DNA of 64,000 nt from Agromyces sp. S2-1-8 (GTDB lineage Bacteria > Actinomycetota > Actinomycetes > Actinomycetales > Microbacteriaceae): the NCBI RefSeq assembly GCF_021129215.1, contig NZ_JAJOLP010000001.1:2418001-2482000 (forward strand), given 5' to 3'. Positions 1 through 64,000 of the stretch are shown here, piece by piece (the stretch's first letter is position 1; each line of letters begins with the position of its first letter). The translations under genes were made by a program, and so were the position numbers. Under the pieces are notes generated by a model. The model had not been told where the DNA came from. It searched no databases and saw only the letters and a list, made by a program, of their open reading frames with translations.

Positions 1-936
1 ATCGTGCAGGACACGGGGTTCTCGGCCGAGGGCGAGCAGGAATCGAGGCAGCGCACCTACGCGGGCGGGCTCGGCGACGAACTCATCGTGAACGGCACGC
101 GCAGTCCCTACCTCGAGGTGACCGACGAGCTCGTTCGGCTGCGGCTGCTCAACGCCTCGACGGCGCGCACCTACGCGTTCACCTGGAGCGACGCCCGCCC
201 CGTCCAGCTCATCGCGACCGACGGCGGCCTGCTCGAGACATCCGTCGAGCTCGACCAGGTGCGCCTGTCGCCCGGCGAGCGCGCCGAGGTCCTGCTGCGG
301 GTCACGCCCGGCCAGCGCGTGGTGCTGCAATCGAGGATGACGCCCGAGGTCGCCGGCCTCGTCGGGCCGGTCGCGGCGACGAACGGCGGCAGCGACGCGT
401 TCGACGTCCTCGAGGTGCGCGCTGGGGACGCGCTCGAGCCGGCGCCAGCGGTGCCGGCGCAGCTCAACACGATCGACGACATCGACGAGACCGAGGTCGC
501 GACGACCCGACGTTTCGAACTCAGCGACAGCTTCGAGATCAACGGCGAGGCGATGGACATGGGGCGCATCGACGAGACCGTCACGGTCGACACGCTCGAA
601 CGATGGGTGGTCGAGAACGCGACGCAGGTGCCCCACAGCTTCCACGTGCACGACGTGCAGTTCCGCATCGCCTCGATCGGCGGCGAGGCGCCGCCGCCCG
701 AGCTCTCGGGCTGGAAGGACACGATCTTCACCGAGCCCGAGACCGAGTACGAGCTGCTGATGCGGTTCGAGGACTACACCGACACCGACACGCCGTACAT
801 GTACCACTGCCACCTGCTGTGGCATGAGGACCAGGGGATGATGGGGCAGTTCGCCGTCGTCGAACCAGGTCAGTCCGCGACCCTCGATCCCACCGGGTCT
901 GCCACGATGACGGGAGGAACCCACCATGAGCACTGA
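1..936 (+). CDS. Multicopper oxidase, C-terminal part (5' truncated by window edge)
   Basis: The open frame runs in from base 1, so the N-terminal cupredoxin domain lies outside the window; 311 residues are visible. They cover a middle cupredoxin domain and the C-terminal type-3 domain. Copper ligands are clear: HSFHVHDVQF, where His residues serve the type 1 and type 2/3 sites, and near the end YHCHLLWHEDQGMM, the HCHxxxHxxxxM signature of the type 1 and trinuclear centres. Enzymes of this family oxidise Cu(I), phenols or metals outside the cytoplasmic membrane, using O2. The stop codon lies inside the next gene (11-base overlap), so the oxidase is probably co-transcribed with the histidine kinase. 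The substrate cannot be read from this fragment. Confidence 0.9.
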   Translation: MVQDTGFSAEGEQESRQRTYAGGLGDELIVNGTRSPYLEVTDELVRLRLLNASTARTYAFTWSDARPVQLIATDGGLLETSVELDQVRLSPGERAEVLLRVTPGQRVVLQSRMTPEVAGLVGPVAATNGGSDAFDVLEVRAGDALEPAPAVPAQLNTIDDIDETEVATTRRFELSDSFEINGEAMDMGRIDETVTVDTLERWVVENATQVPHSFHVHDVQFRIASIGGEAPPPELSGWKDTIFTEPETEYELLMRFEDYTDTDTPYMYHCHLLWHEDQGMMGQFAVVEPGQSATLDPTGSATMTGGTHHEH

Positions 937-970
937 GGCGACGAGCACCGAGGCGATGAGCACCGAGGCG
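926..970 (+). repeat. Three 15-bp tandem repeats at the kinase start codon
   Basis: Units at 926-940, 941-955 and 956-970 differ by one to three bases and encode MSTEA, TSTEA and MSTEA. The first and third units carry an in-frame ATG, as does base 971. Only the first has a good ribosome-binding site. Confidence 0.85.
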
Positions 971-2338
971 ATGACCACGAACACCACGACCGATGCCGCG
1001 CCGCGGCGCCGCGGCTACTGGGCGCTGTGGGCGACCGTGCCCAGGGAGTTCGCCTTCCTCATTCTGACGATGCCGATCGCGATCACGGCGCTCGTGCTGC
1101 TGTCGACGACCTTCTTCACGGGGCTCGGCCTGATCTTCCTCGTCTTCGGCATCTTCATCGTGGTCGCCTCGATGTTCATGGCGCGCGGCTTCGGCACGCT
1201 CGAGCTGGTACGGCTGCGCTGGGCCGGTCGCCGCGAGGTCGCCCGCCCCGCCTGGGAGCGGGGCGATCGCGACCAGGGCTTCTGGCGCACGATGTTCGCG
1301 CCCTTCATCGACGGGCACTACTGGCTGTACCTGCTGCACGGGCTCGTCGTGAACCCGATCGTCAGCATCGTCTCGTGGAGCCTGACCGTCGCCTGGACCT
1401 CGGTCGCGCTCGCCGGCACGACGGGCTGGATCTGGCAGCGCTACATCCCCGACGGTCGCGCCGACGAGGACTTCTGGCTGTTCGACACCGTGCTCGACTT
1501 CCTGTTCCCGGGCAACACGTGGCAGTTCGACCCGCGGGTCGGCGAGACCGTCTTCGAGCTCATCCTCGGCGTGATCTTCCTCGCGACGCTGCCCTACGTC
1601 TTCCGCGGGCTCACGCTCCTGCACGACGTGGTCGCGCGCGGAATGCTCGGGGCATGGCGGTCCGAGGCCCTCGAGCGCGAGGTCGCGCAGCTGGCTGCTT
1701 CGCGCGGCGCCGCCGTGCAGGCCGAGGACGCCTCGCTGCGACGTCTCGAGCGGGACATCCACGACGGGCCGCAGCAACGGCTCGTGCGCCTGCAGATGGA
1801 CCTCGCGGCCATCGAGCGCAAGCTCGACCGCGATCCCGAGTCGGCGCGCGAACTGCTCGGCGAGGCGCGCGACCAGGCGCGGGAGACGCTCGACGAACTC
1901 CGTGCGCTCTCACGCGGTTTCGCCCCGCCGATCCTGCAGGACCGGGGGCTCGCCGTCGGCCTCGAATCGCTCGCCGCGCGCAGCCCCGTGCCGGTCGCGG
2001 TCCAGATCACGCTGCCCGAGGATGCCTCGCTGCCGGCCCCGATCGAACGCAACGTCTACTTCGTGGCCGCCGAACTCCTGACCAACGCGGCGAAGCACGC
2101 CGAGGCGACGAGCGTGCGGCTCGCCGTCTCGACGCGCGACACCGGCGCCACGGGGCACTGGGTCGACGTCTGGGTGACCGACAACGGCCGGGGCGGCGCA
2201 TCGACGGTGCCCGGGCACGGACTCGCCGGACTCGCCGAGCGGGTCAACGGTCTGCGCGGACTGTTCGTGGTCGACAGCCCCGCCGGCGGCCCGACGACGA
2301 TCGGCGCGCACATCCCGTACAGCCCGCTGGTCGGGTAG
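926..2338 (+). CDS. Sensor histidine kinase, NarL/LiaS class (HisKA_3)
   Basis: A 470-residue membrane kinase. Residues about 30-100 and 130-240 hold four hydrophobic segments resembling the actinobacterial 'sensor' domain. The dimerisation/phosphoacceptor helix follows, with RDIHDGPQQRL and the phosphorylated His at residue 279. The C-terminal ATPase domain has the N box (AAELLTNAAKHA) and G boxes (DNGRGG, GHGLAGLAERV). A GGAGG at 913-917 lies eight bases before this ATG. The first 45 bases are three 15-bp repeats encoding (M/T)STEA, giving further in-frame ATGs at 956 and 971, so the exact start is not certain. The gene overlaps the oxidase gene and is followed by its response regulator. 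Confidence 0.93.
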   Translation: MSTEATSTEAMSTEAMTTNTTTDAAPRRRGYWALWATVPREFAFLILTMPIAITALVLLSTTFFTGLGLIFLVFGIFIVVASMFMARGFGTLELVRLRWAGRREVARPAWERGDRDQGFWRTMFAPFIDGHYWLYLLHGLVVNPIVSIVSWSLTVAWTSVALAGTTGWIWQRYIPDGRADEDFWLFDTVLDFLFPGNTWQFDPRVGETVFELILGVIFLATLPYVFRGLTLLHDVVARGMLGAWRSEALEREVAQLAASRGAAVQAEDASLRRLERDIHDGPQQRLVRLQMDLAAIERKLDRDPESARELLGEARDQARETLDELRALSRGFAPPILQDRGLAVGLESLAARSPVPVAVQITLPEDASLPAPIERNVYFVAAELLTNAAKHAEATSVRLAVSTRDTGATGHWVDVWVTDNGRGGASTVPGHGLAGLAERVNGLRGLFVVDSPAGGPTTIGAHIPYSPLVG

Positions 2339-2446
2339 CCGCGAGCCGCGCCGGCGGTCGAGCGACGACGGCACCGGGGCGTTCGAGCGGCGACGGAGGG
2401 GCAAGACCCCGCCCCGGAGCACGCCCACCCCGGGTCGTCCGCCCCC

Positions 2447-2452
2447 GATAAT
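2447..2452 (+). promoter_or_regulatory. -10 box (GATAAT) of the response regulator
   Basis: GATAAT lies nine bases before the ATG at 2462, so the transcript would start within a few bases of the start codon. The position favours the ATG at 2462 over the in-frame GTG at 2453, and suggests the regulator also has its own promoter. Confidence 0.5.
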
Positions 2453-2461
2453 GTGGGGGGC

Positions 2462-3121
2462 ATGACCGACTCGGCCCGGCCCCTCCGCATCGTCCTCGCC
2501 GAAGACTCGGTGCTCCTGCGCGAGGGGCTCGTGCGCCTCTTCGACGAGGCCGGCTTCGAGACGGTCGCCGCCTACGGCGAAGCCGACTCCCTGCTCGCCG
2601 CGATCGACGAGACGGATCCCGACCTCGCCGTGCTCGACGTGCGCATGCCGCCCACGTTCCGCGACGAGGGCGTTCGCGCGGCGATCGAGCTGCGCAAGCG
2701 CCGCCCCGGACTCGGCGTGCTGCTGCTCAGCCAGTACGTCGAGGGCACGTACGCGCACGAGCTCCTCTCGTCGGGCGAGGGGGGCATGGGCTACCTGCTG
2801 AAAGACCGGGTGGCCTCCCTCGACGAACTCGAGGACGCGGTCGAACGGGTCAGCGAGGGCGGCACGGTGCTCGACCCCCAGGTCGTGCGCGAACTGCTCG
2901 CCCGGCGCAGCGACCCGCTCGCCACCCTGACCCCGCGCGAGCGGGAGGTCATGGAGCTCATGGCCGAGGGCCGCACGAACGCCGGCATCGCGAAGCAGCT
3001 CTTCATCGGGGTCGGCGCGGTCGAGAAGAACGTGACGTCGATCTTCCAGAAGCTCGGCCTCGAGGATTCGGGCACCGATCACCGGCGCGTCCTCGCGGTG
3101 CTCACCTGGCTGCAGCGCTGA
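2462..3121 (+). CDS. Response regulator, NarL/LuxR family
   Basis: 219 residues. The receiver domain (about 8-125) has the acidic pair at Glu14-Asp15, the phosphoacceptor Asp59 in VLDVRMPP, and the conserved Lys in YLLKDR. The LuxR-type helix-turn-helix covers about 150-215 (LTPREREVMELMAEG, then IAKQLF and VEKNVTSIFQKLG). It is the cognate partner of the HisKA_3 kinase that ends 123 bases upstream. A GTG at 2453 is in frame, but the ATG at 2462 is preferred because GATAAT ends at 2452. Target genes are not evident; the adjacent oxidase is one candidate by position only. Confidence 0.95.
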   Translation: MTDSARPLRIVLAEDSVLLREGLVRLFDEAGFETVAAYGEADSLLAAIDETDPDLAVLDVRMPPTFRDEGVRAAIELRKRRPGLGVLLLSQYVEGTYAHELLSSGEGGMGYLLKDRVASLDELEDAVERVSEGGTVLDPQVVRELLARRSDPLATLTPREREVMELMAEGRTNAGIAKQLFIGVGAVEKNVTSIFQKLGLEDSGTDHRRVLAVLTWLQR

Positions 3122-3125
3122 ACGC

Positions 3126-3824
3126 TCACCGCGTCGTGCCCCGCAGCGGTGCGTGGGCGGCGAACACTCCGCGATAGCTGCGATAGCCCCGCAGCATCCA
3201 GAGCACGAACTGGGCGACGGCGGCGAGCGCGCCGAGGGCGATCGACCACGCGATCGACCCGGTCGCAGCGAAGACCAGCGCGCCGATGAAGAGGCCGACG
3301 AGCGCCGTGTTCACCACGAGCATGACCATCATCGAGCTCGCGAACACCTGCGAACGATCGCGCGCCGCGAACGGGAAGTAGGTCGTCTTCGCGCCGGCCT
3401 CGTCGTCGGTCGTACCGGTCATGAGATAGGGCTCGATGCCGGGGTCGAGATCCACGTACGCCCGGCGGAGGCGGTTCATCGCGAGGACGTAGACGAGGTC
3501 CTCGGTCGCCGTGTTGAACACCCGCAGCTGGGTGATCACCCCGAGCAGCACCAGCAGTGCGAGCACCCCGAGGGCGGCCGCGCCGAACCACCCGCGGAAG
3601 CCGGTCGCGTTGCCGAGCACGCCGAGCGAGACGAGCCCCGCCGACACGAGGGTGAGGAAGATCGCGATGCGGGTGAGCACCTCGCTCTGCGTGGTGCTCC
3701 TCGATGCGAGCAGGCTCCAGTGCTCGGTCGCGAGCATCTGCGCGCGCAGGGAACGCTGCGCATCGCTCAACGATGCGGTGTCGCCGTGGGTCGACGGCTC
3801 GGGCTCGGGTTCGACCGTCGCCAT
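3126..3824 (-). CDS. Uncharacterised four-helix membrane protein
   Basis: 232 residues with no family I can name. A charged N-terminal arm (about 1-55, MATVEPEPEPS onward) precedes two hydrophobic helices (about 55-115), a soluble loop of about 70 residues (ATEDLVYVLAMNRLRRAYVDLDP and an acidic stretch TDDEAG), and two further helices (about 165-220). This '2 TM, cytoplasmic loop, 2 TM' plan suggests a small integral membrane protein, possibly a sensor or scaffold. The frame is open to 3965, but that extension overlaps the neighbouring hydrolase gene. The Met at 3824 begins a sensible N-terminus. It converges with the response regulator, four bases apart. Confidence 0.75.
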   Translation of the reverse strand: MATVEPEPEPSTHGDTASLSDAQRSLRAQMLATEHWSLLASRSTTQSEVLTRIAIFLTLVSAGLVSLGVLGNATGFRGWFGAAALGVLALLVLLGVITQLRVFNTATEDLVYVLAMNRLRRAYVDLDPGIEPYLMTGTTDDEAGAKTTYFPFAARDRSQVFASSMMVMLVVNTALVGLFIGALVFAATGSIAWSIALGALAAVAQFVLWMLRGYRSYRGVFAAHAPLRGTTR

Positions 3825-3873
3825 ATCGGCATTCTCCACCCGGGCCGGGCGGCCCGCCATCCTCGCGGCGTGT

Positions 3874-4782
3874 TCAGTCGTCGGAGTCGTCGCGGCGCGC
3901 GCCTCGATGCAGCTCGATGACCTTGGTCTCGCCGGGGGAGTCGGGGTCGTCGGTGATCGGCTCATCGGCCATGAACTGCCGGATGATGTGCGCGAGCTCG
4001 CCGGGGTGGCTGAAATTGATGGCGTGCGCCGCGCCCTCCATCACGACGACGATCACGTCGGTGTCGACATGGGCGACGACCTCGTGCACGCGCGCCGGGT
4101 CGGGCATGAGCGGGTCGCGGTCGCCGATGACGGCCAGGATCGGCACCGGCAGCGAGAGGAGGCGCTCGAGCGTGGGGTACCGGGTCAGTGCGCCGAACAT
4201 CTTGACGGTGCTCGCGACGCCGAACTTCAGGTAGTCGGGTGCGGCGACGCGCACCATGCGCTTCGGCTCGCGGCCGCCGTCGCGCGCGAGCTGCACCATC
4301 GCGCGGGCGAGGGGCTGGTTGTGGTAGCCGCCGGCCGGCGAGACGAGGATCGCCCGCTCGAGGCGGTCGGGGAAGTGGTGGCCGAACTCGCAGATCACCG
4401 GGCAGCCCATCGAGTTGCCCACGAGGGTGGCCTTCTCGATGCCGCGGTCGTCGAGGAACCTGGCGGCCGCCTCTGCGAGCGAGCTCAGGGTGAGGCCTTC
4501 CGAGCGCGAGCGCCGTGCGCTGCGCCCGAAACCCGGCAGGTCGGGCACGAGCGTGTGGAAGTCGTCGGCGAGGAGTTCGGCGGTGGGCAGCAGGTAATGC
4601 CCCGACAGCCCGAACCCGTGCACGTGCATGACGACGGGAGCGCCGGGCGGCGGCGCCGGCGACTCCCGGTAGAAGACGTCGAGGCCGTCGACGTTGGTCC
4701 AGTGCTCGGCGAGCTTCGACTGCGGGCGCTTGGGCGTCTTGCGCTCCCGATGCCGGTTCGAGGCTGCCTCTGTGCTCGCCAT
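3874..4782 (-). CDS. Alpha/beta-fold hydrolase
   Basis: 302 residues. A basic N-terminal arm (about 1-25) is followed by a single alpha/beta-hydrolase domain. Visible elements are the oxyanion strand HVHGFGLSGHYLLP, PDLPGFGRSARR, the nucleophile elbow GNSMGCP (catalytic Ser), the acid turn IGDRDPLMPD and the catalytic His in EGAAHAINFSHP. The layout matches C-C bond hydrolases and haloperoxidase-like esterases; the substrate cannot be inferred. The start at 4782 has GGAAGGGG just upstream, whereas the longer frame to 4854 lacks a ribosome-binding site. A 49-base gap separates it from the following membrane-protein gene, so the two may be co-transcribed. Confidence 0.9.
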   Translation of the reverse strand: MASTEAASNRHRERKTPKRPQSKLAEHWTNVDGLDVFYRESPAPPPGAPVVMHVHGFGLSGHYLLPTAELLADDFHTLVPDLPGFGRSARRSRSEGLTLSSLAEAAARFLDDRGIEKATLVGNSMGCPVICEFGHHFPDRLERAILVSPAGGYHNQPLARAMVQLARDGGREPKRMVRVAAPDYLKFGVASTVKMFGALTRYPTLERLLSLPVPILAVIGDRDPLMPDPARVHEVVAHVDTDVIVVVMEGAAHAINFSHPGELAHIIRQFMADEPITDDPDSPGETKVIELHRGARRDDSDD

Positions 4783-4910
4783 CGTCGCATCCCCTTCCGT
4801 CGTGCCGCCCGGTCGGTTTCGGGCCCTGGGACGATTCTCGCGCACCCGCGGCACGTGCGGTTCGTGCGAACCGCGTGAAATCCCGCCCGCTGCCGCGTCG
4901 GAGACGGCTC

Positions 4911-4960
4911 GGGCCCGGACGCCGGGCCACCGGGGCGCCCGGCGTGCGGCATCCGGGCCC
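4911..4960 (-). terminator. Compound GC palindrome downstream of dps
   Basis: Outer arms GGGCCCGGA/TCCGGGCCC (9 bp) enclose inner arms ACGCCGGGC/GCCCGGCGT (9 bp). It lies 20 bases past the dps stop. There is no strong U tract, so this is a probable rather than certain terminator. Confidence 0.55.
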
Positions 4961-4980
4961 GTCAGCCCGTCGGGAGTCGC

Positions 4981-5469
4981 CTACTCGACGGCGATGTGCG
5001 AGAACAGGAACCAGCGGTCCTTGTCGAGGCCGCGACGGATCTCGATCACCACGTCCTGGCTGGCGGGGTCGAGGTCGGCGAGCCCGTCGATCGCGGCGTT
5101 GACCTTCTCGGTCGCGAGGTCGATCTGGGTCACGACGCCCGTGATCGCCTCCTCGTACGAGAGGAAGCCGAGCTTCGGGTCCTTGGCGCCGCTCTTCGCG
5201 GCGACGGTCCCGAGGCGCCCGTCGATCGGCAGCCCGAGGGCGACGACGCGTTCGGCCGCGAGGTCGGCCCACTCCTGCGCGTGGGCGACGACGTCGTCGA
5301 GCAGTTCGTGCACGGCGATGAAGTTCGCGCCGCGAACGTGCCAGTGCGCCTGCTTGCCGTTGACGACGAGGGCGACGAGCTCATGCACGACGGGGGTGAG
5401 GTACTGGGCGACGCCTGCGGCGACGTCGGCGTTGGAGCCGGTCTTCGGTGCGGTCTGGATGTCGGTCAT
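4981..5469 (-). CDS. dps: Dps-family DNA-binding ferritin-like protein
   Basis: 162 residues, normal for Dps. The ferritin-like four-helix bundle shows the inter-subunit ferroxidase ligands: KQAHWHVRGANFIAVHELLDDVVAHAQEWADLAAER contributes the His of HWHVRG, the His/Asp of HELLDD and the Glu of EWADLAAER. Dps shells of 12 subunits oxidise and store iron with H2O2 and often coat DNA in stationary phase or under oxidative stress. The ATG at 5469 has AAGG six bases upstream and is preferred over the in-frame GTG at 5478. A candidate promoter lies at 5503-5530. Confidence 0.95.
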   Translation of the reverse strand: MTDIQTAPKTGSNADVAAGVAQYLTPVVHELVALVVNGKQAHWHVRGANFIAVHELLDDVVAHAQEWADLAAERVVALGLPIDGRLGTVAAKSGAKDPKLGFLSYEEAITGVVTQIDLATEKVNAAIDGLADLDPASQDVVIEIRRGLDKDRWFLFSHIAVE

Positions 5470-5502
5470 CGTGTCCACCTTCCCTGGAGTATGTCCTCCT
5501 CA

Positions 5503-5530
5503 ACGCTACGCACCTGCCCCGGTATTTCAA
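5503..5530 (-). promoter_or_regulatory. Candidate dps promoter
   Basis: Read on the minus strand, TTGAAA (5530-5525) and TAGCGT (5508-5503) are separated by 16 bases. Transcription would begin near 5496, giving a leader of about 27 bases before the dps ATG. Confidence 0.5.
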
Positions 5531-5666
5531 GGAAGGGTAGGCAGGGCTGGCTTCCTGACACGGCATGGCCGACAATGACCGGATGTCGCGGCCCAGTGCC
5601 GCGCGTCATGCTCGCGTTCCGTGCCGTCGAACCGATAATTTGGCCGCACGAACGAAAGGGTCTGCC

Positions 5667-6062
5667 ATGTACTTCCTCAACAGCGTGTGGGACTGGTTCT
5701 GGTTCCTCTTCTGGATGTTCGCCTACGTGGCGTACATCTTCGCGCTCGTCTACATCCTCATCGACATCTTCCGCGACCACGAGCTGAACGGGTGGGCCAA
5801 GGCGGCCTGGACGATCTTCCTGATCTTCGTGCCGTTCATCACCGCGCTCGTGTACCTGATCGCGCGCGGCAACGGCATGGCGGAGCGTGCGGGGCGCAAG
5901 CAACGCGAGTACCAGGAGTACAGCGAGGAGTACATCCGCTCGGTCTCGTTCGCGAATCCCGCCGACGAGATCGCGAAGGCGAAGGCGCTGCTCGACGCGG
6001 GCACGATCACGCAGGGCGAGTTCGAGGCGATCAAGAACAAGGCGATCGGCAACAAGTACTGA
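5667..6062 (+). CDS. PLDc_N and SHOCT domain membrane protein
   Basis: 131 residues. Residues about 5-28 and 40-65 are two strongly hydrophobic, Trp/Phe-rich helices (WDWFWFLFWMF, then WTIFLIFVPFITALVYLIAR), typical of the phospholipase-D nuclease N-terminal (PLDc_N) domain. The C-terminus (about 98-130: IAKAKALLDAGTITQGEFEA) is a SHOCT short helical domain, often found at the end of oligomerising bacterial membrane proteins. The catalytic PLD domain is absent, so no enzyme activity is expected. A GATAAT at 5634-5639 is a plausible -10, and GAAAGG sits before the ATG. It probably forms a single-gene transcript ending at the hairpin 6094-6126. Confidence 0.88.
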   Translation: MYFLNSVWDWFWFLFWMFAYVAYIFALVYILIDIFRDHELNGWAKAAWTIFLIFVPFITALVYLIARGNGMAERAGRKQREYQEYSEEYIRSVSFANPADEIAKAKALLDAGTITQGEFEAIKNKAIGNKY

Positions 6063-6093
6063 GCAGGAGAACGGTACTGAGCCGGAGATACCA

Positions 6094-6126
6094 GAACGGC
6101 CCCGCGACGGTGTCGCGGGGCCGTTC
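6094..6126. terminator. Hairpin terminator between the SHOCT gene and tRNA-Gly
   Basis: GAACGGCCCCGCGAC pairs with GTCGCGGGGCCGTTC around a three-base loop, a perfect 15-bp stem. It can serve both the plus-strand SHOCT gene and the minus-strand tRNA, which converge here. Confidence 0.8.
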
Positions 6127-6139
6127 TCGTTGCGCTCGG

Positions 6140-6210
6140 AGGGGATGACGGGAATCGAACCCGCGTAATCAGTTTGGAAGACTGAGGCTCTACCATTGAG
6201 CTACATCCCC
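6140..6210 (-). tRNA. tRNA-Gly (UCC)
   Basis: On the minus strand the acceptor arms GGGGATG/CATCCCC pair over seven bases. The anticodon loop CTTCCAA holds UCC between arms TCAGT/ACTGA, and the T arm GCGGG/CCCGT encloses TTCGATT. CCA is not encoded. A -10-like TACGAT at 6241-6236 lies about 26 bases upstream. Confidence 0.97.
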
Positions 6211-6235
6211 GCGACCCGCTCGCGGGCCATGGATC

Positions 6236-6241
6236 ATCGTA
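6236..6241 (-). promoter_or_regulatory. -10 box of tRNA-Gly(UCC)
   Basis: TACGAT on the minus strand, about 26 bases before the mature tRNA 5' end. No convincing -35 hexamer was found. Confidence 0.4.
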
Positions 6242-6276
6242 GTACACGGCGGCGGCCCGCCCGTGCACGTGGGCGC

Positions 6277-9200
6277 CTATCTGAGCGCCGCGATCGAGCC
6301 GATCGTCGAGCGGGCGAACCGCAGCTGCCGCTCGTACGTCGCCGCGAGCACGACGAGGAGCACACCGGCGATGCCGAGCCACAGCCACCACCACACCGCC
6401 TCGTAGAGCGTCGCGATGTACGGCCACAGCTGCACGACGGCGTGGACGAGCAGCACGCCGCCGCCGATCAGCACGGGTGCCTGGAGCCGGCGCACGACGC
6501 CGACGACGAGCACGGTCAGGCTCGCGACGCCGAGCGCGACGACGCGCCACAACTGCGGGTCCGTGAAGTCGGCGACGAGCGGTGGCACGAGCAGGACGGC
6601 GAGCCCGGCGCCGAGCGCCGGCCAGCTGCCGAGCGCGGGGGAGCGGCGCATGGCGAGCACTCCTGCGACCGTGAACGCGAGGCCGACCGGCACGGTGACG
6701 AGGTCGAACGGCTCGACACTCCCGCGAGCCAGCACGATGACGCCGCCGATCACGAGGATGCCGCGCGTCGTCCACGCGAACACCGGGCCGGCGACGGGCC
6801 TGGCACGGACCGCGACGCCGACGACGTGCGCCACGGCGACGGCCCAGAAGAGCACGGCCGTGCGGGCGAGCGGGTGCTCATCGGAGACGATCGCGAGGAG
6901 CGTGGGCAGCACGGCGAGCACGAGCGACGCCGCAAGTGACACCTCGGCGAGCCACGCGGGCCGCGACTCAGAGCGGGCCCAGACCAGGGCGACGACGACG
7001 CCGGCGGCGAGCGCCACGGCGGGCCACAGCTCGATCGGGTCGGCGCCCTCGACGCCGCGGGCGAGTGCGAGCCCGCGAACGATCGCGGCGCCGCTCAGTG
7101 CCGTCCAGCCCGTCGCGACGACGAGGAGCCGTGCCGGGACCCCGCCGAGGGACGTCGGCAGGAACCCGCCCGCGATCGCGACCACCGCGCCGCCACCGAC
7201 GAGCACGAGGGTGCGGAGCGCCGAGTCGCCGGCCGACGCCACGCTCGGCAGCACCGCGATCGCCGCGGCCGTGCCGAACAGCGCCGTCCTGCCGGCGTCC
7301 GCCGCAGCCTTCGCGGGGCGCCGCCACGCGATCAGCGTGCCGCAGCCGGCGACGACGACCGCGAGCGGAAGCGTGTAGGCCTCGGCCGTCTCGACGCCGT
7401 CGCCGAGGAGCCAGGCCCACACCGAGCCGATCGCGAGCACCGGCGTCAGCCAGCCGACGTGGCGCCACGGCGCATCGCCCGCGATCGGGTCGCCGGCGAT
7501 GGCGGCGAGCACGATCGGCACCGGTGCCAGGACCGCGAGGACGAGCCAGGGCTCGCCGGCGGGCGCGGTCGTCATCGCGAGCGTCGCGGTGCCGAGCACG
7601 GCGACGGCGGCCACCCAGGCGATGGTCGCCGCGCCGGCGCGGTGGCGCGCCACGAGGTGCGCGATCGCCGCGGTCGCGAGCGTCGTCGCGGCCAGGGCGT
7701 ACCCGATCGCCCGGGATCCGGCGAGCTCGAGGGTGATCAGCGCGACCGCGACGCCCAGGCTGAGCGGTGCGACCGCGGCGAACGCGATCCTGAGCCCCGA
7801 CGGTGCCGACCGACGGAGCCCCACGGCCGCTGCGAGGGTCAGGACCGCCGCAGGCGTCCACCGCCATGACGCATCCGTCGTCGTGAATGCGAGTGCCGCC
7901 ACGGCGATGATCGCCGTGGCCAGCATCGGAATCGCGAAGGCGAGCCGGTCTCCGGGCGTGGCGACCGCGACGAGCATCGCGAGTCCGAGCAGGAGCGAGG
8001 TGCCGAGGCCCGCGATGATCCATCCGGTCGTCACGGGCTGCGCGAGGGGCACGCCGACGGCGTCGAGCCACCAGGCGAACGAGCCGAGCGTCGTGACGAG
8101 CAGCGCGCTCGCGAGCACGACGTGGACGAGCCCGATCGGCCGGGCGCCCCTCGACCAGATGAGGGCGGCGAGCACCCGTCCCGCGAACGCCGCCGCGATG
8201 ACGACGGCGCTCGCCCACGGCCAGACGCCGGGATCACCGAAGCCGAGCCACCAGCCGAGTCCGGCGGCGGACGCCCCGGCGACCGCGAGCACGGTCGTGA
8301 GGCCGGGCACCCGGCGTCCCGCGAGCGCGGCCCAGACCAGTGCTCCGACTGCGATGGCGAGCCAGACGGCGGCCGACGCCCACGCCGGGTCGACGACGGC
8401 GCCGACGACGATCAGCGCTGCCAGCACGGCACCGATGGGCACGGCGGCGACGCCGCGGAGCCGGCCGAGGAGGGCGAGCACCGCGGTGCTGACGACGGCG
8501 ATCACGAGCGGCACGAGCACCGCACCGAGTTCGGCCTCGTCGTCGAGGCGGAACGCCGATCCGGCGCGGAACGGGCCGGTCGGCAGGGTGCTGCCGAACA
8601 CCTTCGCACCCACCGCGGCCGCGCCTACGGCGAGACCGGGAAGCGCGGCCGCAGCGGCGACCGCGGCCGCGGCGACCAGTGCCACGAGCCATGCGCGCGC
8701 CCCGCTGAGCCGGTGGACGAGTGCGAACAGGCACACGACGGCCCCGGACGCCGCGGGAGCGAGCCAACTCGCGGGGCCAGCCGGAAGCTCCGACGCGATG
8801 GCCGCGGCGGGCGCGATCGCCGCAGCGAGGCCGAGGCCCGCCGCGGCGACGTCGGTCCACACCCCCGAGACCGCCGCAGCGCGCATGCGCAGGGCGGCCA
8901 GCACGACCAGCCAGGCGACCGCGACGAGTCCGAAGGTCCACAGCTCGGGCCACGCTGTCTCGGGCAGCGCCCAGACCGCGACGACGAACGCCAGCGCACC
9001 GCCCGCGAACCCGCCCGAGAGCAGGATCGTGCGCTCGACGCGCGTCGGCACCAGCACGCCGACAGCGCCGACGAGGGTCATCGCGAGTCCGCCGACCCAC
9101 GCACCGGTCGCGACCTCGGTCTCGGGCGCGGCCTGGACGCCGAGCAGGAACGCGGCGACCGGGATCAGCGCCGCTGCGGCGAACCCGGGCACGCGGATCC

Positions 9201-10038
9201 CGGTGACGACGCGGGTGAGGGCGAGGAGGCCGGCGACGACGAGGAGGGCGCCGCCCGTGTAGCCGGCCGAACCGAGCGCGTCCGTCCCGAAGAGTCCGTT
9301 CGCGCGCACGATCCAGACGTCCAGCAGCAGCAGGACCACCGCGACCGCGGCGACACCCTCGGCCGTGCCCGGCAGACGGCGCGCCCGCAACAGCCAGGCG
9401 ACACCGAGCACGAGCACGCTCGCGGCGGCGATGATGACGGACCGCACCTCCAGGCCGGCCACGAGGTAGGCCACGAAGAGGAACACGATCGCGGTGATCG
9501 AGATGAGCACGACGCCGAGCGCGAGCAAGAAGACCTGCACGCCCGACCGGCGGCGGGGGGCATCGCCCACGACGGGCGCGAGCGGCGACGACGGCTGCCG
9601 GTCCGCGGTGGCCGCGACGCGCGACGGCGAGACGGCGGGCGGTGCGGGCCGCGCGACGACGTGCTCGGCCGGCACCGTGCCAGGCACCGGCGGGGCCACC
9701 GGCATGACGATCGGCTGCGACGGCGGCGCGGCCGGCGCGGGCCGGGCGACGACCGCGGTCGACGCCGAAACCGGTGCGACGAGGGTCGCCGCCTGAGCCG
9801 CGCCGACCTCGGCGAGCAACCGCTGACGGTCGGTCTCCGCCTCGCGCACCCGTTCTCCTGCGGCGAGCAGTCGCGTCGCGTCGGGAGTCGACAGGTCGAG
9901 GCCGCACATCCCGCAGTGCGATGACGCGAGGCGCTCGAAGCACGACGGGCAGAGCGTCGTGTCGGTGAAGTGCGCGGGCGAGGTCGGCCAGCGACGGAGT
10001 CCGGGGGAGATTGGCCCGGCGGAGCGACGGTCGGTCAT
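6277..10038 (-). CDS. Giant polytopic membrane protein with zinc-ribbon-like head (SCO7613 C-terminal domain type)
   Basis: 1253 residues. The N-terminus (about 25-50) has two Cys pairs, CPSCFERLASSHCGMCGLDL, a probable zinc ribbon. A heptad-rich stretch (RLLAAGERVREAETDRQRLLAEV) and a Pro/Ala-rich linker to about residue 165 follow. The rest is an almost unbroken run of Ala/Val/Leu-rich hydrophobic segments, some 30 or more helices, ending in a short basic tail (ATYERQLRFARSTIGSIAALR). The plan matches actinobacterial membrane proteins named after the SCO7613 C-terminal region; their function is unknown to me. The start at 10038 was chosen because the longer frame to 10422 runs through the tRNA-Pro gene on the other strand. 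It is a monocistronic gene flanked by two tRNA genes. Confidence 0.85.
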   Translation of the reverse strand: MTDRRSAGPISPGLRRWPTSPAHFTDTTLCPSCFERLASSHCGMCGLDLSTPDATRLLAAGERVREAETDRQRLLAEVGAAQAATLVAPVSASTAVVARPAPAAPPSQPIVMPVAPPVPGTVPAEHVVARPAPPAVSPSRVAATADRQPSSPLAPVVGDAPRRRSGVQVFLLALGVVLISITAIVFLFVAYLVAGLEVRSVIIAAASVLVLGVAWLLRARRLPGTAEGVAAVAVVLLLLDVWIVRANGLFGTDALGSAGYTGGALLVVAGLLALTRVVTGIRVPGFAAAALIPVAAFLLGVQAAPETEVATGAWVGGLAMTLVGAVGVLVPTRVERTILLSGGFAGGALAFVVAVWALPETAWPELWTFGLVAVAWLVVLAALRMRAAAVSGVWTDVAAAGLGLAAAIAPAAAIASELPAGPASWLAPAASGAVVCLFALVHRLSGARAWLVALVAAAAVAAAAALPGLAVGAAAVGAKVFGSTLPTGPFRAGSAFRLDDEAELGAVLVPLVIAVVSTAVLALLGRLRGVAAVPIGAVLAALIVVGAVVDPAWASAAVWLAIAVGALVWAALAGRRVPGLTTVLAVAGASAAGLGWWLGFGDPGVWPWASAVVIAAAFAGRVLAALIWSRGARPIGLVHVVLASALLVTTLGSFAWWLDAVGVPLAQPVTTGWIIAGLGTSLLLGLAMLVAVATPGDRLAFAIPMLATAIIAVAALAFTTTDASWRWTPAAVLTLAAAVGLRRSAPSGLRIAFAAVAPLSLGVAVALITLELAGSRAIGYALAATTLATAAIAHLVARHRAGAATIAWVAAVAVLGTATLAMTTAPAGEPWLVLAVLAPVPIVLAAIAGDPIAGDAPWRHVGWLTPVLAIGSVWAWLLGDGVETAEAYTLPLAVVVAGCGTLIAWRRPAKAAADAGRTALFGTAAAIAVLPSVASAGDSALRTLVLVGGGAVVAIAGGFLPTSLGGVPARLLVVATGWTALSGAAIVRGLALARGVEGADPIELWPAVALAAGVVVALVWARSESRPAWLAEVSLAASLVLAVLPTLLAIVSDEHPLARTAVLFWAVAVAHVVGVAVRARPVAGPVFAWTTRGILVIGGVIVLARGSVEPFDLVTVPVGLAFTVAGVLAMRRSPALGSWPALGAGLAVLLVPPLVADFTDPQLWRVVALGVASLTVLVVGVVRRLQAPVLIGGGVLLVHAVVQLWPYIATLYEAVWWWLWLGIAGVLLVVLAATYERQLRFARSTIGSIAALR

Positions 10039-10131
10039 GCGCACACTCTGCCATGGCGGTTCGACGGTGTGCATGCGCCATCCACAACCGCAGGTCGACC
10101 GAGCGCACAGCGCCGGCCTGCGCGCGTGCAG

Positions 10132-10137
10132 TAGACT
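10132..10137 (+). promoter_or_regulatory. -10 box upstream of tRNA-Pro
   Basis: TAGACT lies 73 bases before the mature tRNA. No clear -35 hexamer is visible. It is the only good plus-strand -10 in this gap. Confidence 0.4.
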
Positions 10138-10209
10138 TTCCGGGGTCCCTCGGCCCGACGTGTGCTTCGGCATGCCCGCGCCGGTGGTCCGACGAGTTGA
10201 GTCGCGACT

Positions 10210-10283
10210 CGGGGCGTAGCTCAGCTTGGTAGAGCGCCCGCTTTGGGAGCGGGAGGTCGCAGGTTCGAATCCTGTCGCCCCGA
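10210..10283 (+). tRNA. tRNA-Pro (UGG)
   Basis: Acceptor arms CGGGGCG/CGCCCCG pair fully. The anticodon loop TTTGGGA (anticodon UGG) sits in arms CCCGC/GCGGG, and the T loop is TTCGAAT. The discriminator is A and CCA is not encoded. Confidence 0.97.
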
Positions 10284-10333
10284 CGAGTCGATCCGACTCG
10301 ACACGAACTTCCACACAACAGGAGAACTTCCCC

Positions 10334-11803
10334 ATGCCGACCACTTCGGTTGAGAAGCTGAGCCCGACGCGCGCCAAGCTCACCATCTCGGTGACGCCTG
10401 AGGAGCTGAAGCCCAGCATCACCCACGCCTACAGCCACATCGCCGAGCAGGTCAACGTGCCCGGCTTCCGCAAGGGCAAGGTGCCGCCCCCCATCATCGA
10501 CCAGCGGGTCGGCAAGGCCGCCGTGCTCGAGCACGCGGTGAACGAGGGCCTCGACGGCTTCTACCGCGCCGCCGTCGCCGAGCACGAGCTGCGCCCGATG
10601 GGCCGCCCCGAGGCCGACATCGTCGAGTGGCCGAGCGAGAAGGACTTCTCCGGCGACCTGCTGCTCGCCATCGAGGTCGACGTGCGTCCCGAGATCGAGC
10701 TTCCCGCATACGACGGCCTCGAGCTGACGGTCGACTCCGTCGAGGTCGGCGACGACGAGATCGAGGCCGAGCTCGAGCGCCTGCGCAGCCGCTTCGGCAC
10801 GCTCATCACGGTCGACCGCCCGGCCAAGACGGGCGACTTCGTCACGCTCGACCTCGTCGCGACGATCGACGGCGCCGAGGTCGACAAGGCCAGCGGCATC
10901 TCGTACGAGCTCGGCTCGGGCGAACTGCTCGAGGGCATCGACGAGGCGCTCGACACCCTGTCGGCCGACGAGTCGACCACCTTCTCGTCGAAGCTGCTCG
11001 GCGGCGACCACGAGGGCGAGACCGCCGAGATCAGCGTCACCGTCACCGCCGTCAAGGAGCGCGAGCTCCCCGAGGCCGACGACGACTTCGCGCAGATCGC
11101 GAGCGAGTTCGACACCCTCGCCGAGCTGAAGGACTCGCTCAAGGAGCAGGCCGGACGCAACAAGGTCTTCGGCCAGGGCAACCAGGCCCGCGACCTGCTC
11201 GTCGACAAGCTCCTCGAGCTCGTCGAGGTGCCCGTCGCCCAGGGCGTCATCGACGACGAGGTGCACCGCCACCTCGAGAGCGAGAACCGCCTCGAGGACG
11301 ACGAGCACCGCGCCGAGGTCGCCGAGGCGAGCGAGAAGGCGTTCAAGACGCAGATCCTGCTCGACGCGATCGCGGAGGCCGAGAAGGTCCAGGTCAGCCA
11401 GGAGGAGCTCACCCAGTACCTCGTGCAGGGCGCAGCCCAGTACGGCATGGACCCCAACGAGTTCGTCCAGATCCTCAGCCAGCAGGGCCAGATCCCCGCC
11501 ATGGTCGGCGAGGTCGCGCGCAACAAGGCGCTCGCGATCGCGCTCGGCAAGGCGAAGGTGACGGACGCCTCGGGCAACGCCGTCGACCTCTCCGAGTTCA
11601 CCGCAGTCGCCGGCGACGACGAGGCCGAGGAGGCCGTCGAGGCCCCCGCCGAGGAGCCCGCCGAGGAGAAGAAGCCCGCCGCGAAGAAGCGCGCGCCGAA
11701 GAAGGCCGCGGCAGAGGCTCCCGCCGAGGAGGCGGCCGAGGCCCCGACCGAGGAGAAGAAGCCGGCTCGCAAGCGCGCGCCGAAGAAGGCCGACGCGGAG
11801 TAA
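10334..11803 (+). CDS. tig: Trigger factor, ribosome-associated chaperone and prolyl isomerase
   Basis: 489 residues. The ribosome-binding domain (about 1-115) contains the docking signature [15 protein letters not shown] peptidyl-prolyl isomerase (FKBP-like) domain covers about 150-240 ([16 protein letters not shown]), and the helical cradle reaches about residue 430. Beyond that is a low-complexity tail of about 60 residues with two EEKKPA(A/R)K(K)RAPKKA-like repeats separated by acidic Ala/Glu runs. The protein captures nascent chains at the ribosome exit tunnel. The ATG at 10334 follows CAGGAG. It heads the clp region and ends at a hairpin (11821-11850). Confidence 0.97.
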
Positions 11804-11820
11804 TCCTGCATCGCAGTGCG

Positions 11821-11850
11821 AAGGGGCCGAGCGTTCTCGCTCGGCCCCTT
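11821..11850 (+). terminator. Terminator of tig
   Basis: AAGGGGCCGAGC(G) pairs with (C)GCTCGGCCCCTT around a TTCT loop, 18 bases past the tig stop. The stem is near-perfect and ends in CTT. Confidence 0.8.
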
Positions 11851-11889
11851 CGTCGTCTCGACGACCGGCGGACGAGGAAAGAGGATGGG

Positions 11890-12381
11890 ATGAGCGAAGC
11901 GAGCGAGTGGCAGCGTCGGGTCGACGAAGTCTGGGCGGCGGCCGACGAGCTCGGCGAGCTCGAGGTCGTCGAGCGCATCGACGCGCTGGCCGCCGAACGG
12001 GACGAGCACGATCCGCTCGCGCTCTTCGAGCGGGCCGGCGCCCGCGACTCGGCCGGGCTGGAGGCCGAGGCCGAACCGCTCTACCGACACGCGATCGACG
12101 CGGGCCTGACTGGATCCGAGCGCGTGCAGGCGCACGTGCAGCTCGCATCGACGCTGCGCAACCTCGGCCGGCCGCTGGAGTCGCTCGCGCTGCTCGACGC
12201 GATCGAGTCCGAGGCAGGAGAGCTCCGCGACGCCGTCGCGGCGTTCCGCGTGCTCGCGCTCGTCGATACGGGCGACGCCCGCCACGCAGCATCCGTCGCA
12301 CTCACGGCGCTCGCGCCGCACCTCGCCCGCTATCGCGTGTCGGTCGCCGCATACGCGGAGGCGCTCACGGCATCCGCCTAG
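11890..12381 (+). CDS. Tetratricopeptide-like protein (TPR_5 type)
   Basis: 163 residues made almost wholly of amphipathic helix pairs. A TPR-like unit is visible at about 58-95 ([16 protein letters not shown], then [25 protein letters not shown]), with a second at about 100-140. There is no signal peptide or catalytic motif, so it is a likely cytoplasmic interaction protein. The ATG at 11890 is preceded by AAAGAGGATGGG. It stands between the tig terminator and the ClgR box of clpP1, whose 14-base motif overlaps its last codons. Its role beside the protease genes is not known. Confidence 0.8.
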
Positions 12382-12388
12382 GGCGAAC
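12375..12388 (-). promoter_or_regulatory. ClgR box upstream of clpP1
   Basis: On the minus strand the sequence is GTTCGC-CCTAG-GCG, an exact match to the motif GTTCGC-N5-GCG described for ClgR, the actinobacterial activator of clp genes. It overlaps the TPR stop codon and lies 67 bases before the clpP1 ATG. A further GTTCGC on the plus strand (12395-12400) makes a GCGAAC-N6-GTTCGC inverted repeat with it. Confidence 0.65.
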
Positions 12389-12455
12389 ACCGGGGTTCGC
12401 GCGCGTTGCAACGGATAGATTCGATTCCAACGCGACAACCGAAACGGAGCGACAC

Positions 12456-13040
12456 ATGGCCGAACCGACACCAGGCACCGGTGTTTTCGATCGACTGCTG
12501 AAGGACCGCATCATCTGGCTTGGCTCCGAGGTGCGCGACGAGAACGCCAACGAGATCGCGGCGAAGCTGCTGCTGCTCGCCGCGGAAGATGCCAAGAAGG
12601 ACATCTACCTCTACATCAACTCGCCCGGTGGCTCGATCACGGCCGGCATGGCGATCTACGACACCATGCAGTTCGTGCCCAACGACATCGTCACCGTCGG
12701 CATCGGCATGGCCGCGTCGATGGGGCAGCTCCTGCTCACCGCCGGCACCAAGGGCAAGCGGTACATCACCCCGAACGCCCGAGTCCTCCTGCACCAGCCG
12801 CACGGCGGCTTCGGCGGCACCGCGAGCGACATCCAGACTCAGGCGCAGCTCATCCTCGACATGAAGCGCCGCCTCGCCGAGATCACCGCCGCGCAGACCG
12901 GCAAGACCGTCGAGCAGATCAACGCCGACGGCGACCGCGACCGCTGGTTCAACGCGCAGGAGGCCCTCGAGTACGGCTTCGTCGACCACATCCGCGAGTC
13001 GGCCCTCGACGTGGCCGGCGGCGGCGGCACCCAGGCGTAG
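12456..13040 (+). CDS. clpP1: ATP-dependent Clp protease proteolytic subunit ClpP1
   Basis: 194 residues, the usual ClpP length. The catalytic triad is Ser88 (GMAASMGQ), His113 (LLHQPHGG) and Asp162 (DRDRW). The oxyanion loop SPGGS and the handle helix are present. ClpP1 and ClpP2 assemble a mixed 14-mer that degrades proteins unfolded by ClpX or ClpC. Only 26 bases separate it from clpP2, so they form one transcript. Regulation by ClgR is suggested by the upstream box. Confidence 0.97.
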
Positions 13041-13066
13041 GCAGCGAGAGAAGAGAGAACGAGCGA

Positions 13067-13750
13067 ATGTCAGTACCTACTATCGGTGGCCCTGCTTTCG
13101 GCGGCACCGCCTTCAACGGCGTGCAGGCGCCCGGCTCGCGGTACATCCTGCCGAGCTTCGAGGAGCGCACCGCCTACGGCTACAAGCGGCAAGACCCCTA
13201 CGCCAAGCTCTTCGAGGATCGCATCATCTTCCTCGGCGTGCAGGTCGACGACGCCTCGGCCGACGACATCATGGCGCAGCTCCTGGTGCTCGAGTCGATG
13301 GACCCCGACCGCGACATCATCCTCTACATCAACTCGCCCGGCGGCTCGTTCACCGCGATGACGGCGATCTACGACACGATGCAGTACATCCGCCCGCAGA
13401 TCCAGACCGTCGTCCTCGGTCAGGCCGCCTCGGCGGCGGCCGTCATCGCCGCCGCAGGCACGCCCGGCAAGCGCCTCGCGCTGCCGAACGCGCGCGTGCT
13501 CATCCACCAGCCCGCGATGGGCGAGGCGGGTCACGGCCAGGCGAGCGACATCGAGATCCAGGCCGCGGAGATCCTGCGCATGCGCACCTGGCTCGAAGAG
13601 ACGCTCGCGCGTCACTCGAACCGCGACCAGCAGCAGGTGCACGACGACATCGACCGCGACAAGATCCTGTCGGCCGAGGAGTCCCTCGAATACGGCCTCA
13701 TCGACCAGGTGCTCACGTCGCGCAAGAACCTGCCGGCGATCACGCGCTGA
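13067..13750 (+). CDS. clpP2: ATP-dependent Clp protease proteolytic subunit ClpP2
   Basis: 227 residues, longer than ClpP1 by an N-terminal Gly-rich arm (about 1-40). Triad: Ser122 (GQAASAA), His147 (LIHQPAMG) and Asp198 (DIDRDKIL). It is the second subunit of the hetero-oligomeric actinobacterial ClpP. Transcription probably ends at the perfect 15-bp hairpin 13768-13801, which separates it from clpX. Confidence 0.97.
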   Translation: MSVPTIGGPAFGGTAFNGVQAPGSRYILPSFEERTAYGYKRQDPYAKLFEDRIIFLGVQVDDASADDIMAQLLVLESMDPDRDIILYINSPGGSFTAMTAIYDTMQYIRPQIQTVVLGQAASAAAVIAAAGTPGKRLALPNARVLIHQPAMGEAGHGQASDIEIQAAEILRMRTWLEETLARHSNRDQQQVHDDIDRDKILSAEESLEYGLIDQVLTSRKNLPAITR

Positions 13751-13767
13751 CCGCTTGCAGCACGCAC

Positions 13768-13801
13768 GGATGCCTCGGCCGAACACTCGGCCGAGGCATC
13801 C
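13768..13801 (+). terminator. clpP2 terminator made of an inverted pair of the 10-mer GGATGCCTCG
   Basis: A 15-bp perfect stem with an ACAC loop, followed by GTCGTTCTG. Both arms begin or end with the 10-mer GGATGCCTCG, which recurs through the window in both orientations. This pairing makes the hairpin. Confidence 0.85.
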
Positions 13802-13821
13802 GTCGTTCTGATTCCGGCGCG

Positions 13822-13835
13822 GTTCGCGACCGGCG
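13822..13835 (+). promoter_or_regulatory. ClgR box upstream of clpX
   Basis: GTTCGC-GACCG-GCG, flanked so that TTCGC-N5-GCGAA is palindromic; it is an exact GTTCGC-N5-GCG match. It ends 55 bases before a TAGGCT -10-like box at 13891-13896, placing it upstream of the promoter as expected for an activator. Confidence 0.65.
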
Positions 13836-13925
13836 AAACGGCTCGCGTGTCGAATCGCACAGGCTACGCCGCAACCGCTCGAACTCGGGCTAGGCTCGGA
13901 ACAGGCTCGTCGAGAGGAGGGTGCG

Positions 13926-15203
13926 ATGGCACGCATCGGGGAGAGCGCCGACCTGCTCAAGTGCTCCTTCTGCGGAAAGAGCCAGAAGCAGGTGCAGCAG
14001 CTCATCGCCGGGCCCGGCGTCTACATCTGCGACGAGTGCGTCGAACTCTGCAACGAGATCATCGAGGAGCGCCTGGCCGAGGCCGGCGAGACCGAGACGG
14101 GCGAGTTCGAGCTGCCGAAGCCGAAGGAGATCTTCGGCTTCCTCGAGGAGTACGTGATCGGCCAGGAGGCCGCGAAGAAGGCGCTCGCCGTCGCGGTCTA
14201 CAACCACTACAAGCGCGTGCGCGCGAAGACGACGCTGACGACCGCCGACCGCGCCCACGACGACGTGGAGATCGCGAAGTCGAACATCCTGCTCATCGGT
14301 CCGACCGGATGCGGCAAGACCTATCTCGCGCAGACGCTCGCGAAGCAGTTGAACGTGCCGTTCGCCGTCGCCGACGCCACCGCCCTGACCGAGGCCGGCT
14401 ACGTGGGCGAGGACGTCGAGAACATCCTGCTGAAGCTCATCCAGGCCGCCGACTACGACGTCAAGCGCGCCGAGACGGGCATCATCTACATCGACGAGGT
14501 CGACAAGATCGCCCGTAAGGCCGAGAACCCGTCCATCACGAGGGACGTGTCCGGCGAAGGCGTGCAGCAGGCGCTGCTGAAGATCCTCGAGGGCACCGTC
14601 GCCTCCGTCCCGCCGCAGGGCGGACGCAAGCACCCGCATCAGGAGTTCATCCAGATCGACACGACGAACGTGCTGTTCATCGTCGCGGGTGCGTTCGCCG
14701 GGCTCGAGGACATCATCTCCTCGCGTGCGGGCAAGCGCGGCATCGGGTTCGGCGCCCCCCTGCACAATAAAGAGGAGGAGGCCGACATCTTCAGCGAGGT
14801 CCTCCCCGAAGACCTGCACAAGTTCGGCCTCATCCCCGAGTTCATCGGTCGCCTGCCCGTCGTCGCGACGGTCACGCCGCTCGATCGCGAGGCGCTCATG
14901 GAGATCCTCACCGAGCCGAAGAACGCACTCGTGAAGCAGTACCAGCGCATGTTCCAGCTCGACGGCGTCGAGCTGGACTTCGAAGACGCGGCGCTCGAGG
15001 CGATCGCCGACCTCGCCGTTCTCCGTCAGACCGGTGCGAGAGGCCTGCGCGCCATCATGGAGGAGGTGCTCGGGCCGATCATGTTCGAGGTCCCCTCGTC
15101 GACCGGGGTCGCCCGAGTCGTGGTCACCAAGGCCGCGGTGCTCGACAATGCCGCGCCGACGATCGTGCCGCACAAGGCGCGTCGCGCCGAGAAGTCGGCG
15201 TAG
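13926..15203 (+). CDS. clpX: ClpX, AAA+ unfoldase subunit of Clp protease
   Basis: 425 residues. The N-terminal C4 zinc finger is Cys13, Cys16, Cys35, Cys38 (CSFCGKS, then [10 protein letters not shown]). Walker A is GPTGCGKT, Walker B is IIYIDEVDK, and the ClpP-docking loop carries IGFGAP. Pore loop GYVGEDV and a sensor-2 Arg region (GARGLRAI) are also visible. ClpX unfolds tagged substrates and feeds them to ClpP1P2. It has its own probable promoter and ClgR box in the 175-base gap after clpP2. A hairpin at 15220-15252 ends transcription. Confidence 0.98.
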
Positions 15204-15219
15204 CCGCTCGACGACGGAA

Positions 15220-15252
15220 GAGGCCCGGTCACCGTTCGGTGAACCGGGCCTC
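15220..15252. terminator. Terminator between clpX and sepH
   Basis: GAGGCCCGGT-CACC pairs with GGTGAACCGGGCCTC with one bulged base around GTTC. The genes converge, so the hairpin may serve both. Confidence 0.75.
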
Positions 15253-15270
15253 GTGCGGTCGTGGGCGGCG

Positions 15271-16359
15271 TCAGGCCAGATCGTCGTCGGTGCGGGCGCC
15301 GAAGACGATCTCGTCCCAGCTCGGCATCGATGCGCGGCCCTTCTTGGCTGCGCGCCCCGATCCCGACGTCGAGGACGACGACGACGAGACCTTGCCCCAC
15401 AGGCTTCGGGCGCCGGCGCCCGGCTTCTCCTCGGCGGCGGGTTCGCTCAGCGTCTCAGTGGCCGGTGACGGCTCGCTGGGCACGTCGAGCGTCGCGGGCT
15501 GCAGGGGAGCGGGAGCGTCGAGCGTCGCCGACTCGCGCTCGCCGCGCCGACGGCGGAGTGCCTCGAGGAGGTCGGCGGTCTCGCCGAGCGACGGCTTGGG
15601 TTCGTCGGCTCGCTTGATCGCGGCGCGCGCCGCCGCGGGGCTCGAGGTCTGGGCCGTGCGTGCGTACGGAAGCGGCTCGAGGTGCGGGGCGGTGTCGTTG
15701 TCGCTCTGCTCGATCTCGTCGAACGTGAAGGCGCCGCTGTCGAAGCGCGACTCGTCGGAGTCGGGGCCGACGGCGCGCAGGCGCGGAATCAGGCCGCCCG
15801 TGAGCTCGCCCTGCTGCGAGAGCGTGATCGCCTCGGAATTGAGCGGCTGCAGCGACTGCTTGCGCGGCTCAAAGGTCCAGCGCGCGTCGTGGTCGATGGT
15901 GTCGGCGGTGAATTCGAGCTTGACGATCCAGCCGCGCTCGTCGTCCTTCCAGCTCGCCCATCGCTCGCCCTCGGCGCCGAGCTTCGCGAGCCGGTCGCGG
16001 ATCACGCCGCCGAACGAGGCGGGCTCGTCGGCGGGGTCGACGTCGAGGGTCACGTTCACGGGCACGGCGAGGGCGGACGTCACGACGTGTTCGCGTTCGG
16101 CCATCACCGGCCCCTCGAAGCGACGGATGTACTCGACCGCGGCGCCCGTGAGCTGGGCGACCTCCTCGGCCGACATGCCGCCCCTGATATGGGCCTGCAC
16201 CTCGCGTGGCGACGGCTTCGGTCCGGTGAGCTGCTCCGGCTGCGCCTGGCGGATCCGCGATTGGAGCACTTCGTCGATCTCGATCCGGAAGCGCGCGCCA
16301 TCGTCGGAGGCGGCGAGGAGCGCGCCGTTCTCGACCCCGATTACCTTGAGTTCCTGCAT
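15271..16359 (-). CDS. sepH: Septation protein SepH (DUF3071)
   Basis: 362 residues. The conserved N-terminal DUF3071 domain (about 1-170) begins MQELKVIGVENG and contains a helix-turn-helix-like segment (PSPREVQAHIRGGMSAEEVAQLTG). The rest is a variable, acidic and Pro-rich region, with a short conserved C-terminus containing the WDEIVFGARTDD motif. In Streptomyces SepH binds FtsZ through its C-terminal part and stimulates filament assembly at division septa. The Met at 16359 fits the family N-terminus better than the upstream in-frame start at 16404. It is divergent from the DUF4193 gene across a 196-base spacer. Confidence 0.92.
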   Translation of the reverse strand: MQELKVIGVENGALLAASDDGARFRIEIDEVLQSRIRQAQPEQLTGPKPSPREVQAHIRGGMSAEEVAQLTGAAVEYIRRFEGPVMAEREHVVTSALAVPVNVTLDVDPADEPASFGGVIRDRLAKLGAEGERWASWKDDERGWIVKLEFTADTIDHDARWTFEPRKQSLQPLNSEAITLSQQGELTGGLIPRLRAVGPDSDESRFDSGAFTFDEIEQSDNDTAPHLEPLPYARTAQTSSPAAARAAIKRADEPKPSLGETADLLEALRRRRGERESATLDAPAPLQPATLDVPSEPSPATETLSEPAAEEKPGAGARSLWGKVSSSSSSTSGSGRAAKKGRASMPSWDEIVFGARTDDDLA

Positions 16360-16486
16360 CGCGACAAGCCCTTCCGTGCTTTCGTCTCCGCCCAAGGATG
16401 CCACGCCCGGACCGGTGCTCGCGGGAATAGCCCGGGCGCGGCGGAAGTTGAGCAGGAAGCATCGGACGATCCGTCGTACAAAGGGT

Positions 16487-16515
16487 TTGCTTACGTCCTC
16501 GTTTTGATGCAGACT
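16487..16515 (+). promoter_or_regulatory. Candidate promoter of the DUF4193 gene
   Basis: TTGCTT (16487-16492) and CAGACT (16510-16515) are 17 bases apart. Transcription would start about 35 bases before the ATG at 16556. Confidence 0.4.
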
Positions 16516-16555
16516 ATGGCCGCCGAATCTCCGGCGCTTGAGGAAATGGATGGGA

Positions 16556-16849
16556 ATGGCAACGGATTACGACGCCCCGCGGAAGACCGAAGACGACTCG
16601 GAGTCGATCGAGGCCCTCAAGGAACGCGTCCCCGACAAGATGTCGGGTGTGGTCGACGTCGATGACGCCGACAACCCCGGAGGTTTCGACCTCTCGGGTG
16701 CCGACCTGTCGGATGTCGAGCTCGACGTCGTCGTGCTGCCTCCGCAGGCCGATGAGTTCACGTGCGTGAACTGCTTCCTCGTGAAGCACCGCTCGCAGAT
16801 CGACCACGAGACGAAGCTCGGGCCGATCTGCCTGGAGTGCGCCTCCTAA
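16556..16849 (+). CDS. DUF4193 domain protein, small and acidic
   Basis: 97 residues. The N-terminal half is strongly acidic (RKTEDDSESIEALKERVPD, then VDDADNPGGFDLSGADLSDVELDVVV). The C-terminus has two Cys pairs, FTCVNCFLVKHRSQI and GPICLECAS, a likely zinc ribbon. The family is widespread in actinobacteria and uncharacterised; its length is typical. GAGGAA precedes the ATG at 16556. The stop overlaps the convergent DUF3093 gene by four bases. Confidence 0.92.
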   Translation: MATDYDAPRKTEDDSESIEALKERVPDKMSGVVDVDDADNPGGFDLSGADLSDVELDVVVLPPQADEFTCVNCFLVKHRSQIDHETKLGPICLECAS

Positions 16850-17310
16850 GCGCTCCGCTCAGTGTCGTCAGGCCGTCGCGATCCGTTGATCGCGGCGGCC
16901 AGTTCTTTGGGATGCCGCGTCGAGACCAGCCAGTACGGCGTCGGGTCGGCCGGGTCGATGACGGGCACGCGCACGACCGGTCGGATCCAGCCCCGGATCA
17001 CGAGGAAGGCGCGGGCGTCGAGCCCGGTGCCCCGTTCGATGCGAGCAGCGGCATCGTCGGCCGCGACGGCCTCGCCGAGCAGTTCGAGCGAGATCTCGGC
17101 ACGCCCTGCGTGCAGGCGTCCGCTCCTGACCTCGATGACGGGTGCCGTGATGCTCAGGGCGCCGGCGACCGCGGCATAGAGGATGATGCCGGTGGCGATT
17201 CCGGCCGGCATCGACACCGGTGCGAGCACGAGGATGCTCGCGGGCACGAGCAGCAGGCTCGAGAGGTAGATCCACGGCGTCGGCCACAGTTTCTCGCGAT
17301 AGTCGGGCAT
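16846..17310 (-). CDS. DUF3093 membrane protein
   Basis: 154 residues. Two N-terminal helices (about 12-58: WIYLSSLLLVPASILVLAPV and TGIILYAAVAGALSI) are followed by a soluble domain of about 95 residues ending WLVSTRHPKELAAAIN, the most recognisable DUF3093 segment. It is an actinobacterial family of unknown function that commonly lies next to dut, as here; dut starts 60 bases away in the divergent direction. The four-base overlap with the DUF4193 stop means the two converge with no room for a terminator. Confidence 0.9.
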   Translation of the reverse strand: MPDYREKLWPTPWIYLSSLLLVPASILVLAPVSMPAGIATGIILYAAVAGALSITAPVIEVRSGRLHAGRAEISLELLGEAVAADDAAARIERGTGLDARAFLVIRGWIRPVVRVPVIDPADPTPYWLVSTRHPKELAAAINGSRRPDDTERSA

Positions 17311-17357
17311 GGCTCTATCAGATCAGACTTCTGCACGAGCCTCCGACACTTCTGGAC

Positions 17358-17363
17358 TACCCT
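17358..17363 (+). promoter_or_regulatory. -10 box of dut (leaderless geometry)
   Basis: TACCCT ends six bases before the GTG start of dut, so the start codon would lie at or beside the transcription start. There is no Shine-Dalgarno sequence before this GTG. Confidence 0.5.
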
Positions 17364-17369
17364 CGAACG

Positions 17370-17828
17370 GTGACCGATTCCGTCGACGTCCTCATCACCG
17401 CCGAGCGCCTGCCGAACTACGCCCACCCGGGTGATGCCGGCGCAGACCTCCACGCCGCCGAGGCCGTCGTCCTCGAGCCCGGTGAGCGCGCGACGGTCGG
17501 CACCGGCGTCTCGATCGCCCTGCCCGACGGCTACGTCGCCTTCGTGGTGCCGCGATCCGGGCTCGCGTTCAAGCACGGCATCACGATCGTGAACGCACCG
17601 GGCACCGTCGACGCCGGCTATCGCGGCGAGATCAAGGTCGCACTGCTCAACACCGACACGAGCGAGTCGTACGCCATCGCGGTGGGCGACCGCATCGCAC
17701 AGATGGTCGTGATGCCGGTCAGCCGCGCACGCTTCGTCGAGGTCGAGCGTCTGCCGGGCAGCCTGCGCGGCGAGGGGGGATTCGGCTCCACGGGATTCGG
17801 GGAGCACAAGTCAGGAGTGAACGCGTGA
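17370..17828 (+). CDS. dut: Deoxyuridine 5'-triphosphate nucleotidohydrolase (dUTPase)
   Basis: 152 residues, typical for the trimeric enzyme. All five motifs are visible: HPGDAGADLHA (1), PRSGLAFKHGI (2), NAPGTVDAGYRGEI with the catalytic Asp (3), VGDRIAQMVV (4) and the Gly-rich C-terminal arm RGEGGFGSTGFG (5). It hydrolyses dUTP to dUMP and PPi, keeping uracil out of DNA and feeding dTMP synthesis. The GTG at 17370 gives the standard N-terminus and probably a leaderless mRNA. Its stop overlaps the DUF3710 GTG by four bases, indicating translational coupling. Confidence 0.97.
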   Translation: MTDSVDVLITAERLPNYAHPGDAGADLHAAEAVVLEPGERATVGTGVSIALPDGYVAFVVPRSGLAFKHGITIVNAPGTVDAGYRGEIKVALLNTDTSESYAIAVGDRIAQMVVMPVSRARFVEVERLPGSLRGEGGFGSTGFGEHKSGVNA

Positions 17829-18445
17829 GCGACATCGAGAACACCGACGGGGCTCCCGTCGATCAGCCCAAGTCCGCCCCCGAAGACCGCGCGAGCGCGG
17901 GTCCGCTCGACGAGGCCGAGGCGAATCCCGTGCGCCCCTACGTCGACCTCGGCGGCGTGAAGATCCTTCCGCGCGAGGGCCTGCACCTCCGCCTCGAGGT
18001 GGAGGAGGGCACGAAGCGCGTCGTCGCGATCGGGCTCGACTACGCGAACTCGACCCTGCAGGTCCAGCCGTTCGCCGCGCCGCGCTCGAGTGGGCTCTGG
18101 CACGAGATCCGTGCGCAGATCGCCGACCAGATCGCCCGCCAGGGCGGCACGACGACGGTGCGCGAGGGCACGTTCGGCCCTGAGCTCCTCGCGCAGATCC
18201 CGGTCGCGGCGGGCGAGGCGCAGCAGGGCCAGATGCGCCTGGCGCGCTTCATCGGCGTCGACGGACCGCGCTGGTTCCTGCGCGGTGTGATCGCGGGTCA
18301 GGCGGCGGTCGACCCCGCCGCTGCCGCGCAGGTCGAGGACCTCTTCCGTTCGATCGTCGTCGTCCGCGGGGCGACGCCGATGCCGCCGCGCGACCTGATT
18401 CCGCTGCGGATGCCGGCATCCTCCACCGGCGCTCCGACGGCGTAG
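17825..18445 (+). CDS. DUF3710 domain protein
   Basis: 206 residues, soluble, no signal peptide. A variable acidic N-terminus (about 1-35) leads to the conserved core: VDLGGVKILPREGLHLRLEVEE, then SSGLWHEIRAQIADQIARQGG, and the motif DGPRWFLRGVIAGQAA. The family is actinobacterial, almost always downstream of dut, and has no known activity. GTG start overlapping dut (GTGA); two bases separate its stop from the DUF3159 start, so dut-DUF3710-DUF3159 is one operon. Confidence 0.92.
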   Translation: MSDIENTDGAPVDQPKSAPEDRASAGPLDEAEANPVRPYVDLGGVKILPREGLHLRLEVEEGTKRVVAIGLDYANSTLQVQPFAAPRSSGLWHEIRAQIADQIARQGGTTTVREGTFGPELLAQIPVAAGEAQQGQMRLARFIGVDGPRWFLRGVIAGQAAVDPAAAAQVEDLFRSIVVVRGATPMPPRDLIPLRMPASSTGAPTA

Positions 18446-18447
18446 GC

Positions 18448-19236
18448 GTGACCGACGCGACGGGCGCAGGGCGCCGCGACCCCGACGAGCACGAGCAGGA
18501 TGCCTCGGCGCAGGCCGGGGCGGACGGCGGTGAGTTCGGCCGGGCCTTCGCGGCCGCGGCCGAGAAGAGCGGGCTCGGCGCCCTCGCACGCGATGAGAAG
18601 CTGAGCGGTCGCGACCTGCTCGTCGCCGTCGGCGGGGTGCGAGGCATCCTCGAGGCGTTGCTGCCCGGGCTCGTCTTCCTCATCGTCTACAGCACGCTCA
18701 CGAGCTTCGCCGGCCAGGACGCCCAGGCGGCCCTGGTTCCCGCCCTCATCGCGTCGGTCGGGCTGGCCGTCGTCTTCACGCTCGTCCGCATCGCGACGAA
18801 GGGTCAGCCCACGCAGGCGATCGCCGGCCTCATCGGCGTGCTCGCGTCCGCTGCGCTCGCGCTGTGGACGGGCAACGCGCGCGACAACTACGTGCTCGGC
18901 TTCTTCACGAATGCCGCCTATGCGCTCGCGCTGCTCGTGTCGCTGCTCGTGAAGTGGCCGGCGATCGGGCTCATCGTCGGATTCCTCATGGGCGAGGGCG
19001 TCGCCTGGCGCAACGACCGCCGCAAGTATCGCGCAGCACAGTTCCTGACGCTCGTCTGGATCGGCCTCTTCGTCGCCCGGCTCGCCGTCCAGGTGCCCTT
19101 CTACCTGGTCGACAACGTCGAGGCGCTCGGTGCGTTCAGGCTGCTCATGGGGGTCCCGCTCTACGCCCTCGCGCTCATCTTCTCGTGGCTTGTCGTACGT
19201 GCCGTCTACCCGTCGGCACATCGATCGGCCGAGTGA
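18448..19236 (+). CDS. DUF3159 integral membrane protein
   Basis: 262 residues. A hydrophilic Ala/Glu-rich N-terminus (about 1-55) precedes the conserved DUF3159 core beginning DLLVAVGGVRGILEALLPG. Six hydrophobic helices follow (about 68-250), with charged loop signatures WTGNARDNYVLGFFTNA, GEGVAWRNDRRKYR and the second-last helix VQVPFYLVDN. An actinobacterial family with no established function; it may move a small solute. GTG start, co-transcribed with dut. The last six bases before the acnA palindrome separate the two transcripts. Confidence 0.9.
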   Translation: MTDATGAGRRDPDEHEQDASAQAGADGGEFGRAFAAAAEKSGLGALARDEKLSGRDLLVAVGGVRGILEALLPGLVFLIVYSTLTSFAGQDAQAALVPALIASVGLAVVFTLVRIATKGQPTQAIAGLIGVLASAALALWTGNARDNYVLGFFTNAAYALALLVSLLVKWPAIGLIVGFLMGEGVAWRNDRRKYRAAQFLTLVWIGLFVARLAVQVPFYLVDNVEALGAFRLLMGVPLYALALIFSWLVVRAVYPSAHRSAE

Positions 19237-19241
19237 TACAG

Positions 19242-19261
19242 TTATCTCGACGTCAAGATAA
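19242..19261. promoter_or_regulatory. 20-bp palindrome upstream of aconitase, probable operator
   Basis: TTATCTCGACGTCAAGATAA matches its own reverse complement except at one base pair. It is A/T-rich at the arms in an otherwise GC-rich region, sits five bases after the DUF3159 stop and 131 bases before the acnA start, and is followed by TTAGGTTACCCT (possible -10 elements near 19302-19312). The geometry is that of a dimeric repressor site (MarR or TetR class). I cannot name the regulator. Confidence 0.6.
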
Positions 19262-19392
19262 ATCCGCACACCGTGCGAAGCCTGTCGGCGGGCGAACGGC
19301 TTAGGTTACCCTTGCTGGATCGGCCCCCTGTCTGACGGAGAAGATGGAGAGTCGCCCGCGTGCCGGGCGTCATCCGCGAAGGAGAGGACATC

Positions 19393-22203
19393 GTGTCTGC
19401 AGTGAACAGTTTCGGGGCGAAGGACACGCTCCACGTCGGTGACAAGTCCTACGAGATCTTCCGGCTCGACACCGTGCCGGGGCACGAGAAGCTGCCGTTC
19501 AGCCTGAAGGTGCTGCTCGAGAACCTGCTGCGCACCGAGGACGGCGCGAACGTCACCAAGGAGCAGATCGAGGCGCTCGGCTCGTGGGTGCCGACGGCCG
19601 AGCCCGACACCGAGATCCAGTTCACGCCCGCGCGCGTGGTCATGCAGGACTTCACGGGCGTGCCGTGCATCGTCGACCTCGCCACCATGCGCGAGGCGGT
19701 CGTCGCCCTCGGGGGAGACCCCGACAAGATCAACCCGCTCGCTCCGGCCGAGATGGTCATCGACCACTCCGTCATCGCCGACCTCTTCGGCACCGAGAAC
19801 GCCCTCGAGCGCAACGTCGAGATCGAGTACGAGCGCAACGGCGAGCGGTACCAGTTCCTCCGCTGGGGCCAGACGGCGTTCGACGACTTCAAGGTCGTCC
19901 CGCCGGGCACCGGCATCGTGCACCAGGTGAACATCGAGCACCTCGCGAAGGTGACCTTCACCCGCACCGTCGACGGCGTCCTCCGCGCGTACCCCGACAC
20001 CTGCGTCGGCACCGACTCGCACACGACGATGGTCAACGGCCTCGGCGTGCTCGGCTGGGGCGTGGGCGGCATCGAGGCCGAGGCCGCGATGCTCGGCCAG
20101 CCCGTGTCGATGCTCATCCCGAAGGTCGTCGGCTTCAAGCTCTCCGGTTCGATCCCCACCGGTGTCACCGCGACCGACGTCGTGCTGACGATCACCGACA
20201 TGCTGCGCAAGCACGGCGTCGTCGGCAAGTTCGTCGAGTTCTACGGGTCGGGCGTCGCCTCGGTGCCGCTCGCGAACCGCGCGACCATCGGCAACATGAG
20301 CCCCGAGTTCGGCTCGACCGCCGCGATGTTCCCGATCGACGACGTCACGCTCGACTACCTGCGCCTCACCGGCCGCAGCGACGAGCAGATCGCGCTCGTC
20401 GAGGCCTACTCGAAGGCTCAGAAGCTCTGGCACGACGCCGACAACGAGCCCGCCTTCAGCGAGTACATGGAGCTCGACCTCTCGACGGTCGTTCCCTCCA
20501 TCGCGGGTCCGAAGCGTCCGCAGGACCGCATCGAGCTGTCGAACTCGAAGTCGGCCTTCGAGCAGGACCTCCTGAACTACGCCACGGTCGACCACGACCT
20601 CGTCGACCTCGAGATCGCCGAGTCGTTCCCCGCGTCCGACCCGCCCGGCAACTCGCCCGAAGACGAGCACAGCCACCACGAGCACCACCACGCGAGCCAC
20701 GCGCCCGCCACGGCGTCGAACCCGACTCCGGTGACGCTCGCCGACGGCGAGAAGTTCACGCTCGACCACGGTGCGGTCGCGATCGCCGCGATCACCTCGT
20801 GCACGAACACCTCGAACCCGTCGGTCATGCTCGCGGCCGGCCTGCTGGCCCGCAACGCGGCGAAGAAGGGCCTGAAGGCGAAGCCGTGGGTGAAGACCAC
20901 GCTCGCGCCCGGGTCGAAGGTCGTCACCGACTACTACGAGAAGGCCGGCCTGACCGACGACCTCGAGGCGCTGGGCTTCTACACCGTCGGGTACGGATGC
21001 ACGACCTGCATCGGCAACTCGGGTCCGCTGATCGATGAGATCTCGACGGCGGTCAACGAGTCCGACCTCGCCGTCACCGCGGTGCTCTCCGGCAACCGCA
21101 ACTTCGAGGGCCGCATCAACCCCGACGTGAAGATGAACTACCTCGCGTCGCCGCCGCTCGTGATCGCGTACGCCCTCGCGGGTTCGATGAACTTCGACTT
21201 CGAGGTCGACGCGCTCGGCAAGGACACCGAGGGCAACGACGTCTTCCTGAAGGACATCTGGCCCGACGCGGCCGAGGTGCAGGAGACGATCGACAACTCG
21301 ATCAACAAGGACATGTTCGTGCACCAGTACGCGAGCGTGTTCGAGGGCGACGAGCGCTGGCGCAACCTCGAGACGCCGACCGGTGCGGTGTTCGAGTGGA
21401 ACGAGGCGTCGACCTACGTTCGCAAGCCCCCGTACTTCGACGGCATGACGATGGAGACGACCCCGGTCACCGACATCTCGGGCGCGCGCGTGCTCGCGAA
21501 GCTCGGCGACTCGGTCACCACCGACCACATCTCGCCGGCCGGTTCGATCAAGGCCGACAGCCCGGCGGGCCGCTACCTCACCGAGCACGGCGTCGACCGC
21601 AAGGACTTCAACTCGTACGGCTCGCGCCGTGGCAACCACGAGGTGATGATCCGCGGCACGTTCGCGAACATCCGCCTGAAGAACCAGCTCCTCGACGGCG
21701 TCGAGGGCGGCTACACCCGCGACTTCACGCTGGCCGGCGGTCCGCAGTCGTTCATCTACGACGCATCGCAGAACTACCAGGCGCAGGGCACTCCGCTCGT
21801 CATCTTCGGCGGCAAGGAGTACGGCTCGGGTTCGTCGCGCGACTGGGCGGCCAAGGGCACGAGCCTGCTCGGGGTCAAGGCGGTCATCACCGAGAGCTTC
21901 GAGCGGATCCACCGCTCGAACCTGATCGGCATGGGCGTCGTTCCGCTGCAGTTCCCGGCGGGCGAGAGCTGGGCGTCGCTCGGCCTCGACGGCACCGAGA
22001 TCGTCTCGATCACGGGTCTCGAGCAGCTCAACGAGGGCACCACCCCGAAGACGGTGCACGTCGTCGCATCGCCGAGCGAGCACTCGGCGCCCGGCAAGGC
22101 GACTGTCGAGTTCGACGCGGTCGTCCGCATCGACACGCCGGGTGAGGCCGACTACTACCGCAACGGCGGCATCCTGCAGTACGTGCTGCGCAGCCTCGTC
22201 TGA
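19393..22203 (+). CDS. acnA: Aconitate hydratase A with a His-rich insertion
   Basis: 936 residues, normal for actinobacterial AcnA. Fe4S4 ligands are Cys470 ([11 protein letters not shown]), Cys536 and Cys539 ([13 protein letters not shown]). The swivelling C-terminal domain has [15 protein letters not shown] and [12 protein letters not shown], with the substrate-binding Ser and Arg. It isomerises citrate to isocitrate in the TCA cycle. GTG start with AAGGAGAGG upstream. Residues 423-436 ([14 protein letters not shown]) form a His-rich stretch in a variable loop just before the cluster domain, not needed for catalysis. The gene stands alone, behind a 20-bp palindrome and before a strong terminator. 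Confidence 0.97.
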
Positions 22204-22216
22204 CGCAGACGCATTC

Positions 22217-22258
22217 GACGACAGGGCGATCGGCGTTTCCGCCGATCGCCCTGTCGTC
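22217..22258 (+). terminator. Terminator of acnA
   Basis: GACGACAGGGCGATCGGC pairs perfectly with GCCGATCGCCCTGTCGTC, an 18-bp stem with a six-base loop, 14 bases after the acnA stop. Confidence 0.9.
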
Positions 22259-22336
22259 TGCCCGGGCGCTCAGGTTGCCCGGCGTAGACTCGTTCCGTTC
22301 GGCGGCATCGCCCGCGTCATCCCGGAGGCCCAACGC

Positions 22337-24283
22337 ATGACCTTGCTCGAGACGATCCGAGGCCCGCGCGACCTCGACGCTCTCTCGAAGGAGCAACTGG
22401 AGCAACTCGCGGTCGAGGTGCGAGAGCACCTCGTCTCCGACGTCGCCAAGACGGGCGGGCACCTGGGTCCGAACCTCGGGGTGGTGGAGCTCACCATCGC
22501 GATCCACCGCGTGTTCGACTCGCCCCGCGACGCGATCGTGTTCGACACCGGTCACCAGTCGTACGTGCACAAGCTGCTCACCGGCCGGCAGGACTTCTCG
22601 ACCCTTCGGCAGACCGGCGGTCTGGCCGGATACCCGCAGCGCAGCGAGTCGGAGCACGACATCGTCGAGTCCTCTCACGCTTCGAGCTCCCTGTCGTGGG
22701 CCGACGGCATCTCGAAGGCGTTCGAGATGACCGGGCAGCACGACCGGCACGTGGTCGCGGTCGTCGGCGACGGCGCCCTCACCGGCGGCATGACGTGGGA
22801 GGCGCTCAACAACATCTCCGACGACAACACGCGCAAGCTCATCGTCGTCGTGAACGACAACGGCCGTTCGTACGCGCCGACCATCGGGGGCATGGCGCGC
22901 TTCCTCAACTCGGTGCGCACGAAGAGCACGTACCGCAACCTCCACCTCTCGAGCCGCGACGCGTTCAACCGCCTCGGCGGCCCGGCCAGGGCGTTCTACC
23001 GCGGCGTGCGCGGTGGCCTGCACGGCTTCCTCTCCCGATTCACCGGGAACGAGGCGCTCTACTCGAACCTCGACATCAAGTACGTCGGTCCCGTCGACGG
23101 GCACGACGAGCAGGCGATGGAGGCCGCGCTCCGGCAGGCGAAGCACTACGGCGCGCCGGTCATCGTTCACGCGATCACCGAGAAGGGCCGCGGCTACGAG
23201 CCCGCCCGCAACGATGTCGCGGACCAGTTCCACGCCGTCGGGCAGATCGACCCCGAGACCGGTGAGCCGCTCGACACCGGCGGGGCGAAGAGCTGGACGA
23301 GCGTCTTCGCCGACGAGCTCGTCCACCTCGCCGAGGGCGACGACCGCCTCGTGGGCATCACGGCCGCGATGCTCCGCCCGACGGGCCTTCACCGGATGGC
23401 CGAGCGCTTCCCGACACGGGTTTTCGACGTCGGCATCGCCGAGCAGCACGCCGTGACGTCCGCCGCCGGCCTGGCGTTCGGCGGCCTGCACCCGGTCGTC
23501 GCGGTGTATGCGACGTTCATGAACCGGGCGTTCGACCAGCTGCTCATGGATGTCGCCCTCCACAAGGCGGGGGTCACGTTCGTCCTCGACCGCGCCGGCG
23601 TCACCGGGCCCGACGGCCCGAGCCACCACGGCGTCTGGGACCTCTCGATCCTCCAGGTCGTCCCCGGCATCCGCATCGCCGCACCGCGCGACGCGATCCG
23701 CCTCGCCGAAGAGCTCGGCGAGGCCGTGCAGGTGACGGATTCACCGACCGTCCTGCGATTCCCGAAGGGTTCGGTCGGCACCGAGTACGACGCGGTGCGT
23801 CGCACCGACGACGGCGTCGACGTGCTCGTCGAGTCCCAGCGCAAGGACGTGCTCATCGTCACCGTCGGGCCGATGGCCGGCATCGGCCTCGAGGTCGCCG
23901 AGCGCCTCGAGGCGCAGGGCATCGGCGCCACCGTCGTCGACCCCCGGTGGGTCGTGCCCGTGCCGCGCAGCCTCGTCGGGCTCGCCGGCGACTACCGCAT
24001 CGTGGTGTCGCTCGAAGACGGCATCCGCGTCGGCGGTGTCGGTACACGCATCCGTCAGGACCTGCGCGAGGCCGGGGTCGACACCGCGGTCACCGAATTG
24101 GGCCTGCCCGACGAGTTCCTCGAGCACGGCTCCCGTTCCGACATCCTGGAGCGCGTCGGCCTCACCCCGCAGCACATCGCCCAAGACGTCACCGCAATGG
24201 TGCTCGGCACGAAGCTGCCGCATGCGCGCGGCGCGTCGGGCGACACGGGCACGCAGCCCGTCATCGCGCACGTCGCAGACTGA
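22337..24283 (+). CDS. dxs: 1-deoxy-D-xylulose-5-phosphate synthase
   Basis: 648 residues. The thiamine-diphosphate enzyme of the MEP isoprenoid pathway, condensing pyruvate with glyceraldehyde 3-phosphate. N-terminal module: GGHLGPNLGVVELTIAIH, catalytic His in DTGHQSYVHKLLTG, and the ThDP/Mg motif GDGALTGGMTWEALNN. Middle pyrimidine domain: FDVGIAEQHAVTSAAG with the conserved Glu, and DRAGVTGPDGPSHHG. C-terminal transketolase domain: VVDPRWVVPVP. The ATG at 22337 follows CGGAGG. A TAGACT box at 22285-22290 is a possible -10. It converges with the fadB-like gene at a shared hairpin. Confidence 0.97.
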   Translation: MTLLETIRGPRDLDALSKEQLEQLAVEVREHLVSDVAKTGGHLGPNLGVVELTIAIHRVFDSPRDAIVFDTGHQSYVHKLLTGRQDFSTLRQTGGLAGYPQRSESEHDIVESSHASSSLSWADGISKAFEMTGQHDRHVVAVVGDGALTGGMTWEALNNISDDNTRKLIVVVNDNGRSYAPTIGGMARFLNSVRTKSTYRNLHLSSRDAFNRLGGPARAFYRGVRGGLHGFLSRFTGNEALYSNLDIKYVGPVDGHDEQAMEAALRQAKHYGAPVIVHAITEKGRGYEPARNDVADQFHAVGQIDPETGEPLDTGGAKSWTSVFADELVHLAEGDDRLVGITAAMLRPTGLHRMAERFPTRVFDVGIAEQHAVTSAAGLAFGGLHPVVAVYATFMNRAFDQLLMDVALHKAGVTFVLDRAGVTGPDGPSHHGVWDLSILQVVPGIRIAAPRDAIRLAEELGEAVQVTDSPTVLRFPKGSVGTEYDAVRRTDDGVDVLVESQRKDVLIVTVGPMAGIGLEVAERLEAQGIGATVVDPRWVVPVPRSLVGLAGDYRIVVSLEDGIRVGGVGTRIRQDLREAGVDTAVTELGLPDEFLEHGSRSDILERVGLTPQHIAQDVTAMVLGTKLPHARGASGDTGTQPVIAHVAD

Positions 24284-24331
24284 GACCACCGCCTTGCGGA
24301 GGATCGCCGCAGGGCACGAGGACCTCGAACG

Positions 24332-24369
24332 AGAGCGGGCCCGCGACCGTGTGGTCGCGGGCCCGCTCT
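24332..24369. terminator. Shared terminator of dxs and the fadB-like gene
   Basis: AGAGCGGGCCCGCGAC pairs perfectly with GTCGCGGGCCCGCTCT, a 16-bp stem with a six-base loop. Located between two convergent genes. Confidence 0.88.
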
Positions 24370-24384
24370 GGTTCGGCGAGTGCG

Positions 24385-26529
24385 CTACGCGCCCACGCCG
24401 CGGATCGCCGGATGGTGGAAGGTGTCGCCGAACACACGCTCCGAGGCCCCGACCCGGTCGAGGTACGGCGTCGCACCGCCGGCCTGGAAGGGCCAGCCGG
24501 CGCCGAGGATGAGGCAGAGGTCGATGTCTTCGGCCGCGGTGACCACGCCTTCGTCGAGCATGAGCTTGATCTCACGTGCGAGTTCGTCTTCGACGCGGCG
24601 CAGGATCGTCGCGGCGTCGACCGACGTCTTGCCGACGGTGATCGCCTTCTTCGCGTCCTTGGTCAGATCGGTGACCTTGCCGTGCTTGTCCTTCTCGACG
24701 ACGGGCGAGCCCAGCTTCGAGAGGGCGTGCATGTTCTCCGAGGCGTAGAACCGCTCGGGGAACTCGCGCACCATCGTGTCCTGGACGTGGGCGGCGACCG
24801 CCCAGCCGACGAGGTCGATGAGCTCGAACGGCCCCATCGGCAGCCCGATCGGCGCGAGCGCCTTCTCGACGACCGGCACCGGGGTGCCCTCGTCGACGGC
24901 GCGCGCCGCCTCGCCCATGACCTTCGCGAGCAGTCGGTTCACGACGAAGCCGGGCGCGTCGGCCGTGAGCACGGCGCTCTTCTTGAGCTTCGCGGCGGTG
25001 GCGAACGCGGTGGCGAGCGTCTCGTCGTCGGTCTTCGGGGTCTTCACGATCTCGATGAGGGGCATGACCGCGACCGGGTTGAAGAAGTGGAAGCCGACGA
25101 GGCGCTCGGGGTGGGTGAGCTTCTCGCCGATCTCCTCGACCGAGAGCGACGACGTGTTCGTCGCGATGATCGCGGTCTCCGAGAGGTGCGGCTCGACCTC
25201 GGCGAACACCTGCTGCTTCACGGCGAGGTCTTCGAAGACCGCTTCGATGACCCAGTCGCAGTCGGAGAAGTCGGCCTTGTCGGTCGTGCCCGAGACGAGC
25301 GCCCGCAGTCGATTCGCCTCGTCGGCGTCGATGCGGCCCTTCTGTTCGAGCGTGCCGATCTCGTCGCGGATGTAGGCGAGACCCTTGTCGACGCGGGCCT
25401 GGTCGAGATCGGTGATGACGACGGGCACCTGCAGGCGACGCACGAAGAGCAGTGCGAACTGGCTCGCCATGAGGCCGGCGCCGATGATGCCGACCTTCGT
25501 CACCTTCCGGGCGAGCGACTTGTCGGGCGCGCCGGCGGGGCGCTTGGCACGCTTCTGCACGAGGTTGAAGGCGTAGATCGAGGCGACGAACTGGTCGCCC
25601 GAGACGAGGTCGGCGAGCGCCTCATCCTCACGGGCGAAGCCCTCCGCCTTGGTGCCGGACTTCGCCGCCTTGAGGAGGTCGAGCGCGACGTACGGCGACT
25701 TCGCGGTCGTGCCGAGCTTGCCCTCGATGCTCTTGCGGGCGATGCCGACCGCGACGTCCCACTTGGCGAGCCGCTCGAGCTTGCCGGGAACGTTGGGACG
25801 CTTCACCTGAACCGAGCCGCCGAGCACGCCGTCGGCCCACTTGAGCGAATCCTCGAGGAAGTTGACCGGCGCGAACATCGCATCGGCGATGCCGAGCTCG
25901 AGGGCGTCCTTCGCCTTCAGCATCCGGTTGTTCTTCAGGGGGTTCTCGATGACCACCTTGAGGGCGTTCTCGATGCCGATCAGGTTCGGCAGCAGGTACG
26001 CCCCGCCCCAGGCGGGCACGATGCCGAGGAAGACCTCGGGCAGCGCGATCGCGGGCGCCGAGGCATCCACGGTGCGGTAGTCGCTGTTGAGCGCGACCTC
26101 GAGGCCGCCGCCGAGGGCGAGGCCGTTGATGAACGTGAACGAGGGCACGCCGAGCTCGCCCAGCTTGCCGAACACCATGTGGCCGAGCTGGCCCATCTTC
26201 AGCGCGATGTCGCGGCTCGGGATCTCGCCCACCTTCGAGAGATCGGCGCCTGCGGCGAGGAAGTACGGCTTGCCGGTGATCGCGACCGCCTGGATCTCGC
26301 CGGCGGCGGCACGGGCCGTCAGCTCGTCGAGCCGTTCGCCGAGCTCGATCAGCGTGACCGGGCCGAGCGTCGAGGGCCGGGTGTGGTCGCGACCGTTGTC
26401 GAGCGTGATGAGCGCGATCACGCGGCCCGACGCCAGGCGGATGTCGCGCACGTAGGAGTGCGTGACGACCTCGTCGTCGGCGAACGCGGCCGCCAGCTCG
26501 GAGAAGTCGATCTTCGAGTAGTCGGTCAT
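24385..26529 (-). CDS. Fatty-acid oxidation complex alpha subunit: enoyl-CoA hydratase / 3-hydroxyacyl-CoA dehydrogenase
   Basis: 714 residues, two enzymes in one chain. The crotonase half (about 1-300) keeps both catalytic Glu residues, in LALGGGLEVAL and IALPEVFLGIVP. The dehydrogenase half (about 335-714) has the Rossmann motif VGIIGAGLMASQ, catalytic His in VGFHFFNPVAVMP, and NTSSLSVEEI. It performs the hydration and second oxidation of the beta-oxidation spiral. The ATG at 26529 is five bases after the thiolase stop, so fadA-fadB are co-transcribed. The frame continues upstream only as a shadow of the thiolase gene. The chain-length range cannot be judged. Confidence 0.95.
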   Translation of the reverse strand: MTDYSKIDFSELAAAFADDEVVTHSYVRDIRLASGRVIALITLDNGRDHTRPSTLGPVTLIELGERLDELTARAAAGEIQAVAITGKPYFLAAGADLSKVGEIPSRDIALKMGQLGHMVFGKLGELGVPSFTFINGLALGGGLEVALNSDYRTVDASAPAIALPEVFLGIVPAWGGAYLLPNLIGIENALKVVIENPLKNNRMLKAKDALELGIADAMFAPVNFLEDSLKWADGVLGGSVQVKRPNVPGKLERLAKWDVAVGIARKSIEGKLGTTAKSPYVALDLLKAAKSGTKAEGFAREDEALADLVSGDQFVASIYAFNLVQKRAKRPAGAPDKSLARKVTKVGIIGAGLMASQFALLFVRRLQVPVVITDLDQARVDKGLAYIRDEIGTLEQKGRIDADEANRLRALVSGTTDKADFSDCDWVIEAVFEDLAVKQQVFAEVEPHLSETAIIATNTSSLSVEEIGEKLTHPERLVGFHFFNPVAVMPLIEIVKTPKTDDETLATAFATAAKLKKSAVLTADAPGFVVNRLLAKVMGEAARAVDEGTPVPVVEKALAPIGLPMGPFELIDLVGWAVAAHVQDTMVREFPERFYASENMHALSKLGSPVVEKDKHGKVTDLTKDAKKAITVGKTSVDAATILRRVEDELAREIKLMLDEGVVTAAEDIDLCLILGAGWPFQAGGATPYLDRVGASERVFGDTFHHPAIRGVGA

Positions 26530-26534
26530 GTCGC

Positions 26535-27740
26535 TCAGCGGCCCTTTCCGTAGCGCTTGTGGTGGGGGTTCTCCCAGATGACGGTGCCGCCCTGGCCGAG
26601 GCCGACGCACATCGCGGTGATGCCGTAGCGGACCTCGGGGTGCTGCTCGAACTGGCGCGCGAGCTGCAGCATGAGGCGAACGCCCGAGGCGGCGAGCGGG
26701 TGGCCGATCGCGATGGCGCCGCCCCACGGGTTGACCCGGGCGTCGTCGTCGGCGATGCCGAAGTGGTCGAGGAAGCTCAGCACCTGCACGGCGAAGGCCT
26801 CGTTGAGCTCGAAGAGGCCGATGTCGTCGATCGAGAGGCCGGCGCGCTTGAGCGCCTTCTCGGTCGAGGGGATCGGCCCGATGCCCATGACCTCGGGCTC
26901 GACGCCGGCGAAGCCGAAGCTCACCATGCGCATCTTCGTCGTGAGGCCGAGCTCCTTCGCGGCGTCGGAGCTCGCGAGGATCGCAGCGGTCGCACCGTCG
27001 GTGAGCGGCGACGCGTTGCCCGCGGTCACCCGGCCGTGCGGGCGGAACGGGGTCTTGAGGCTCGCGAGCCCCTCCATCGTGGTCGCGGGGCGGCGACCCT
27101 CGTCTTCGCTCGCGAGGCCCCAGCCCTCGGCGGTGCGGATCGCGACCGGCACGAGATCGGGCTGGATGTGGCCGGCGTCGTAGGCGGCCTGCACCTTCTG
27201 CTGGCTCAGCATGCCGAATCGGTCGCTGCGCTCCTTCGTGAGCTCGGGGAACCGGTCGTGCAGGCGCTCGGCCGTGTTGCCCATGTTGAGTGCGTCGGCG
27301 GCCACGAGCTTCTCGGTGAGGAACCGGGGGTTCGGGTCGGCGTCGAGGCCCATCGGGTGACGGCCCATGTGCTCGACGCCGCCGGCGATGACGACGTCGT
27401 ACTGCCCGAAGCCGATGCCCGAACCCGTCGTCGTCACCGCGGTCATGGCGCCGGCGCACATGCGGTCGATCGCGAAGCCGGGAACGCTCATCGGCAGGCC
27501 GGCGAGGATCGCCGCCGTGCGGCCGAGCGTCAGGCCCTGGTCGCCCTGCTGCGTCGTCGCAGCGATGGCGACGTCGTCGACGCGCTCGGGAGGAAGGTTC
27601 GGGTTGCGCTCCAGGAGCCCGGTGATCGCCTTGACCGCGAGGTCGTCGGCCCTCGTGTTCCAGTACATGCCCTTTTCACCGGCTCGTCCGAACGGGGTCC
27701 GAACCCCATCGACGAACACGACATCAGCTCGTTCAGCCAC
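26535..27740 (-). CDS. Acetyl-CoA C-acyltransferase (thiolase), beta subunit of the fatty-acid oxidation complex
   Basis: 401 residues, standard thiolase length. The acylated nucleophile Cys is in DRMCAGAMTAV, the catalytic His in NPWGGAIAIGHPLAASG, and the proton-donor Cys in AMCVGLGQGG. NEAFAVQVL is the thiolase signature loop. It cleaves 3-ketoacyl-CoA with CoA to acetyl-CoA plus a shortened acyl-CoA, receiving substrate from the downstream-encoded hydratase/dehydrogenase. GTG start at 27740 with GGAG upstream. A TAGGAT -10-like element (27779-27774, minus) could drive the operon. Confidence 0.95.
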   Translation of the reverse strand: MAERADVVFVDGVRTPFGRAGEKGMYWNTRADDLAVKAITGLLERNPNLPPERVDDVAIAATTQQGDQGLTLGRTAAILAGLPMSVPGFAIDRMCAGAMTAVTTTGSGIGFGQYDVVIAGGVEHMGRHPMGLDADPNPRFLTEKLVAADALNMGNTAERLHDRFPELTKERSDRFGMLSQQKVQAAYDAGHIQPDLVPVAIRTAEGWGLASEDEGRRPATTMEGLASLKTPFRPHGRVTAGNASPLTDGATAAILASSDAAKELGLTTKMRMVSFGFAGVEPEVMGIGPIPSTEKALKRAGLSIDDIGLFELNEAFAVQVLSFLDHFGIADDDARVNPWGGAIAIGHPLAASGVRLMLQLARQFEQHPEVRYGITAMCVGLGQGGTVIWENPHHKRYGKGR

Positions 27741-27818
27741 GCTGCAGCTCCGTTTCGAAATCAGGATGCCTCGATCCTACGAACCGGTGCCGAGCGCCCG
27801 TGAATCGCTTGACGGTTC

Positions 27819-29015
27819 CTACGAACCCTCGGAGGTCGCGTCGAGGAGCGATTGTGACGCCTCGACAAACGCATCGGCGATCGTCTGTGCGGTTGCCGCA
27901 ATCTGCCACGGGCGCGCGCCGAGCTGCGCGAGGGTCGCGCCGACGCCCGCGGCGTCGGCCGGCTGTGGGGGGTGCCAGGCCACCCGACGCAGGAAATCGG
28001 GCGTGAGGAGGTTCTCGAGGGGCATCTCGAGCTCTTCAGCGACCTCGGCCACCGCGGCCTTCGCGGCCTTCAGACGGGCGTCGGCCTCGGGATTCCGGCT
28101 CGCCCATGCACGCGGCGGAGGCGGGGCATCGCTCGGCACGCGCACCGCCGGCAGCTCGTCGGTGGTGAGGCCGCGCTCGAGCGCCGTCCACCAGCGGTCG
28201 AGCTCGGTACGGCTCGCGCGACCGGTGAACTCTCGGAGGTCCGCCAGTGCGCGCCGAGTGGACGGCAGGGCGCGCGCGACGGCGACGATCGAGGCGTCGG
28301 GAACGAGTCGGCCCGGCGCGATGTCGGTCTCGGCGGCCAGGGCGTCGCGCGACACCCACAGTTCGCGGGCGACGGCGAGGTTGCGGGGACTCCGCATGGC
28401 GTGGATGCCGGAGAGGCGTCGCCAGGGCTCGGCGGCGGGCGGCTTCGCCGCGCGGTGCAGCACGGCGTCGAACTCCTCGACGGCGAGGCCGGCCTTGCCG
28501 GTCGCGTCGAGGCGCTCGGCGAGCCGATCGCGCACGTCGACGAGCAGTTCGACGTCGAGGGCCGCGTACTTCAGCCACGATTGCGGCAGCGGTCTCGTCG
28601 ACCAGTCGGCCGCCGAGTGCTCCTTCGCGAGCTTGATGCCGAGAAGGTCCTCCACGACCGACGCGAGGCCCACGCGAGGCATGCCGAGCAGGCGCGCCGC
28701 GAGTTCGGTGTCGAAGATGCGATCGGGGTCGAGGCCGACCTCGCGAAGACATGCGAGGTCCTGGCTCGCGGCGTGCAGCACCCACTCCTCCGAGCGGATG
28801 CCGTTCTCGAGCGCGGAGAAGTCGGGCACCTCGGGGGCGTCGAAGAGGAAGACGCCCGCACCGCGCCGGTACATCTGGATGAGGTAGGCGCGCTGGGAGT
28901 AGCGGAAGCCGCTCGCACGCTCGGCGTCGACGGCGATGGGCCCCGATCCGCCCAGCAACCGGTCAACGGCCTCGTCGAACGCCGCGGGCGTCTCGATCAC
29001 CCGATACTCATCCAC
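27819..29015 (-). CDS. rnd: Ribonuclease D-like 3'-5' exonuclease with HRDC domain
   Basis: 398 residues. The DEDDy exonuclease domain (about 1-185) shows IAVDAERASGF (Asp, Glu), VLHAASQDLACL (Asp) and LKYAALDVELL (Tyr, Asp). An HRDC helical domain follows (about 210-285: MRSPRNLAVARELWVSRDALA), and a second HRDC-like helical segment reaches the C-terminus. It trims the 3' ends of tRNA and other stable RNAs. The start overlaps the end of the DUF3000 gene by eight bases, indicating translational coupling, which is the usual actinobacterial arrangement. Confidence 0.94.
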   Translation of the reverse strand: MDEYRVIETPAAFDEAVDRLLGGSGPIAVDAERASGFRYSQRAYLIQMYRRGAGVFLFDAPEVPDFSALENGIRSEEWVLHAASQDLACLREVGLDPDRIFDTELAARLLGMPRVGLASVVEDLLGIKLAKEHSAADWSTRPLPQSWLKYAALDVELLVDVRDRLAERLDATGKAGLAVEEFDAVLHRAAKPPAAEPWRRLSGIHAMRSPRNLAVARELWVSRDALAAETDIAPGRLVPDASIVAVARALPSTRRALADLREFTGRASRTELDRWWTALERGLTTDELPAVRVPSDAPPPPRAWASRNPEADARLKAAKAAVAEVAEELEMPLENLLTPDFLRRVAWHPPQPADAAGVGATLAQLGARPWQIAATAQTIADAFVEASQSLLDATSEGS

Positions 29016-29598
29016 GATCCGACCTCCGGCGGGGCAGTGCGGTCACCCCTTCAGCACGCGGCGGCAGTCCCGCGAGCATGCACAACAACTCACCCCAGCC
29101 TTCCACATGGGCGCCGATGGCGGCGTCGAGGGGCGTCCAGGACGCGCGCAGCTCGATCTGCGCGCCGTCACCCTGGTGGGCGAGCTCGCCGAAGCCGGTC
29201 GAGAGGATCTTCGTCGCCGTGCCCGACGCCGCGATGTAGCGCGCGCCGCGTGCGTCCAACGCGTCGATCAGCCACGACCACGCCACGTCCGCGAGGAACG
29301 GATCGAGGCCGATGTCGGTCTCGAGGGGTGCCTGCGCGAAGCACACGATGCGGAACCGCCCGCCCCAGGCCTCGGGCTCGCTCGGGTCGTACAGCACGAT
29401 GAACCGGCCGGTGCCGAGTTCGGAGTCGTCGCCGTGGCGCGTCGGCGAGACGTCGGCCGACAGCGCCGCCGCGAACGGGGCCAGACCGCCGGGCGCCGGG
29501 ATCTCCGACACCGAGAGCTCGGCGCGCGGCGCGGCGGCCCGGATCGAGGCGAGTGCGTTCTCGAACTCGGCGGGGGAGGAGGTCGGGTGGTCGGGCAC
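29008..29598 (-). CDS. DUF3000 domain protein
   Basis: 196 residues, soluble, no recognisable catalytic motif. Conserved stretches are EIPAPGGLAPFAAALSADV, GTGRFIVLYDPSEPEAWGG, DVAWSWLIDAL and TATKILSTGFGELA. A family found in actinobacteria directly upstream of RNase D, as here; function unknown, with a link to RNA metabolism suggested only by that neighbourhood. GTG start at 29598; a minus-strand TAGTCT (29610-29605) ends six bases upstream, so the mRNA is probably leaderless. Confidence 0.92.
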   Translation of the reverse strand: MPDHPTSSPAEFENALASIRAAAPRAELSVSEIPAPGGLAPFAAALSADVSPTRHGDDSELGTGRFIVLYDPSEPEAWGGRFRIVCFAQAPLETDIGLDPFLADVAWSWLIDALDARGARYIAASGTATKILSTGFGELAHQGDGAQIELRASWTPLDAAIGAHVEGWGELLCMLAGLPPRAEGVTALPRRRSDRG

Positions 29599-29604
29599 GA
29601 GTGC

Positions 29605-29614
29605 AGACTAGAGT
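29605..29614. promoter_or_regulatory. Overlapping divergent -10 boxes
   Basis: AGACTAGAGT contains TAGTCT on the minus strand (for the DUF3000 gene) and TAGAGT on the plus strand (for the hydrolase at 29690). Polymerase could bind in only one direction at a time. Confidence 0.45.
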
Positions 29615-29689
29615 CTCCATCGGAACCGGCAGCGGCGGCACGCCGCACCGGCACGCAGTGGGATCGGTTCATCGGGGAGGAAGCGGCGG

Positions 29690-30919
29690 ATGGCACAGCG
29701 GCGGGGCGGGTTCCGCATCATCGGCACGACGCTCGCCGCGGTCGGAATGGTCGCCGGCGCGATCGCCGTCATCACGGCCGCCGTCACGGCGTTGGCCACC
29801 GTGGTGTTCGCCCGCAAGGTCGTCACCCCCTCCACGAAGCGCGAGGAGGACGTGCGGATCCTCGCCGTCGATCTCGCCGGGCGGCGGATCACGCTCGCCG
29901 ACGGCGACGAAGCGAGGATGCGTGGCCGGTACGGCCTCTGGTTCGACGGCGACGCCGGCCACGCCCGCATCGCCGAGGTCGACGAAGCGCGCGGCGGCAT
30001 GGTCATCAGGGGGATCGACTCGGTCGACTTCGGACGCCTCGACCGAGCCCGACGGGGCCGGATCGACGGCTGGTACTTCCTCGGCCCCTGGGAACTCGAC
30101 GTCCCATACCGCGAGGCCGTCGTGCAGACGCCCCTCGGCGCCGCGCCGGCGTGGTCGGTGCCGGCAGACGCACCGACCGATCGCTGGGTCGTGCACGTGC
30201 ACGGCCGGGGGGCGAAACGGCACGAGACCCTGCGAGCCGTCCGCCCCGTGCGCGAGGCCGGCTGGAACAGCCTCCTCATCTCCTACCGCAACGACGGCGA
30301 GGCTCCCGAGAGCACCGATCGCCGATACGGTCTCGGAGGCACCGAGTGGGAGGACGTCGTCGCCGCGGTGCGTTTCGTCGTCGCGCGGGGGGCCCGCGAG
30401 ATCGTGCTGATGGGCTGGTCGATGGGCGGCATGATCTCGCTGCAGGCGGTGCTGCGCTCGGAGGAGGTGCGCGAGCACCTGGTCGGGGTCGTCCTCGACT
30501 CTCCCGCGATCGACTGGGTCGACATCCTCCGGTTCCAGGGTTCCGCCATGGGATTGCCCGCAGGCCTCGGCGATCTCGTCGCCGGTGTGCTCGGAGCACC
30601 CGTCGGCGCGGGACTCACGGGTGCCGCCGCACCGATCGACCTCGTGGCGCTCGACCTCGTGGCCAGGGCCGAGGAGTTCACCGTGCCGATGCTGCTCATG
30701 CACAGCGTGGACGACGGGTTCGTCCCCATCGACGGGTCGCGCCGGTTGGCGGCATCCCGCCCCGATCTCGTGCAGTTCGAGGAGTTCACCGGAGCCCGTC
30801 ACACGAAGCTGTGGAACCACGATCCCGAGCGGTGGAGCGAGCTGATCGTCGCCTTCCTCGCGACGAGAGGACGACGCGACGAACCGGCGGCCGAGGGCGA
30901 CGCCGAGATCGTCGGCTGA
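29690..30919 (+). CDS. Membrane-anchored alpha/beta hydrolase
   Basis: 409 residues. A hydrophobic segment at about 9-42 (FRIIGTTLAAVGMVAGAIAV onward) serves as signal anchor, placing the enzyme outside the membrane. A beta-rich domain of about 100 residues follows, then the hydrolase core: HVHGRGAKRHE (oxyanion region), the nucleophile elbow LMGWSMGGM, the acid in HSVDDGFVPIDGS and His in GARHTKLWN. The layout resembles BAAT/BD-FAE-type esterases and peptidases; the substrate is unknown. The stop codon is immediately followed by the stop of the convergent sufE gene with no spacer. Confidence 0.88.
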   Translation: MAQRRGGFRIIGTTLAAVGMVAGAIAVITAAVTALATVVFARKVVTPSTKREEDVRILAVDLAGRRITLADGDEARMRGRYGLWFDGDAGHARIAEVDEARGGMVIRGIDSVDFGRLDRARRGRIDGWYFLGPWELDVPYREAVVQTPLGAAPAWSVPADAPTDRWVVHVHGRGAKRHETLRAVRPVREAGWNSLLISYRNDGEAPESTDRRYGLGGTEWEDVVAAVRFVVARGAREIVLMGWSMGGMISLQAVLRSEEVREHLVGVVLDSPAIDWVDILRFQGSAMGLPAGLGDLVAGVLGAPVGAGLTGAAAPIDLVALDLVARAEEFTVPMLLMHSVDDGFVPIDGSRRLAASRPDLVQFEEFTGARHTKLWNHDPERWSELIVAFLATRGRRDEPAAEGDAEIVG

Positions 30920-31357
30920 TCAGGCGGCGACGCGCTCGCGCAGCTGCCGCTTCGTGCGGGCGAGCATGCCCGTCATGCCGCGAACCCGGAGCGGCGACAC
31001 CGCCTCGGCGAGGCCGAGCGACTGCGGGTAGTCGGCGGGGATGTCGAGCACCTCCTGCACGGAGAGCCCGGCGAGCCCCTGCACGAGGATCGATGCGAAC
31101 CCGCGCGTCGTCGGCGACTCGGCGGGCGCGGTCGCGAAGAGGTGCACGACGCCGTCGGCCACCTCGACGAAGATGAAGACGGGCGACTGGCACTCCTCGA
31201 CCCGCTCGAGCAGGTCGGGGTGGTCGGCATACCGTTCGGGGAGCGCGGGCAGTTCGTTCGAGAACTCGAGCAGCAGCTGCAGCCGATCGCGCACGCCGAG
31301 CGCGAGGAAGTCGTCGCGGATCTCGGCGAGGGCGGGGGGCAGGGTCGTCTGTTCCAT
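30920..31357 (-). CDS. sufE: SufE-like sulfur acceptor protein
   Basis: 145 residues, standard SufE fold. The sulfur-accepting Cys56 is in RVEECQSPVFIFVE, and the conserved core FATAPAESPTTRGFASILVQGL with LGLAEAVSPLRVRG is present. SufE takes persulfide from a cysteine desulfurase or other sulfur donor and passes it on for Fe-S assembly. Here it lies 65 bases downstream of a rhodanese gene in the same orientation, which suggests the two share sulfur. An in-frame ATG at 31366 is an alternative start. Confidence 0.93.
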   Translation of the reverse strand: MEQTTLPPALAEIRDDFLALGVRDRLQLLLEFSNELPALPERYADHPDLLERVEECQSPVFIFVEVADGVVHLFATAPAESPTTRGFASILVQGLAGLSVQEVLDIPADYPQSLGLAEAVSPLRVRGMTGMLARTKRQLRERVAA

Positions 31358-31422
31358 CCGGTCCATTCTCCCACGGGCGGCCGGACCGTCGGCCGGTCGC
31401 CGACGGTCCGCTCGGCCGACGA

Positions 31423-32322
31423 TCAGCGGCCGGGCACCTCGCCGCGCTCGGCACCCGTCACGATCGGCACCCGCACCGCGCTGCCCCATTCGGTCCACGA
31501 GCCGTCGTAGTTGCGCACGTTCTCGAAGCCGAGGAGGTGCTGCAGGACGAACCACGTGTGGCTCGACCGCTCGCCGATACGGCAGTACGCCACGATGTCG
31601 TCGCCGTCGGCGAGTCCGACCTCGTCGCGGTAGATCGCGTCGAGCTCCGCACGCGACTTGAAGGTGCCGTCGCCCGCAGCTGCGCGCGCCCACGGCACGG
31701 ATGCCGCGGTCGGGATGTGCCCGGCGCGGAGCGCGCCCTCCTCGGGGTAGGCGGGGGCGGTCGTGCGCTCGCCCGTGTACTCCTCGGGCGAGCGCACGTC
31801 GATGAGCGGGTTGCCGAGGTGGGCGAGCACGTCGTCCTTGAACGCCCGCACGGCGCGGTCGTCGCGCTCGACGACGGGGTACTCGACGGGGGTCACGTCG
31901 GATGCGTCGGTGGTGAGCTCGCGCCCCTCGGCGATCCACAGGTCGCGACCGCCGTCGAGCAGGCGCACGTCCTCGTGGCCGAAGAGCGTGAACACCCAGA
32001 GCGCGTACGCCGCCCACCAGTTGTTCTTGTCGCCGTAGACGACGACGGTCGTGTCGCGGGCGATGCCCTTCGAGCCGAGGAGCGCGGCGAACTGCTCGGC
32101 ATCGACGTAGTCGCGGACGACCGGGTCGTTGAGGTCGGTGTGCCAGTCGATCTTCACCGCACCGGGGATGTGGCCGGTCTCGTAGAGCAGCACGTCCTCG
32201 TCGGACTCGACGACGACGAGGCCGGGTTCGCCCAGGTGTTCGGCGAGCCAGGCGGTGGAGACGAGACGCTCGGGATGGGCGTACTCGGCGAACTTCGCGG
32301 CGGAGTCGAACTCGGCGGACAT
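31423..32322 (-). CDS. Two-domain sulfurtransferase (rhodanese / thiosulfate sulfurtransferase)
   Basis: 299 residues with tandem rhodanese domains (about 20-140 and 160-295). The N-terminal, inactive domain has [17 protein letters not shown]. The active C-terminal domain has [27 protein letters not shown] and the catalytic Cys247 loop [12 protein letters not shown]. It transfers sulfane sulfur from thiosulfate or mercaptopyruvate; the loop CRIGERS is the actinobacterial thiosulfate type. The ATG at 32322 is preceded by GGAGGCCCCC. It forms a minus-strand pair with sufE and is divergent from zapE. Confidence 0.94.
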
Positions 32323-32465
32323 GGGGGCCTCCTGTGGTCGCCCGGTCGGGCGGGGTGATCGGGGGAGCGGACTAGGCTGATGACCTGTCCACCCTCCGAA
32401 TCTACGCGGCCCGCGGGGCGCAGTCACAGCACCCGTCATCCGGTGCAACACGGGAGCTCTCCAGC

Positions 32466-33521
32466 ATGACCACGGCCTCCAGCCAGGCGCCCATCCACCT
32501 CGTCGACCGCAATCCGTCGATCTCGGGGACAGAGATCGCGGCCGAGCTCGTGCCACCGCCGCAGTTCGAGCACGCCTCGTTCGAGTCCTACCGGCCCGAC
32601 CCCGACTTCCCCTCGCAGCAGGCGGCGCTCGACCGGCTGAACCAGTTCGCCGGCGCGTGGCGAGCCGCCCAGCGTCCCGGCGGGTTCTTCTCGCGCAAGC
32701 GGCCCGCGCGCATCGAGCTGCCCGGCGTCTACCTCGACGGCGGCTTCGGCGTCGGCAAGACCCACCTGCTGGCCTCGCTCTGGCACGTGGCGCACGGCCC
32801 GAAGTACTTCGGCACCTTCATCGAGTACACGGCCCTCGTCGGGGCCCTCGGCTACGCGCAGGCGGTCGAACTGCTGCGCGGGGCCAAGCTCATCTGCATC
32901 GACGAGTTCGAACTCGACGATCCCGGCGACACGATGCTGATGACGCGGTTCCTCGGTGAGCTCATGGCCGGCGGCACGCGCGTCGCCGCGACGAGCAACA
33001 CCCCGCCGAATGCGCTCGGCGAAGGGCGCTTCGCGGCGGCCGACTTCCTCCGCGAGATCCACGCGCTCTCGTCGAACTTCGAGACGCTCCGCATCGACGG
33101 ACTCGACTATCGCCGGCGCGACACCGAAGGGCATGCGGTCGTCGCGGGCGACGACGCCGCCGTGCGGCGCACGGCCGGCGCGCTGGCCGAGCGCGGCCAT
33201 CGTGTCTCGCTCGACGGGTTCGACGAGCTCATCGCCCACCTCGCGACCGTGCACCCGTCGAAGTACGTGCGACTCGTCGAGGGGCTCGACACGATCGCGC
33301 TCACCGGCGCCCACGAACTCCACGACCAGAACGCGGCGCTGCGCCTCGTCGCCTTCATCGATCGCGTCTACGACGCCGAGGTGCCGGTCGTCGCGAGCGG
33401 CGTCGCCCTCGACGAGGTGTTCGACGCCGAGATGATGGCCGGCGGCTACCGCAAGAAGTACCTCCGGTCGATGAGCCGCATGATCGCGCTGACGTCGGGC
33501 GAGCTGCCGCCGCACGACTGA
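32466..33521 (+). CDS. zapE: ZapE/AFG1-family cell-division ATPase
   Basis: 351 residues. AAA+ P-loop ATPase of the AFG1/ZapE family: Walker A in [16 protein letters not shown], Walker B in [15 protein letters not shown], sensor-1 in [15 protein letters not shown], and the family segment [19 protein letters not shown]. In E. coli ZapE associates with the Z ring and destabilises FtsZ polymers; the mitochondrial homologue acts in respiratory complex turnover. The start has GGGAG nine bases upstream. It is divergent from the rhodanese gene. Confidence 0.93.
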
Positions 33522-33597
33522 TCGGGGCACTCCCGCAGCCGATTCACCGTGCCGTCGAGGCATCCCGAAATCTGCTGTTCACACGAGACGCCCGACC

Positions 33598-33635
33598 GTA
33601 ACGGCCCCGAAACACAACGACGAATCGATCGAAAC
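33598..33635 (+). promoter_or_regulatory. GlnR operator upstream of amt
   Basis: GTAAC (33598-33602), six bases, GAAAC (33609-33613), seventeen bases, GAAAC (33631-33635). This equals the published GlnR box gTnAc-n6-GaAAc, repeated with correct 22-bp phasing, except that the second GTnAC half-site is degenerate. It ends 64 bases before the amt ATG. It implies induction of the transporter by GlnR under nitrogen limitation. Confidence 0.65.
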
Positions 33636-33699
33636 GCCCACTCGTGACACTTGCGGCACAGGTTCCCCCCACGACCTGCATCCGAGAGAGGTTCGAGAG

Positions 33700-34962
33700 A
33701 TGGATCAAGGCAACACCGCGTTCCTGTTGATCTCGGCGGCACTCGTGCTGCTGATGACCCCTGGGCTCGCGTTCTTCTACGGCGGCCTCGTCAAGGCGAA
33801 GAGCGTCATCAGCATGATGATGATGAGCTTCGGCGCGATGGGCCTCATCGGCGTCCTCTGGGTGCTCTACGGCTACGCGATCGCCTTCCCCGGCTCGGAG
33901 GGCCTCGTGCCGCCGTGGTCGATCGACTGGTCGGCGATCGGGCTCGAGAGCCTCCTCGAGACGCCCGAGGGCGCGGCGTACCCCCCGCTCGCGTTCGTGG
34001 CGTTCCAGGCGACTTTCGCGATCCTCACCGTCGCGCTCATCTCCGGCGCCATCGCCGACCGTGCCAAGTTCGGCGGCTGGATGGTGTTCGCCGGGATCTG
34101 GGCGACGATCGTCTACTTCCCGGTCGCGAGCTGGGTGTTCAACTTCGGCCTCGCCGAGGACGGCAGCTTCGCCTACGGCGGCTGGATCACGTACGGCCTG
34201 CAGGAGGCGTTCGGCGTCGGCGCGATCGACTTCGCGGGCGGCACGGCGGTGCACATCAACGCCGGCGCTGCGGCGCTCGCCCTCGCGCTCGTGCTCGGCA
34301 AGCGGGTCGGGTTCTCGAAGGGCGCGCACGTCCCGCACAACCCGCCGTTCGTGCTCCTCGGCGCTGGCCTGCTCTGGTTCGGATGGTTCGGCTTCAACGC
34401 CGGCTCGGAGCTCGCAGCCGACGGCACCGCGGCGCTCGCGTTCGTGAACACGATCGCCGCGCCCGCCGCGGCGCTCCTCGCCTGGCTGCTCGTCGAGAAG
34501 ATCAAGGACGGCAAGCCGACGTCCGTCGGCGCCGCCTCGGGCGCCGTCGCCGGTCTCGTGGCGATCACGCCCGCCTGCGCCTCGCTGACGCCGATCTGGG
34601 CGATCGTGCTCGGCCTGATCGCCGGTGCCGTCTGCGCCCTCGCGATCGACCTCAAGTTCAAGTTCGGCTTCGACGACTCGCTCGACGTGGTGGGCATCCA
34701 CCTCGTCGGCGGCCTGATCGGCACGCTGTACCTCGGCATCTTCGCGAACGGGACCGGTCTCATCTACAGCGGCAACTTCACGCAGCTCGCCGTGCAGGCC
34801 ATCGCGGCCGTCTCGGTGCTCGTGTACTCCTTCGCACTGACCTTCGGCATCGGCACGCTCATCCAGAAGACGATGGGCTTCCGGGTGAAGAACGAGGACG
34901 AGATCGCCGGCATCGACACCGTCGTGCACGGCGAGGACGCCTACAAGCTCGAGACCGTCTGA
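33700..34962 (+). CDS. amt: Ammonium transporter (Amt/Rh family)
   Basis: 420 residues, about eleven membrane helices. Family signatures are TPGLAFFYGGLVKAKSV near the N-terminus, DFAGGTAVHINAGAAALALAL with the first pore His, and DVVGIHLVGGLIGTLYLG with the second pore His of the twin-His pair. AmtB-type trimers conduct ammonium or ammonia inward. There is no linked glnK in the window; the neighbouring gene is a PemK-like protein. The ATG is preceded by GAGAGG. A GlnR box lies upstream. Confidence 0.97.
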   Translation: MDQGNTAFLLISAALVLLMTPGLAFFYGGLVKAKSVISMMMMSFGAMGLIGVLWVLYGYAIAFPGSEGLVPPWSIDWSAIGLESLLETPEGAAYPPLAFVAFQATFAILTVALISGAIADRAKFGGWMVFAGIWATIVYFPVASWVFNFGLAEDGSFAYGGWITYGLQEAFGVGAIDFAGGTAVHINAGAAALALALVLGKRVGFSKGAHVPHNPPFVLLGAGLLWFGWFGFNAGSELAADGTAALAFVNTIAAPAAALLAWLLVEKIKDGKPTSVGAASGAVAGLVAITPACASLTPIWAIVLGLIAGAVCALAIDLKFKFGFDDSLDVVGIHLVGGLIGTLYLGIFANGTGLIYSGNFTQLAVQAIAAVSVLVYSFALTFGIGTLIQKTMGFRVKNEDEIAGIDTVVHGEDAYKLETV

Positions 34963-35001
34963 CGCGAGTCATCGAGCCTCGGCCGGCCGACGGCGGTGGG
35001 G

Positions 35002-35007
35002 TAGTGT
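35002..35007 (+). promoter_or_regulatory. -10 box of the PemK-like gene (leaderless geometry)
   Basis: TAGTGT ends seven bases before the GTG at 35015. No Shine-Dalgarno sequence is visible, so the transcript probably begins at the start codon. Confidence 0.45.
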
Positions 35008-35014
35008 GCCCGGT

Positions 35015-35578
35015 GTGACTGACACCGGCCGCCTCCTCACCGCCGTCGGCCGTTTCCTGCGGGCGCTCGGTTCGGGCGGTTCGAAGACATCGGCCGCGCC
35101 ACGGACGACGACCGGGCGGGATGCCTCGCCGGCGCGGCTCGCCGATGGCGAGCCCTCCCCGGGGCAGATGGGATCCGATGCGACCGTCGAGGTCGATCCG
35201 CGGCGCCTCCGGGGAGTCCGGCTCGGTTACGCGCCGAGTCGCGACGGCGATCCCGATCCCGGTGAGGTCGTCTGGACGTGGGTGCCCTACGAGGAGCGCG
35301 ACGGCCGGGGCAAGGACCGTCCGGTCGTGATCGTGGCGGCGTCGGGGGCGGGGGACTTCCTCGCCGTGCAACTCACGAGCAAGCCGCACGACGGCGACCG
35401 CGACTACGTCTCGCTCGGCGAGGGCGCCTGGGACGCCGAGGGGCGGCCGAGTTGGGCGAAGACCGATCGCGTCTTCAGGGTGCGCACCGGCGGCATGCGG
35501 CGCGAGGCCGCCTCGCTCGACGCCGAGCGCTACACGCGGGTGGCCGATGCGCTCAATCGCCGCTACGGCTGGAGCTGA
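35015..35578 (+). CDS. PemK/MazF-like toxin-fold protein, no partner antitoxin seen
   Basis: 187 residues. A low-complexity N-terminal arm (about 1-60) precedes a PemK-like domain: GEVVWTWVPYEERDG, GKDRPVVIVAA, FLAVQLTSKPHDGDRDYVSL and SWAKTDRVFRVR. MazF/PemK toxins are ribosome-independent or ribosome-linked mRNA endonucleases. In this family the strand order and the loop after the first strand match, but no short antitoxin gene lies upstream or downstream, and the protein is longer than classical MazF (about 110). It may be a domesticated relative. The GTG at 35015 is favoured over 35006 by the -10 position. Confidence 0.8.
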   Translation: MTDTGRLLTAVGRFLRALGSGGSKTSAAPRTTTGRDASPARLADGEPSPGQMGSDATVEVDPRRLRGVRLGYAPSRDGDPDPGEVVWTWVPYEERDGRGKDRPVVIVAASGAGDFLAVQLTSKPHDGDRDYVSLGEGAWDAEGRPSWAKTDRVFRVRTGGMRREAASLDAERYTRVADALNRRYGWS

Positions 35579-35708
35579 TCGCCGACCTCGAAACGATGAA
35601 CGTCCGTATCCCACCGGGTTTGGTCGAATCTCCGCAGCGGCAGCACGACGGGCCGCATGGCGGCTGGGGCTGGGGACCTGTTTCGAACGGATGCAACGAG
35701 GAGCCGGA

Positions 35709-36032
35709 ATGTCGCAGGCTTTTGAGAGGACGGTTGGTGTGATCGGCGGGCTGGCGCTCGTCGGCCTGAACATCGCCGTCGTCGCGTTCTACGTTCTCTG
35801 GCAGATCGCGGACACTGCTGCGATCAATCACATGGAGTCCGCGTCCGGCTGGGACGCGTCGCGAATGCCGCCGAACGCCAACCTGCTCTGGCTGGCAGCC
35901 AACGCCTCGGTGTTCATGGTGTCGGTCGTGGACGCATTGGCGATCTTCATCGTGGCGATCCTCGTGAAGGCGAATCGCAGGGCTCAGGCCATGGCGGCAG
36001 ATCATGCGGGCCGAACGCATTCGGTGCGTTGA
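35709..36032 (+). CDS. Small two-helix membrane protein, unknown
   Basis: 107 residues. Two hydrophobic helices (about 9-32: VGVIGGLALVGLNIAVVAFYVLW and 62-86: LAANASVFMVSVVDALAIFIVAILV) flank an external loop of about 28 residues containing HMESASGWDASRMPPN. The tail is short and basic. I do not recognise the family. An AGGAGCCGGA ribosome-binding region precedes the ATG at 35709. Isolated between the PemK-like gene and a tRNA cluster. Confidence 0.65.
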   Translation: MSQAFERTVGVIGGLALVGLNIAVVAFYVLWQIADTAAINHMESASGWDASRMPPNANLLWLAANASVFMVSVVDALAIFIVAILVKANRRAQAMAADHAGRTHSVR

Positions 36033-36143
36033 CTTCCGGCAGACACGTGCAGCCACGTGCCATCGGCGCGGAACGCGGTGTCTCGCTGTCGGCGTGCGGC
36101 GTGCTCGAGGGGTTCCGAATCGGATGCGGCCGTGAAATGCGGA

Positions 36144-36166
36144 AACCCCCGGGCTACCGGGGGCTT
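36144..36166 (-). terminator. Terminator of tRNA-Val(CAC)
   Basis: CCCCCGG/CCGGGGG arms around a four-base loop; on the minus strand the stem is followed by TTTCC, just past the tRNA 3' end. Confidence 0.7.
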
Positions 36167-36173
36167 CTCGTTG

Positions 36174-36246
36174 TGGGCGATGCCGGGCTCGAACCGACGA
36201 CCTCTTCCGTGTGAAGGAAGCGCGCTACCAGCTGCGCCAATCGCCC
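36174..36246 (-). tRNA. tRNA-Val (CAC)
   Basis: Minus strand. Acceptor GGGCGAT/ATCGCCC; anticodon arms CTTCC/GGAAG around TTCACAC give anticodon CAC; T loop TTCGAGC. CCA is not encoded. It is nearly the same sequence as tRNA-Val(GAC) at 36712, in inverted orientation. Confidence 0.96.
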
Positions 36247-36283
36247 AAGTGGGTTTCGGTCTCCGTTGCGGTGACCGGACTCG

Positions 36284-36289
36284 ATACTA
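36284..36289 (-). promoter_or_regulatory. -10 box of tRNA-Val(CAC)
   Basis: TAGTAT on the minus strand, 37 bases upstream of the mature tRNA. Confidence 0.45.
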
Positions 36290-36424
36290 GCCGACGGAGC
36301 AGGGCGAATGCACATCGAGCTGCCGCCGGGCGCGGCGCGGGGGTGCCGCTTCGATCGACACGCCCGGGAATCATGGGACGAATGGCACTGTGACCGGGGA
36401 GAACATCGCGCGAGGCCCGCTCGG

Positions 36425-36452
36425 TTTGTGAATCGCTCGAAGTGTGTATAAA
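36425..36452 (+). promoter_or_regulatory. Promoter of the Gly-Cys-Val tRNA cluster
   Basis: TTTGTG (36425-36430), a 16-base spacer, and TATAAA (36447-36452) with TGTG ahead of it as an extended -10. It is one of the few A/T-rich promoters in the window. Transcription would start near 36459, 25 bases before tRNA-Gly. Confidence 0.6.
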
Positions 36453-36483
36453 GTCTTCTCTGCACGCAGAAATGCGGAGCAAC

Positions 36484-36556
36484 GCGGATGTGGCGCAGTT
36501 GGTAGCGCATCACCTTGCCAAGGTGAGGGTCGCGAGTTCGAGTCTCGTCATCCGCT
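36484..36556 (+). tRNA. tRNA-Gly (GCC)
   Basis: Acceptor GCGGATG/CATCCGC; anticodon arms TCACC/GGTGA around TTGCCAA give GCC; T arm GCGAG/CTCGT with loop TTCGAGT. CCA is not encoded. First gene of a three-tRNA cluster. Confidence 0.97.
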
Positions 36557-36612
36557 CTGATCAGGGTCGGGCGAAAGCCCGGCTCCTGTTCTTTGGTGGT
36601 GAACCCATGAAC

Positions 36613-36686
36613 GGTGGATTGGCCGAGAGGCGAGGCAGCGGCCTGCAAAGCCGTATACACGGGTTCGAATCCCGTATCCACCTCCA
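36613..36686 (+). tRNA. tRNA-Cys (GCA)
   Basis: Acceptor GGTGGAT/ATCCACC; anticodon loop CTGCAAA (GCA) in arms GCGGC/GCCGT; T arm ACGGG/CCCGT with TTCGAAT. The 3' CCA is encoded. Confidence 0.97.
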
Positions 36687-36711
36687 AGCCGAGATCCTCC
36701 CATCTCGACTC

Positions 36712-36786
36712 GGGCGATTGGCGCAGCGGTAGCGCGCTTCCCTGACACGGAAGAGGTCACTGGTTCGATCCCAGTATCGCCCACCA
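36712..36786 (+). tRNA. tRNA-Val (GAC)
   Basis: Acceptor GGGCGAT/ATCGCCC; anticodon arms CTTCC/GGAAG around CTGACAC give GAC; T arm ACTGG/CCAGT. The 3' CCA is encoded. Followed by a terminator hairpin. Confidence 0.97.
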
Positions 36787-36792
36787 CAATGA

Positions 36793-36817
36793 AAGCCCCG
36801 GCTCAGCCGGGGCTTTT
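36793..36817 (+). terminator. Terminator of the Gly-Cys-Val tRNA cluster
   Basis: AAGCCCCGGCT-CAGCCGGGGCTTTT: a 9-bp stem followed by TTTT, the most classical intrinsic terminator in the window. Confidence 0.92.
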
Positions 36818-36909
36818 CTCGTCGCTGCGGCGACCGCAGTGCGAGGTTCGGCGCTGGCGCGAGACATCCCCGTCGCGGCGAGCCGGAGCGGTGGGTCGGA
36901 GCGGTGGGC

Positions 36910-36948
36910 CGGACCCCGGTGACCGGCTTTCGCTTTCACCGGGATCCG
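36910..36948. other. Unassigned GC palindrome in the tRNA to beta-helix gap
   Basis: CGGACCCCGGTGA pairs with TCACCGGGATCCG (12 of 13 bp) around 13 bases. It belongs to the 291-base gap 36787-37077, which otherwise holds only the tRNA terminator and the hairpin at 37031-37073. Its role is unknown. Confidence 0.5.
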
Positions 36949-37030
36949 GTGGGCCGACATGGTCGGTCCACGGGGAATTGTCCCCCGAATCACCTACTTC
37001 GGGGTACACCCCCGTTCGGGGCAATCGGTT

Positions 37031-37073
37031 GCGGGGCGGTGCGACCCGGGTCCAACCGGTCCGCACCGCCCGC
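37031..37073 (-). terminator. Probable terminator of the beta-helix gene
   Basis: GCGGGGCGGTGCG pairs with CCGCACCGCCCGC apart from one bulge, four bases past the stop on the minus strand. There is no U tract. Confidence 0.6.
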
Positions 37074-37077
37074 GGCG

Positions 37078-39144
37078 TCAGGGCTGCGCCCAGGCGCCCG
37101 GTGCAGGCGGCGCGACGACCGGCGGCCGGTCGTCGCACGTGATCGTGTTCGGGAGCTCCCACGGTGCGAGCCACGGTCCCGTCGTGCCGCCGCCGTCGTT
37201 GCCGCCGAGATCGGCGACCGAGAACTCCGAGCCCGATGGCGGGAAGTTGAACGCGCCGCAGTTGTTGATGCCGACCGCGCCGACGTTGCGCGCGTCGACG
37301 TTCTCGAACGAGGCGCTGCCGGCCGTCCGGGCGCTGAGCACGGAGGTGCCCGTGCCGTCGATGCGGAGGTCGCGGAATGCGACGTGCTCGATCCGGTGGC
37401 GGTCCTTCACAGGCCAGTCGGTCACGAGCATGATCGCGTTGTAGGTGCTGTCGAGGTAGTGGTCGCCCGACACCGTGATGTCTGCCCCCTCGATCGACCG
37501 GTCGAGTGCGAAGAACCAGATCGCGCCGAGCCCGATGTTCCAGTTCAGCTCGTACGTGCCGGCGCGCACCGTCGTGTTGTCGGTGATCGCGAGCGTGCCG
37601 GCGAACGCCTCGGCACCGAAGCGGGCTCCGATGTGGATGCCGCTGCCTTCGCGGATCGGGTCGGCGACGAGGTTGCCGGAGACGGTGTTGTCGGTGCCGC
37701 CGTAGATCGCGATGCCGTTCGCGAGGGTCGGCGTCTGCACCGTGTTGCGTGCGAAGGAGTTGCGGGCGTTCGCGGTGCCCTCCGACCACATCGCGAGCGC
37801 GTCGTCGCCGGTGTTGCGGACGAAGTTGTGCTCGACGAGCGAGTCGGTGACGCCGCGGTGCAGGTTCAGTCCGTCGGCGACCTGGTCGACGATGATGTTG
37901 TCGCGCACCACGAGGCCGCTCATCGGGCCGTCGAACCACATTCCGACCTTGGTGTGCTCGATGTACAGCCCCTCGATCGTCGAGTCGCTCATCGCGCCCC
38001 CGACGCCGTTCACCTGGTCGGTGTCGATCCGCTCGGCGACGTCGCCGCGAACGGTGAAGCCCGACAGGTGCACGTTCGTGCTGCCGCCGTCCGACGCGTC
38101 CTTGCCGTAGAAGCCGACGCCCGTGTGCACCGAGCCGTCGGGTGAGGGCTCGTCGAGTGCGACCTCGGAACCGCGGACGACGGTGTACCAGCTGCCGGCC
38201 CCCTCGATCGTGACGTCGTCGACGATGATGTGGCGATCGACGCGGAAGGTTCCGGGCGGAAGGTACACCGGCACGTCCTTGCGCTTGGCGAACGCGATCG
38301 CGCGGTCGATCGCATCGGCGGCGTCGCGCCGCCCGGTGGGGTCGGCGCCGAACGCGAGCACGTTGGCGGCCTCGACGCGGACGTGCGGCGCCCCGACGAA
38401 CTCGGTGTCGACGAGGTCGATCGTCGTGAGCGCGGCGCTCGAGCCCGCGGGGGCGGTGAGCCGGAGGATGTCGCCCGCCCGGTAGGTCTTCTTGAGCAGC
38501 AGGCGCTGCTCGTCGTAGAAGTGCATCGGGCGGAACGGCTTCTGCACCTCGAACCCGTCGCCCGGCACGCAGCCGCACTCGGTGATCCACCAGTCGGGGT
38601 GGAGGAGCCCGGCGTTCGGATCGTTCGTGAACGGGTACTGGTTGTAGAGCCACGAGTACTCGCTGGTGAGGGTCATCGAGCGCTGCTGCTTGCCGTTGAC
38701 CGTGACCTCGAGCGGAGCCTCGATGCCGCCGCCGCCCGGCGCGTCGGGGATGGAGTAGCGCACCGTGATGGCGTTCGTGCGCTCCGGCAGCGCGAACTCG
38801 ACGTAGTCGCCAGGGGCGAGCTGCACGGCCGACCGACCGGAGGCCTCGGCCGCGAGGGTGTAGGCGTCCCGGACCGGTTCGAGGACCGTACCGTTCGTCG
38901 TCGCGTGCTCGGCCTCCTGCTCGAGGAAGGCCACGTCGGCGCCGCGGCCGGCGACGAGCGCCGGGTCGAGCCCGGCGCGGGTGACGTGCACGGCGGCTGC
39001 CGGGGGCGTCGAGGCCGGTGCGGCGATCGCCGCGGCGGGGGCGGTGAGGAGCGCCGTCGCGGCGACGGCGATCACGATGGTCGCGGCGGCGGCGGCGGCG
39101 GCGCCGCTCGATCGTATCGATGAGGTGGGGGAGCGGCGGGTCAT
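37078..39144 (-). CDS. Secreted right-handed beta-helix protein, probable polysaccharide-active enzyme
   Basis: 688 residues. A long signal peptide (about 1-45: basic MTRRSP, then a poly-Ala/Val/Leu core ending TAPAAAIAAPA) indicates export. Residues about 60-240 resemble a carbohydrate-binding beta-sandwich (DYVEFALPERTNAITVRYSIPDAP). The remainder is a pectate-lyase-like parallel beta-helix starting VLAFGADPTGRRDAADAIDRAI, the usual GH28-related opening, with rung-like repeats such as SGLVVRDNIIVDQVADGLNLH and NTGDDALAMWSE containing the candidate acidic pair Asp-Asp. Substrate unknown; alpha-glucan or pectin-type polymers are possibilities. It is divergent from thrS and next to a tRNA cluster. 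Confidence 0.85.
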   Translation of the reverse strand: MTRRSPTSSIRSSGAAAAAAATIVIAVAATALLTAPAAAIAAPASTPPAAAVHVTRAGLDPALVAGRGADVAFLEQEAEHATTNGTVLEPVRDAYTLAAEASGRSAVQLAPGDYVEFALPERTNAITVRYSIPDAPGGGGIEAPLEVTVNGKQQRSMTLTSEYSWLYNQYPFTNDPNAGLLHPDWWITECGCVPGDGFEVQKPFRPMHFYDEQRLLLKKTYRAGDILRLTAPAGSSAALTTIDLVDTEFVGAPHVRVEAANVLAFGADPTGRRDAADAIDRAIAFAKRKDVPVYLPPGTFRVDRHIIVDDVTIEGAGSWYTVVRGSEVALDEPSPDGSVHTGVGFYGKDASDGGSTNVHLSGFTVRGDVAERIDTDQVNGVGGAMSDSTIEGLYIEHTKVGMWFDGPMSGLVVRDNIIVDQVADGLNLHRGVTDSLVEHNFVRNTGDDALAMWSEGTANARNSFARNTVQTPTLANGIAIYGGTDNTVSGNLVADPIREGSGIHIGARFGAEAFAGTLAITDNTTVRAGTYELNWNIGLGAIWFFALDRSIEGADITVSGDHYLDSTYNAIMLVTDWPVKDRHRIEHVAFRDLRIDGTGTSVLSARTAGSASFENVDARNVGAVGINNCGAFNFPPSGSEFSVADLGGNDGGGTTGPWLAPWELPNTITCDDRPPVVAPPAPGAWAQP

Positions 39145-39387
39145 GTCGGCACGGGTCCTCTCGAGTCGTGTGCGCCATCGGACAGCTCGCGGGCACTGCA
39201 CGGCCCGGATGCGGCCGACTGTAGGAGCGCGGCCCGATGTCGCACAAGGCACTGATGTGAAATGTCGATGAAGTGTCGAGTTCTTGCGCGATCGGACGCA
39301 AGCGGGTGCAAGCCCTCGTGCGCCGAGGCATCCGATCGCACGCAACTCGGCGCAAGCCGTGCGCCGGAGCGAGGGTCGGCGGCCGAC

Positions 39388-39393
39388 TACAGT
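39388..39393 (+). promoter_or_regulatory. -10 box of thrS
   Basis: TACAGT, 40 bases before the GTG start. The 289-base gap 39145-39433 also holds the beta-helix gene's leader and one copy of the 10-mer (39324-39333). No T-box element was recognised. Confidence 0.4.
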
Positions 39394-39433
39394 TGAAGGG
39401 TTCGTTTCAAGAGAATCCAAGGAGTGGATCCAG

Positions 39434-41413
39434 GTGGCTGACGGCTTCGAGCTCTTCACCGACCGATCCGTTGTCGCGATGCGCGTCAACGGCGAGCTCA
39501 AGGACCTCGCCACGACGGTGACGGACGCCGACGTCGCCGAACCGGTCACCATCGACTCGCCCGACGGCCTGAACATCCTGCGCCACTCGACTGCGCACGT
39601 CCTGGCGCAGGCCGTGCAGAACGTCAACCCCGAGGCGAAGCTCGGCATCGGTCCGCCCGTCACCGACGGCTTCTACTACGACTTCGACGTCGAAGAGGCG
39701 TTCTCGACCGACGACCTGAAGGCCCTCGACAAGGAGATGGCGCGCATCATCCGTGCCGGCCAGCGCTTCGTGCGCCGGGTCGTCACCGACGACGAGGCGC
39801 GCGCCGAGCTCGCGAACGAGCCGTACAAGCTCGAGCTCATCGGGCTCAAGGGGGCGGCTTCGACCGGCGGTGACAACGAGAACGTCGAGGTCGGCGCGGG
39901 CGAGCTGACGATCTACGACAACGTCGACCCCAAGACCGGCGAGGTCGCCTGGAAGGACCTGTGCCGCGGGCCCCACCTGCCGAACACCCGCATGATCGGC
40001 AACGGATGGGCGCTGCAGCGCGTCGCCGGCGCCTACTGGCGCGGCAGCGAGAAGAACCCGCAGCTCCAGCGCATCTACGGCACCGCATGGCCGACGAAGG
40101 ACGAGCTGCGCGCGTACCAGCACCGCCTGGAGGAGGCGGCCAAGCGCGACCACCGCAAGCTCGGCAAGGAGCTCGACCTGTTCAGCTTCCCCGACGAGAT
40201 CGGCTCGGGCCTGTCGGTGTGGCACCCCAAGGGCGGCATCGTGCGCGGTGAGATGGAGCAGCACGCCCGTCGCCGCCACGTCGAGGGCGGCTACACCTAC
40301 GTGTACACGCCCCACATCTCGAAGGAGGACCTCTTCCTCCAGTCGAACCACCTGGTCACCTACCGCGAGGGGATGTTCCCGCCCATCGTCATGGACGAGG
40401 AGCGCGACGCCGATGGCAACGTCACGAAGCAGGGCCAGGACTACTACCTGAAGCCGATGAACTGCCCGATGCACATCCTCATCTACAAGGAGCGCGCGCG
40501 CAGCTACCGCGACCTGCCGATGCGGCTCGCGGAGAACGGCACCGTGTACCGCAACGAGCTCTCTGGCGCCCTGCACGGCCTCACTCGCGTGCGCGGGTTC
40601 ACCCAGGACGACTCCCACCTGTTCGTCACCCCCGAGCAGCTCGAGGAGGAGACGACCCGCGTGCTCGAGTTCGTCATCTCGATGCTGCGCGACTTCGGCC
40701 TCGAGGACTTCGAGCTCGAGCTCTCGATGCGCGACGACGAGAAGTCGAAGTGGATCGGTACCGACGAGTTCTGGGAGTACTCGACGAACGCGCTGCGCAA
40801 CGTCGCCCTCGCGAGCGGGCTGAAGCTGACCGAGGTGCCCGGCGAGGCGGCGTTCTACGGCCCGAAGATCGACCTCAAGACCCGCGACGCGATCGGTCGC
40901 ACCTGGCAGCTGTCGACCGTGCAGGTCGACCCCAACCTGCCCGAGCGGTTCGAGCTCGAGTACATGGGCCCCGACGGCGAGAAGCACCGGCCGATCATGA
41001 TCCACCGAGCGCTGTTCGGCTCGATCGAGCGCTTCTTCGCGATCCTGCTCGAGCACTATGCCGGGGTCTTCCCGGTGTGGCTCGCGCCGGTGCAGGTCGT
41101 CGGCATTCCCGTCGCCGACGAGTACGCGCCGTATCTCGGGGCGATCATCGAGCAGCTGAAGGGCTTCGGCGTGCGCGCCGAGCTCGACGTGAGCGACGAT
41201 CGCATGCAGAAGAAGATCCGCACCCACACCACCCAGAAGGTGCCGTTCCAGCTCATCGCGGGAGACAACGACCGCTCGGGCGAGACGGTCAGCTTCCGGT
41301 TCCGCGACGGCAGCCAGGAGAACGGGGTGCCGATCGCCCGGGCGATCGACCTCGTGCGAGCGGCGATCGCCGACCACCGCCAGGTCACCACCCGCGACGA
41401 CCTCTTCGCATGA
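39434..41413 (+). CDS. thrS: Threonyl-tRNA synthetase
   Basis: 659 residues, full length. An N-terminal TGS-like domain (about 1-60) is followed by the editing/SAD domain: [11 protein letters not shown] with its metal His pair, and [13 protein letters not shown]. The class II core has motif 2 [21 protein letters not shown] and the zinc-binding Cys in [13 protein letters not shown], and motif 3 is [18 protein letters not shown]. The C-terminal anticodon domain is at about 560-659. It charges tRNA-Thr. The GTG at 39434 has AAGGAG at a good distance. It overlaps the HIT gene by four bases (ATGA). Confidence 0.98.
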
Positions 41414-41982
41414 CCAGCTACGGGGCCGACGAGTTCGACGGGGTGCCCACGGATGCCTCGGCCGACCTGGCCGGCGTGCCCGACGCGTTCCAGCGACTCT
41501 GGACCCCGCATCGGCTCGTCTACATCCAGCAGGGCCAGCAGCCCGACGAGCACGCCTGCCCGTTCTGCCGAGCGCCCGAGATGAGCGACGAGCAGTCGCT
41601 CATCGTCGCGCGCGGGGAGCACGCCTACGTCCTGCTCAACCTGTTCCCCTACAACTCGGGCCACCTGCTGGTCTGCCCGTACCGCCATATCGCGACCTAC
41701 GACGAGGCGAACGCCGACGAGGTCGCCGAGATCGGCGAGCTCACGCAGACCGCCATGCGCGTCGTCAAGCAGGTCTCGAAGTGCGACGGGTTCAACATCG
41801 GCATGAACCAGGGGCGCATCGCGGGTGCCGGCATCGCCGAGCACCTGCACCAGCACATCGTGCCGCGCTGGGCGCTCGACTCGAACTTCTTCCCGATCAT
41901 CGCGGGCACGAAGGCGCTGCCGCGGCTGCTCGGCGAGGTGCGGCAGGAGATCGCGGACGGCTGGCCCGCCCCGGCCGGATAG
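41410..41982 (+). CDS. HIT-domain nucleotide hydrolase/phosphorylase
   Basis: 190 residues. The histidine triad [10 protein letters not shown] has His145, His147 and His149; the middle His forms the nucleotidyl intermediate. A Cys pair, HACPFC, lies near residue 52, as in actinobacterial Ap4A phosphorylases (the Mycobacterium homologue beside thrS is one). So it probably cleaves diadenosine tetraphosphate or AMP-lysyl-type substrates. Translationally coupled to thrS. In many actinobacteria pgsA and pimA follow; here a palindrome and the minus-strand pdxY gene follow. Confidence 0.92.
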
Positions 41983-42076
41983 GCCTCCGGTCGGTCGAGT
42001 GGCGACGGAGCGGCGTCTCGAGACCATCGCGGGATGGTCTCGAGTCGGCGCCTCGCGCCTGCTCGACCGGCCTCGG
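41981..42076. repeat. 96-bp imperfect palindrome, REP-like, between convergent genes
   Basis: The centre CTCGAGACCATC-GCGG-GATGGTCTCGAG is perfect. The arms continue imperfectly outward to GGTCGGTCGAG on the left and CTCGACCGGCC on the right. Each half resembles the 'GGTCGAG ... TCTCGAGACC' repeats scattered through Microbacteriaceae genomes. A partial relative lies at 2378-2398 (TTCGAGCGGCGACGGAG). It can act as a two-way terminator for the HIT and pdxY genes. Confidence 0.7.
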
Positions 42077-42077
42077 G

Positions 42078-42929
42078 TCAGCGAACCTGCCGCACCTCGA
42101 ACTGCATGCGCGGATTCGCGTAGAACTCCTGCGACTCGACGAGCTGCAGCTCGCGTTCGCCCGACTCGTGCGTGGTCGCCAGCAGGTCGTAGACGCTCGA
42201 GATCGTGCGGGCGAGGGCATCGGCGGCGTCGCCCGTGCGGCGATAGTGCGCGGTGAAGAGCGCCGCCGTGACATCCCCTGAGCCGTTCGCCTTGAGCGGC
42301 AGGTGCGGGGTCTGCGCGAGCCATGCGCCGCGCTCGTCGACCGCGAGCATCTCGATCGTGCCGGGCGTGCGGTCGGGCCGCTCGACGCTCGTGACGAGCA
42401 CCGTCGACGGCCCCGACGCGCGCGCCAGGTCGACCGACGCGAGGGTGGACTCGAGCGTGTCGGGTTCGGTGCCGGTCAGGTAGCCGAGTTCGAACTGGTT
42501 CGGGGTGATGAGGTCGGCCGCCGGCACGACGCGCTCGCGGAGCAGCACCGGGATCGCGGGGGCGACGAAGCATCCCGACTTCGCGTTGCCCATCACGGGG
42601 TCGCAGGCGTAGATCGCCGACGGGTTCGCCGCCTTCACCCGCGACACGGCGTCGAGGATGACGTCGGCGATGCCGTCGCTGCCCTGGTAGCCGCTCAGCA
42701 CGACGTCGATGCCGCCGAGCACGCCGCGCTCCTCGATGCCCGTGATGACCTCGCGGACGTCGTCGGGGGAGATGAGAGGCCCGCGCCAGGCGCCGTAGCC
42801 GGTGTGGTTCGAGAAGTTCACCGTGTAGACGGGGAGCACCTCGACGCCGATGCGCTGCAGGGGGAACACGGCCGCGGAGTTGCCGACGTGGCCGTAGGCG
42901 ACCGCCGACTGGATCGAGAGGATCTTCAC
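42078..42929 (-). CDS. pdxY: Pyridoxal kinase PdxY
   Basis: 283 residues, ribokinase-like fold. Characteristic segments: [30 protein letters not shown] with the substrate loop, [19 protein letters not shown] and the ATP/anion-hole motif [14 protein letters not shown] with the catalytic Asp. It phosphorylates pyridoxal (and analogues) in B6 salvage. GTG start at 42929; a minus-strand GATGAT ends six bases upstream, so it may also be transcribed without a leader. Seven bases from the pdxR stop in the same direction, hence a pdxR-pdxY operon. Confidence 0.95.
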
Positions 42930-42936
42930 CGTTCGA

Positions 42937-44298
42937 TCATCGCATCTCCGACGAGCGCGCCCGCGCGACGGGTGCCCCCGGGCTCGACACCGCTCGGATC
43001 GAGGCCGCGACGTCGGCCGCGAGCTTCGCCAGGTCGGCGTCGTCGAGATCGTGCACCGTGAGCCGCAGCCGATCCGACGGCGCCCGGTCGCCGAGGGCGA
43101 ACTCGTCGCCGGGTCGGGCCAGCCAGCCCCGGCGCATGAGCTGCTCGGCGACGTCCCTGGCCGGAGCGTCGAGCCCCACCCAGACGTTGAGCCCGTCGCC
43201 CGGGGCCGTCGGCACGCCGGCCGCCGTCAGCAGTGCTGCGAACTCGGCGTTCCGGGCGGCGTAGTGCTCGCCTGCGGTGCGGATGCCATGGGCGACGGCC
43301 GGGTCGGTCGCCAGCGCGTGCACGAGGCGCTGCAGCAGATGGCTCACCCACGTCGTGCCCGGAGTCAGCCGCATCGCGAGGCGGTCGGCGGTCTCGGGGT
43401 CGGAGGCGGACACCGCCAGGCACATGTCGGGGCCGAGGAATTTCGAGACGGACCGCACGAGCGCCCAGCGGCGGTGCTCGGGGCCGATCAGCGAATGGAA
43501 CGGCTGACGCGAGAGGAGCGAGTAGTGGTCGTCCTCGATGACGAGCACGTACGGGTGGTCGCGCAGCACGGCGCGCAGTTCGGCGGCGCGTGCGGCCGTG
43601 AGGCTCGCACCGGTCGGGTTCTGGGCGCGCGGCGTGCAGATGACGGCGCGCACCCCCTGCTCGAGCGCGGCGCGCAGCCCGTCGACCGTCATGCCCTCCT
43701 CGTCGACGGCCACCGGCACGGGGCGGTAGCCGGCGACCCGCACCGTGTGGATGCTCGTGAGGAAGCACGGATCTTCGAGGGCGACGGCGTCGTCGCGCGT
43801 GAGCGCCTGCGCGAGCAGTCGCTCGACCGCGTCGGCGGCACCGCTCGTGACGGTCAGGCGCATCGGGGTGCCGGGTGGGAGGTCGCCGCGCATCCAGTCG
43901 TCGGCCCAGCGTTCGAGTCCGGGGTCGATGACCGGTTCGCCGTAGAGCACCGGGCGTCGGGCGATGCTCGCGAGCACCGGCGAGGGATCGGGGATGCGCG
44001 AGGCATCCGGATTGCCCGTGCCGATGTCGCGCAGCGCGGTGTCGGCGGCGAAGCCCTCCTGGGCGACGGGTGCCGAGCCCGCGACGCGGGTGCCGCCACG
44101 GCCGAGCGTCACGACGATGCCTGCGCTGGTGAGTTGCCGGTATGCGGCCACGGCGGTGTTGCGATTGACGCCGAGTTGCTCGGCGAGGCTGCGCACCGGT
44201 GGGAGCGCGTCGCCCGGGCGCAGTGCCCCGCGCTCGACCAGGGCGCGCAGGCTCTCCGCGATCTCAGCCGCCGATCGTCCCTCGATGTCGATGATCAC
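42937..44298 (-). CDS. pdxR: MocR/PdxR-family transcriptional regulator with aminotransferase-like domain
   Basis: 453 residues. The N-terminal GntR winged helix (about 1-70) reads [30 protein letters not shown]. The C-terminal fold-type I aminotransferase domain contains the PLP-binding Lys in [10 protein letters not shown] and the PLP-contacting [10 protein letters not shown]. PdxR regulators activate pdxST when PLP is low and often repress themselves. Divergent from pdxS across 111 bases and upstream of pdxY. The GTG at 44298 has GAAAGG eight bases before it; an in-frame ATG at 44328 lacks a ribosome-binding site and overlaps a probable TAGCAT -10. Confidence 0.94.
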
Positions 44299-44336
44299 GT
44301 CACCGCCCTTTCGTCGTTCTCCGACCATGCTATCTT

Positions 44337-44366
44337 TTGGCCTAGGTCAATCATTCCGTTGGTCTG
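44337..44366. promoter_or_regulatory. Direct-repeat operator between pdxR and pdxS
   Basis: TTGGCCTA (44337-44344) and TTGGTCTG (44359-44366) are in the same orientation, 22 bp start to start, about two helical turns. They lie in the divergent promoter region of pdxR and pdxS. GntR/MocR regulators typically bind such direct repeats. The assignment to PdxR rests on position. Confidence 0.5.
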
Positions 44367-44409
44367 TTCTGAAGCGCGAGTCGCTGCGCGCTCATCGAAA
44401 GGATTCCCC

Positions 44410-45300
44410 GTGACCGTACCCGAGACGGGCTCGAGCCGCGTGAAGCGCGGCCTCGCCGAGATGCTGAAGGGCGGCGTCATCATGGACGTCGTCACCCCCG
44501 AGCAGGCCCGCATCGCCGAGGACGCCGGCGCGGTCGCCGTGATGGCGCTCGAGCGCGTGCCCGCCGACATCCGCGCCCAGGGCGGCGTCGCCCGCATGAG
44601 CGACCCCGACCTCATCGAGGCGATCATCGCCGAGGTCTCGATCCCCGTCATGGCGAAGGCACGCATCGGTCACTTCGTCGAGGCGCAGGTGCTGCAGGCT
44701 CTCGACGTGGACTACATCGACGAGTCAGAGGTGCTCTCGCCCGCCGACTACGTCAACCACATCGACAAGTGGAACTTCACGGTGCCGTTCGTCTGCGGTG
44801 CGACCAACCTCGGCGAGGCGCTCCGCCGCATCAACGAGGGTGCGGCGATGATCCGCTCGAAGGGCGAAGCCGGCACCGGCGACGTCTCCGAGGCGACGAA
44901 GCACATCCGCAAGATCACCTCCGAGATCAACGCGCTCTCGTCGATGACGAAGGACGAGCTGTACGTCGCCGCGAAGGAGCTGCAGGCGCCGTACGAGCTC
45001 GTCGCCGAGGTCGCCGAGACCGGCAAGCTGCCGGTCGTGCTGTTCACCGCGGGCGGCGTCGCGACGCCGGCCGACGCGGCCATGATGATGCAGCTGGGGG
45101 CCGACGGCGTCTTCGTCGGCTCGGGCATCTTCAAGTCGGGCAACCCCGAGGCCCGCGCCGCCGCGGTCGTCAAGGCCACGACGTTCTACGACGACCCCTC
45201 GGTCATCGCCGACGTGTCGCGCGGCCTCGGCGAGGCGATGGTCGGCATCAACGTCGGCGACCTGCCCGCGCCGCACCGACTCGCCGAGCGCGGCTGGTGA
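44410..45300 (+). CDS. pdxS: Pyridoxal 5'-phosphate synthase subunit PdxS
   Basis: 296 residues, the TIM-barrel synthase. Asp26 (GVIMDVV), the imine-forming Lys83 ([10 protein letters not shown]) and Lys151 ([12 protein letters not shown]) match the catalytic residues of the B. subtilis enzyme. It makes PLP from ribose 5-phosphate, glyceraldehyde 3-phosphate and ammonia supplied by PdxT. GTG start preceded by AAAGGA. The stop codon overlaps the pdxT GTG by four bases (GTGA). Confidence 0.98.
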
Positions 45301-45935
45301 CGACGACCCTGCGAGCCGGCTCCGTCGACGCGGGGCCGGCAACGGCCGGACCCCGCGTCGGCGTGCTCGCCCTGCAGGGCGACTTCCGCGAGCACGCGCA
45401 CGTGCTCGCCGCGCTCGGTGCGCGCGTCACGCTCGTGCGACGTCCCGAAGAGCTGGCCGAGGTCGACGGCCTCGTGATCCCCGGCGGCGAGTCCAGTGTG
45501 ATGGACAAGCTGTCGCGCACGTTCGGCCTCGCCGCTCCGCTCAAGGCCGCGATCGCCGCCGGACTGCCGGTCTACGGCACGTGCGCCGGCCTCATCATGC
45601 TCGCCGACACCGTGCTCGACGCGATCGAGGGGCAGCAGTCCCTCGGCGGCCTCGACGTCGTGGTGCGGCGCAACGCCTTCGGCTCGCAGAACCAGTCGTT
45701 CGAGACCGACCTCGCGATCCCCGAACTCGGCGACGCGCCGGTGCACGCCGTGTTCATCCGCGGGCCGGTGGTCGAGTCGGTCGGTCCCGCGGCGACCGCG
45801 CTCGCGACGCTCGACGACGGCCGGGTCGTCGCGGTCGAGCAGGGGAGCCTCCTCGGCACGAGCTTCCACCCTGAGATCAACGGCGAGCACCGCTTCCACG
45901 AGTACTTCCTGTCGAAGGTGCGAGCGCGCGTCTGA
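45297..45935 (+). CDS. pdxT: Pyridoxal 5'-phosphate synthase glutaminase subunit PdxT
   Basis: 212 residues. Class I-like glutaminase: [13 protein letters not shown] at the start of the fold, the oxyanion motif PGGESS, nucleophile Cys96 (YGTCAGLI), and the His-x-Glu pair in SFHPEIN. It hydrolyses glutamine and channels ammonia into PdxS in a 12+12 complex. About 20 extra residues precede the conserved core, so a later start is conceivable, but the GTGA overlap with pdxS favours this one. Confidence 0.97.
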
Positions 45936-45995
45936 GCCCCGAACGGGGGAGCGGTTCTCAGTGCCGGCACCGATTCCGGCGGCGGGATGCGTCGA

Positions 45996-46001
45996 TAGCG
46001 T
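45996..46001 (+). promoter_or_regulatory. -10 box of the hemerythrin-like gene (leaderless geometry)
   Basis: TAGCGT ends seven bases before the ATG at 46009, with no Shine-Dalgarno sequence between. Confidence 0.45.
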
Positions 46002-46008
46002 CGCCCGC

Positions 46009-46722
46009 ATGACCAGACGACTGCCGAGCACCGGGGCCGACGACCGCATCGTCGACGAGACCGGGTGCGACACGAGCGACATCTTCCTCATCCACCGCAT
46101 CTTCCGCTGGGGGTATCGCGAATTGCCGAGGGCCGTGCGCGAGGTCCCGGCGGGCGACGTCCGTCGCGCCGAGACCGTCGCGCAGGCGGTCGACCGGATC
46201 GACCAGGGCCTGCACGTCCATCACGAGGGCGAGGACGAGCTGCTCTGGGATCGCCTCGAGCGGCGCGAGCCGGGGTGCTCGATGCACGTCGACGTGATGA
46301 AGGCGCAGCATGCGCAGGTCGCCGAGCTGCTCGCACTCGTCGACCCGATCGTCGCCGAGTGGCGCACGACGGCCGATCCGGCGACGGCCGAGCGGCTCGC
46401 CGCGGCGCTCGACGACGTCGGCTCGACCCTCGGCGTGCACCTCGGCCGAGAGGAGGCGGACATGGTGCCGGTCGCCGCGCGGGTGCTCAGCCAGGCCGAG
46501 TGGGAGGAGATCGGCGAGCACGGACGCAGGGCGCTGCCGAAGGACGCGATGCCCGTCCAGCTCGGCCTCATGATCGACGCCGTGCCGACGGCGGAGCGTG
46601 ACGAATGGGTGCGCTCGAACCTGCCCGCGCCGATCCGCCTGCTCTGGGTGCTGCTCATGCGCCGCAAGTACACGGCGTGGCAGCGTGAGCTGTTCCCGGA
46701 GGGGATGCCCGCGCTCGTGTGA
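46009..46722 (+). CDS. Hemerythrin-like (HHE) domain protein
   Basis: 237 residues. A four-helix HHE domain occupies about 20-170, with candidate di-iron ligands His29 (IFLIHRIF), the HHEGEDE cluster at His71-Glu75, QHAQV and the VHLGREEADMV segment. The C-terminal 60 residues are helical and conserved in actinobacterial relatives (RKYTAWQRELFP). Such proteins bind O2, NO or store iron; no specific role can be assigned. Transcribed alone from a probable leaderless promoter. Confidence 0.88.
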   Translation: MTRRLPSTGADDRIVDETGCDTSDIFLIHRIFRWGYRELPRAVREVPAGDVRRAETVAQAVDRIDQGLHVHHEGEDELLWDRLERREPGCSMHVDVMKAQHAQVAELLALVDPIVAEWRTTADPATAERLAAALDDVGSTLGVHLGREEADMVPVAARVLSQAEWEEIGEHGRRALPKDAMPVQLGLMIDAVPTAERDEWVRSNLPAPIRLLWVLLMRRKYTAWQRELFPEGMPALV

Positions 46723-46779
46723 GCCCGTGCCCGGTCGCCGGGCGCGGCGGCGCGCGCTCCGCCCGTCGGCGGCGCGCGC

Positions 46780-46785
46780 TACGCT
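46780..46785 (+). promoter_or_regulatory. -10 box of the DUF1697 gene (leaderless geometry)
   Basis: TACGCT ends seven bases before the GTG at 46793. It lies at the edge of a GC-rich inverted repeat. Confidence 0.45.
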
Positions 46786-46792
46786 CGCCCAC

Positions 46793-47329
46793 GTGAGCGA
46801 ATGGATCGCCCTGCTGCGCGGGGTCAACGTGGGCGGCATCACCGTGCGGTCGGCCGAGCTCGCCGAGCTCTTCAGGGGGCTCGGCTTCGATGCCGTGCGC
46901 ACCGTGCTCGCGAGCGGCAACGTCGCGTTCTCGACGGGCGCGGCGGGCGAGGCGGATGCCTCGGCGCTGAAGTCGACCATCGAGCGGGCGCTCTCCGACC
47001 GGTTCGGGTACGAGGCGTGGATCGTGCTCGTCTCGCGCGACGAGCTCGAGCGGGTCATCGCATCGTTCCCGTTCGACGACGAGCGCGAAGGCTGGCACCC
47101 GTACGTGGTCTTCTCGTCGTCGCAGGCCGCGCTCGACGAACTCTTCGCGGCGGCCGTCGGGGTCGATGCGGCCGACGACGTCGTCGCCCCGGGCGACGGG
47201 GTGCTCTACTGGCACAACCGTCGCGCACGCGGGGTCGACAGCGCGTTCTCGAAGGTCACGGCGAAGGCGCGGTTCAAACCGAGCATCACGACGCGCAACC
47301 TGCGAACGCTGCGCAAGCTCGCCGCGTGA
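46793..47329 (+). CDS. DUF1697 domain protein
   Basis: 178 residues. Family core: WIALLRGVNVGGI at the very N-terminus, LASGNVAFSTG, the middle alpha/beta repeat ([17 protein letters not shown]) and the C-terminal SKVTAKARFKPSITTRNLRTLRKLA. The fold consists of two ferredoxin-like halves; activity is unknown. GTG start is supported by the family N-terminus and by the -10 position. It stands between the hemerythrin-like gene and yebC. Confidence 0.92.
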   Translation: MSEWIALLRGVNVGGITVRSAELAELFRGLGFDAVRTVLASGNVAFSTGAAGEADASALKSTIERALSDRFGYEAWIVLVSRDELERVIASFPFDDEREGWHPYVVFSSSQAALDELFAAAVGVDAADDVVAPGDGVLYWHNRRARGVDSAFSKVTAKARFKPSITTRNLRTLRKLAA

Positions 47330-47388
47330 GCACGGAGCGCGGGCGAGACATCCGGACCGTGCGCCCGAGCGCGACCCGCGCGCTCGAC

Positions 47389-47394
47389 TAGAAT
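47389..47394 (+). promoter_or_regulatory. -10 box of the yebC-ruv operon
   Basis: TAGAAT, 46 bases before the yebC start. No convincing -35 element; a GGAG precedes the ATG. Confidence 0.5.
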
Positions 47395-47440
47395 GAACCG
47401 TCGGCGGGCGCCCCCGCCGAGAAGTCGATACAGGAGCAGC

Positions 47441-48196
47441 ATGTCCGGGCATTCCAAGTGGGCGACGACCAAGCACAAGAAGGCCGTCATCGACGCGCGT
47501 CGCGCGAAGTCGTTCGCGAAGCTCATCAAGAACATCGAGGTCGCGGCCAAGCTCGGCGGCGCCGACCTGAACGGCAACCCGACCCTGTACGACGCGGTGC
47601 AGAAGGCCAAGAAGACCTCGGTGCCGAACGACAACATCGATCGCGCGATCAAGCGCGGCGCGGGCATCGGCGGCGAAGCCGTCGAGTACCTCAGCATCAC
47701 GTACGAGGCCTACGGCCCGTCGGGCGTCGCCCTCATGGTCGAGGTGCTGACCGACAACAAGAACCGTGCCGCCGCCGAGGTGCGCACGGGGCTCAACCGC
47801 AACGGCGGCACGCTCGCCGACCCCGGTTCGGTCGCCTACAACTTCACCCGCAAGGGCGTCATCGTCGTCTCGGGCGAGGGCACCACCGAGGACGACGTCA
47901 TGATGGCGGCGCTCGAGGCGGGTGCTGAGGAGATCGAGCCGCACGCGCAGGGCTTCGAGGTCATCACCGACCCGTCCGACATGGTCGAGGTGCGCAAGGC
48001 GCTGCAGGAGGCCGGCCTCGACTACGAGTCGGCCGACATCGAGTTCGTGCCGAACCTCAAGGTCGAGATCGACGCCGACACGGCGCGCAAGGTGTTCCGC
48101 CTGATCGACGCGCTCGAAGACAGTGACGACGTGCAGAACGTCTACAGCAACTTCGACCTGACGCCCGAGGTGCAGGCCGAGCTCGAGGCGGAGTAG
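47441..48196 (+). CDS. yebC: YebC/PmpR family protein (TACO1 homologue)
   Basis: 251 residues. The N-terminal [35 protein letters not shown] is diagnostic, followed by [18 protein letters not shown] [16 protein letters not shown] and [14 protein letters not shown]. Members assist ribosomes on difficult motifs such as polyproline and have also been called transcriptional regulators. In actinobacteria it is usually the first gene of the ruv operon; the spacing to ruvC here is 10 bases. Confidence 0.96.
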
Positions 48197-48206
48197 GTCG
48201 ATCGCC

Positions 48207-48836
48207 ATGCGGGTGCTCGGCATCGACCCCGGGCTCACCCGCTGCGGCGTCGGCGTGGTCGACGTCCAGGGCGACCGCACGGCGCGGCTGGTCGACGTCG
48301 TCGTGCTGCGGTCGCCGACCGACGCGCCGATCGAGCGTCGCCTCGCGCGCATCGCCGACGGGCTCGAGGCGATCTTCGACGAGCACCGGCCGCAGGCGGT
48401 CGCGCTCGAGCGGGTGTTCGCCCGGTCCGACGTGTCGACGATCATGGGCACGGCGCAGATCTCGGGCGTCGCGATGCTCATCGCTGCGCGCCGGGAACTG
48501 CCCGTCGCGCTGCACACGCCGTCCGAGGTGAAGGCCGCGATCACCGGCTACGGCCGCGCCGACAAGAAGCAGGTCGGGGCGATGGTGGCGCGCATCCTGG
48601 GGCTCGAGGCGGTGCCGAAGCCCGCCGACGCCGCGGATGCGCTCGCGCTCGCGATCTGCCACGCCTGGCGCACCGGCGGCGTCGCGGGGGCGGCCATCCG
48701 CGAGGAGGCGCTCGGTCGCGCGCGGGGCGGCGCGGCGACGGCGGATGCCTCGGCGCTGACCCCGGCGCAACGCGCGTGGCTCGCCGCGGAGCGCTCCGCC
48801 GCCGTGTCGGGGGCGGCCCGTAGGGTGAAGGAGTGA
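48207..48836 (+). CDS. ruvC: Holliday junction resolvase RuvC
   Basis: 209 residues. RNase H-like fold with the metal-binding acids: Asp7 in [13 protein letters not shown], Glu in VALERVFA, and the C-terminal Asp pair in [16 protein letters not shown]. It cuts four-way junctions symmetrically in complex with RuvAB. The last 40 residues are a low-complexity tail that includes one GGATGCCTCG copy (encoding Asp-Ala-Ser). It overlaps ruvA by four bases (GTGA). Confidence 0.97.
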
Positions 48837-49456
48837 TCTCCTCTCTCCGTGGGCGCGTGCTCGCCGCCGCCGGCAGTTCCGTCGTCATCGACGTGGGCGG
48901 CGTCGGCTTCCAGGTCAACACCACCCCGGCGCTCGTACTCGCGAGCCGCGAGGGGCACGAGCTCGCGGTGCACACCTCGCTGATCGTCCGGGAAGACTCG
49001 CTGACCCTCTTCGGGTTCGGCACCCGCGACGAGCTCGACGTGTTCGAGCTGCTCATCGGCGTGACCGGGGTCGGCCCGAAGTCGGCGCTCGGCGTGCTGT
49101 CTTCGCTCTCGCCCGAGCAGGTCGCCGAGGCCGTGCACCGTGAAGACGATGCGGTGTTCCGCAAGGTCAGCGGCATCGGGCCGAAGACGGCGAAGCTCAT
49201 CACGGTCTCGCTCGCGGGCAAGCTCGCGGCGCCGGCCGCTCGCCCGACGACGGCGCCGGTCGCATCGGGCGGCGTCGCCGAAAGCGTCCTCGCAGCGCTC
49301 ACCGGGCTCGGGTGGTCCGAGCGGGTGGCCGCAGAGGCACTCGACGAGACGCTCGCCACGGCGGGCGAGGTCGAGTCCACGTCGGTGCCGACCCTCCTGC
49401 GACTGACGCTCGCCCGGCTCGGTCCGGCCCAGCAGTCGGGGAGGGGCGGTCGATGA
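48833..49456 (+). CDS. ruvA: Holliday junction DNA helicase subunit RuvA
   Basis: 207 residues. Domain I OB-fold ([20 protein letters not shown]), helix-hairpin-helix motifs in domain II ([20 protein letters not shown] and [13 protein letters not shown]) and the C-terminal domain III helices ([20 protein letters not shown]) that regulate RuvB. Tetramers bind junctions and load RuvB. GTG start overlapping ruvC; overlaps ruvB by four bases (ATGA). Confidence 0.97.
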
Positions 49457-50520
49457 GCCGCCCCGGTGAAGACCTCACCGACCCCGGGCTCGCGTCGGAG
49501 GCGGAACTCGCGTTCGAGGGTGCGCTGCGACCCCGGAGCCTCGCCGAGTTCGTGGGGCAGACCCGCGTTCGCGGCCAGTTGCAGCTGCTGCTCACCGCGG
49601 CGACGCTCCAGCAGCGTACTCCCGACCACATCCTGCTCGCGGGGCCGCCCGGGCTCGGCAAGACGACGCTCGCGATGATCGTCGCCCACGAGGGCGGCCG
49701 CCCCCTGCGCATGTCGAGCGGTCCGGCGATCCAGCACGCCGGCGACCTCGCCGCGATCCTGAGCTCGCTCGTGCCGGGCGAGGTGCTGTTCATCGACGAG
49801 ATCCACCGCATGGCGCGGTCGGCCGAAGAGATGCTGTACCTCGCGATGGAGGACTTCCGCATCGACATCATGGTCGGCAAGGGCGCCGGTGCCACGTCGG
49901 TGCCGCTCGACCTCGCTCCGTTCACGCTCGTCGGGGCGACGACGCGCGCGGGGCTGCTGCCGAACCCGCTCCGAGACCGGTTCGGCTTCACGGCGCATCT
50001 CGAGTTCTACGACGAGTCGGAGCTCGAGCAGGTGCTCGGCCGCGCCGCCGAGCTGCTCGGGCTCGACATCGATCGCGCGGCTCTCGCGGAGATCGCCGGC
50101 CGATGCCGCGGCACGCCGCGCATCGCGAACCGCCTGCTGCGCCGGGTGCGCGACTACGCGCTCGTGCACACGTCGTCGGGCTCGTTCGACGGCACCGGCC
50201 GGGCAGACATCCAAGCCGTGCGCGCCGCGCTCGAGCTCTACGACGTCGACGCCCTCGGCCTCGACCGGCTCGACCGCGCGGTGATGGAGACGATCCTCAC
50301 CCGCTTCGGCGGCGGCCCGGTCGGCCTCAACACGCTCGCGGTGTCCGTCGGCGAGGAGGCCGAGACGATCGAGGCGGTCGTCGAGCCGTTCCTGGTGCGC
50401 ATCGGCCTCATCACGCGCACGCCGCGGGGGCGGGTGGCGACCCCTGCGGCCTGGCGGCACTTCGGGCTCTCCGAGGGCGTCGAGAGTGCGGCAGCGGTCC
50501 TTCCGATCGATGACCTATAA
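49453..50520 (+). CDS. ruvB: Holliday junction branch-migration ATPase RuvB
   Basis: 355 residues. Walker [12 protein letters not shown], Walker B LFIDEIHR, sensor 1 [10 protein letters not shown], arginine finger region PLRDRFGF, and the winged-helix C-terminus ([19 protein letters not shown]). Hexameric motor of branch migration. The yajC promoter TATAAT overlaps its TAA stop codon. Confidence 0.98.
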
Positions 50521-50521
50521 T
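50516..50521 (+). promoter_or_regulatory. -10 box (perfect TATAAT) of yajC-secDF
   Basis: A consensus TATAAT, rare in this GC-rich DNA, overlaps the ruvB stop. Transcription would start near 50528, about 65 bases before yajC. The -35 region is weak (GCGGTC or similar). Confidence 0.55.
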
Positions 50522-50592
50522 CCTTTGAGGCGTCACCCTCAACGCCACTCGACTTCGTGCGCGAAGCGCACCCCGGAAGGTATTTCACCCTC

Positions 50593-51003
50593 ATGACGTT
50601 CGATCCGATCACCATCATCATGCTCGCCGTCCTGGCGGTGCTGATCTTCTTCATGTTCCGCAACTCGCGGAAGCGCCAGGCCGACGCGAAGGAGATGCAG
50701 TCGAAGGTCCAGCCCGGTGCGCAGGTGATGACGAACTTCGGCGTCTTCGGCACCATCCTCTCGATCGACGAAGACGAGAACCAGGTGCTGCTCGAGACCT
50801 CGCCCGGCACGATCCTGACCGTGCACCGCCAGACGATCGCGCGCGTCGTGGAGCCGACCGCGGTCGCTGACGAGTCCGCGACGACCGATGACGGCGAGCC
50901 GGAGTTCGGCGAGCGCGTGTCGGAGGCGCCGGCCGACGAGACGCCGAGCGACACGTCGGGCACCGACCAGTCGAACACCGACGAGACGCCCGACACCAAG
51001 TAG
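50593..51003 (+). CDS. yajC: Preprotein translocase accessory subunit YajC
   Basis: 136 residues. One N-terminal membrane helix (about 5-24, ITIIMLAVLAVLIFFMFRNSRKR) followed by the YajC core (VQPGAQVMTNFGVFGTILSIDEDENQVLLETSPGTIL, read in segments) and an acidic, disordered tail rich in Thr/Glu. Works with SecD and SecF at the SecYEG channel. It starts the export part of the operon, 75 bases before secD. Confidence 0.93.
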   Translation: MTFDPITIIMLAVLAVLIFFMFRNSRKRQADAKEMQSKVQPGAQVMTNFGVFGTILSIDEDENQVLLETSPGTILTVHRQTIARVVEPTAVADESATTDDGEPEFGERVSEAPADETPSDTSGTDQSNTDETPDTK

Positions 51004-51078
51004 TCGGCGGCTCAGACTCACCCAACGAGGCTCGGCCCGCGCGATGTCGCGCGGGCTCCTGCAGAGAAAGCAGAACAC

Positions 51079-52818
51079 GTGGCTGCACCATCGAAGCGGT
51101 CATCCCGGCCGACGCCCGTCCGCAAGGCATGGCGATCCCTCATCTGGCTCGGGGTCATCATCGCCCTCCTGTTCGGCATCAACGCGGCCGGCGTGATGTG
51201 GGGCGGCGGCTCGTGGACGCCGAAGCTCGCCCTCGACCTCGAGGGCGGCACGCAGATCATCCTCGCGCCGAAGCTCGAGACGGGTGACACGGCGTCGCAG
51301 GAGCAGCTCGACCAGGCGGTGTCGATCATCCGCCAGCGCGTCGACGCGTCCGGTGTCGCCGAGGCCGAGATCAACACCGAGGGCCAGAACATCGTCGTTC
51401 GGATCCCCGGTGAGCTCGACGACCAGACCCGTGCTCGCATCGAGCAGTCCGCGAAGCTCGAACTGCGCGCGGTGCTGCTCGCCGATGCGGCGACGAACCA
51501 GACGATCGACCCGAGCGCGAGCCCGTCGCCGACCGAGGCCCCTGCGGAGGAGCTCGAATCGACGCCGACGGCCGTGCCGACCGACGGCAGCGACCCCGCG
51601 TGGATCACGCCCGCGCTGCAGGAGGAGTTCGATTCGTTCGACTGCTCGCAGATGGACGAGACCGACGCGAGCGTCGCGCCGGCCGACGAGCCGCTCGTCA
51701 CGTGCGACGTGACCCGCACGGCGAAGTACCTGCTCGGCCCCGTCGAGGCGAGCGGCGAGAACATCGTCGACGCGACGAACGGCATGGTCACCACGCAGAC
51801 CGGTGCCTCCACCGGCCAGTGGGCCGTGAACATCACCTTCGACGAGAAGGGCACCGACGAGTTCGCCAAGGTCAGCACGCGGCTCTTCGCCCTGTCGGGG
51901 CAGACGCCGCGCGACCAGTTCGCGTTCGTGCTCGACGGCGCCGTCCTCACGGCGCCCGCGATGAACGGCGCGATCACCGACGGTCGCCCGCAGATCACCG
52001 GCAGCTTCACGCAGGAGTCGTCGAAGGCCCTCGCCGATCAGCTGAAGTTCGGTGCCCTGCCGATCAGCTTCACGGTGCAGTCGTCCGACACGATCTCGGC
52101 GACGCTCGGCTCCTCCCAGCTCCAGTCGGGGCTCGTCGCCGGTCTCATCGGTCTCATCCTCGTCGTGATCTACACCCTGTTCCAGTACCGCGCGCTCGGC
52201 TCGGTGACGATCGCGTCGCTCATGATCGCGGCGCTCATCACCTACCTGATGATCACGATCCTGTCGTGGCGCGAGGGCTACCGACTGTCGCTCGCCGGCA
52301 TCGCGGGTCTGATCGTCGCGATCGGCTTCACCGCCGACTCGTTCATCGTGTACTTCGAACGCGTGAGAGACGAGTTGCGCGACGGCCGTCCGCTCGTCGG
52401 GGCGGTCGAGGCCGGGTGGAAGCGCGCCTTCCGCACGATCCTCGCCTCGAAGGGCGTCAACCTGCTCGCCGCGATCGTGCTGTTCATCCTCGCGGTCGGC
52501 AGCGTGAAGGGCTTCGCCTACACCCTCGGCCTCACGACGATCATCGACGTCGTCATCGTCATCCTGTTCACGCACCCGATGCTGCAGCTGCTCGCGCAGA
52601 CGAAGTTCTTCTCGAGCGGCAACCCGTGGTCGGGTCTCGACCCGAACGCCCTCGGCGCCGTGTATCGCGGTCGTGCCGAGTTCCGCAAGCCGACGGCCCT
52701 GCCCGCCAAGAAGGCCGCATCGAGCGCCAAGGAGGCGCAGCGCCGGCAGACGATCGCCGAGCGCAAGGCGGCCGCCGTCGGGGCCGGCAGTACCGAGAAC
52801 GAGGGGAAGGACTCCTGA
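51079..52818 (+). CDS. secD: Protein translocase subunit SecD
   Basis: 579 residues. One N-terminal helix, a large external P1 domain starting LALDLEGGTQIIL, and a five-helix C-terminal RND-type block (LVAGLIGLILVVIYTLFQYRA onward) with the family motif AGLIVAIGFTADSFIVYFERVRDE. The Pro/Ser/Thr-rich insertion at about 140-215 carries two Cys residues (about 193 and 214) that could pair outside the cell. SecDF use proton flow to pull exported proteins. GTG start; overlaps secF by one base. Confidence 0.96.
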   Translation: MAAPSKRSSRPTPVRKAWRSLIWLGVIIALLFGINAAGVMWGGGSWTPKLALDLEGGTQIILAPKLETGDTASQEQLDQAVSIIRQRVDASGVAEAEINTEGQNIVVRIPGELDDQTRARIEQSAKLELRAVLLADAATNQTIDPSASPSPTEAPAEELESTPTAVPTDGSDPAWITPALQEEFDSFDCSQMDETDASVAPADEPLVTCDVTRTAKYLLGPVEASGENIVDATNGMVTTQTGASTGQWAVNITFDEKGTDEFAKVSTRLFALSGQTPRDQFAFVLDGAVLTAPAMNGAITDGRPQITGSFTQESSKALADQLKFGALPISFTVQSSDTISATLGSSQLQSGLVAGLIGLILVVIYTLFQYRALGSVTIASLMIAALITYLMITILSWREGYRLSLAGIAGLIVAIGFTADSFIVYFERVRDELRDGRPLVGAVEAGWKRAFRTILASKGVNLLAAIVLFILAVGSVKGFAYTLGLTTIIDVVIVILFTHPMLQLLAQTKFFSSGNPWSGLDPNALGAVYRGRAEFRKPTALPAKKAASSAKEAQRRQTIAERKAAAVGAGSTENEGKDS

Positions 52819-53837
52819 TGGCGAACCGTCTCACGACCTTCGGTAACGACCTCTACACCGGCAAGCGTTCGTTCAACTTCGTCGGCGGCCGCAAGAAGTG
52901 GTTCACGATCGCCGGCGTGATCGTCCTGCTCTCGGTCGTCATCCCGCTCCTGACCGGCGTGAACTTCAGCATCGAGTTCCGCGGCGGGTCGCAGTTCCAG
53001 ATCTCCGGCGTCGACAACGCGACGGCGCAGCCGGCGATCGATGCGGTGGAGTCGGTCGTCCCCGACACGACCACCAAGGTGACCATCGTCGGCGACGTCG
53101 GCGTTCGCGTGCAGACCGACCAGCTCTCGCAGGACGACTCGCACGAGGTCGCCTCGGCGCTGGCCGAGGCGTACGACGTGCCCGAGTCCGAGGTCACGAC
53201 CTCGTTCGTCGGCCCGAGCTGGGGCGCGGACGTCACGCGCCAGGCCGTCGTCGGCCTCATCGCGTTCGTGCTGCTGGCCGCGCTCGTCATGGCGTTGTAC
53301 TTCCGCACGTGGAAGATGTCGCTCGCCGCGATCCTCGCGCTCATGGCCGACCTCGTGATCACGACGGGCGTGTACGCCGCGGTCGGTTTCGAGATCAGCC
53401 CGGCGGCGATGATCGGTATCCTCACGATCCTCAGCTACTCGCTGTACGACACGGTCGTCGTGTTCGACAAGATCCGCGAGAACACCGCCGAAGACGGGCA
53501 GGAGTCGCGGCGCACCTTCGCCGAGTCGGTGAACCTCGCGGTCAACCAGACCCTCGTTCGCTCGATCAACACGAGCGTCGTGGCCGCCCTCCCGGTCGCG
53601 TCGATCCTGTTCATCGGTGCGGGCGTGCTCGGTGCCGACACCCTGCGCGACATCTCGCTCGCACTGCTCATCGGCATCCTCGTCGGCACCTGGTCGACCG
53701 TCTTCCTCGCGGCGCCACTGTACTCGTTGCTCCGCGAAGGCGAGCCCGAGATCAAGCGTCACGACCAGAAGGTCCTCAAGGAGCGGGAGCGCGCGGGGTC
53801 GTCGGCGAGCACGGTCGAGGCGCTGCCCAGCGCATGA
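52818..53837 (+). CDS. secF: Protein translocase subunit SecF
   Basis: 339 residues. Six helices in the RND-like plan: first helix at about 30-50, an external domain with INFSIEFRGGSQF-type signature (NFSIEFRGGSQF), then five helices, including the characteristic GILTILSYSLYDTVVVFDKIREN and VNLAVNQTLVRSINTS. Ends in a charged cytoplasmic tail. TGATG overlap with secD indicates coupled translation. Confidence 0.97.
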   Translation: MANRLTTFGNDLYTGKRSFNFVGGRKKWFTIAGVIVLLSVVIPLLTGVNFSIEFRGGSQFQISGVDNATAQPAIDAVESVVPDTTTKVTIVGDVGVRVQTDQLSQDDSHEVASALAEAYDVPESEVTTSFVGPSWGADVTRQAVVGLIAFVLLAALVMALYFRTWKMSLAAILALMADLVITTGVYAAVGFEISPAAMIGILTILSYSLYDTVVVFDKIRENTAEDGQESRRTFAESVNLAVNQTLVRSINTSVVAALPVASILFIGAGVLGADTLRDISLALLIGILVGTWSTVFLAAPLYSLLREGEPEIKRHDQKVLKERERAGSSASTVEALPSA

Positions 53838-53887
53838 CGTTCGCCCCCGGCGTGCGCCCTCGTGCACGCCGCACCCTCCGGAGCGGT

Positions 53888-53893
53888 GATAAT
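53888..53893 (+). promoter_or_regulatory. -10 box of rel
   Basis: GATAAT overlaps the in-frame TTG at 53893, which would therefore lie upstream of the transcript start. It supports the GTG at 53914, which has GGAGG (53902-53906) seven bases before it. Confidence 0.55.
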
Positions 53894-53913
53894 TGAGTTC
53901 TGGAGGTGCGCGG

Positions 53914-56166
53914 GTGACGGAGACCGGGGTCAATTCGACGGCGTCGCTGCGCCGTCTCGTGCCGCGGATCTTCTCCAAGGCGCAGCCGTCGGGTGCGGTC
54001 GACACGCTCATCCGCACGGTGCGCATGCACCACCCGAAGGCCGACGTCGCGCTCATCGAACGCGCGTACACGGTCGCCGATCGGGCGCACGAGGGGCAGA
54101 AGCGCAAGAGCGGCGAGCCGTACATCACGCACCCGATCGCCGTCGCGCAGATCCTCGCCGACCTCGGCATCGGCTCCAAGACGGTGGCGGCGGCGCTGCT
54201 GCACGACACCGTCGAAGACACGGCATACACGCTCGACGAGGTGCGTGCCGACTTCGGCGATGAGATCGCGATGCTCGTCGACGGCGTGACGAAGCTCGAC
54301 AAGGTCAAGTACGGCGACTCCACCCAGGCCGAGACGGTGCGCAAGATGATCGTCGCGATGTCGAAGGACATCCGCGTGCTGATCATCAAGCTCGCCGACC
54401 GACTCCACAACGCACGCACGTGGGGCTTCGTGCCGGCCGAGAAGGCGGCGCGCAAGGCGACCGAGACGCTCGAGATCTACGCCCCCCTCGCGCATCGCCT
54501 CGGCATCCAGGCGATCAAGTGGGAGCTCGAGGACCTCTCGTTCGCGGTGCTCTACCCGAAGCTCTACGCCGAGATCGAGAGCCTCGTGAAGCAGCGCACC
54601 CCGCAGCGCGAGGAGTTCGTGCAGAACGTCATCGACCTCGTCAATGACGACCTCAAGGCTGCGAAGATCCGCGGCAAGGTCGTCGGGCGTCCGAAGCAGT
54701 ACTACTCGATCTACCAGAAGATGATCGTGCGGGGCCGCGACTTCGACGAGATCTACGACCTCGTCGGCATCCGCGTGCTCGTCAACTCGGTGCGCGACTG
54801 CTACGCCGTGCTCGGTGCCATCCACGCCCGCTGGACCCCGCTGCCCGGCAGGTTCAAGGACTACATCGCGACTCCGAAGTTCAACCTCTACCAGTCGCTG
54901 CACACGACGGTGATCGGGCCGAAGGGCCGCGCGGTCGAGATCCAGATCCGCACGCACGACATGCACCAGCGCGCCGAGTACGGCGTCGCCGCGCACTGGA
55001 AGTACAAGGAGCAGACGACCGGCAAGTCGGCCGGCGGTCCGGCGCTCGCGAACGAGACCGACATGGCCTGGCTCGCCCACATCTCCGACTGGCAGGCCGA
55101 GACGGCCGACCCGGGGGAGTTCCTCGATTCGCTCCGGTTCGAGATCGGTGCGAAAGAGGTGTACGTGTTCACGCCGAAGGGGCGTGTGATCGGCCTTCCC
55201 TCAGGGGCCACGCCGGTCGACTTCGCGTACGCGGTGCACACCGAGGTCGGCCACCGCACGATGGGCGCCAAGGTCAACGGGCGACTGGTCCCGCTCGAGA
55301 GCGAGCTGTCGAGCGGCGACGTCGTCGAGGTGTTCACCTCGAAGAACCCCGACTCCGGCCCGAGCAAAGACTGGCTCGGGTTCGTCAAGAGTCCGCGCGC
55401 CCGCAACAAGATCCGGCAGTGGTTCACGAAGGAGCGCCGCGACGAGGCGATCGAGCAGGGCCGCGACGCGATCGCCCGCGCGATGCGCAAGCAGAACCTG
55501 CCGCTCCAGAAGCTCATGAGCCAGGAGTCGTTCGCCGAGGTCGCCGCGCAGCTGCACTACGACGACGTCTCCTCGCTCTATGCGGCCGTCGGCGAGGGGC
55601 ACGTCTCGACGCAGTCGGTGCTCGAGAAGGTCGTCTCGCTCGTGCGCGACATCGACGACGTCGACGAGCCCGACCTTCCGCTGCCGGCCCGTTCGCGGCC
55701 GCTTCCGCGACATTCCGACTCCGGGGTGCTCGTGCGCGGAGCGCCCGACATCCTCGTCAAGCTGGCTCGTTGCTGCACGCCCGTGCCGGGCGACCAGATC
55801 GTCGGCTTCATCACCCGAGGTGCCGGCGTCTCGGTGCACCAGGCGAACTGCCACAACGTGCAGTCGCTCATGCGCGAGCCGGAGCGGATGATCGACGTCG
55901 AGTGGGCGCCGAGCTCGAAGAGCGTCTTCCTCGTGCAGATCCAGATCGAGGCGCTCGATCGATCGGGCCTGCTCTCCGACGTGACGCGCGTCCTCTCGGA
56001 GCACCACGTCAACATCCTCTCGGCGAACGTCTCGACGTCGACCGACCGTCTCGCGCTCAGCCGCTTCGTCTTCGAGATGGGCGACACGACGCACCTCGAC
56101 CGGGTGCTGAACGCCGTCCGCCGCATCGACGCCGTCTACGACGTCTACCGCGTCAGCGACGGCTGA
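53914..56166 (+). CDS. rel: Bifunctional (p)ppGpp synthetase/hydrolase Rel
   Basis: 750 residues. The HD hydrolase domain has HDTVEDT with His97-Asp98, and HNARTWGF. The synthetase domain has the RFKDYIATPKFNLYQSLHT segment; RFKD rather than ExDD is the bifunctional type. The TGS domain (EVYVFTPKGRVIGLPSGATPVDFAYAVHTEVG, by segments) and a C-terminal ACT domain (LVQIQIEALDRSGLLSDVTRVL) follow, with the conserved Cys pair in LARCCTPVPGD. It controls the stringent response. The 3' end lies in a run of 18-bp tandem repeats. Confidence 0.97.
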   Translation: MTETGVNSTASLRRLVPRIFSKAQPSGAVDTLIRTVRMHHPKADVALIERAYTVADRAHEGQKRKSGEPYITHPIAVAQILADLGIGSKTVAAALLHDTVEDTAYTLDEVRADFGDEIAMLVDGVTKLDKVKYGDSTQAETVRKMIVAMSKDIRVLIIKLADRLHNARTWGFVPAEKAARKATETLEIYAPLAHRLGIQAIKWELEDLSFAVLYPKLYAEIESLVKQRTPQREEFVQNVIDLVNDDLKAAKIRGKVVGRPKQYYSIYQKMIVRGRDFDEIYDLVGIRVLVNSVRDCYAVLGAIHARWTPLPGRFKDYIATPKFNLYQSLHTTVIGPKGRAVEIQIRTHDMHQRAEYGVAAHWKYKEQTTGKSAGGPALANETDMAWLAHISDWQAETADPGEFLDSLRFEIGAKEVYVFTPKGRVIGLPSGATPVDFAYAVHTEVGHRTMGAKVNGRLVPLESELSSGDVVEVFTSKNPDSGPSKDWLGFVKSPRARNKIRQWFTKERRDEAIEQGRDAIARAMRKQNLPLQKLMSQESFAEVAAQLHYDDVSSLYAAVGEGHVSTQSVLEKVVSLVRDIDDVDEPDLPLPARSRPLPRHSDSGVLVRGAPDILVKLARCCTPVPGDQIVGFITRGAGVSVHQANCHNVQSLMREPERMIDVEWAPSSKSVFLVQIQIEALDRSGLLSDVTRVLSEHHVNILSANVSTSTDRLALSRFVFEMGDTTHLDRVLNAVRRIDAVYDVYRVSDG

Positions 56167-56204
56167 AGCGTCAGCGACGGCCGAACCGTCAGCGACGGCC
56201 GAAC
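56151..56204. repeat. Three 18-bp tandem repeats across the rel stop codon
   Basis: Units at 56151-56168, 56169-56186 and 56187-56204 (CGTCAGCGACGGCCGAAC and a variant). The first contains the last codons and stop of rel. The minus-strand neighbour ends in the third unit; each unit supplies a TGA on that strand. Confidence 0.9.
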
Positions 56205-56806
56205 CGCGCCGAGGACGGTTCGCGCGCGAACTCCGCACGCAGCCTCCCCTCGACGCGTACGGCCGTCTCGGCGCGGCCGAGGCGCTCGAACGCTCGGGCA
56301 CGGTGCGGCAGCCGGTGTGCGTCGGCGAGACGATCGCGCACCCGTCCGGCGAAGCCGTCGCGAGCGCCGATCATGCGCGCCAGCACCTGCTCGACCGGCT
56401 CGTCGCCGATCGTGGGATCGCGCAGCAGGTCGAACGCCGTGCGCACGTCGTCGGTGCACGCGATGCCGTCGTGGCGCACGACCTCGTCGTCGCCGATCGA
56501 CACCTCGCGGACCACCGCGGCACGGGCGGAGACGACAGCGACGCGGGCCTCGTGCGGCACGCAGAACTGCGCGACCTCCGGCGGAGCGTCGAGCGCGCCG
56601 TGCACCCAGGCCGCTGACAACCGCTCGATGATGAGTGCGCGGGGCGCGCGCCGGGCGACAACCGCCGCGCGCAGGCTCGGCAGGTCGGGTTCGTCGATCG
56701 GCGCCCAGGCGTCGTCGATATGGAAGAGTTCGCCGTCGATGCGGGCCGCGCACAGCTCGGCGAGCGGCAGGTCATCGGTGCCGAGCACTGCGGGAAGTCG
56801 CGCCAT
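56189..56806 (-). CDS. Uncharacterised protein, possibly AbiEi-antitoxin-like
   Basis: 205 residues. Features are a short N-terminal region (LPLAELCAARIDGELFHIDD), then ALIIERLSAAWVHGALDAPPEVAQFCVPHEARV and VRHDGIACTDDVRTAFDLLRDP. The order 'WxHG, beta strands, DVxTAFDLLR' resembles actinobacterial proteins annotated as type IV AbiEi-family antitoxins, but the N-terminal winged helix is not evident and no AbiEii toxin gene is next to it. The ATG at 56806 is preferred to the GTG at 56809. The frame ends within the 18-bp repeats. Confidence 0.65.
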   Translation of the reverse strand: MARLPAVLGTDDLPLAELCAARIDGELFHIDDAWAPIDEPDLPSLRAAVVARRAPRALIIERLSAAWVHGALDAPPEVAQFCVPHEARVAVVSARAAVVREVSIGDDEVVRHDGIACTDDVRTAFDLLRDPTIGDEPVEQVLARMIGARDGFAGRVRDRLADAHRLPHRARAFERLGRAETAVRVEGRLRAEFAREPSSARFGRR

Positions 56807-56903
56807 CACCCCATGCTGCGGTATCCGCGGTGCCGGAAACGGGCGATCGGCCGTCCTGTGGAGAACGGCCGATCACACGTGGATGTCGCGGAGGAGTCGA
56901 ACC

Positions 56904-58136
56904 TCAGCCGCCGACGGCCTTCAGCCAAGCACGGCGAGCCTCGAGCGCCTCGCGTGCCTCTGCGGCGGCCTTGTCGTCGCCGGCCGCCTCTGCGGCGGAG
57001 AGCTCGGACTCGAGCTTCTCGATCGCCTCCTGGAGCTGACCGAGCATGCCCTCGGAACGCGCCTTCTTCTCGGGGTCCTCGCGCTGCCAGCGCTCGTCCT
57101 CCAGCGAGCGGACGTGGTTCTCGACCTTGCGGAGGCGATCCTCGATCGGGCGGACCTGATCGCGGGGGACGCGGCCGATCTCGTCCCACTGGCGCTGGAT
57201 GCGGTTGAGCGCGGCGCGCGCGGGCTTCGGGTCCTTCTCGCCGAGCAGGACCTCGGCCTCGGTCAGGAGCACGAGCTTCTCGTCGAGGTTCGCGCGGTAC
57301 GCCTCGTCCTCCTTCGCGTCGATCTCGGCCTTGGCGTCGAAGAGCACGTCGCCCGCGGCCTTGAAGCGTGCCCAGAGCTGGTCGTCGAGCTTCTTGCCGG
57401 CGCGTCCGGCCAGCTTCCACTCGTCGAGGAGACTGCGGTAATCGCCGACCGCGTCGGCACCGCGCGGTGCGAGCGCCTCGGCGCGCTCGATGAGTCGCTG
57501 CTTGCGAGCGCGCACATCGCGGTGGCTCGCGTCGAGCTCGGCGAAGAAGGCCTTGCGATGCTGCTCGATGGTCGAGCGTGCGGCGCGGAACCGCTTCCAC
57601 AGGTCGTTCGCCTCGCCCTTGGGAAGCCGGGGGCCCTCCTGCTGGTGGCGCTGCCAGCTCGCGAAGAGGGCGTCGAGCTCTGCGGAGGTCTGCTTCCACT
57701 GGGTCTTCGCCGGGTCTTGAGCAGCGAGCCGCTCGGCCTGCTCGACGATGCGCGTGCGCTCGGTGATCGCCTCGCCCAGCGCCGCCTTCGCCTCGGCCTG
57801 CTGCTGTTCGGTGAGCTCCTTCGTCGTGCCCGAGAGGGCCTCGAGCCGACGGGAGAGCGCGTCGAGGTCGCCGACCGCGTGGGCATCGGCGACGGAGTCG
57901 GTGAGCGCCGCCACGGCCTTCGCCACGTCGGCCGCGGGCGCGCCGCGACGCACGCGCTGCTCGAGCAGCGTGACCTGACCGGCGAGGTCGGCGTACTTGC
58001 GCTCGAAGTACGCGAGCGCCTCCTCAGCCGTGGCATCGGGGTACTGGCCGACCTCGCGTTCGCCGTCGCTCGTGCGGACGAAGACGGTGCCCGTCTCGTC
58101 GACGCGGCCCCACGGTTGCTGATCTGATTCGGTCAC
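56904..58136 (-). CDS. DUF349 coiled-coil protein
   Basis: 410 residues, almost entirely helical. Several DUF349 units are visible, each with the 'W..F' spacing: LWKRFRAARSTIEQHRKAFF, LWARFKAAGDVLFDAKAEID and RQWDEIGRVPRDQVRPIEDRLRKVENHV. The last 40 residues are Ala/Glu-rich coiled coil. The family is widespread in actinobacteria and uncharacterised; a role in RNA or ribosome binding has been suggested for relatives but is not shown here. GTG start with AGGGTGAGG upstream. The frame stays open back through the 78-bp repeats, which carry an in-frame ATG at 58169. Confidence 0.85.
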   Translation of the reverse strand: MTESDQQPWGRVDETGTVFVRTSDGEREVGQYPDATAEEALAYFERKYADLAGQVTLLEQRVRRGAPAADVAKAVAALTDSVADAHAVGDLDALSRRLEALSGTTKELTEQQQAEAKAALGEAITERTRIVEQAERLAAQDPAKTQWKQTSAELDALFASWQRHQQEGPRLPKGEANDLWKRFRAARSTIEQHRKAFFAELDASHRDVRARKQRLIERAEALAPRGADAVGDYRSLLDEWKLAGRAGKKLDDQLWARFKAAGDVLFDAKAEIDAKEDEAYRANLDEKLVLLTEAEVLLGEKDPKPARAALNRIQRQWDEIGRVPRDQVRPIEDRLRKVENHVRSLEDERWQREDPEKKARSEGMLGQLQEAIEKLESELSAAEAAGDDKAAAEAREALEARRAWLKAVGG

Positions 58137-58147
58137 GGCCTCACCCT

Positions 58148-58352
58148 GTCGTAGGTCGGATGCCGCCATCGGCGGCGATGCTGCGGTCAAGCCTACTGAG
58201 CGGCGGACACGGGCTGTGCCGCCGCGTCGTAGGTCGGATGCCGCCATCGGCGGCGATGCTGCGGTCAAGCCTACTGAGCGGCGGTCACGGGCTGTGCCGC
58301 CGCGTCGTAGGTCGGATGCCGCCATCGGCGGCGATGTGCTGTCAAGCCTATT
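58148..58352 (-). repeat. 78-bp tandem repeats, 2.6 copies
   Basis: Copies begin at 58148, 58226 and 58304; the first two differ by a single base, the third diverges and is partial. Each contains GCCGCC-ATC-GGCGGC, a small perfect hairpin, and on the minus strand TTGACC or TTGACA. They fill the region upstream of the DUF349 gene. The period is divisible by three, so the minus-strand frame reads through as 26-residue repeats. Confidence 0.95.
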
Positions 58353-58377
58353 GCACCGGTCGAAGACGGCGCCGCGC

Positions 58378-59154
58378 TCACTCGATCGTGACGGAGGTGA
58401 TCGTCGTGGGGACGGTCGGGGCGCCGTCGGACGCTCCATCGGCCGGTCCGGCATCGGTGATGCCCGCCCGCAGCTCGTCGAGCCCGCTCGTCACCCGACC
58501 GATCACCGTGTATCCGCCGTCGTCGGTCGGGAGCGTCGTGTCCTCATAGACGATGAAGAACTGGCTGCCCTGGCTGTACGTGTTTCCGGGCTGGCGCGCC
58601 ATCGCGATCGTGCCGGCGGGGTAGACCCCGTCGGCCGGCGCGTTCTCGATGGGGCCGTAGCTGTAGCCCGGGCCACCGCTGCCGTCGCCGTTCGGGTCGC
58701 CGCACTGCAGGACCCAGATCGAGTCCTTCGTGAGCCGGTGGCAGCTGACGCCGTCGTAGAAGCCCGACTGGATGAGGCTGATCTCGCTCGACACCGCCTG
58801 CGGTGCCGCGGCGCCGTCGAGCTCGACCCCGAGCGGGATCTCGTTGAGCGTCAGCGTCCCGGTCCAGGTCCGGTCCTCGGCCAGGTCGGCCGAGGGCACG
58901 TCGCCCTGGTTCTCGCCGGCGGCGGCCGACGGCGTCGGCGTGGCCGAGGCCTCGGGCTCCGGGCTCCCCGGGCCGCCGTTGAAGAAGAAGAGCTGCGCAC
59001 CGACGGCGAGGGCCAGCACGACGACGAGCGTGATGCTCGCGATGACGTTGTCGCGCGTGCGACGCCGCTGCTTGCCGGCGTGCACCTCTTGCCTGGCCTG
59101 GTAGGTGCGGAGGCGTGCGCGTTCCTCGCGTGCCTGACGGTCGTTCGATGCCAC
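58378..59154 (-). CDS. Membrane-anchored cyclophilin-type peptidyl-prolyl isomerase
   Basis: 258 residues. A basic N-terminus (about 1-35) and one helix (about 38-60, [22 protein letters not shown] by segments) anchor a Pro/Ser/Thr-rich linker (about 62-95) and an extracytoplasmic cyclophilin domain: [46 protein letters not shown] and [13 protein letters not shown]. Residues of the isomerase site (His/Arg in CHRL, Gln in GSQFF) remain. Probably folds exported proteins. GTG start with AGGAG six bases upstream. The preceding DUF349 gene is transcribed the same way. Confidence 0.92.
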
Positions 59155-59280
59155 GCCTGCTCCTTCTCGGCCGACCCCCTCGTGGGAGTGCTGCTGCGAG
59201 CCGACTCTACAAAAGCCCTCGGGCGTGCACCAATCGCCGCGCTGCACGGCGGCGCAGAAGGCGGTGTCGGATGCCGCGGC

Positions 59281-59286
59281 TACGCT
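59281..59286 (+). promoter_or_regulatory. -10 box of rarA (leaderless geometry)
   Basis: TACGCT ends seven bases before the ATG at 59294; no Shine-Dalgarno sequence. Confidence 0.45.
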
Positions 59287-59293
59287 TGATCGC

Positions 59294-60682
59294 ATGGTGG
59301 ATTCCGGCCCGGGACTGCGCTCGGGCGCGACCCCGCTCGCAGTGCGCATGCGCCCGACCAGCCTCGACGAGGTCGCCGGGCAGCGGCATCTGCTGACCCC
59401 CGGTTCGCCGCTCGTGGCGCTGGCCGGCGATCGCACCGGCGAGAGCGGGTCGGTGTCGGTCATCCTCTGGGGGCCGCCCGGTACGGGCAAGACGACGCTC
59501 GCCCAGGCGATCGCCCGATCGTCGGGGCGCAAGTTCGTCGAACTCTCCGCCGTCACTGCCGGCGTGCGCGACGTGCGCCACGTGATGGAGGAGGCCCAGG
59601 CCAGCCGCGACCTCTACGGCATCTCCACCGTCCTCTTCCTCGACGAGATCCACCGCTTCACGAAGGCGCAGCAAGACGCATTGCTGCCGGGCGTCGAGAA
59701 CGGGTGGGTGATCCTCGTCGCCGCGACGACCGAGAACCCGTCGTTCTCGGTGATCTCGCCCTTGCTGTCGCGGTCCCTGCTGCTGACGCTCGAACTCCTG
59801 AGCGACGACGATCTCGGTGTGCTCGTCGACCGTGCCGTCGCCGATCCGCGAGGGCTCGCGGGCAAGGTCGTGCTCGACCCCGAGGCGCGAGCGGCGATCG
59901 TGCGGCTCGCCTCGGGTGACGCCCGTCGCGCGCTCACCGCGCTCGAGGCCTCGGCGATCTCCGCCGCGGCCGAGCCGGCCGTGGCGGCGGAGACGTCCGA
60001 CGGCGACTCCGAGTCGGGGGAGCGCGAGGCCGAGGCATCCTCGCCGGTCATCACCGCCGATGTGGTGGCGCGCGCCGTCGACCGGGCGCTCCTGCGCTAC
60101 GACCGAAACGGCGACGAGCACTACGACGTGATCAGCGCCTTCATCAAGTCGGTGCGCGGCAGCGACGTCGACGCTGCACTGCACTATCTCGCGCGCATGA
60201 TCGAGGCGGGCGAAGACCCGCGGTTCATCGCGCGCCGCATCATCGTGCTCGCCTCGGAAGACATCGGCCTCGCCGACCCGCAGGCGCTCGGCGTCGCGGT
60301 CGCCGCCGCCGACGCGGTGCAGTACATCGGCATGCCCGAAGGGCGCATCCCGCTCGCGCAGGCCGTGGTGCACCTCGCAACGGCGCCGAAGTCGAACGCC
60401 GCGTACCTCGGCATCGACCAGGCCATCGCCGACGTGCGCGCGGGCAAGGCCGGGCGAGTGCCGAAACACCTGCGCGATGCGCACTACCCGGGGGCGAAGC
60501 GGCTCGGGCACGGCAAGGGCTACCGGTATCCGCACGACGACGCGATCGGCGTCGTCGCGCAGGAGTACCTGCCCGACACCCTGCGCGGCGCGGTCTACTA
60601 CGAGCCGACCGAGCACGGCAACGAGCGCGAGGTCTCCGCACGCCTCGCGAAGATCCGGCGCATCGTGCGCGGCGAGCGCTGA
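59294..60682 (+). CDS. rarA: Replication-associated recombination protein A (RarA/MgsA)
   Basis: 462 residues. AAA+ domain: [15 protein letters not shown] (Walker A), [10 protein letters not shown] (Walker B), [11 protein letters not shown] (sensor 1), SGDARRAL (sensor 2). The tetramerisation domain has [15 protein letters not shown] and RHEARRI-like [19 protein letters not shown], and a C-terminal MgsA region [19 protein letters not shown]. Acts on stalled replication forks. An Ala/Glu-rich insertion at about 228-252 contains one GGATGCCTCG copy (reverse). Probably leaderless. Confidence 0.96.
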
Positions 60683-60746
60683 GTCGGGGCGCCGGCGGGC
60701 GTCGCGAGACGGCAGCGCCCTCGAAGTCGGCGCGCCCCCGGCGTGA

Positions 60747-60752
60747 TACGAT
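60747..60752 (+). promoter_or_regulatory. -10 box of rpsD
   Basis: TACGAT with TG two bases upstream (extended -10), no clear -35. Transcription would start near 60759, giving an unusually long leader of about 157 bases. Confidence 0.5.
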
Positions 60753-60792
60753 GGTCGCTGGCCTGAAGCCAGATCCTCGAGCGCGGCTGCGA

Positions 60793-60881
60793 GAGGGTCA
60801 CCGGCGAGTGGGTGCGATCTGTAGCCGATCCACCCCTGGCGAATCCCTCTGACACAGATCTGCGGCGCACGAACGCGCCGC
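60793..60881 (+). promoter_or_regulatory. Structured leader of rpsD with mutually exclusive helices, candidate S4 autoregulatory site
   Basis: GAGGG (60793-60797) can pair with CCCTC (60845-60849), and GGGTGCGATC (60810-60819) with GATCCACCC (60827-60835). Alternatively GATCTGT (60816-60822) pairs with ACAGATC (60854-60860), crossing both, which makes a pseudoknot or a switch. A strong hairpin GCGGCGC/GCGCCGC (60862-60868, 60875-60881) follows and ends 34 bases before the GTG. S4 represses its own synthesis in other bacteria by binding such leaders. Confidence 0.45.
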
Positions 60882-60915
60882 GGGTTTCACTTGAGATTCT
60901 TCCGAAAGGACATTC

Positions 60916-61539
60916 GTGTCGAACCGTTCCCGCAGCAAGACCCGCCTCTCCCGTGCGCTCGGCGTGGCCCTCACCCCGAAGGCCGCCCGCTACATGGAGA
61001 AGCGCCCCTACGCTCCCGGTGAGCACGGCCGCACCAAGCGCAAGGCCGACAGCGACTTCGCGGTCCGTCTGCGCGAGAAGCAGCGCCTGCGCGCCCAGTA
61101 CGGCATCCGCGAGAAGCAGCTGAAGATCGCCTACGTCGAGGCCAAGCGCACCGCCGGCCAGACGGGTGAGAACCTGGTCGAGCTGCTCGAGATGCGCCTC
61201 GACGCGCTCGTGCTGCGCGCCGGCTTCGCCCGCACCATCTCGCAGGCCCGCCAGTTCGTGGTGCACCGCCACATCCTCGTCGACGGCCAGCTCGTCGACC
61301 GCCCGTCGTTCCGCGTGAAGCCGGGCCAGCTCGTGCACGTGAAGACCCGCAGCGAGGGCACCGAGCCGTTCCAGGTCGCCGCCGCCGGCGGTCACGCCGA
61401 CGTGCTCCCCAAGGTTCCGGGCTACCTCGAGGTCGAGCTCGACAAGCTCCAGGCCAAGCTCGTCCGTCGCCCGAAGCGGGCCGAGGTCCCCGTGACCTGT
61501 GACGTCCAGCTCGTCGTCGAGTACTACGCGGCTCGCTGA
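60916..61539 (+). CDS. rpsD: 30S ribosomal protein S4
   Basis: 207 residues. Begins MSNRSRSKTRLSRALGVALTPKAARYMEKRPYAPGEHG (split here by residues 1-38), the actinobacterial form with no N-terminal zinc Cys residues. The S4 RNA-binding domain is at about 96-160 (LDALVLRAGFARTISQARQFVVHRHI). A primary 16S rRNA-binding protein and assembly initiator. GTG start preceded by GAAAGGA. A strong terminator follows at 61554-61587. Confidence 0.98.
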   Translation: MSNRSRSKTRLSRALGVALTPKAARYMEKRPYAPGEHGRTKRKADSDFAVRLREKQRLRAQYGIREKQLKIAYVEAKRTAGQTGENLVELLEMRLDALVLRAGFARTISQARQFVVHRHILVDGQLVDRPSFRVKPGQLVHVKTRSEGTEPFQVAAAGGHADVLPKVPGYLEVELDKLQAKLVRRPKRAEVPVTCDVQLVVEYYAAR

Positions 61540-61553
61540 CGCAGGCTGCACCG

Positions 61554-61587
61554 AACAGGGGTCGCGGGGTTTCCCGCGGCCCCTGTT
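61554..61587 (+). terminator. Terminator of rpsD
   Basis: AACAGGGGTCGCGGG pairs with CCCGCGGCCCCTGTT (one G-U) around GTTT, 15 bases past the stop. Confidence 0.85.
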
Positions 61588-61619
61588 CCGCATTCGGCGG
61601 GCGGCCCGGCCCGCGCCAC

Positions 61620-61625
61620 TAGACT
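61620..61625 (+). promoter_or_regulatory. -10 box upstream of the 66-residue protein
   Basis: TAGACT, 56 bases before the GTG at 61682. Confidence 0.4.
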
Positions 61626-61681
61626 GATCCGAGGCGTGCCGAGCGCCATGGCGTCGGCGAGAGATCGAACAGGGAGCACCC

Positions 61682-61882
61682 GTGAAGAGCATTCTGTGGT
61701 TCACCGTCGGCGTCGCGGCCGGATTCGTGGTCGCGCACCAGGTCAACCAGACCAAGCAGGGCCGCGACTTCTTCGAGTCGATCGACGCGAAGGCGCGAGC
61801 GTTCGGCCACGCGATCGCCGAGGGCTACCACGCCCGCGACGCCGAGCTGCGCGCCGAGGCGGGCCCCGCCGCCGAGCGCTGA
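61682..61882 (+). CDS. Small single-helix membrane protein between rpsD and alaS
   Basis: 66 residues: one N-terminal helix (about 3-20, SILWFTVGVAAGFVVAHQV) and an amphipathic, charged C-terminal half (GRDFFESIDAKARAFGHAIAEGYHARDAELRAE by segments). Actinobacteria often carry a short membrane protein here (DUF948/DUF6167 types in others); this one is shorter than those. GTG start with AGGGAG upstream. Co-transcribed with alaS 59 bases downstream. Confidence 0.75.
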   Translation: MKSILWFTVGVAAGFVVAHQVNQTKQGRDFFESIDAKARAFGHAIAEGYHARDAELRAEAGPAAER

Positions 61883-61941
61883 GCCACCACCCCATCTCCT
61901 TCCGGCCCGGGCGACCCCGGGCTCGACCCCAGAACGGAACC

Positions 61942-64000
61942 ATGCAGACTGCCGACATCCGCCAGCGCTGGCTGGACTTCTTCGCCGAGCGCGGCCACAC
62001 CGTCGTGCCCTCGGCCTCGCTCGTCTCCGACGACCCGACGCTGCTCTTCACGGTCGCCGGCATGGTGCCGTTCGTGCCGTACCTGACCGGGCTGGTGCCC
62101 GCTCCGTACCCGCGTGCCACGAGCGTGCAGAAGTGCATCAGGACGAACGACATCGAAGAGGTCGGCAAGACGCCGCGTCACGGCACGTTCTTCCAGATGA
62201 ACGGCAACTTCTCGTTCGGCGACTACTTCAAGGAAGGCGCCATCTCGATGGCGTGGGAACTGCTCACCACGCCCGAGGACGGCGGCGGCTACGGCTTCGA
62301 CCCGAACGACCTCTGGGTGACCGTCTACGAAGACGACGACGAGGCGATCGAGATCTGGAAGCGCGTCGCGGGCCTGCCCGACGAGCGCATCCAGCGCCTC
62401 GGCAAGGACACGAACTACTGGCACACCGGGCAGCCCGGCCCCGCGGGACCCTGCTCCGAGATCTTCTTCGACCGCGGCCCCGAGTACGGCATCGACGGCG
62501 GTCCCGCGACCGACGACGACCGCTACGTCGAGATCTGGAACCTCGTGTTCATGCAGTACCTCATCGACGACGTGGTGTCGAAGACCGACTTCCGCATCGT
62601 CAAGGAACTGCCGAAGAAGAACATCGACACCGGCATGGGGCTCGAGCGCGTCGCCTTCATCAAGCAGGGCGTCGACAACATGTACGAGATCGACCAGGTG
62701 CGTCCGGTGCTCGACAAGGCCGCCGAGCTCTCCGGGCGCCGGTACGGCGCCGACCACGAGGACGACGTGCGGATGCGCGTCATCGCCGATCACATCCGCT
62801 CTGCGCTGATGCTCATGAGCGACGGGGTGAGCCCGTCGAACGAGGGGCGCGGCTACATCCTGCGACGGCTCCTCCGCCGCAGCATCCGGGCCATGCGGCT
62901 GCTCGGCGTCGAGGGCCCGACGTTCCGCGAGCTGTTCGCGGCATCGCGCGACGCGATGAAGTCGGCCTACCCCGAGGTCGCGCGCGACTACGCGCACATC
63001 GAGCAGCTCGCCCTCGGCGAGGAGGAGACGTTCCTCCGCACACTGTCGGCCGGAACGTCGATCCTGGACCTCGCCGTCGAGAAGACGAAGGACGCCGGGC
63101 GCGCGCAGCTCGCCGGCGACACGGCGTTCCTCCTTCACGACACGTACGGCTTCCCGATCGAGCTCACGCTCGAGATGGCCGACGAGGCCGGCCTCGCGGT
63201 CGACCGTGCCGCGTTCGACGAACTCATGACGGCGCAGCGCACCCGTGCGAAGGCCGACGCGAAGTCGAAGAAGAAGGTGCTCGCCGATCTCTCGGTGTAC
63301 GCCGACTTCCGGGCCAAGGGCGAGACGGTCTTCACGGGCTACACCGAACTGGCGACCGAGTCGAGCGTGCTCGGCCTGCTCGTCGACGGCCGGCCGGCGC
63401 AGCGCGCCGTCGCCGGACAGACGGCCGAGGTCATCCTCGCCGAGACGGCGCTCTACGCGGAGTCCGGCGGACAGGCGCCCGACCAGGGGCGCATCGTCGG
63501 CGACGGCTACGAGCTCGAGGTGCTCGACGTGCAGAAGCCCGTCAAGGGCCTCATCAGCCACACGGTCAAGGTCGTCTCGGGCGAGGTCGGCGTCGGGGAG
63601 CGGGCGACGAGCCTCGTCGATGAGGACTACCGGCGAGGGGCGACCCAGGCGCACTCGGGGACGCACATCGTGCACGCCGCGCTGCGTCAGGTGCTCGGTC
63701 CGAACGCGCACCAGTCGGGCTCGTTCAACAAGGCCGGCTACCTGCGCCTCGACTACGGCTGGAACTCGGCGCTCTCGGCTGAGACGCGCAGCGAGATCGA
63801 GGAGATCTCGAACTCGGCGATTCGCGACAACCTGCAGGTCGTCACGCGCGAGCTCCCGCTCGACGAGGCGAAGGCGCTCGGGGCGATGGCGCTCTTCGGC
63901 GAGAAGTACGGCGACGTCGTGCGCGTCGTCGACATCGGCGGTCCCTGGTCGCGCGAGCTCTGCGCGGGCACCCACGTGTCGACGAGCTCCGAGATCGGCA
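61942..64000 (+). CDS. alaS: Alanyl-tRNA synthetase, N-terminal 686 residues (3' truncated by window edge)
   Basis: Open from ATG 61942 to the window end. The class II catalytic core (about 1-245) begins with ADIRQRWLDFFAERGH, and has RATSVQKCIRTNDIEEVG and GTFFQMNGNFSFGDYFKEGA. The mid-helical tRNA-recognition domain is at about 246-455. The editing domain carries AHSGTHIVHAAL (His-x3-His, with Gly in place of the usual Ala) and CAGTHV near the end, with the metal-binding Cys and His. It charges and proofreads tRNA-Ala. The C-Ala domain lies beyond the window. Confidence 0.98.
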   Translation, partial: MQTADIRQRWLDFFAERGHTVVPSASLVSDDPTLLFTVAGMVPFVPYLTGLVPAPYPRATSVQKCIRTNDIEEVGKTPRHGTFFQMNGNFSFGDYFKEGAISMAWELLTTPEDGGGYGFDPNDLWVTVYEDDDEAIEIWKRVAGLPDERIQRLGKDTNYWHTGQPGPAGPCSEIFFDRGPEYGIDGGPATDDDRYVEIWNLVFMQYLIDDVVSKTDFRIVKELPKKNIDTGMGLERVAFIKQGVDNMYEIDQVRPVLDKAAELSGRRYGADHEDDVRMRVIADHIRSALMLMSDGVSPSNEGRGYILRRLLRRSIRAMRLLGVEGPTFRELFAASRDAMKSAYPEVARDYAHIEQLALGEEETFLRTLSAGTSILDLAVEKTKDAGRAQLAGDTAFLLHDTYGFPIELTLEMADEAGLAVDRAAFDELMTAQRTRAKADAKSKKKVLADLSVYADFRAKGETVFTGYTELATESSVLGLLVDGRPAQRAVAGQTAEVILAETALYAESGGQAPDQGRIVGDGYELEVLDVQKPVKGLISHTVKVVSGEVGVGERATSLVDEDYRRGATQAHSGTHIVHAALRQVLGPNAHQSGSFNKAGYLRLDYGWNSALSAETRSEIEEISNSAIRDNLQVVTRELPLDEAKALGAMALFGEKYGDVVRVVDIGGPWSRELCAGTHVSTSSEIG

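Follow-up and report, generated by a model that had tools for sequence, protein, structure and literature searches.

The window, a stretch of 64,000 nucleotides from Agromyces sp. S2-1-8, carries ruvC, genes resembling those for a histidine kinase, ClpP, a fatty acid oxidation complex, an ATP adenylyltransferase, a MocR-type regulator and a RarA-like AAA ATPase, and, scattered within and between genes, 15 exact copies of the 10-base word GGATGCCTCG. Each of them was found at the position and on the strand reported in a preliminary description of this DNA. Genes were delimited by our own crude calls, and the names clpP and clpX are assumed from recognition in the translations and not from a family search. 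The copies are as follows:

2020..2029, plus strand: copy in a histidine-kinase-like gene (926-2338, plus; family match below the curated cut-off), Asp-Ala-Ser
13768..13777, plus strand: left arm of a convergent inverted pair; the stop codon of the clpP-like gene lies 17 bases before
13792..13801, minus strand: right arm of the convergent inverted pair begun at 13768
18498..18507, plus strand: copy in the gene at 18448-19236 (plus), Asp-Ala-Ser close to the N-terminus
18640..18649, minus strand: copy in the same gene (18448-19236, plus), Arg-Gly-Ile
26059..26068, minus strand: copy in a fatty-acid-oxidation-complex-like gene (24385-26529, minus; match below the curated cut-off), Asp-Ala-Ser
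27764..27773, plus strand: intergenic copy
33556..33565, minus strand: intergenic copy
35119..35128, plus strand: intergenic copy
39324..39333, minus strand: intergenic copy
41451..41460, plus strand: copy in an ATP-adenylyltransferase-like gene (41410-41982, plus; below the curated cut-off), Asp-Ala-Ser close to the N-terminus
43999..44008, minus strand: copy in a MocR-like regulator gene (42937-44298, minus; match below the curated cut-off), Asp-Ala-Ser
46954..46963, plus strand: copy in a gene without family match (46793-47329, plus), Asp-Ala-Ser
48743..48752, plus strand: copy in the part of ruvC encoding the C-terminal tail (48207-48836, plus; family match over the curated cut-off), Asp-Ala-Ser
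60031..60040, minus strand: copy in a RarA-like AAA ATPase gene (59294-60682, plus; match below the curated cut-off), Glu-Ala-Ser

By these calls nine copies are coding and six intergenic, not ten and five as described before, and the nine comprise seven Asp-Ala-Ser, one Glu-Ala-Ser and one Arg-Gly-Ile, where eight Asp-Ala-Ser copies had been counted.

Among all 10-mers of the window, GGATGCCTCG ranks first. It occurred 0.44 times on average and three times at most in 100 dinucleotide-preserving shuffles, and an order-3 Markov model predicts 0.77 copies, in agreement with the original estimate of less than one. The Agromyces genome (4.1 Mb) harbors 1,386 copies. The reversed word is absent genome-wide; since this control word contains TAG and would be rare in any case, its count is low by itself, and wherever sequence was at hand the assessment was based on shuffles and Markov models. 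In a genome sample of 60 stretches (1.228 Mb; 59 from contig 1 plus the window), 436 copies stand against 14.9 expected at order 3 and 61 at order 5, the latter value being inflated by the word itself. Coding copies number 288 as compared with 10.1 (maximum 16) in 50 synonymous-codon shuffles, an excess of about 29-fold, and 245 of them sit in two frames, yielding Asp-Ala-Ser or Glu-Ala-Ser. On the basis of the same crude gene calls, the density is 0.72 per kb between genes vs. 0.28 per kb within genes. The shuffles and Markov models rule out chance, Markov background and codon choice as causes of the excess. The observation of a repeated word is confirmed, and the preliminary description understated the case.

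GGATGCCTCG is not its own reverse complement and is present in all 60 sampled stretches, with counts per 20 kb that are Poisson-like once pairs are merged (mean 6.8, variance 6.9, none of 58 stretches empty). Its copies are split 688/698 between the strands genome-wide, and over 41 choices of origin the leading-strand share never exceeds 52.3%. This lack of polarity along the replichores rules out a polar Chi- or KOPS-like signal, against which the strand balance in the window had already been held to speak. Outside the 10 bases, the flanks are near background in the 60-stretch sample, which also rules out a repeat element with longer shared flanks. Contig C2 (83.6 kb, of which 80 kb were read), a single element that is probably a plasmid judging from its size and GC content, carries two copies in the part read vs. 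about 28 predicted from the chromosomal density.

Within the sample, only 38 neighboring pairs of copies lie within 100 bases of each other. Convergent pairs within 40 bases number 26 vs. 1.6 expected, and 12 of the 26 are located between convergent genes. For the one pair that was folded, 13768/13792, the RNA of the 44 spanning bases reaches -38.4 kcal/mol (z -9.85). Convergent inverted pairs are thus placed behind genes in the manner of terminators, with termination itself as their putative function.

GGATGCCTCG is only one of the spellings in which a broader word exists. It was found in 60 of 60 Agromyces genomes with 104 to 1,549 copies each, as was GGATGCCGCG with 255 to 2,894 copies, and the counts of the two are negatively correlated (Spearman -0.40, uncorrected for kinship). 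On a tree of 41 Agromyces, the set to which the analysis of phylogenetic clustering applies and in which it covers T vs. G spelling, dominance of one or the other requires three changes as compared with about 11 after shuffling, and none of 500 shuffles gave as low a number. Different species and genera carry different spellings around a GGATG core, with class-wide word densities read by eye, and GTATGCCGCG is abundant in Tetrasphaera and present also in two Actinomycetota metagenome-assembled genomes. Many genera of the Microbacteriaceae show an enrichment of GGATG, and its excess is missing from several others at the sampled loci. The assessment of enrichment used 8 to 21 kb per relative, 64 kb of this genome and 100 kb each of G005, G017 and G035, with 38 of 80 loci of named relatives analyzed. 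The nearest named genomes are those of Agromyces, which agrees with the Microbacteriaceae suggested in the preliminary description, and in A. kandeliae and A. tardus ComEC occupies the contig positions at which it lies in G024 and G058, two genomes of the same genus. The dialects with their conserved core seem to follow phylogeny, as is the case for words of the DUS/USS type.

Comparison of aligned positions adds to this picture. Where relatives were one base off the T word, 173 of 201 comparisons (66 sites, 41 species) have their difference at the dialect letter, base 8, while for two large controls sharing the 3' half (151 and 800 sites) this share is 20/435 and 143/5,227. In three small controls, single changes fall on base 8 in 12/37, 9/24 and 0/77 cases; among six scrambled control words, the comparison was limited to the two with more than five sites. 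For the G word the contrast is weaker (295/765 base-8 changes vs. 493/2,270 and 599/4,037 in controls). Of the 759 comparisons for the T word, 481 show at least two differing bases, so that in most cases the aligned position in a relative is without the word. The alignments indicate that the spellings switch in place at the dialect letter.

The com genes are represented in this genome by a comEA-comEC operon without visible damage, in which the ComEC N-terminal model and PF03772 score above and ComEC/Rec2 and comE below their curated cut-offs; PF03772 matches Escherichia coli and other controls too. Among 60 Agromyces, ComEC was detected in 58 and missed in two drafts, which are broken into about 810 and 840 contigs; it was also detected in 44 of 44 genomes of a further set, two of which are Agromyces already counted among the 60. 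It is present also where the sampled 20 kb are without GGATG excess and thus fails to distinguish genomes rich in the word from those poor in it; being found everywhere among the tested genomes except the two fragmented drafts, it is ruled out as the determinant. The same holds for type IVa pili, since presence of PilM (16 of 80 genomes, including 7 of the 60 Agromyces) does not track word copies: this genome with its 1,386 copies gave no PilM match, and G006 has PilM with 107 GGATGCCTCG and 575 GGATGCCGCG copies. T2SSF, likewise rejected as determinant, occurs in 59 of 61 genomes irrespective of the word. The misses are G064, a genome of 1.4 Mb, and G464, which shows GGATG excess at its sampled locus; G456 and G463, which bear the word, each gave a single weak match. 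For this genome, T2SSF yields six matches; the three that are listed lie at C1:168258-169599 and C1:2156679, where we suppose Tad loci. DNA transport machinery is encoded here but is not discriminating, and no receptor emerged from comparing the PilM, ComEC and T2SSF profiles.

According to a 2025 paper, Neisseriaceae and Pasteurellaceae are the only families known to have DNA uptake sequences. The anatomy of DNA uptake sequences (DUS) and uptake signal sequences (USS) given in PMC3630211, PMC1852404, PMC12616744 and PMC13020248 matches that seen here. In the Neisseriaceae, GCCGTCTGAA and its dialects are recognized by the minor pilin ComP. They share with GGATGCCTCG a length near 10 bases, copy numbers of a thousand or more per genome, dialects that track phylogeny and keep an invariant core, the presence of two dialects in one genome and inverted pairs tied to terminators (PMC3630211, PMC1852404, PMC12616744). 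On the other hand, GGATGCCTCG is unrelated to them in sequence, belongs to a high-GC Gram-positive phylum and would be read by a putative receptor; absence of the CTG core and of a PilM match in the genome rules it out as a neisserial DUS proper. The Pasteurellaceae USS AAGTGCGGT resembles it in abundance, inverted-pair terminators and the existence of two types that share a core (PMC1852404, PMC12616744) and differs by AT-rich downstream parts (PMC12616744), whereas flanks here are near background. Cyanobacterial HIP1, GCGATCGC, is likewise a highly iterated word; it is palindromic and linked to methyltransferases (PMC4390886), unlike the directional GGATGCCTCG with its dialects. Micrococcus luteus is naturally transformed in a Flp/Tad-dependent manner with ComEA, ComEC and Flp pili, and no uptake sequence is mentioned for it in the available part of the source (PMC6370729). 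It shares actinobacterial ComEA/ComEC with Agromyces, where this equipment, including T2SSF, is known from genes and competence is putative.

Taken together, we consider it probable that this Agromyces species has in GGATGCCTCG its own dialect of a word resembling DNA uptake sequences, which extends across much of the Microbacteriaceae and serves self-recognition in natural transformation. Of the initial proposals, that of a non-polar, uptake-like word is favored by missing polarity, tree-clustered dialects, in-place switching and inverted pairs; the parallel to HIP1 is weaker because HIP1 is a palindrome tied to methyltransferases and GGATGCCTCG is no palindrome. Free DNA would be taken up by the cell, with fragments bearing the word preferred by a protein at the surface or in the membrane that reads the sequence; ComEA itself or a minor pilin belonging to a Tad/Flp-type filament may have this role. 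Preferred fragments would then cross ComEC and recombine, and the preference would return word-bearing alleles to the chromosome, so that copies would accumulate at all sites where Asp-Ala-Ser or Glu-Ala-Ser is acceptable to the protein. An altered reader would pull copies toward a new spelling, and closely spaced inverted pairs may have been co-opted for transcription termination.

Chromosome-wide binding by a nucleoid or segregation protein would agree with the even spread and with the scarcity on contig C2. We regard such a chromosome-organization site as unlikely, given that close species differ in spelling at hundreds to thousands of sites with in-place switching, which would presumably be difficult for a cellular DNA-binding protein to drive, that parS-like sites exist separately and that terminator-like inverted pairs are not predicted. 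Chi sites have a strong leading-strand bias, and the absence of strand polarity under all 41 half-splits renders a recombination or repair hotspot read by AdnAB, AddAB or RecBCD quite improbable, even though known Chi motifs also are short, abundant words with lineage-specific spelling (cf. PMC8022716). A Chi-type function gives no reason for convergent inverted pairs either. A word read by a methyltransferase or defense system as a methylation or self/non-self mark could draw on the GGATG core, which is identical to the FokI site. Usual modification sites are shorter than this 10-base non-palindrome, and modification alone is not expected to yield the codon build-up or in-place switching. Despite the example of HIP1, for which such a role is discussed and which is linked to methyltransferases (PMC4390886), we think this explanation rather doubtful as well. 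Scattered remains of a REP/BIME-like repeat element or terminator family would account for inverted pairs behind genes and for the strong fold of one window pair. This is very improbable and largely refuted by the analysis of flanks and frames, as sharing ends with the 10 bases, 288 of the 436 sampled copies lie inside genes, mostly in two frames, and close neighbors are few. An effect of composition or codon context that involves no reader could be argued from the enrichment of GGATG in many genera and a presumable tolerance of Asp-Ala-Ser as a peptide; it is refuted by the shuffles as well as by intergenic enrichment and copies on both strands and is barely conceivable.

Returning to DNA uptake, we lean slightly toward the view that the Microbacteriaceae dialects and the sister word GTATGCCGCG of Tetrasphaera and the two Actinomycetota metagenome-assembled genomes constitute a third, independently evolved DNA-uptake-sequence system, the first in a Gram-positive phylum, in which each lineage would mark its own chromosome with a dialect, with a putative reader in transformation, not tied to type IVa pili and with a dialect switch halfway in the sister pair formed by this genome and G049. 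Among the literature matches listed, in which preprints and subscription journals are thinly covered, no report of uptake sequences in Actinobacteria was found, none reports natural competence in Agromyces by its title, and those retrieved for the letters of the words look unrelated by title. If this third case in the Actinomycetota is true, self-recognition in transformation would have evolved again, and the dozens of species involved, with their numerous dialects and what looks like an ongoing switch, would provide replicate lineages that could test its driver, uptake bias vs. selection for kin DNA. Natural competence would be predicted for many soil actinobacteria, and the word would offer a practical handle for transforming them.

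The T word GGATGCCTCG is the top over-represented 10-mer of the window. All 15 copies listed in the preliminary description lie at their places, and its estimate of less than one copy expected by chance agrees with values of 0.44 from dinucleotide shuffles (maximum 3 in 100) and 0.77 from an order-3 Markov model. Throughout the genome of Agromyces sp. S2-1-8 (two contigs, 4,099,562 bases), 688 forward and 698 reverse copies were counted and the reversed control word, which contains TAG and is rare anyway, was absent. In this genome, G000, the window spans C1:2418001-2482000. By ClpX, Agromyces kandeliae and A. tardus are its closest named genomes; their ComEC genes share contig positions with those of G024 and G058, which belong to the genus of the window, and this identifies the genus as Agromyces. 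Our sample of the window plus 59 stretches of contig 1 covers 1,227,939 bases, roughly 30% of the genome, and comprises 436 copies, with at least one in every stretch and Poisson-like spacing along the contig. Little information resides in the flanks outside the ten bases of these 436 copies, the exceptions being a rhythm resembling that of codons and a bias towards C on the 5' side and G on the 3' side of the word.

With regard to strand, the earlier claim of a non-polar word holds, the near-equal genome-wide counts being accompanied by a leading-strand share of at most 52.3% over 41 origin/terminus placements and by strand counts per contig quarter of 67/59, 46/64, 49/48 and 47/56. Seven TTTCACGTGAAA sites, which we take to be parS-like, are located within 4.7 kb (L019:14246-18925, corresponding to G000:C1:694246-698925) and suggest that the origin region lies at about 694-699 kb. 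Contig 2 (83.6 kb), perhaps a plasmid, has a GC content of 64-69%, lower than that of the chromosome, and features two copies of GGATGCCTCG in the 80 kb read vs. about 28 predicted from chromosomal density.

According to our own gene calls (1,044 genes, 83% coding, in the 1,227,939-base sample), 288 copies fall within genes and 148 between them, at densities of 0.28 and 0.72 per kb, respectively. Two frames account for 245 of the 288 coding copies, reading Asp-Ala-Ser (117) or, on the opposite strand, Glu-Ala-Ser (128). A codon-preserving shuffle, proposed in the preliminary description as a check, left the enrichment standing: exchange of synonymous codons within genes yielded a mean of 10.1 copies (maximum 16 in 50 shuffles) vs. 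the actual 288. GAT makes up 10% of the Asp codons in the sampled genes, and GAT-GCC-TCG spells 122 of 271 Asp-Ala-Ser occurrences. Asp-Ala-Ser and Glu-Ala-Ser themselves occur at 1.7 and 1.6 times the prediction from residue frequencies, compared with 0.59-1.06 times for eight related tripeptides.

Among 38 adjacent pairs of GGATGCCTCG no more than 100 bases apart, 32 are convergent (plus then minus), four divergent and two tandem. Convergent pairs within 40 bases number 26 vs. 1.6 expected under random placement; 12 of them are situated between convergent, nine between co-directional and two between divergent genes, three are inside genes, and many start 5 to 25 bases 3' of a stop codon. The sole pair that was folded, 5' of clpX in the window, gave -38.4 kcal/mol (z -9.85). 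The occurrence at terminators of inverted DUS and USS, the uptake sequences of Neisseriaceae and Pasteurellaceae, is well documented (PMC1852404, PMC3630211, PMC13020248), and the convergent pairs 3' of genes in the source genome resemble these terminator-associated pairs.

The words of relatives, derived from counts without a preset word, differ among genomes and keep the same core, GGATG. GGATGCCTCG and GGATGTCTCG occur side by side in genome G035, GGATGCCGCG (the G word) and GGATGGCGCG in G017, GTGGATGCCG in G005 and CGGATGCGG in G376, which belongs to a different genus. Less evidence, 4 to 6 copies in 20 kb, supports GGATGCCCCG or its frame-shifted reading in G053, G046, G001 and G038 and GGATGTCGCG in G013. 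GGATGCCGCG is also among the top words of Microbacterium ginsengisoli. Every one of the 41 Agromyces samples shows more GGATG than an order-2 Markov model predicts, by a factor of 1.3 to 2.2. Of 20 other genera, 16 exceed that expectation 1.4- to 2.3-fold and four (G089, G100, G110, G121) are flat. Among the named loci analysed, 17 of 23 from Microbacteriaceae reach at least 1.4-fold; those below are Labedella, Amnibacterium, two Curtobacterium, Clavibacter and Microbacterium kyungheense, although GGATGCCG ranks among the top words of the last of these. The 15 loci from other families all stay below 1.4-fold (maximum 1.34).

Whole-genome counts for 60 Agromyces range from 104 to 1,549 for GGATGCCTCG and from 255 to 2,894 for GGATGCCGCG, the T spelling prevailing in 14. 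When mapped on a tree of 41 species built from one locus by a quick method, T/G dominance requires three changes vs. about 11 in shuffles, with none of 500 as low. The counts of the source genome (1,386 T, 541 G) and of G049, its sister on that tree (941 T, 1,043 G), are suggestive of a dialect switch in the recent past.

Switching in place was followed at T-word sites in clpX-centred orthologous regions of the 41 Agromyces (flank identity 0.78-0.92). Of the 759 aligned comparisons, which are non-independent because several species inherit one change, 77 show identical sites, 201 deviate by a single base and 481 by at least two, such that most relatives lack the word at that place. The single difference concerned the dialect letter, base 8, in 173 of the 201 cases and the other nine positions together in 28. 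For large controls that share the 3' half of the word and differ in the 5' half, the dialect-letter share was 20/435 and 143/5,227; small controls gave 12/37 (GGACGCCTCG) and, for two scrambles, 9/24 and 0/77. Part of the effect may therefore be codon context, yet the 86% of the T word stands apart. For the G word (295/765 vs. controls of 493/2,270 and 599/4,037), the contrast is weaker.

Several other repeats were observed. A second repeated word of the source genome, GGTCTCGATACG, occurs 17 times in the 1.228-Mb sample, in part as clusters or in inverted arrangement, for example in two sampled stretches:
L029, position 3975: GGTCTCGATACG
L029, position 5439: GGTCTCGATACG
L029, position 5491: GGTCTCGATACG
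L029, position 12925: GGTCTCGATACG
L046, positions 2081-2113: GGTCTCGATACG
Since TATCGAGACC, which forms part of the reverse complement of this word, is a top word in another genus (G122), GGTCTCGATACG is perhaps REP-like. In Galbitalea (L082), 19 kb contain 11 sites of the palindrome GTCTCGAGAC (22 counts over both strands), far in excess of Markov expectation, and the repeat found around TGCGCAATGCAGG in G005 (L164-L167) is likely a separate element.

In a family sample of 398 genomes, GGATGCCTCG exceeds 100 copies in 12 of 12 Agromyces. Judged by eye from the tabulated counts, about a dozen further genera include genomes above this number, and most of the rest are near chance. A count over 393 genomes of the class showed GNATGCCGCG to be high in numerous members of the family to which the window belongs, as well as in G522 (881) and G757 (551), both from one genus of family f4. 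Outside these two families it stays at or below about 50 per Mb by eye, some genera, e.g., f11/g118, mildly exceeding the reversed control. Copies of GTATGCCGCG number 850 in Tetrasphaera australiensis Ben110 (L132), 422 and 519 in two Actinomycetota metagenome-assembled genomes (those of L118 and L131), 74 and 57 in others labelled Ornithinimicrobium and Intrasporangium, four in Intrasporangium flavum and six in the source genome. The resemblance of GTATGCCGCG to GGATGCCGCG suggests that both belong to one older system, or perhaps that they converged. Locus L111, from a record titled Vibrio cholerae 35D, encodes a ClpX with 77% identity to the Agromyces protein and is ranked together with loci of Arthrobacter; the record may be mislabelled or contaminated.

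A comEA-comEC operon that shows no visible damage (TIGR00361 and comE below, TIGR00360 and PF03772 above curated cut-offs) is present in the source genome, as are T2SSF-type loci. ComEC is present in 58 of 60 Agromyces and 44 of 44 genomes of a second sample and, being nearly everywhere, is compatible with uptake and not discriminating. PilM distribution is patchy, and comparison of ComEC, PilM and T2SSF revealed no separator of word-rich from word-poor genera.

We lean towards GGATGCCTCG being a DNA uptake word and give lower weight to roles in chromosome organisation, as a recombination hotspot or in methylation. A competent cell with a putative reader would prefer free DNA bearing the uptake word, which would cross by ComEC and then recombine. 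Copies would build up at tolerant sites and track the reader when its taste shifts, and inverted pairs would be re-employed as terminators. The literature matches listed contain no report of an uptake sequence for Actinobacteria; as far as sequence can tell, GGATGCCTCG appears to behave like a DUS.
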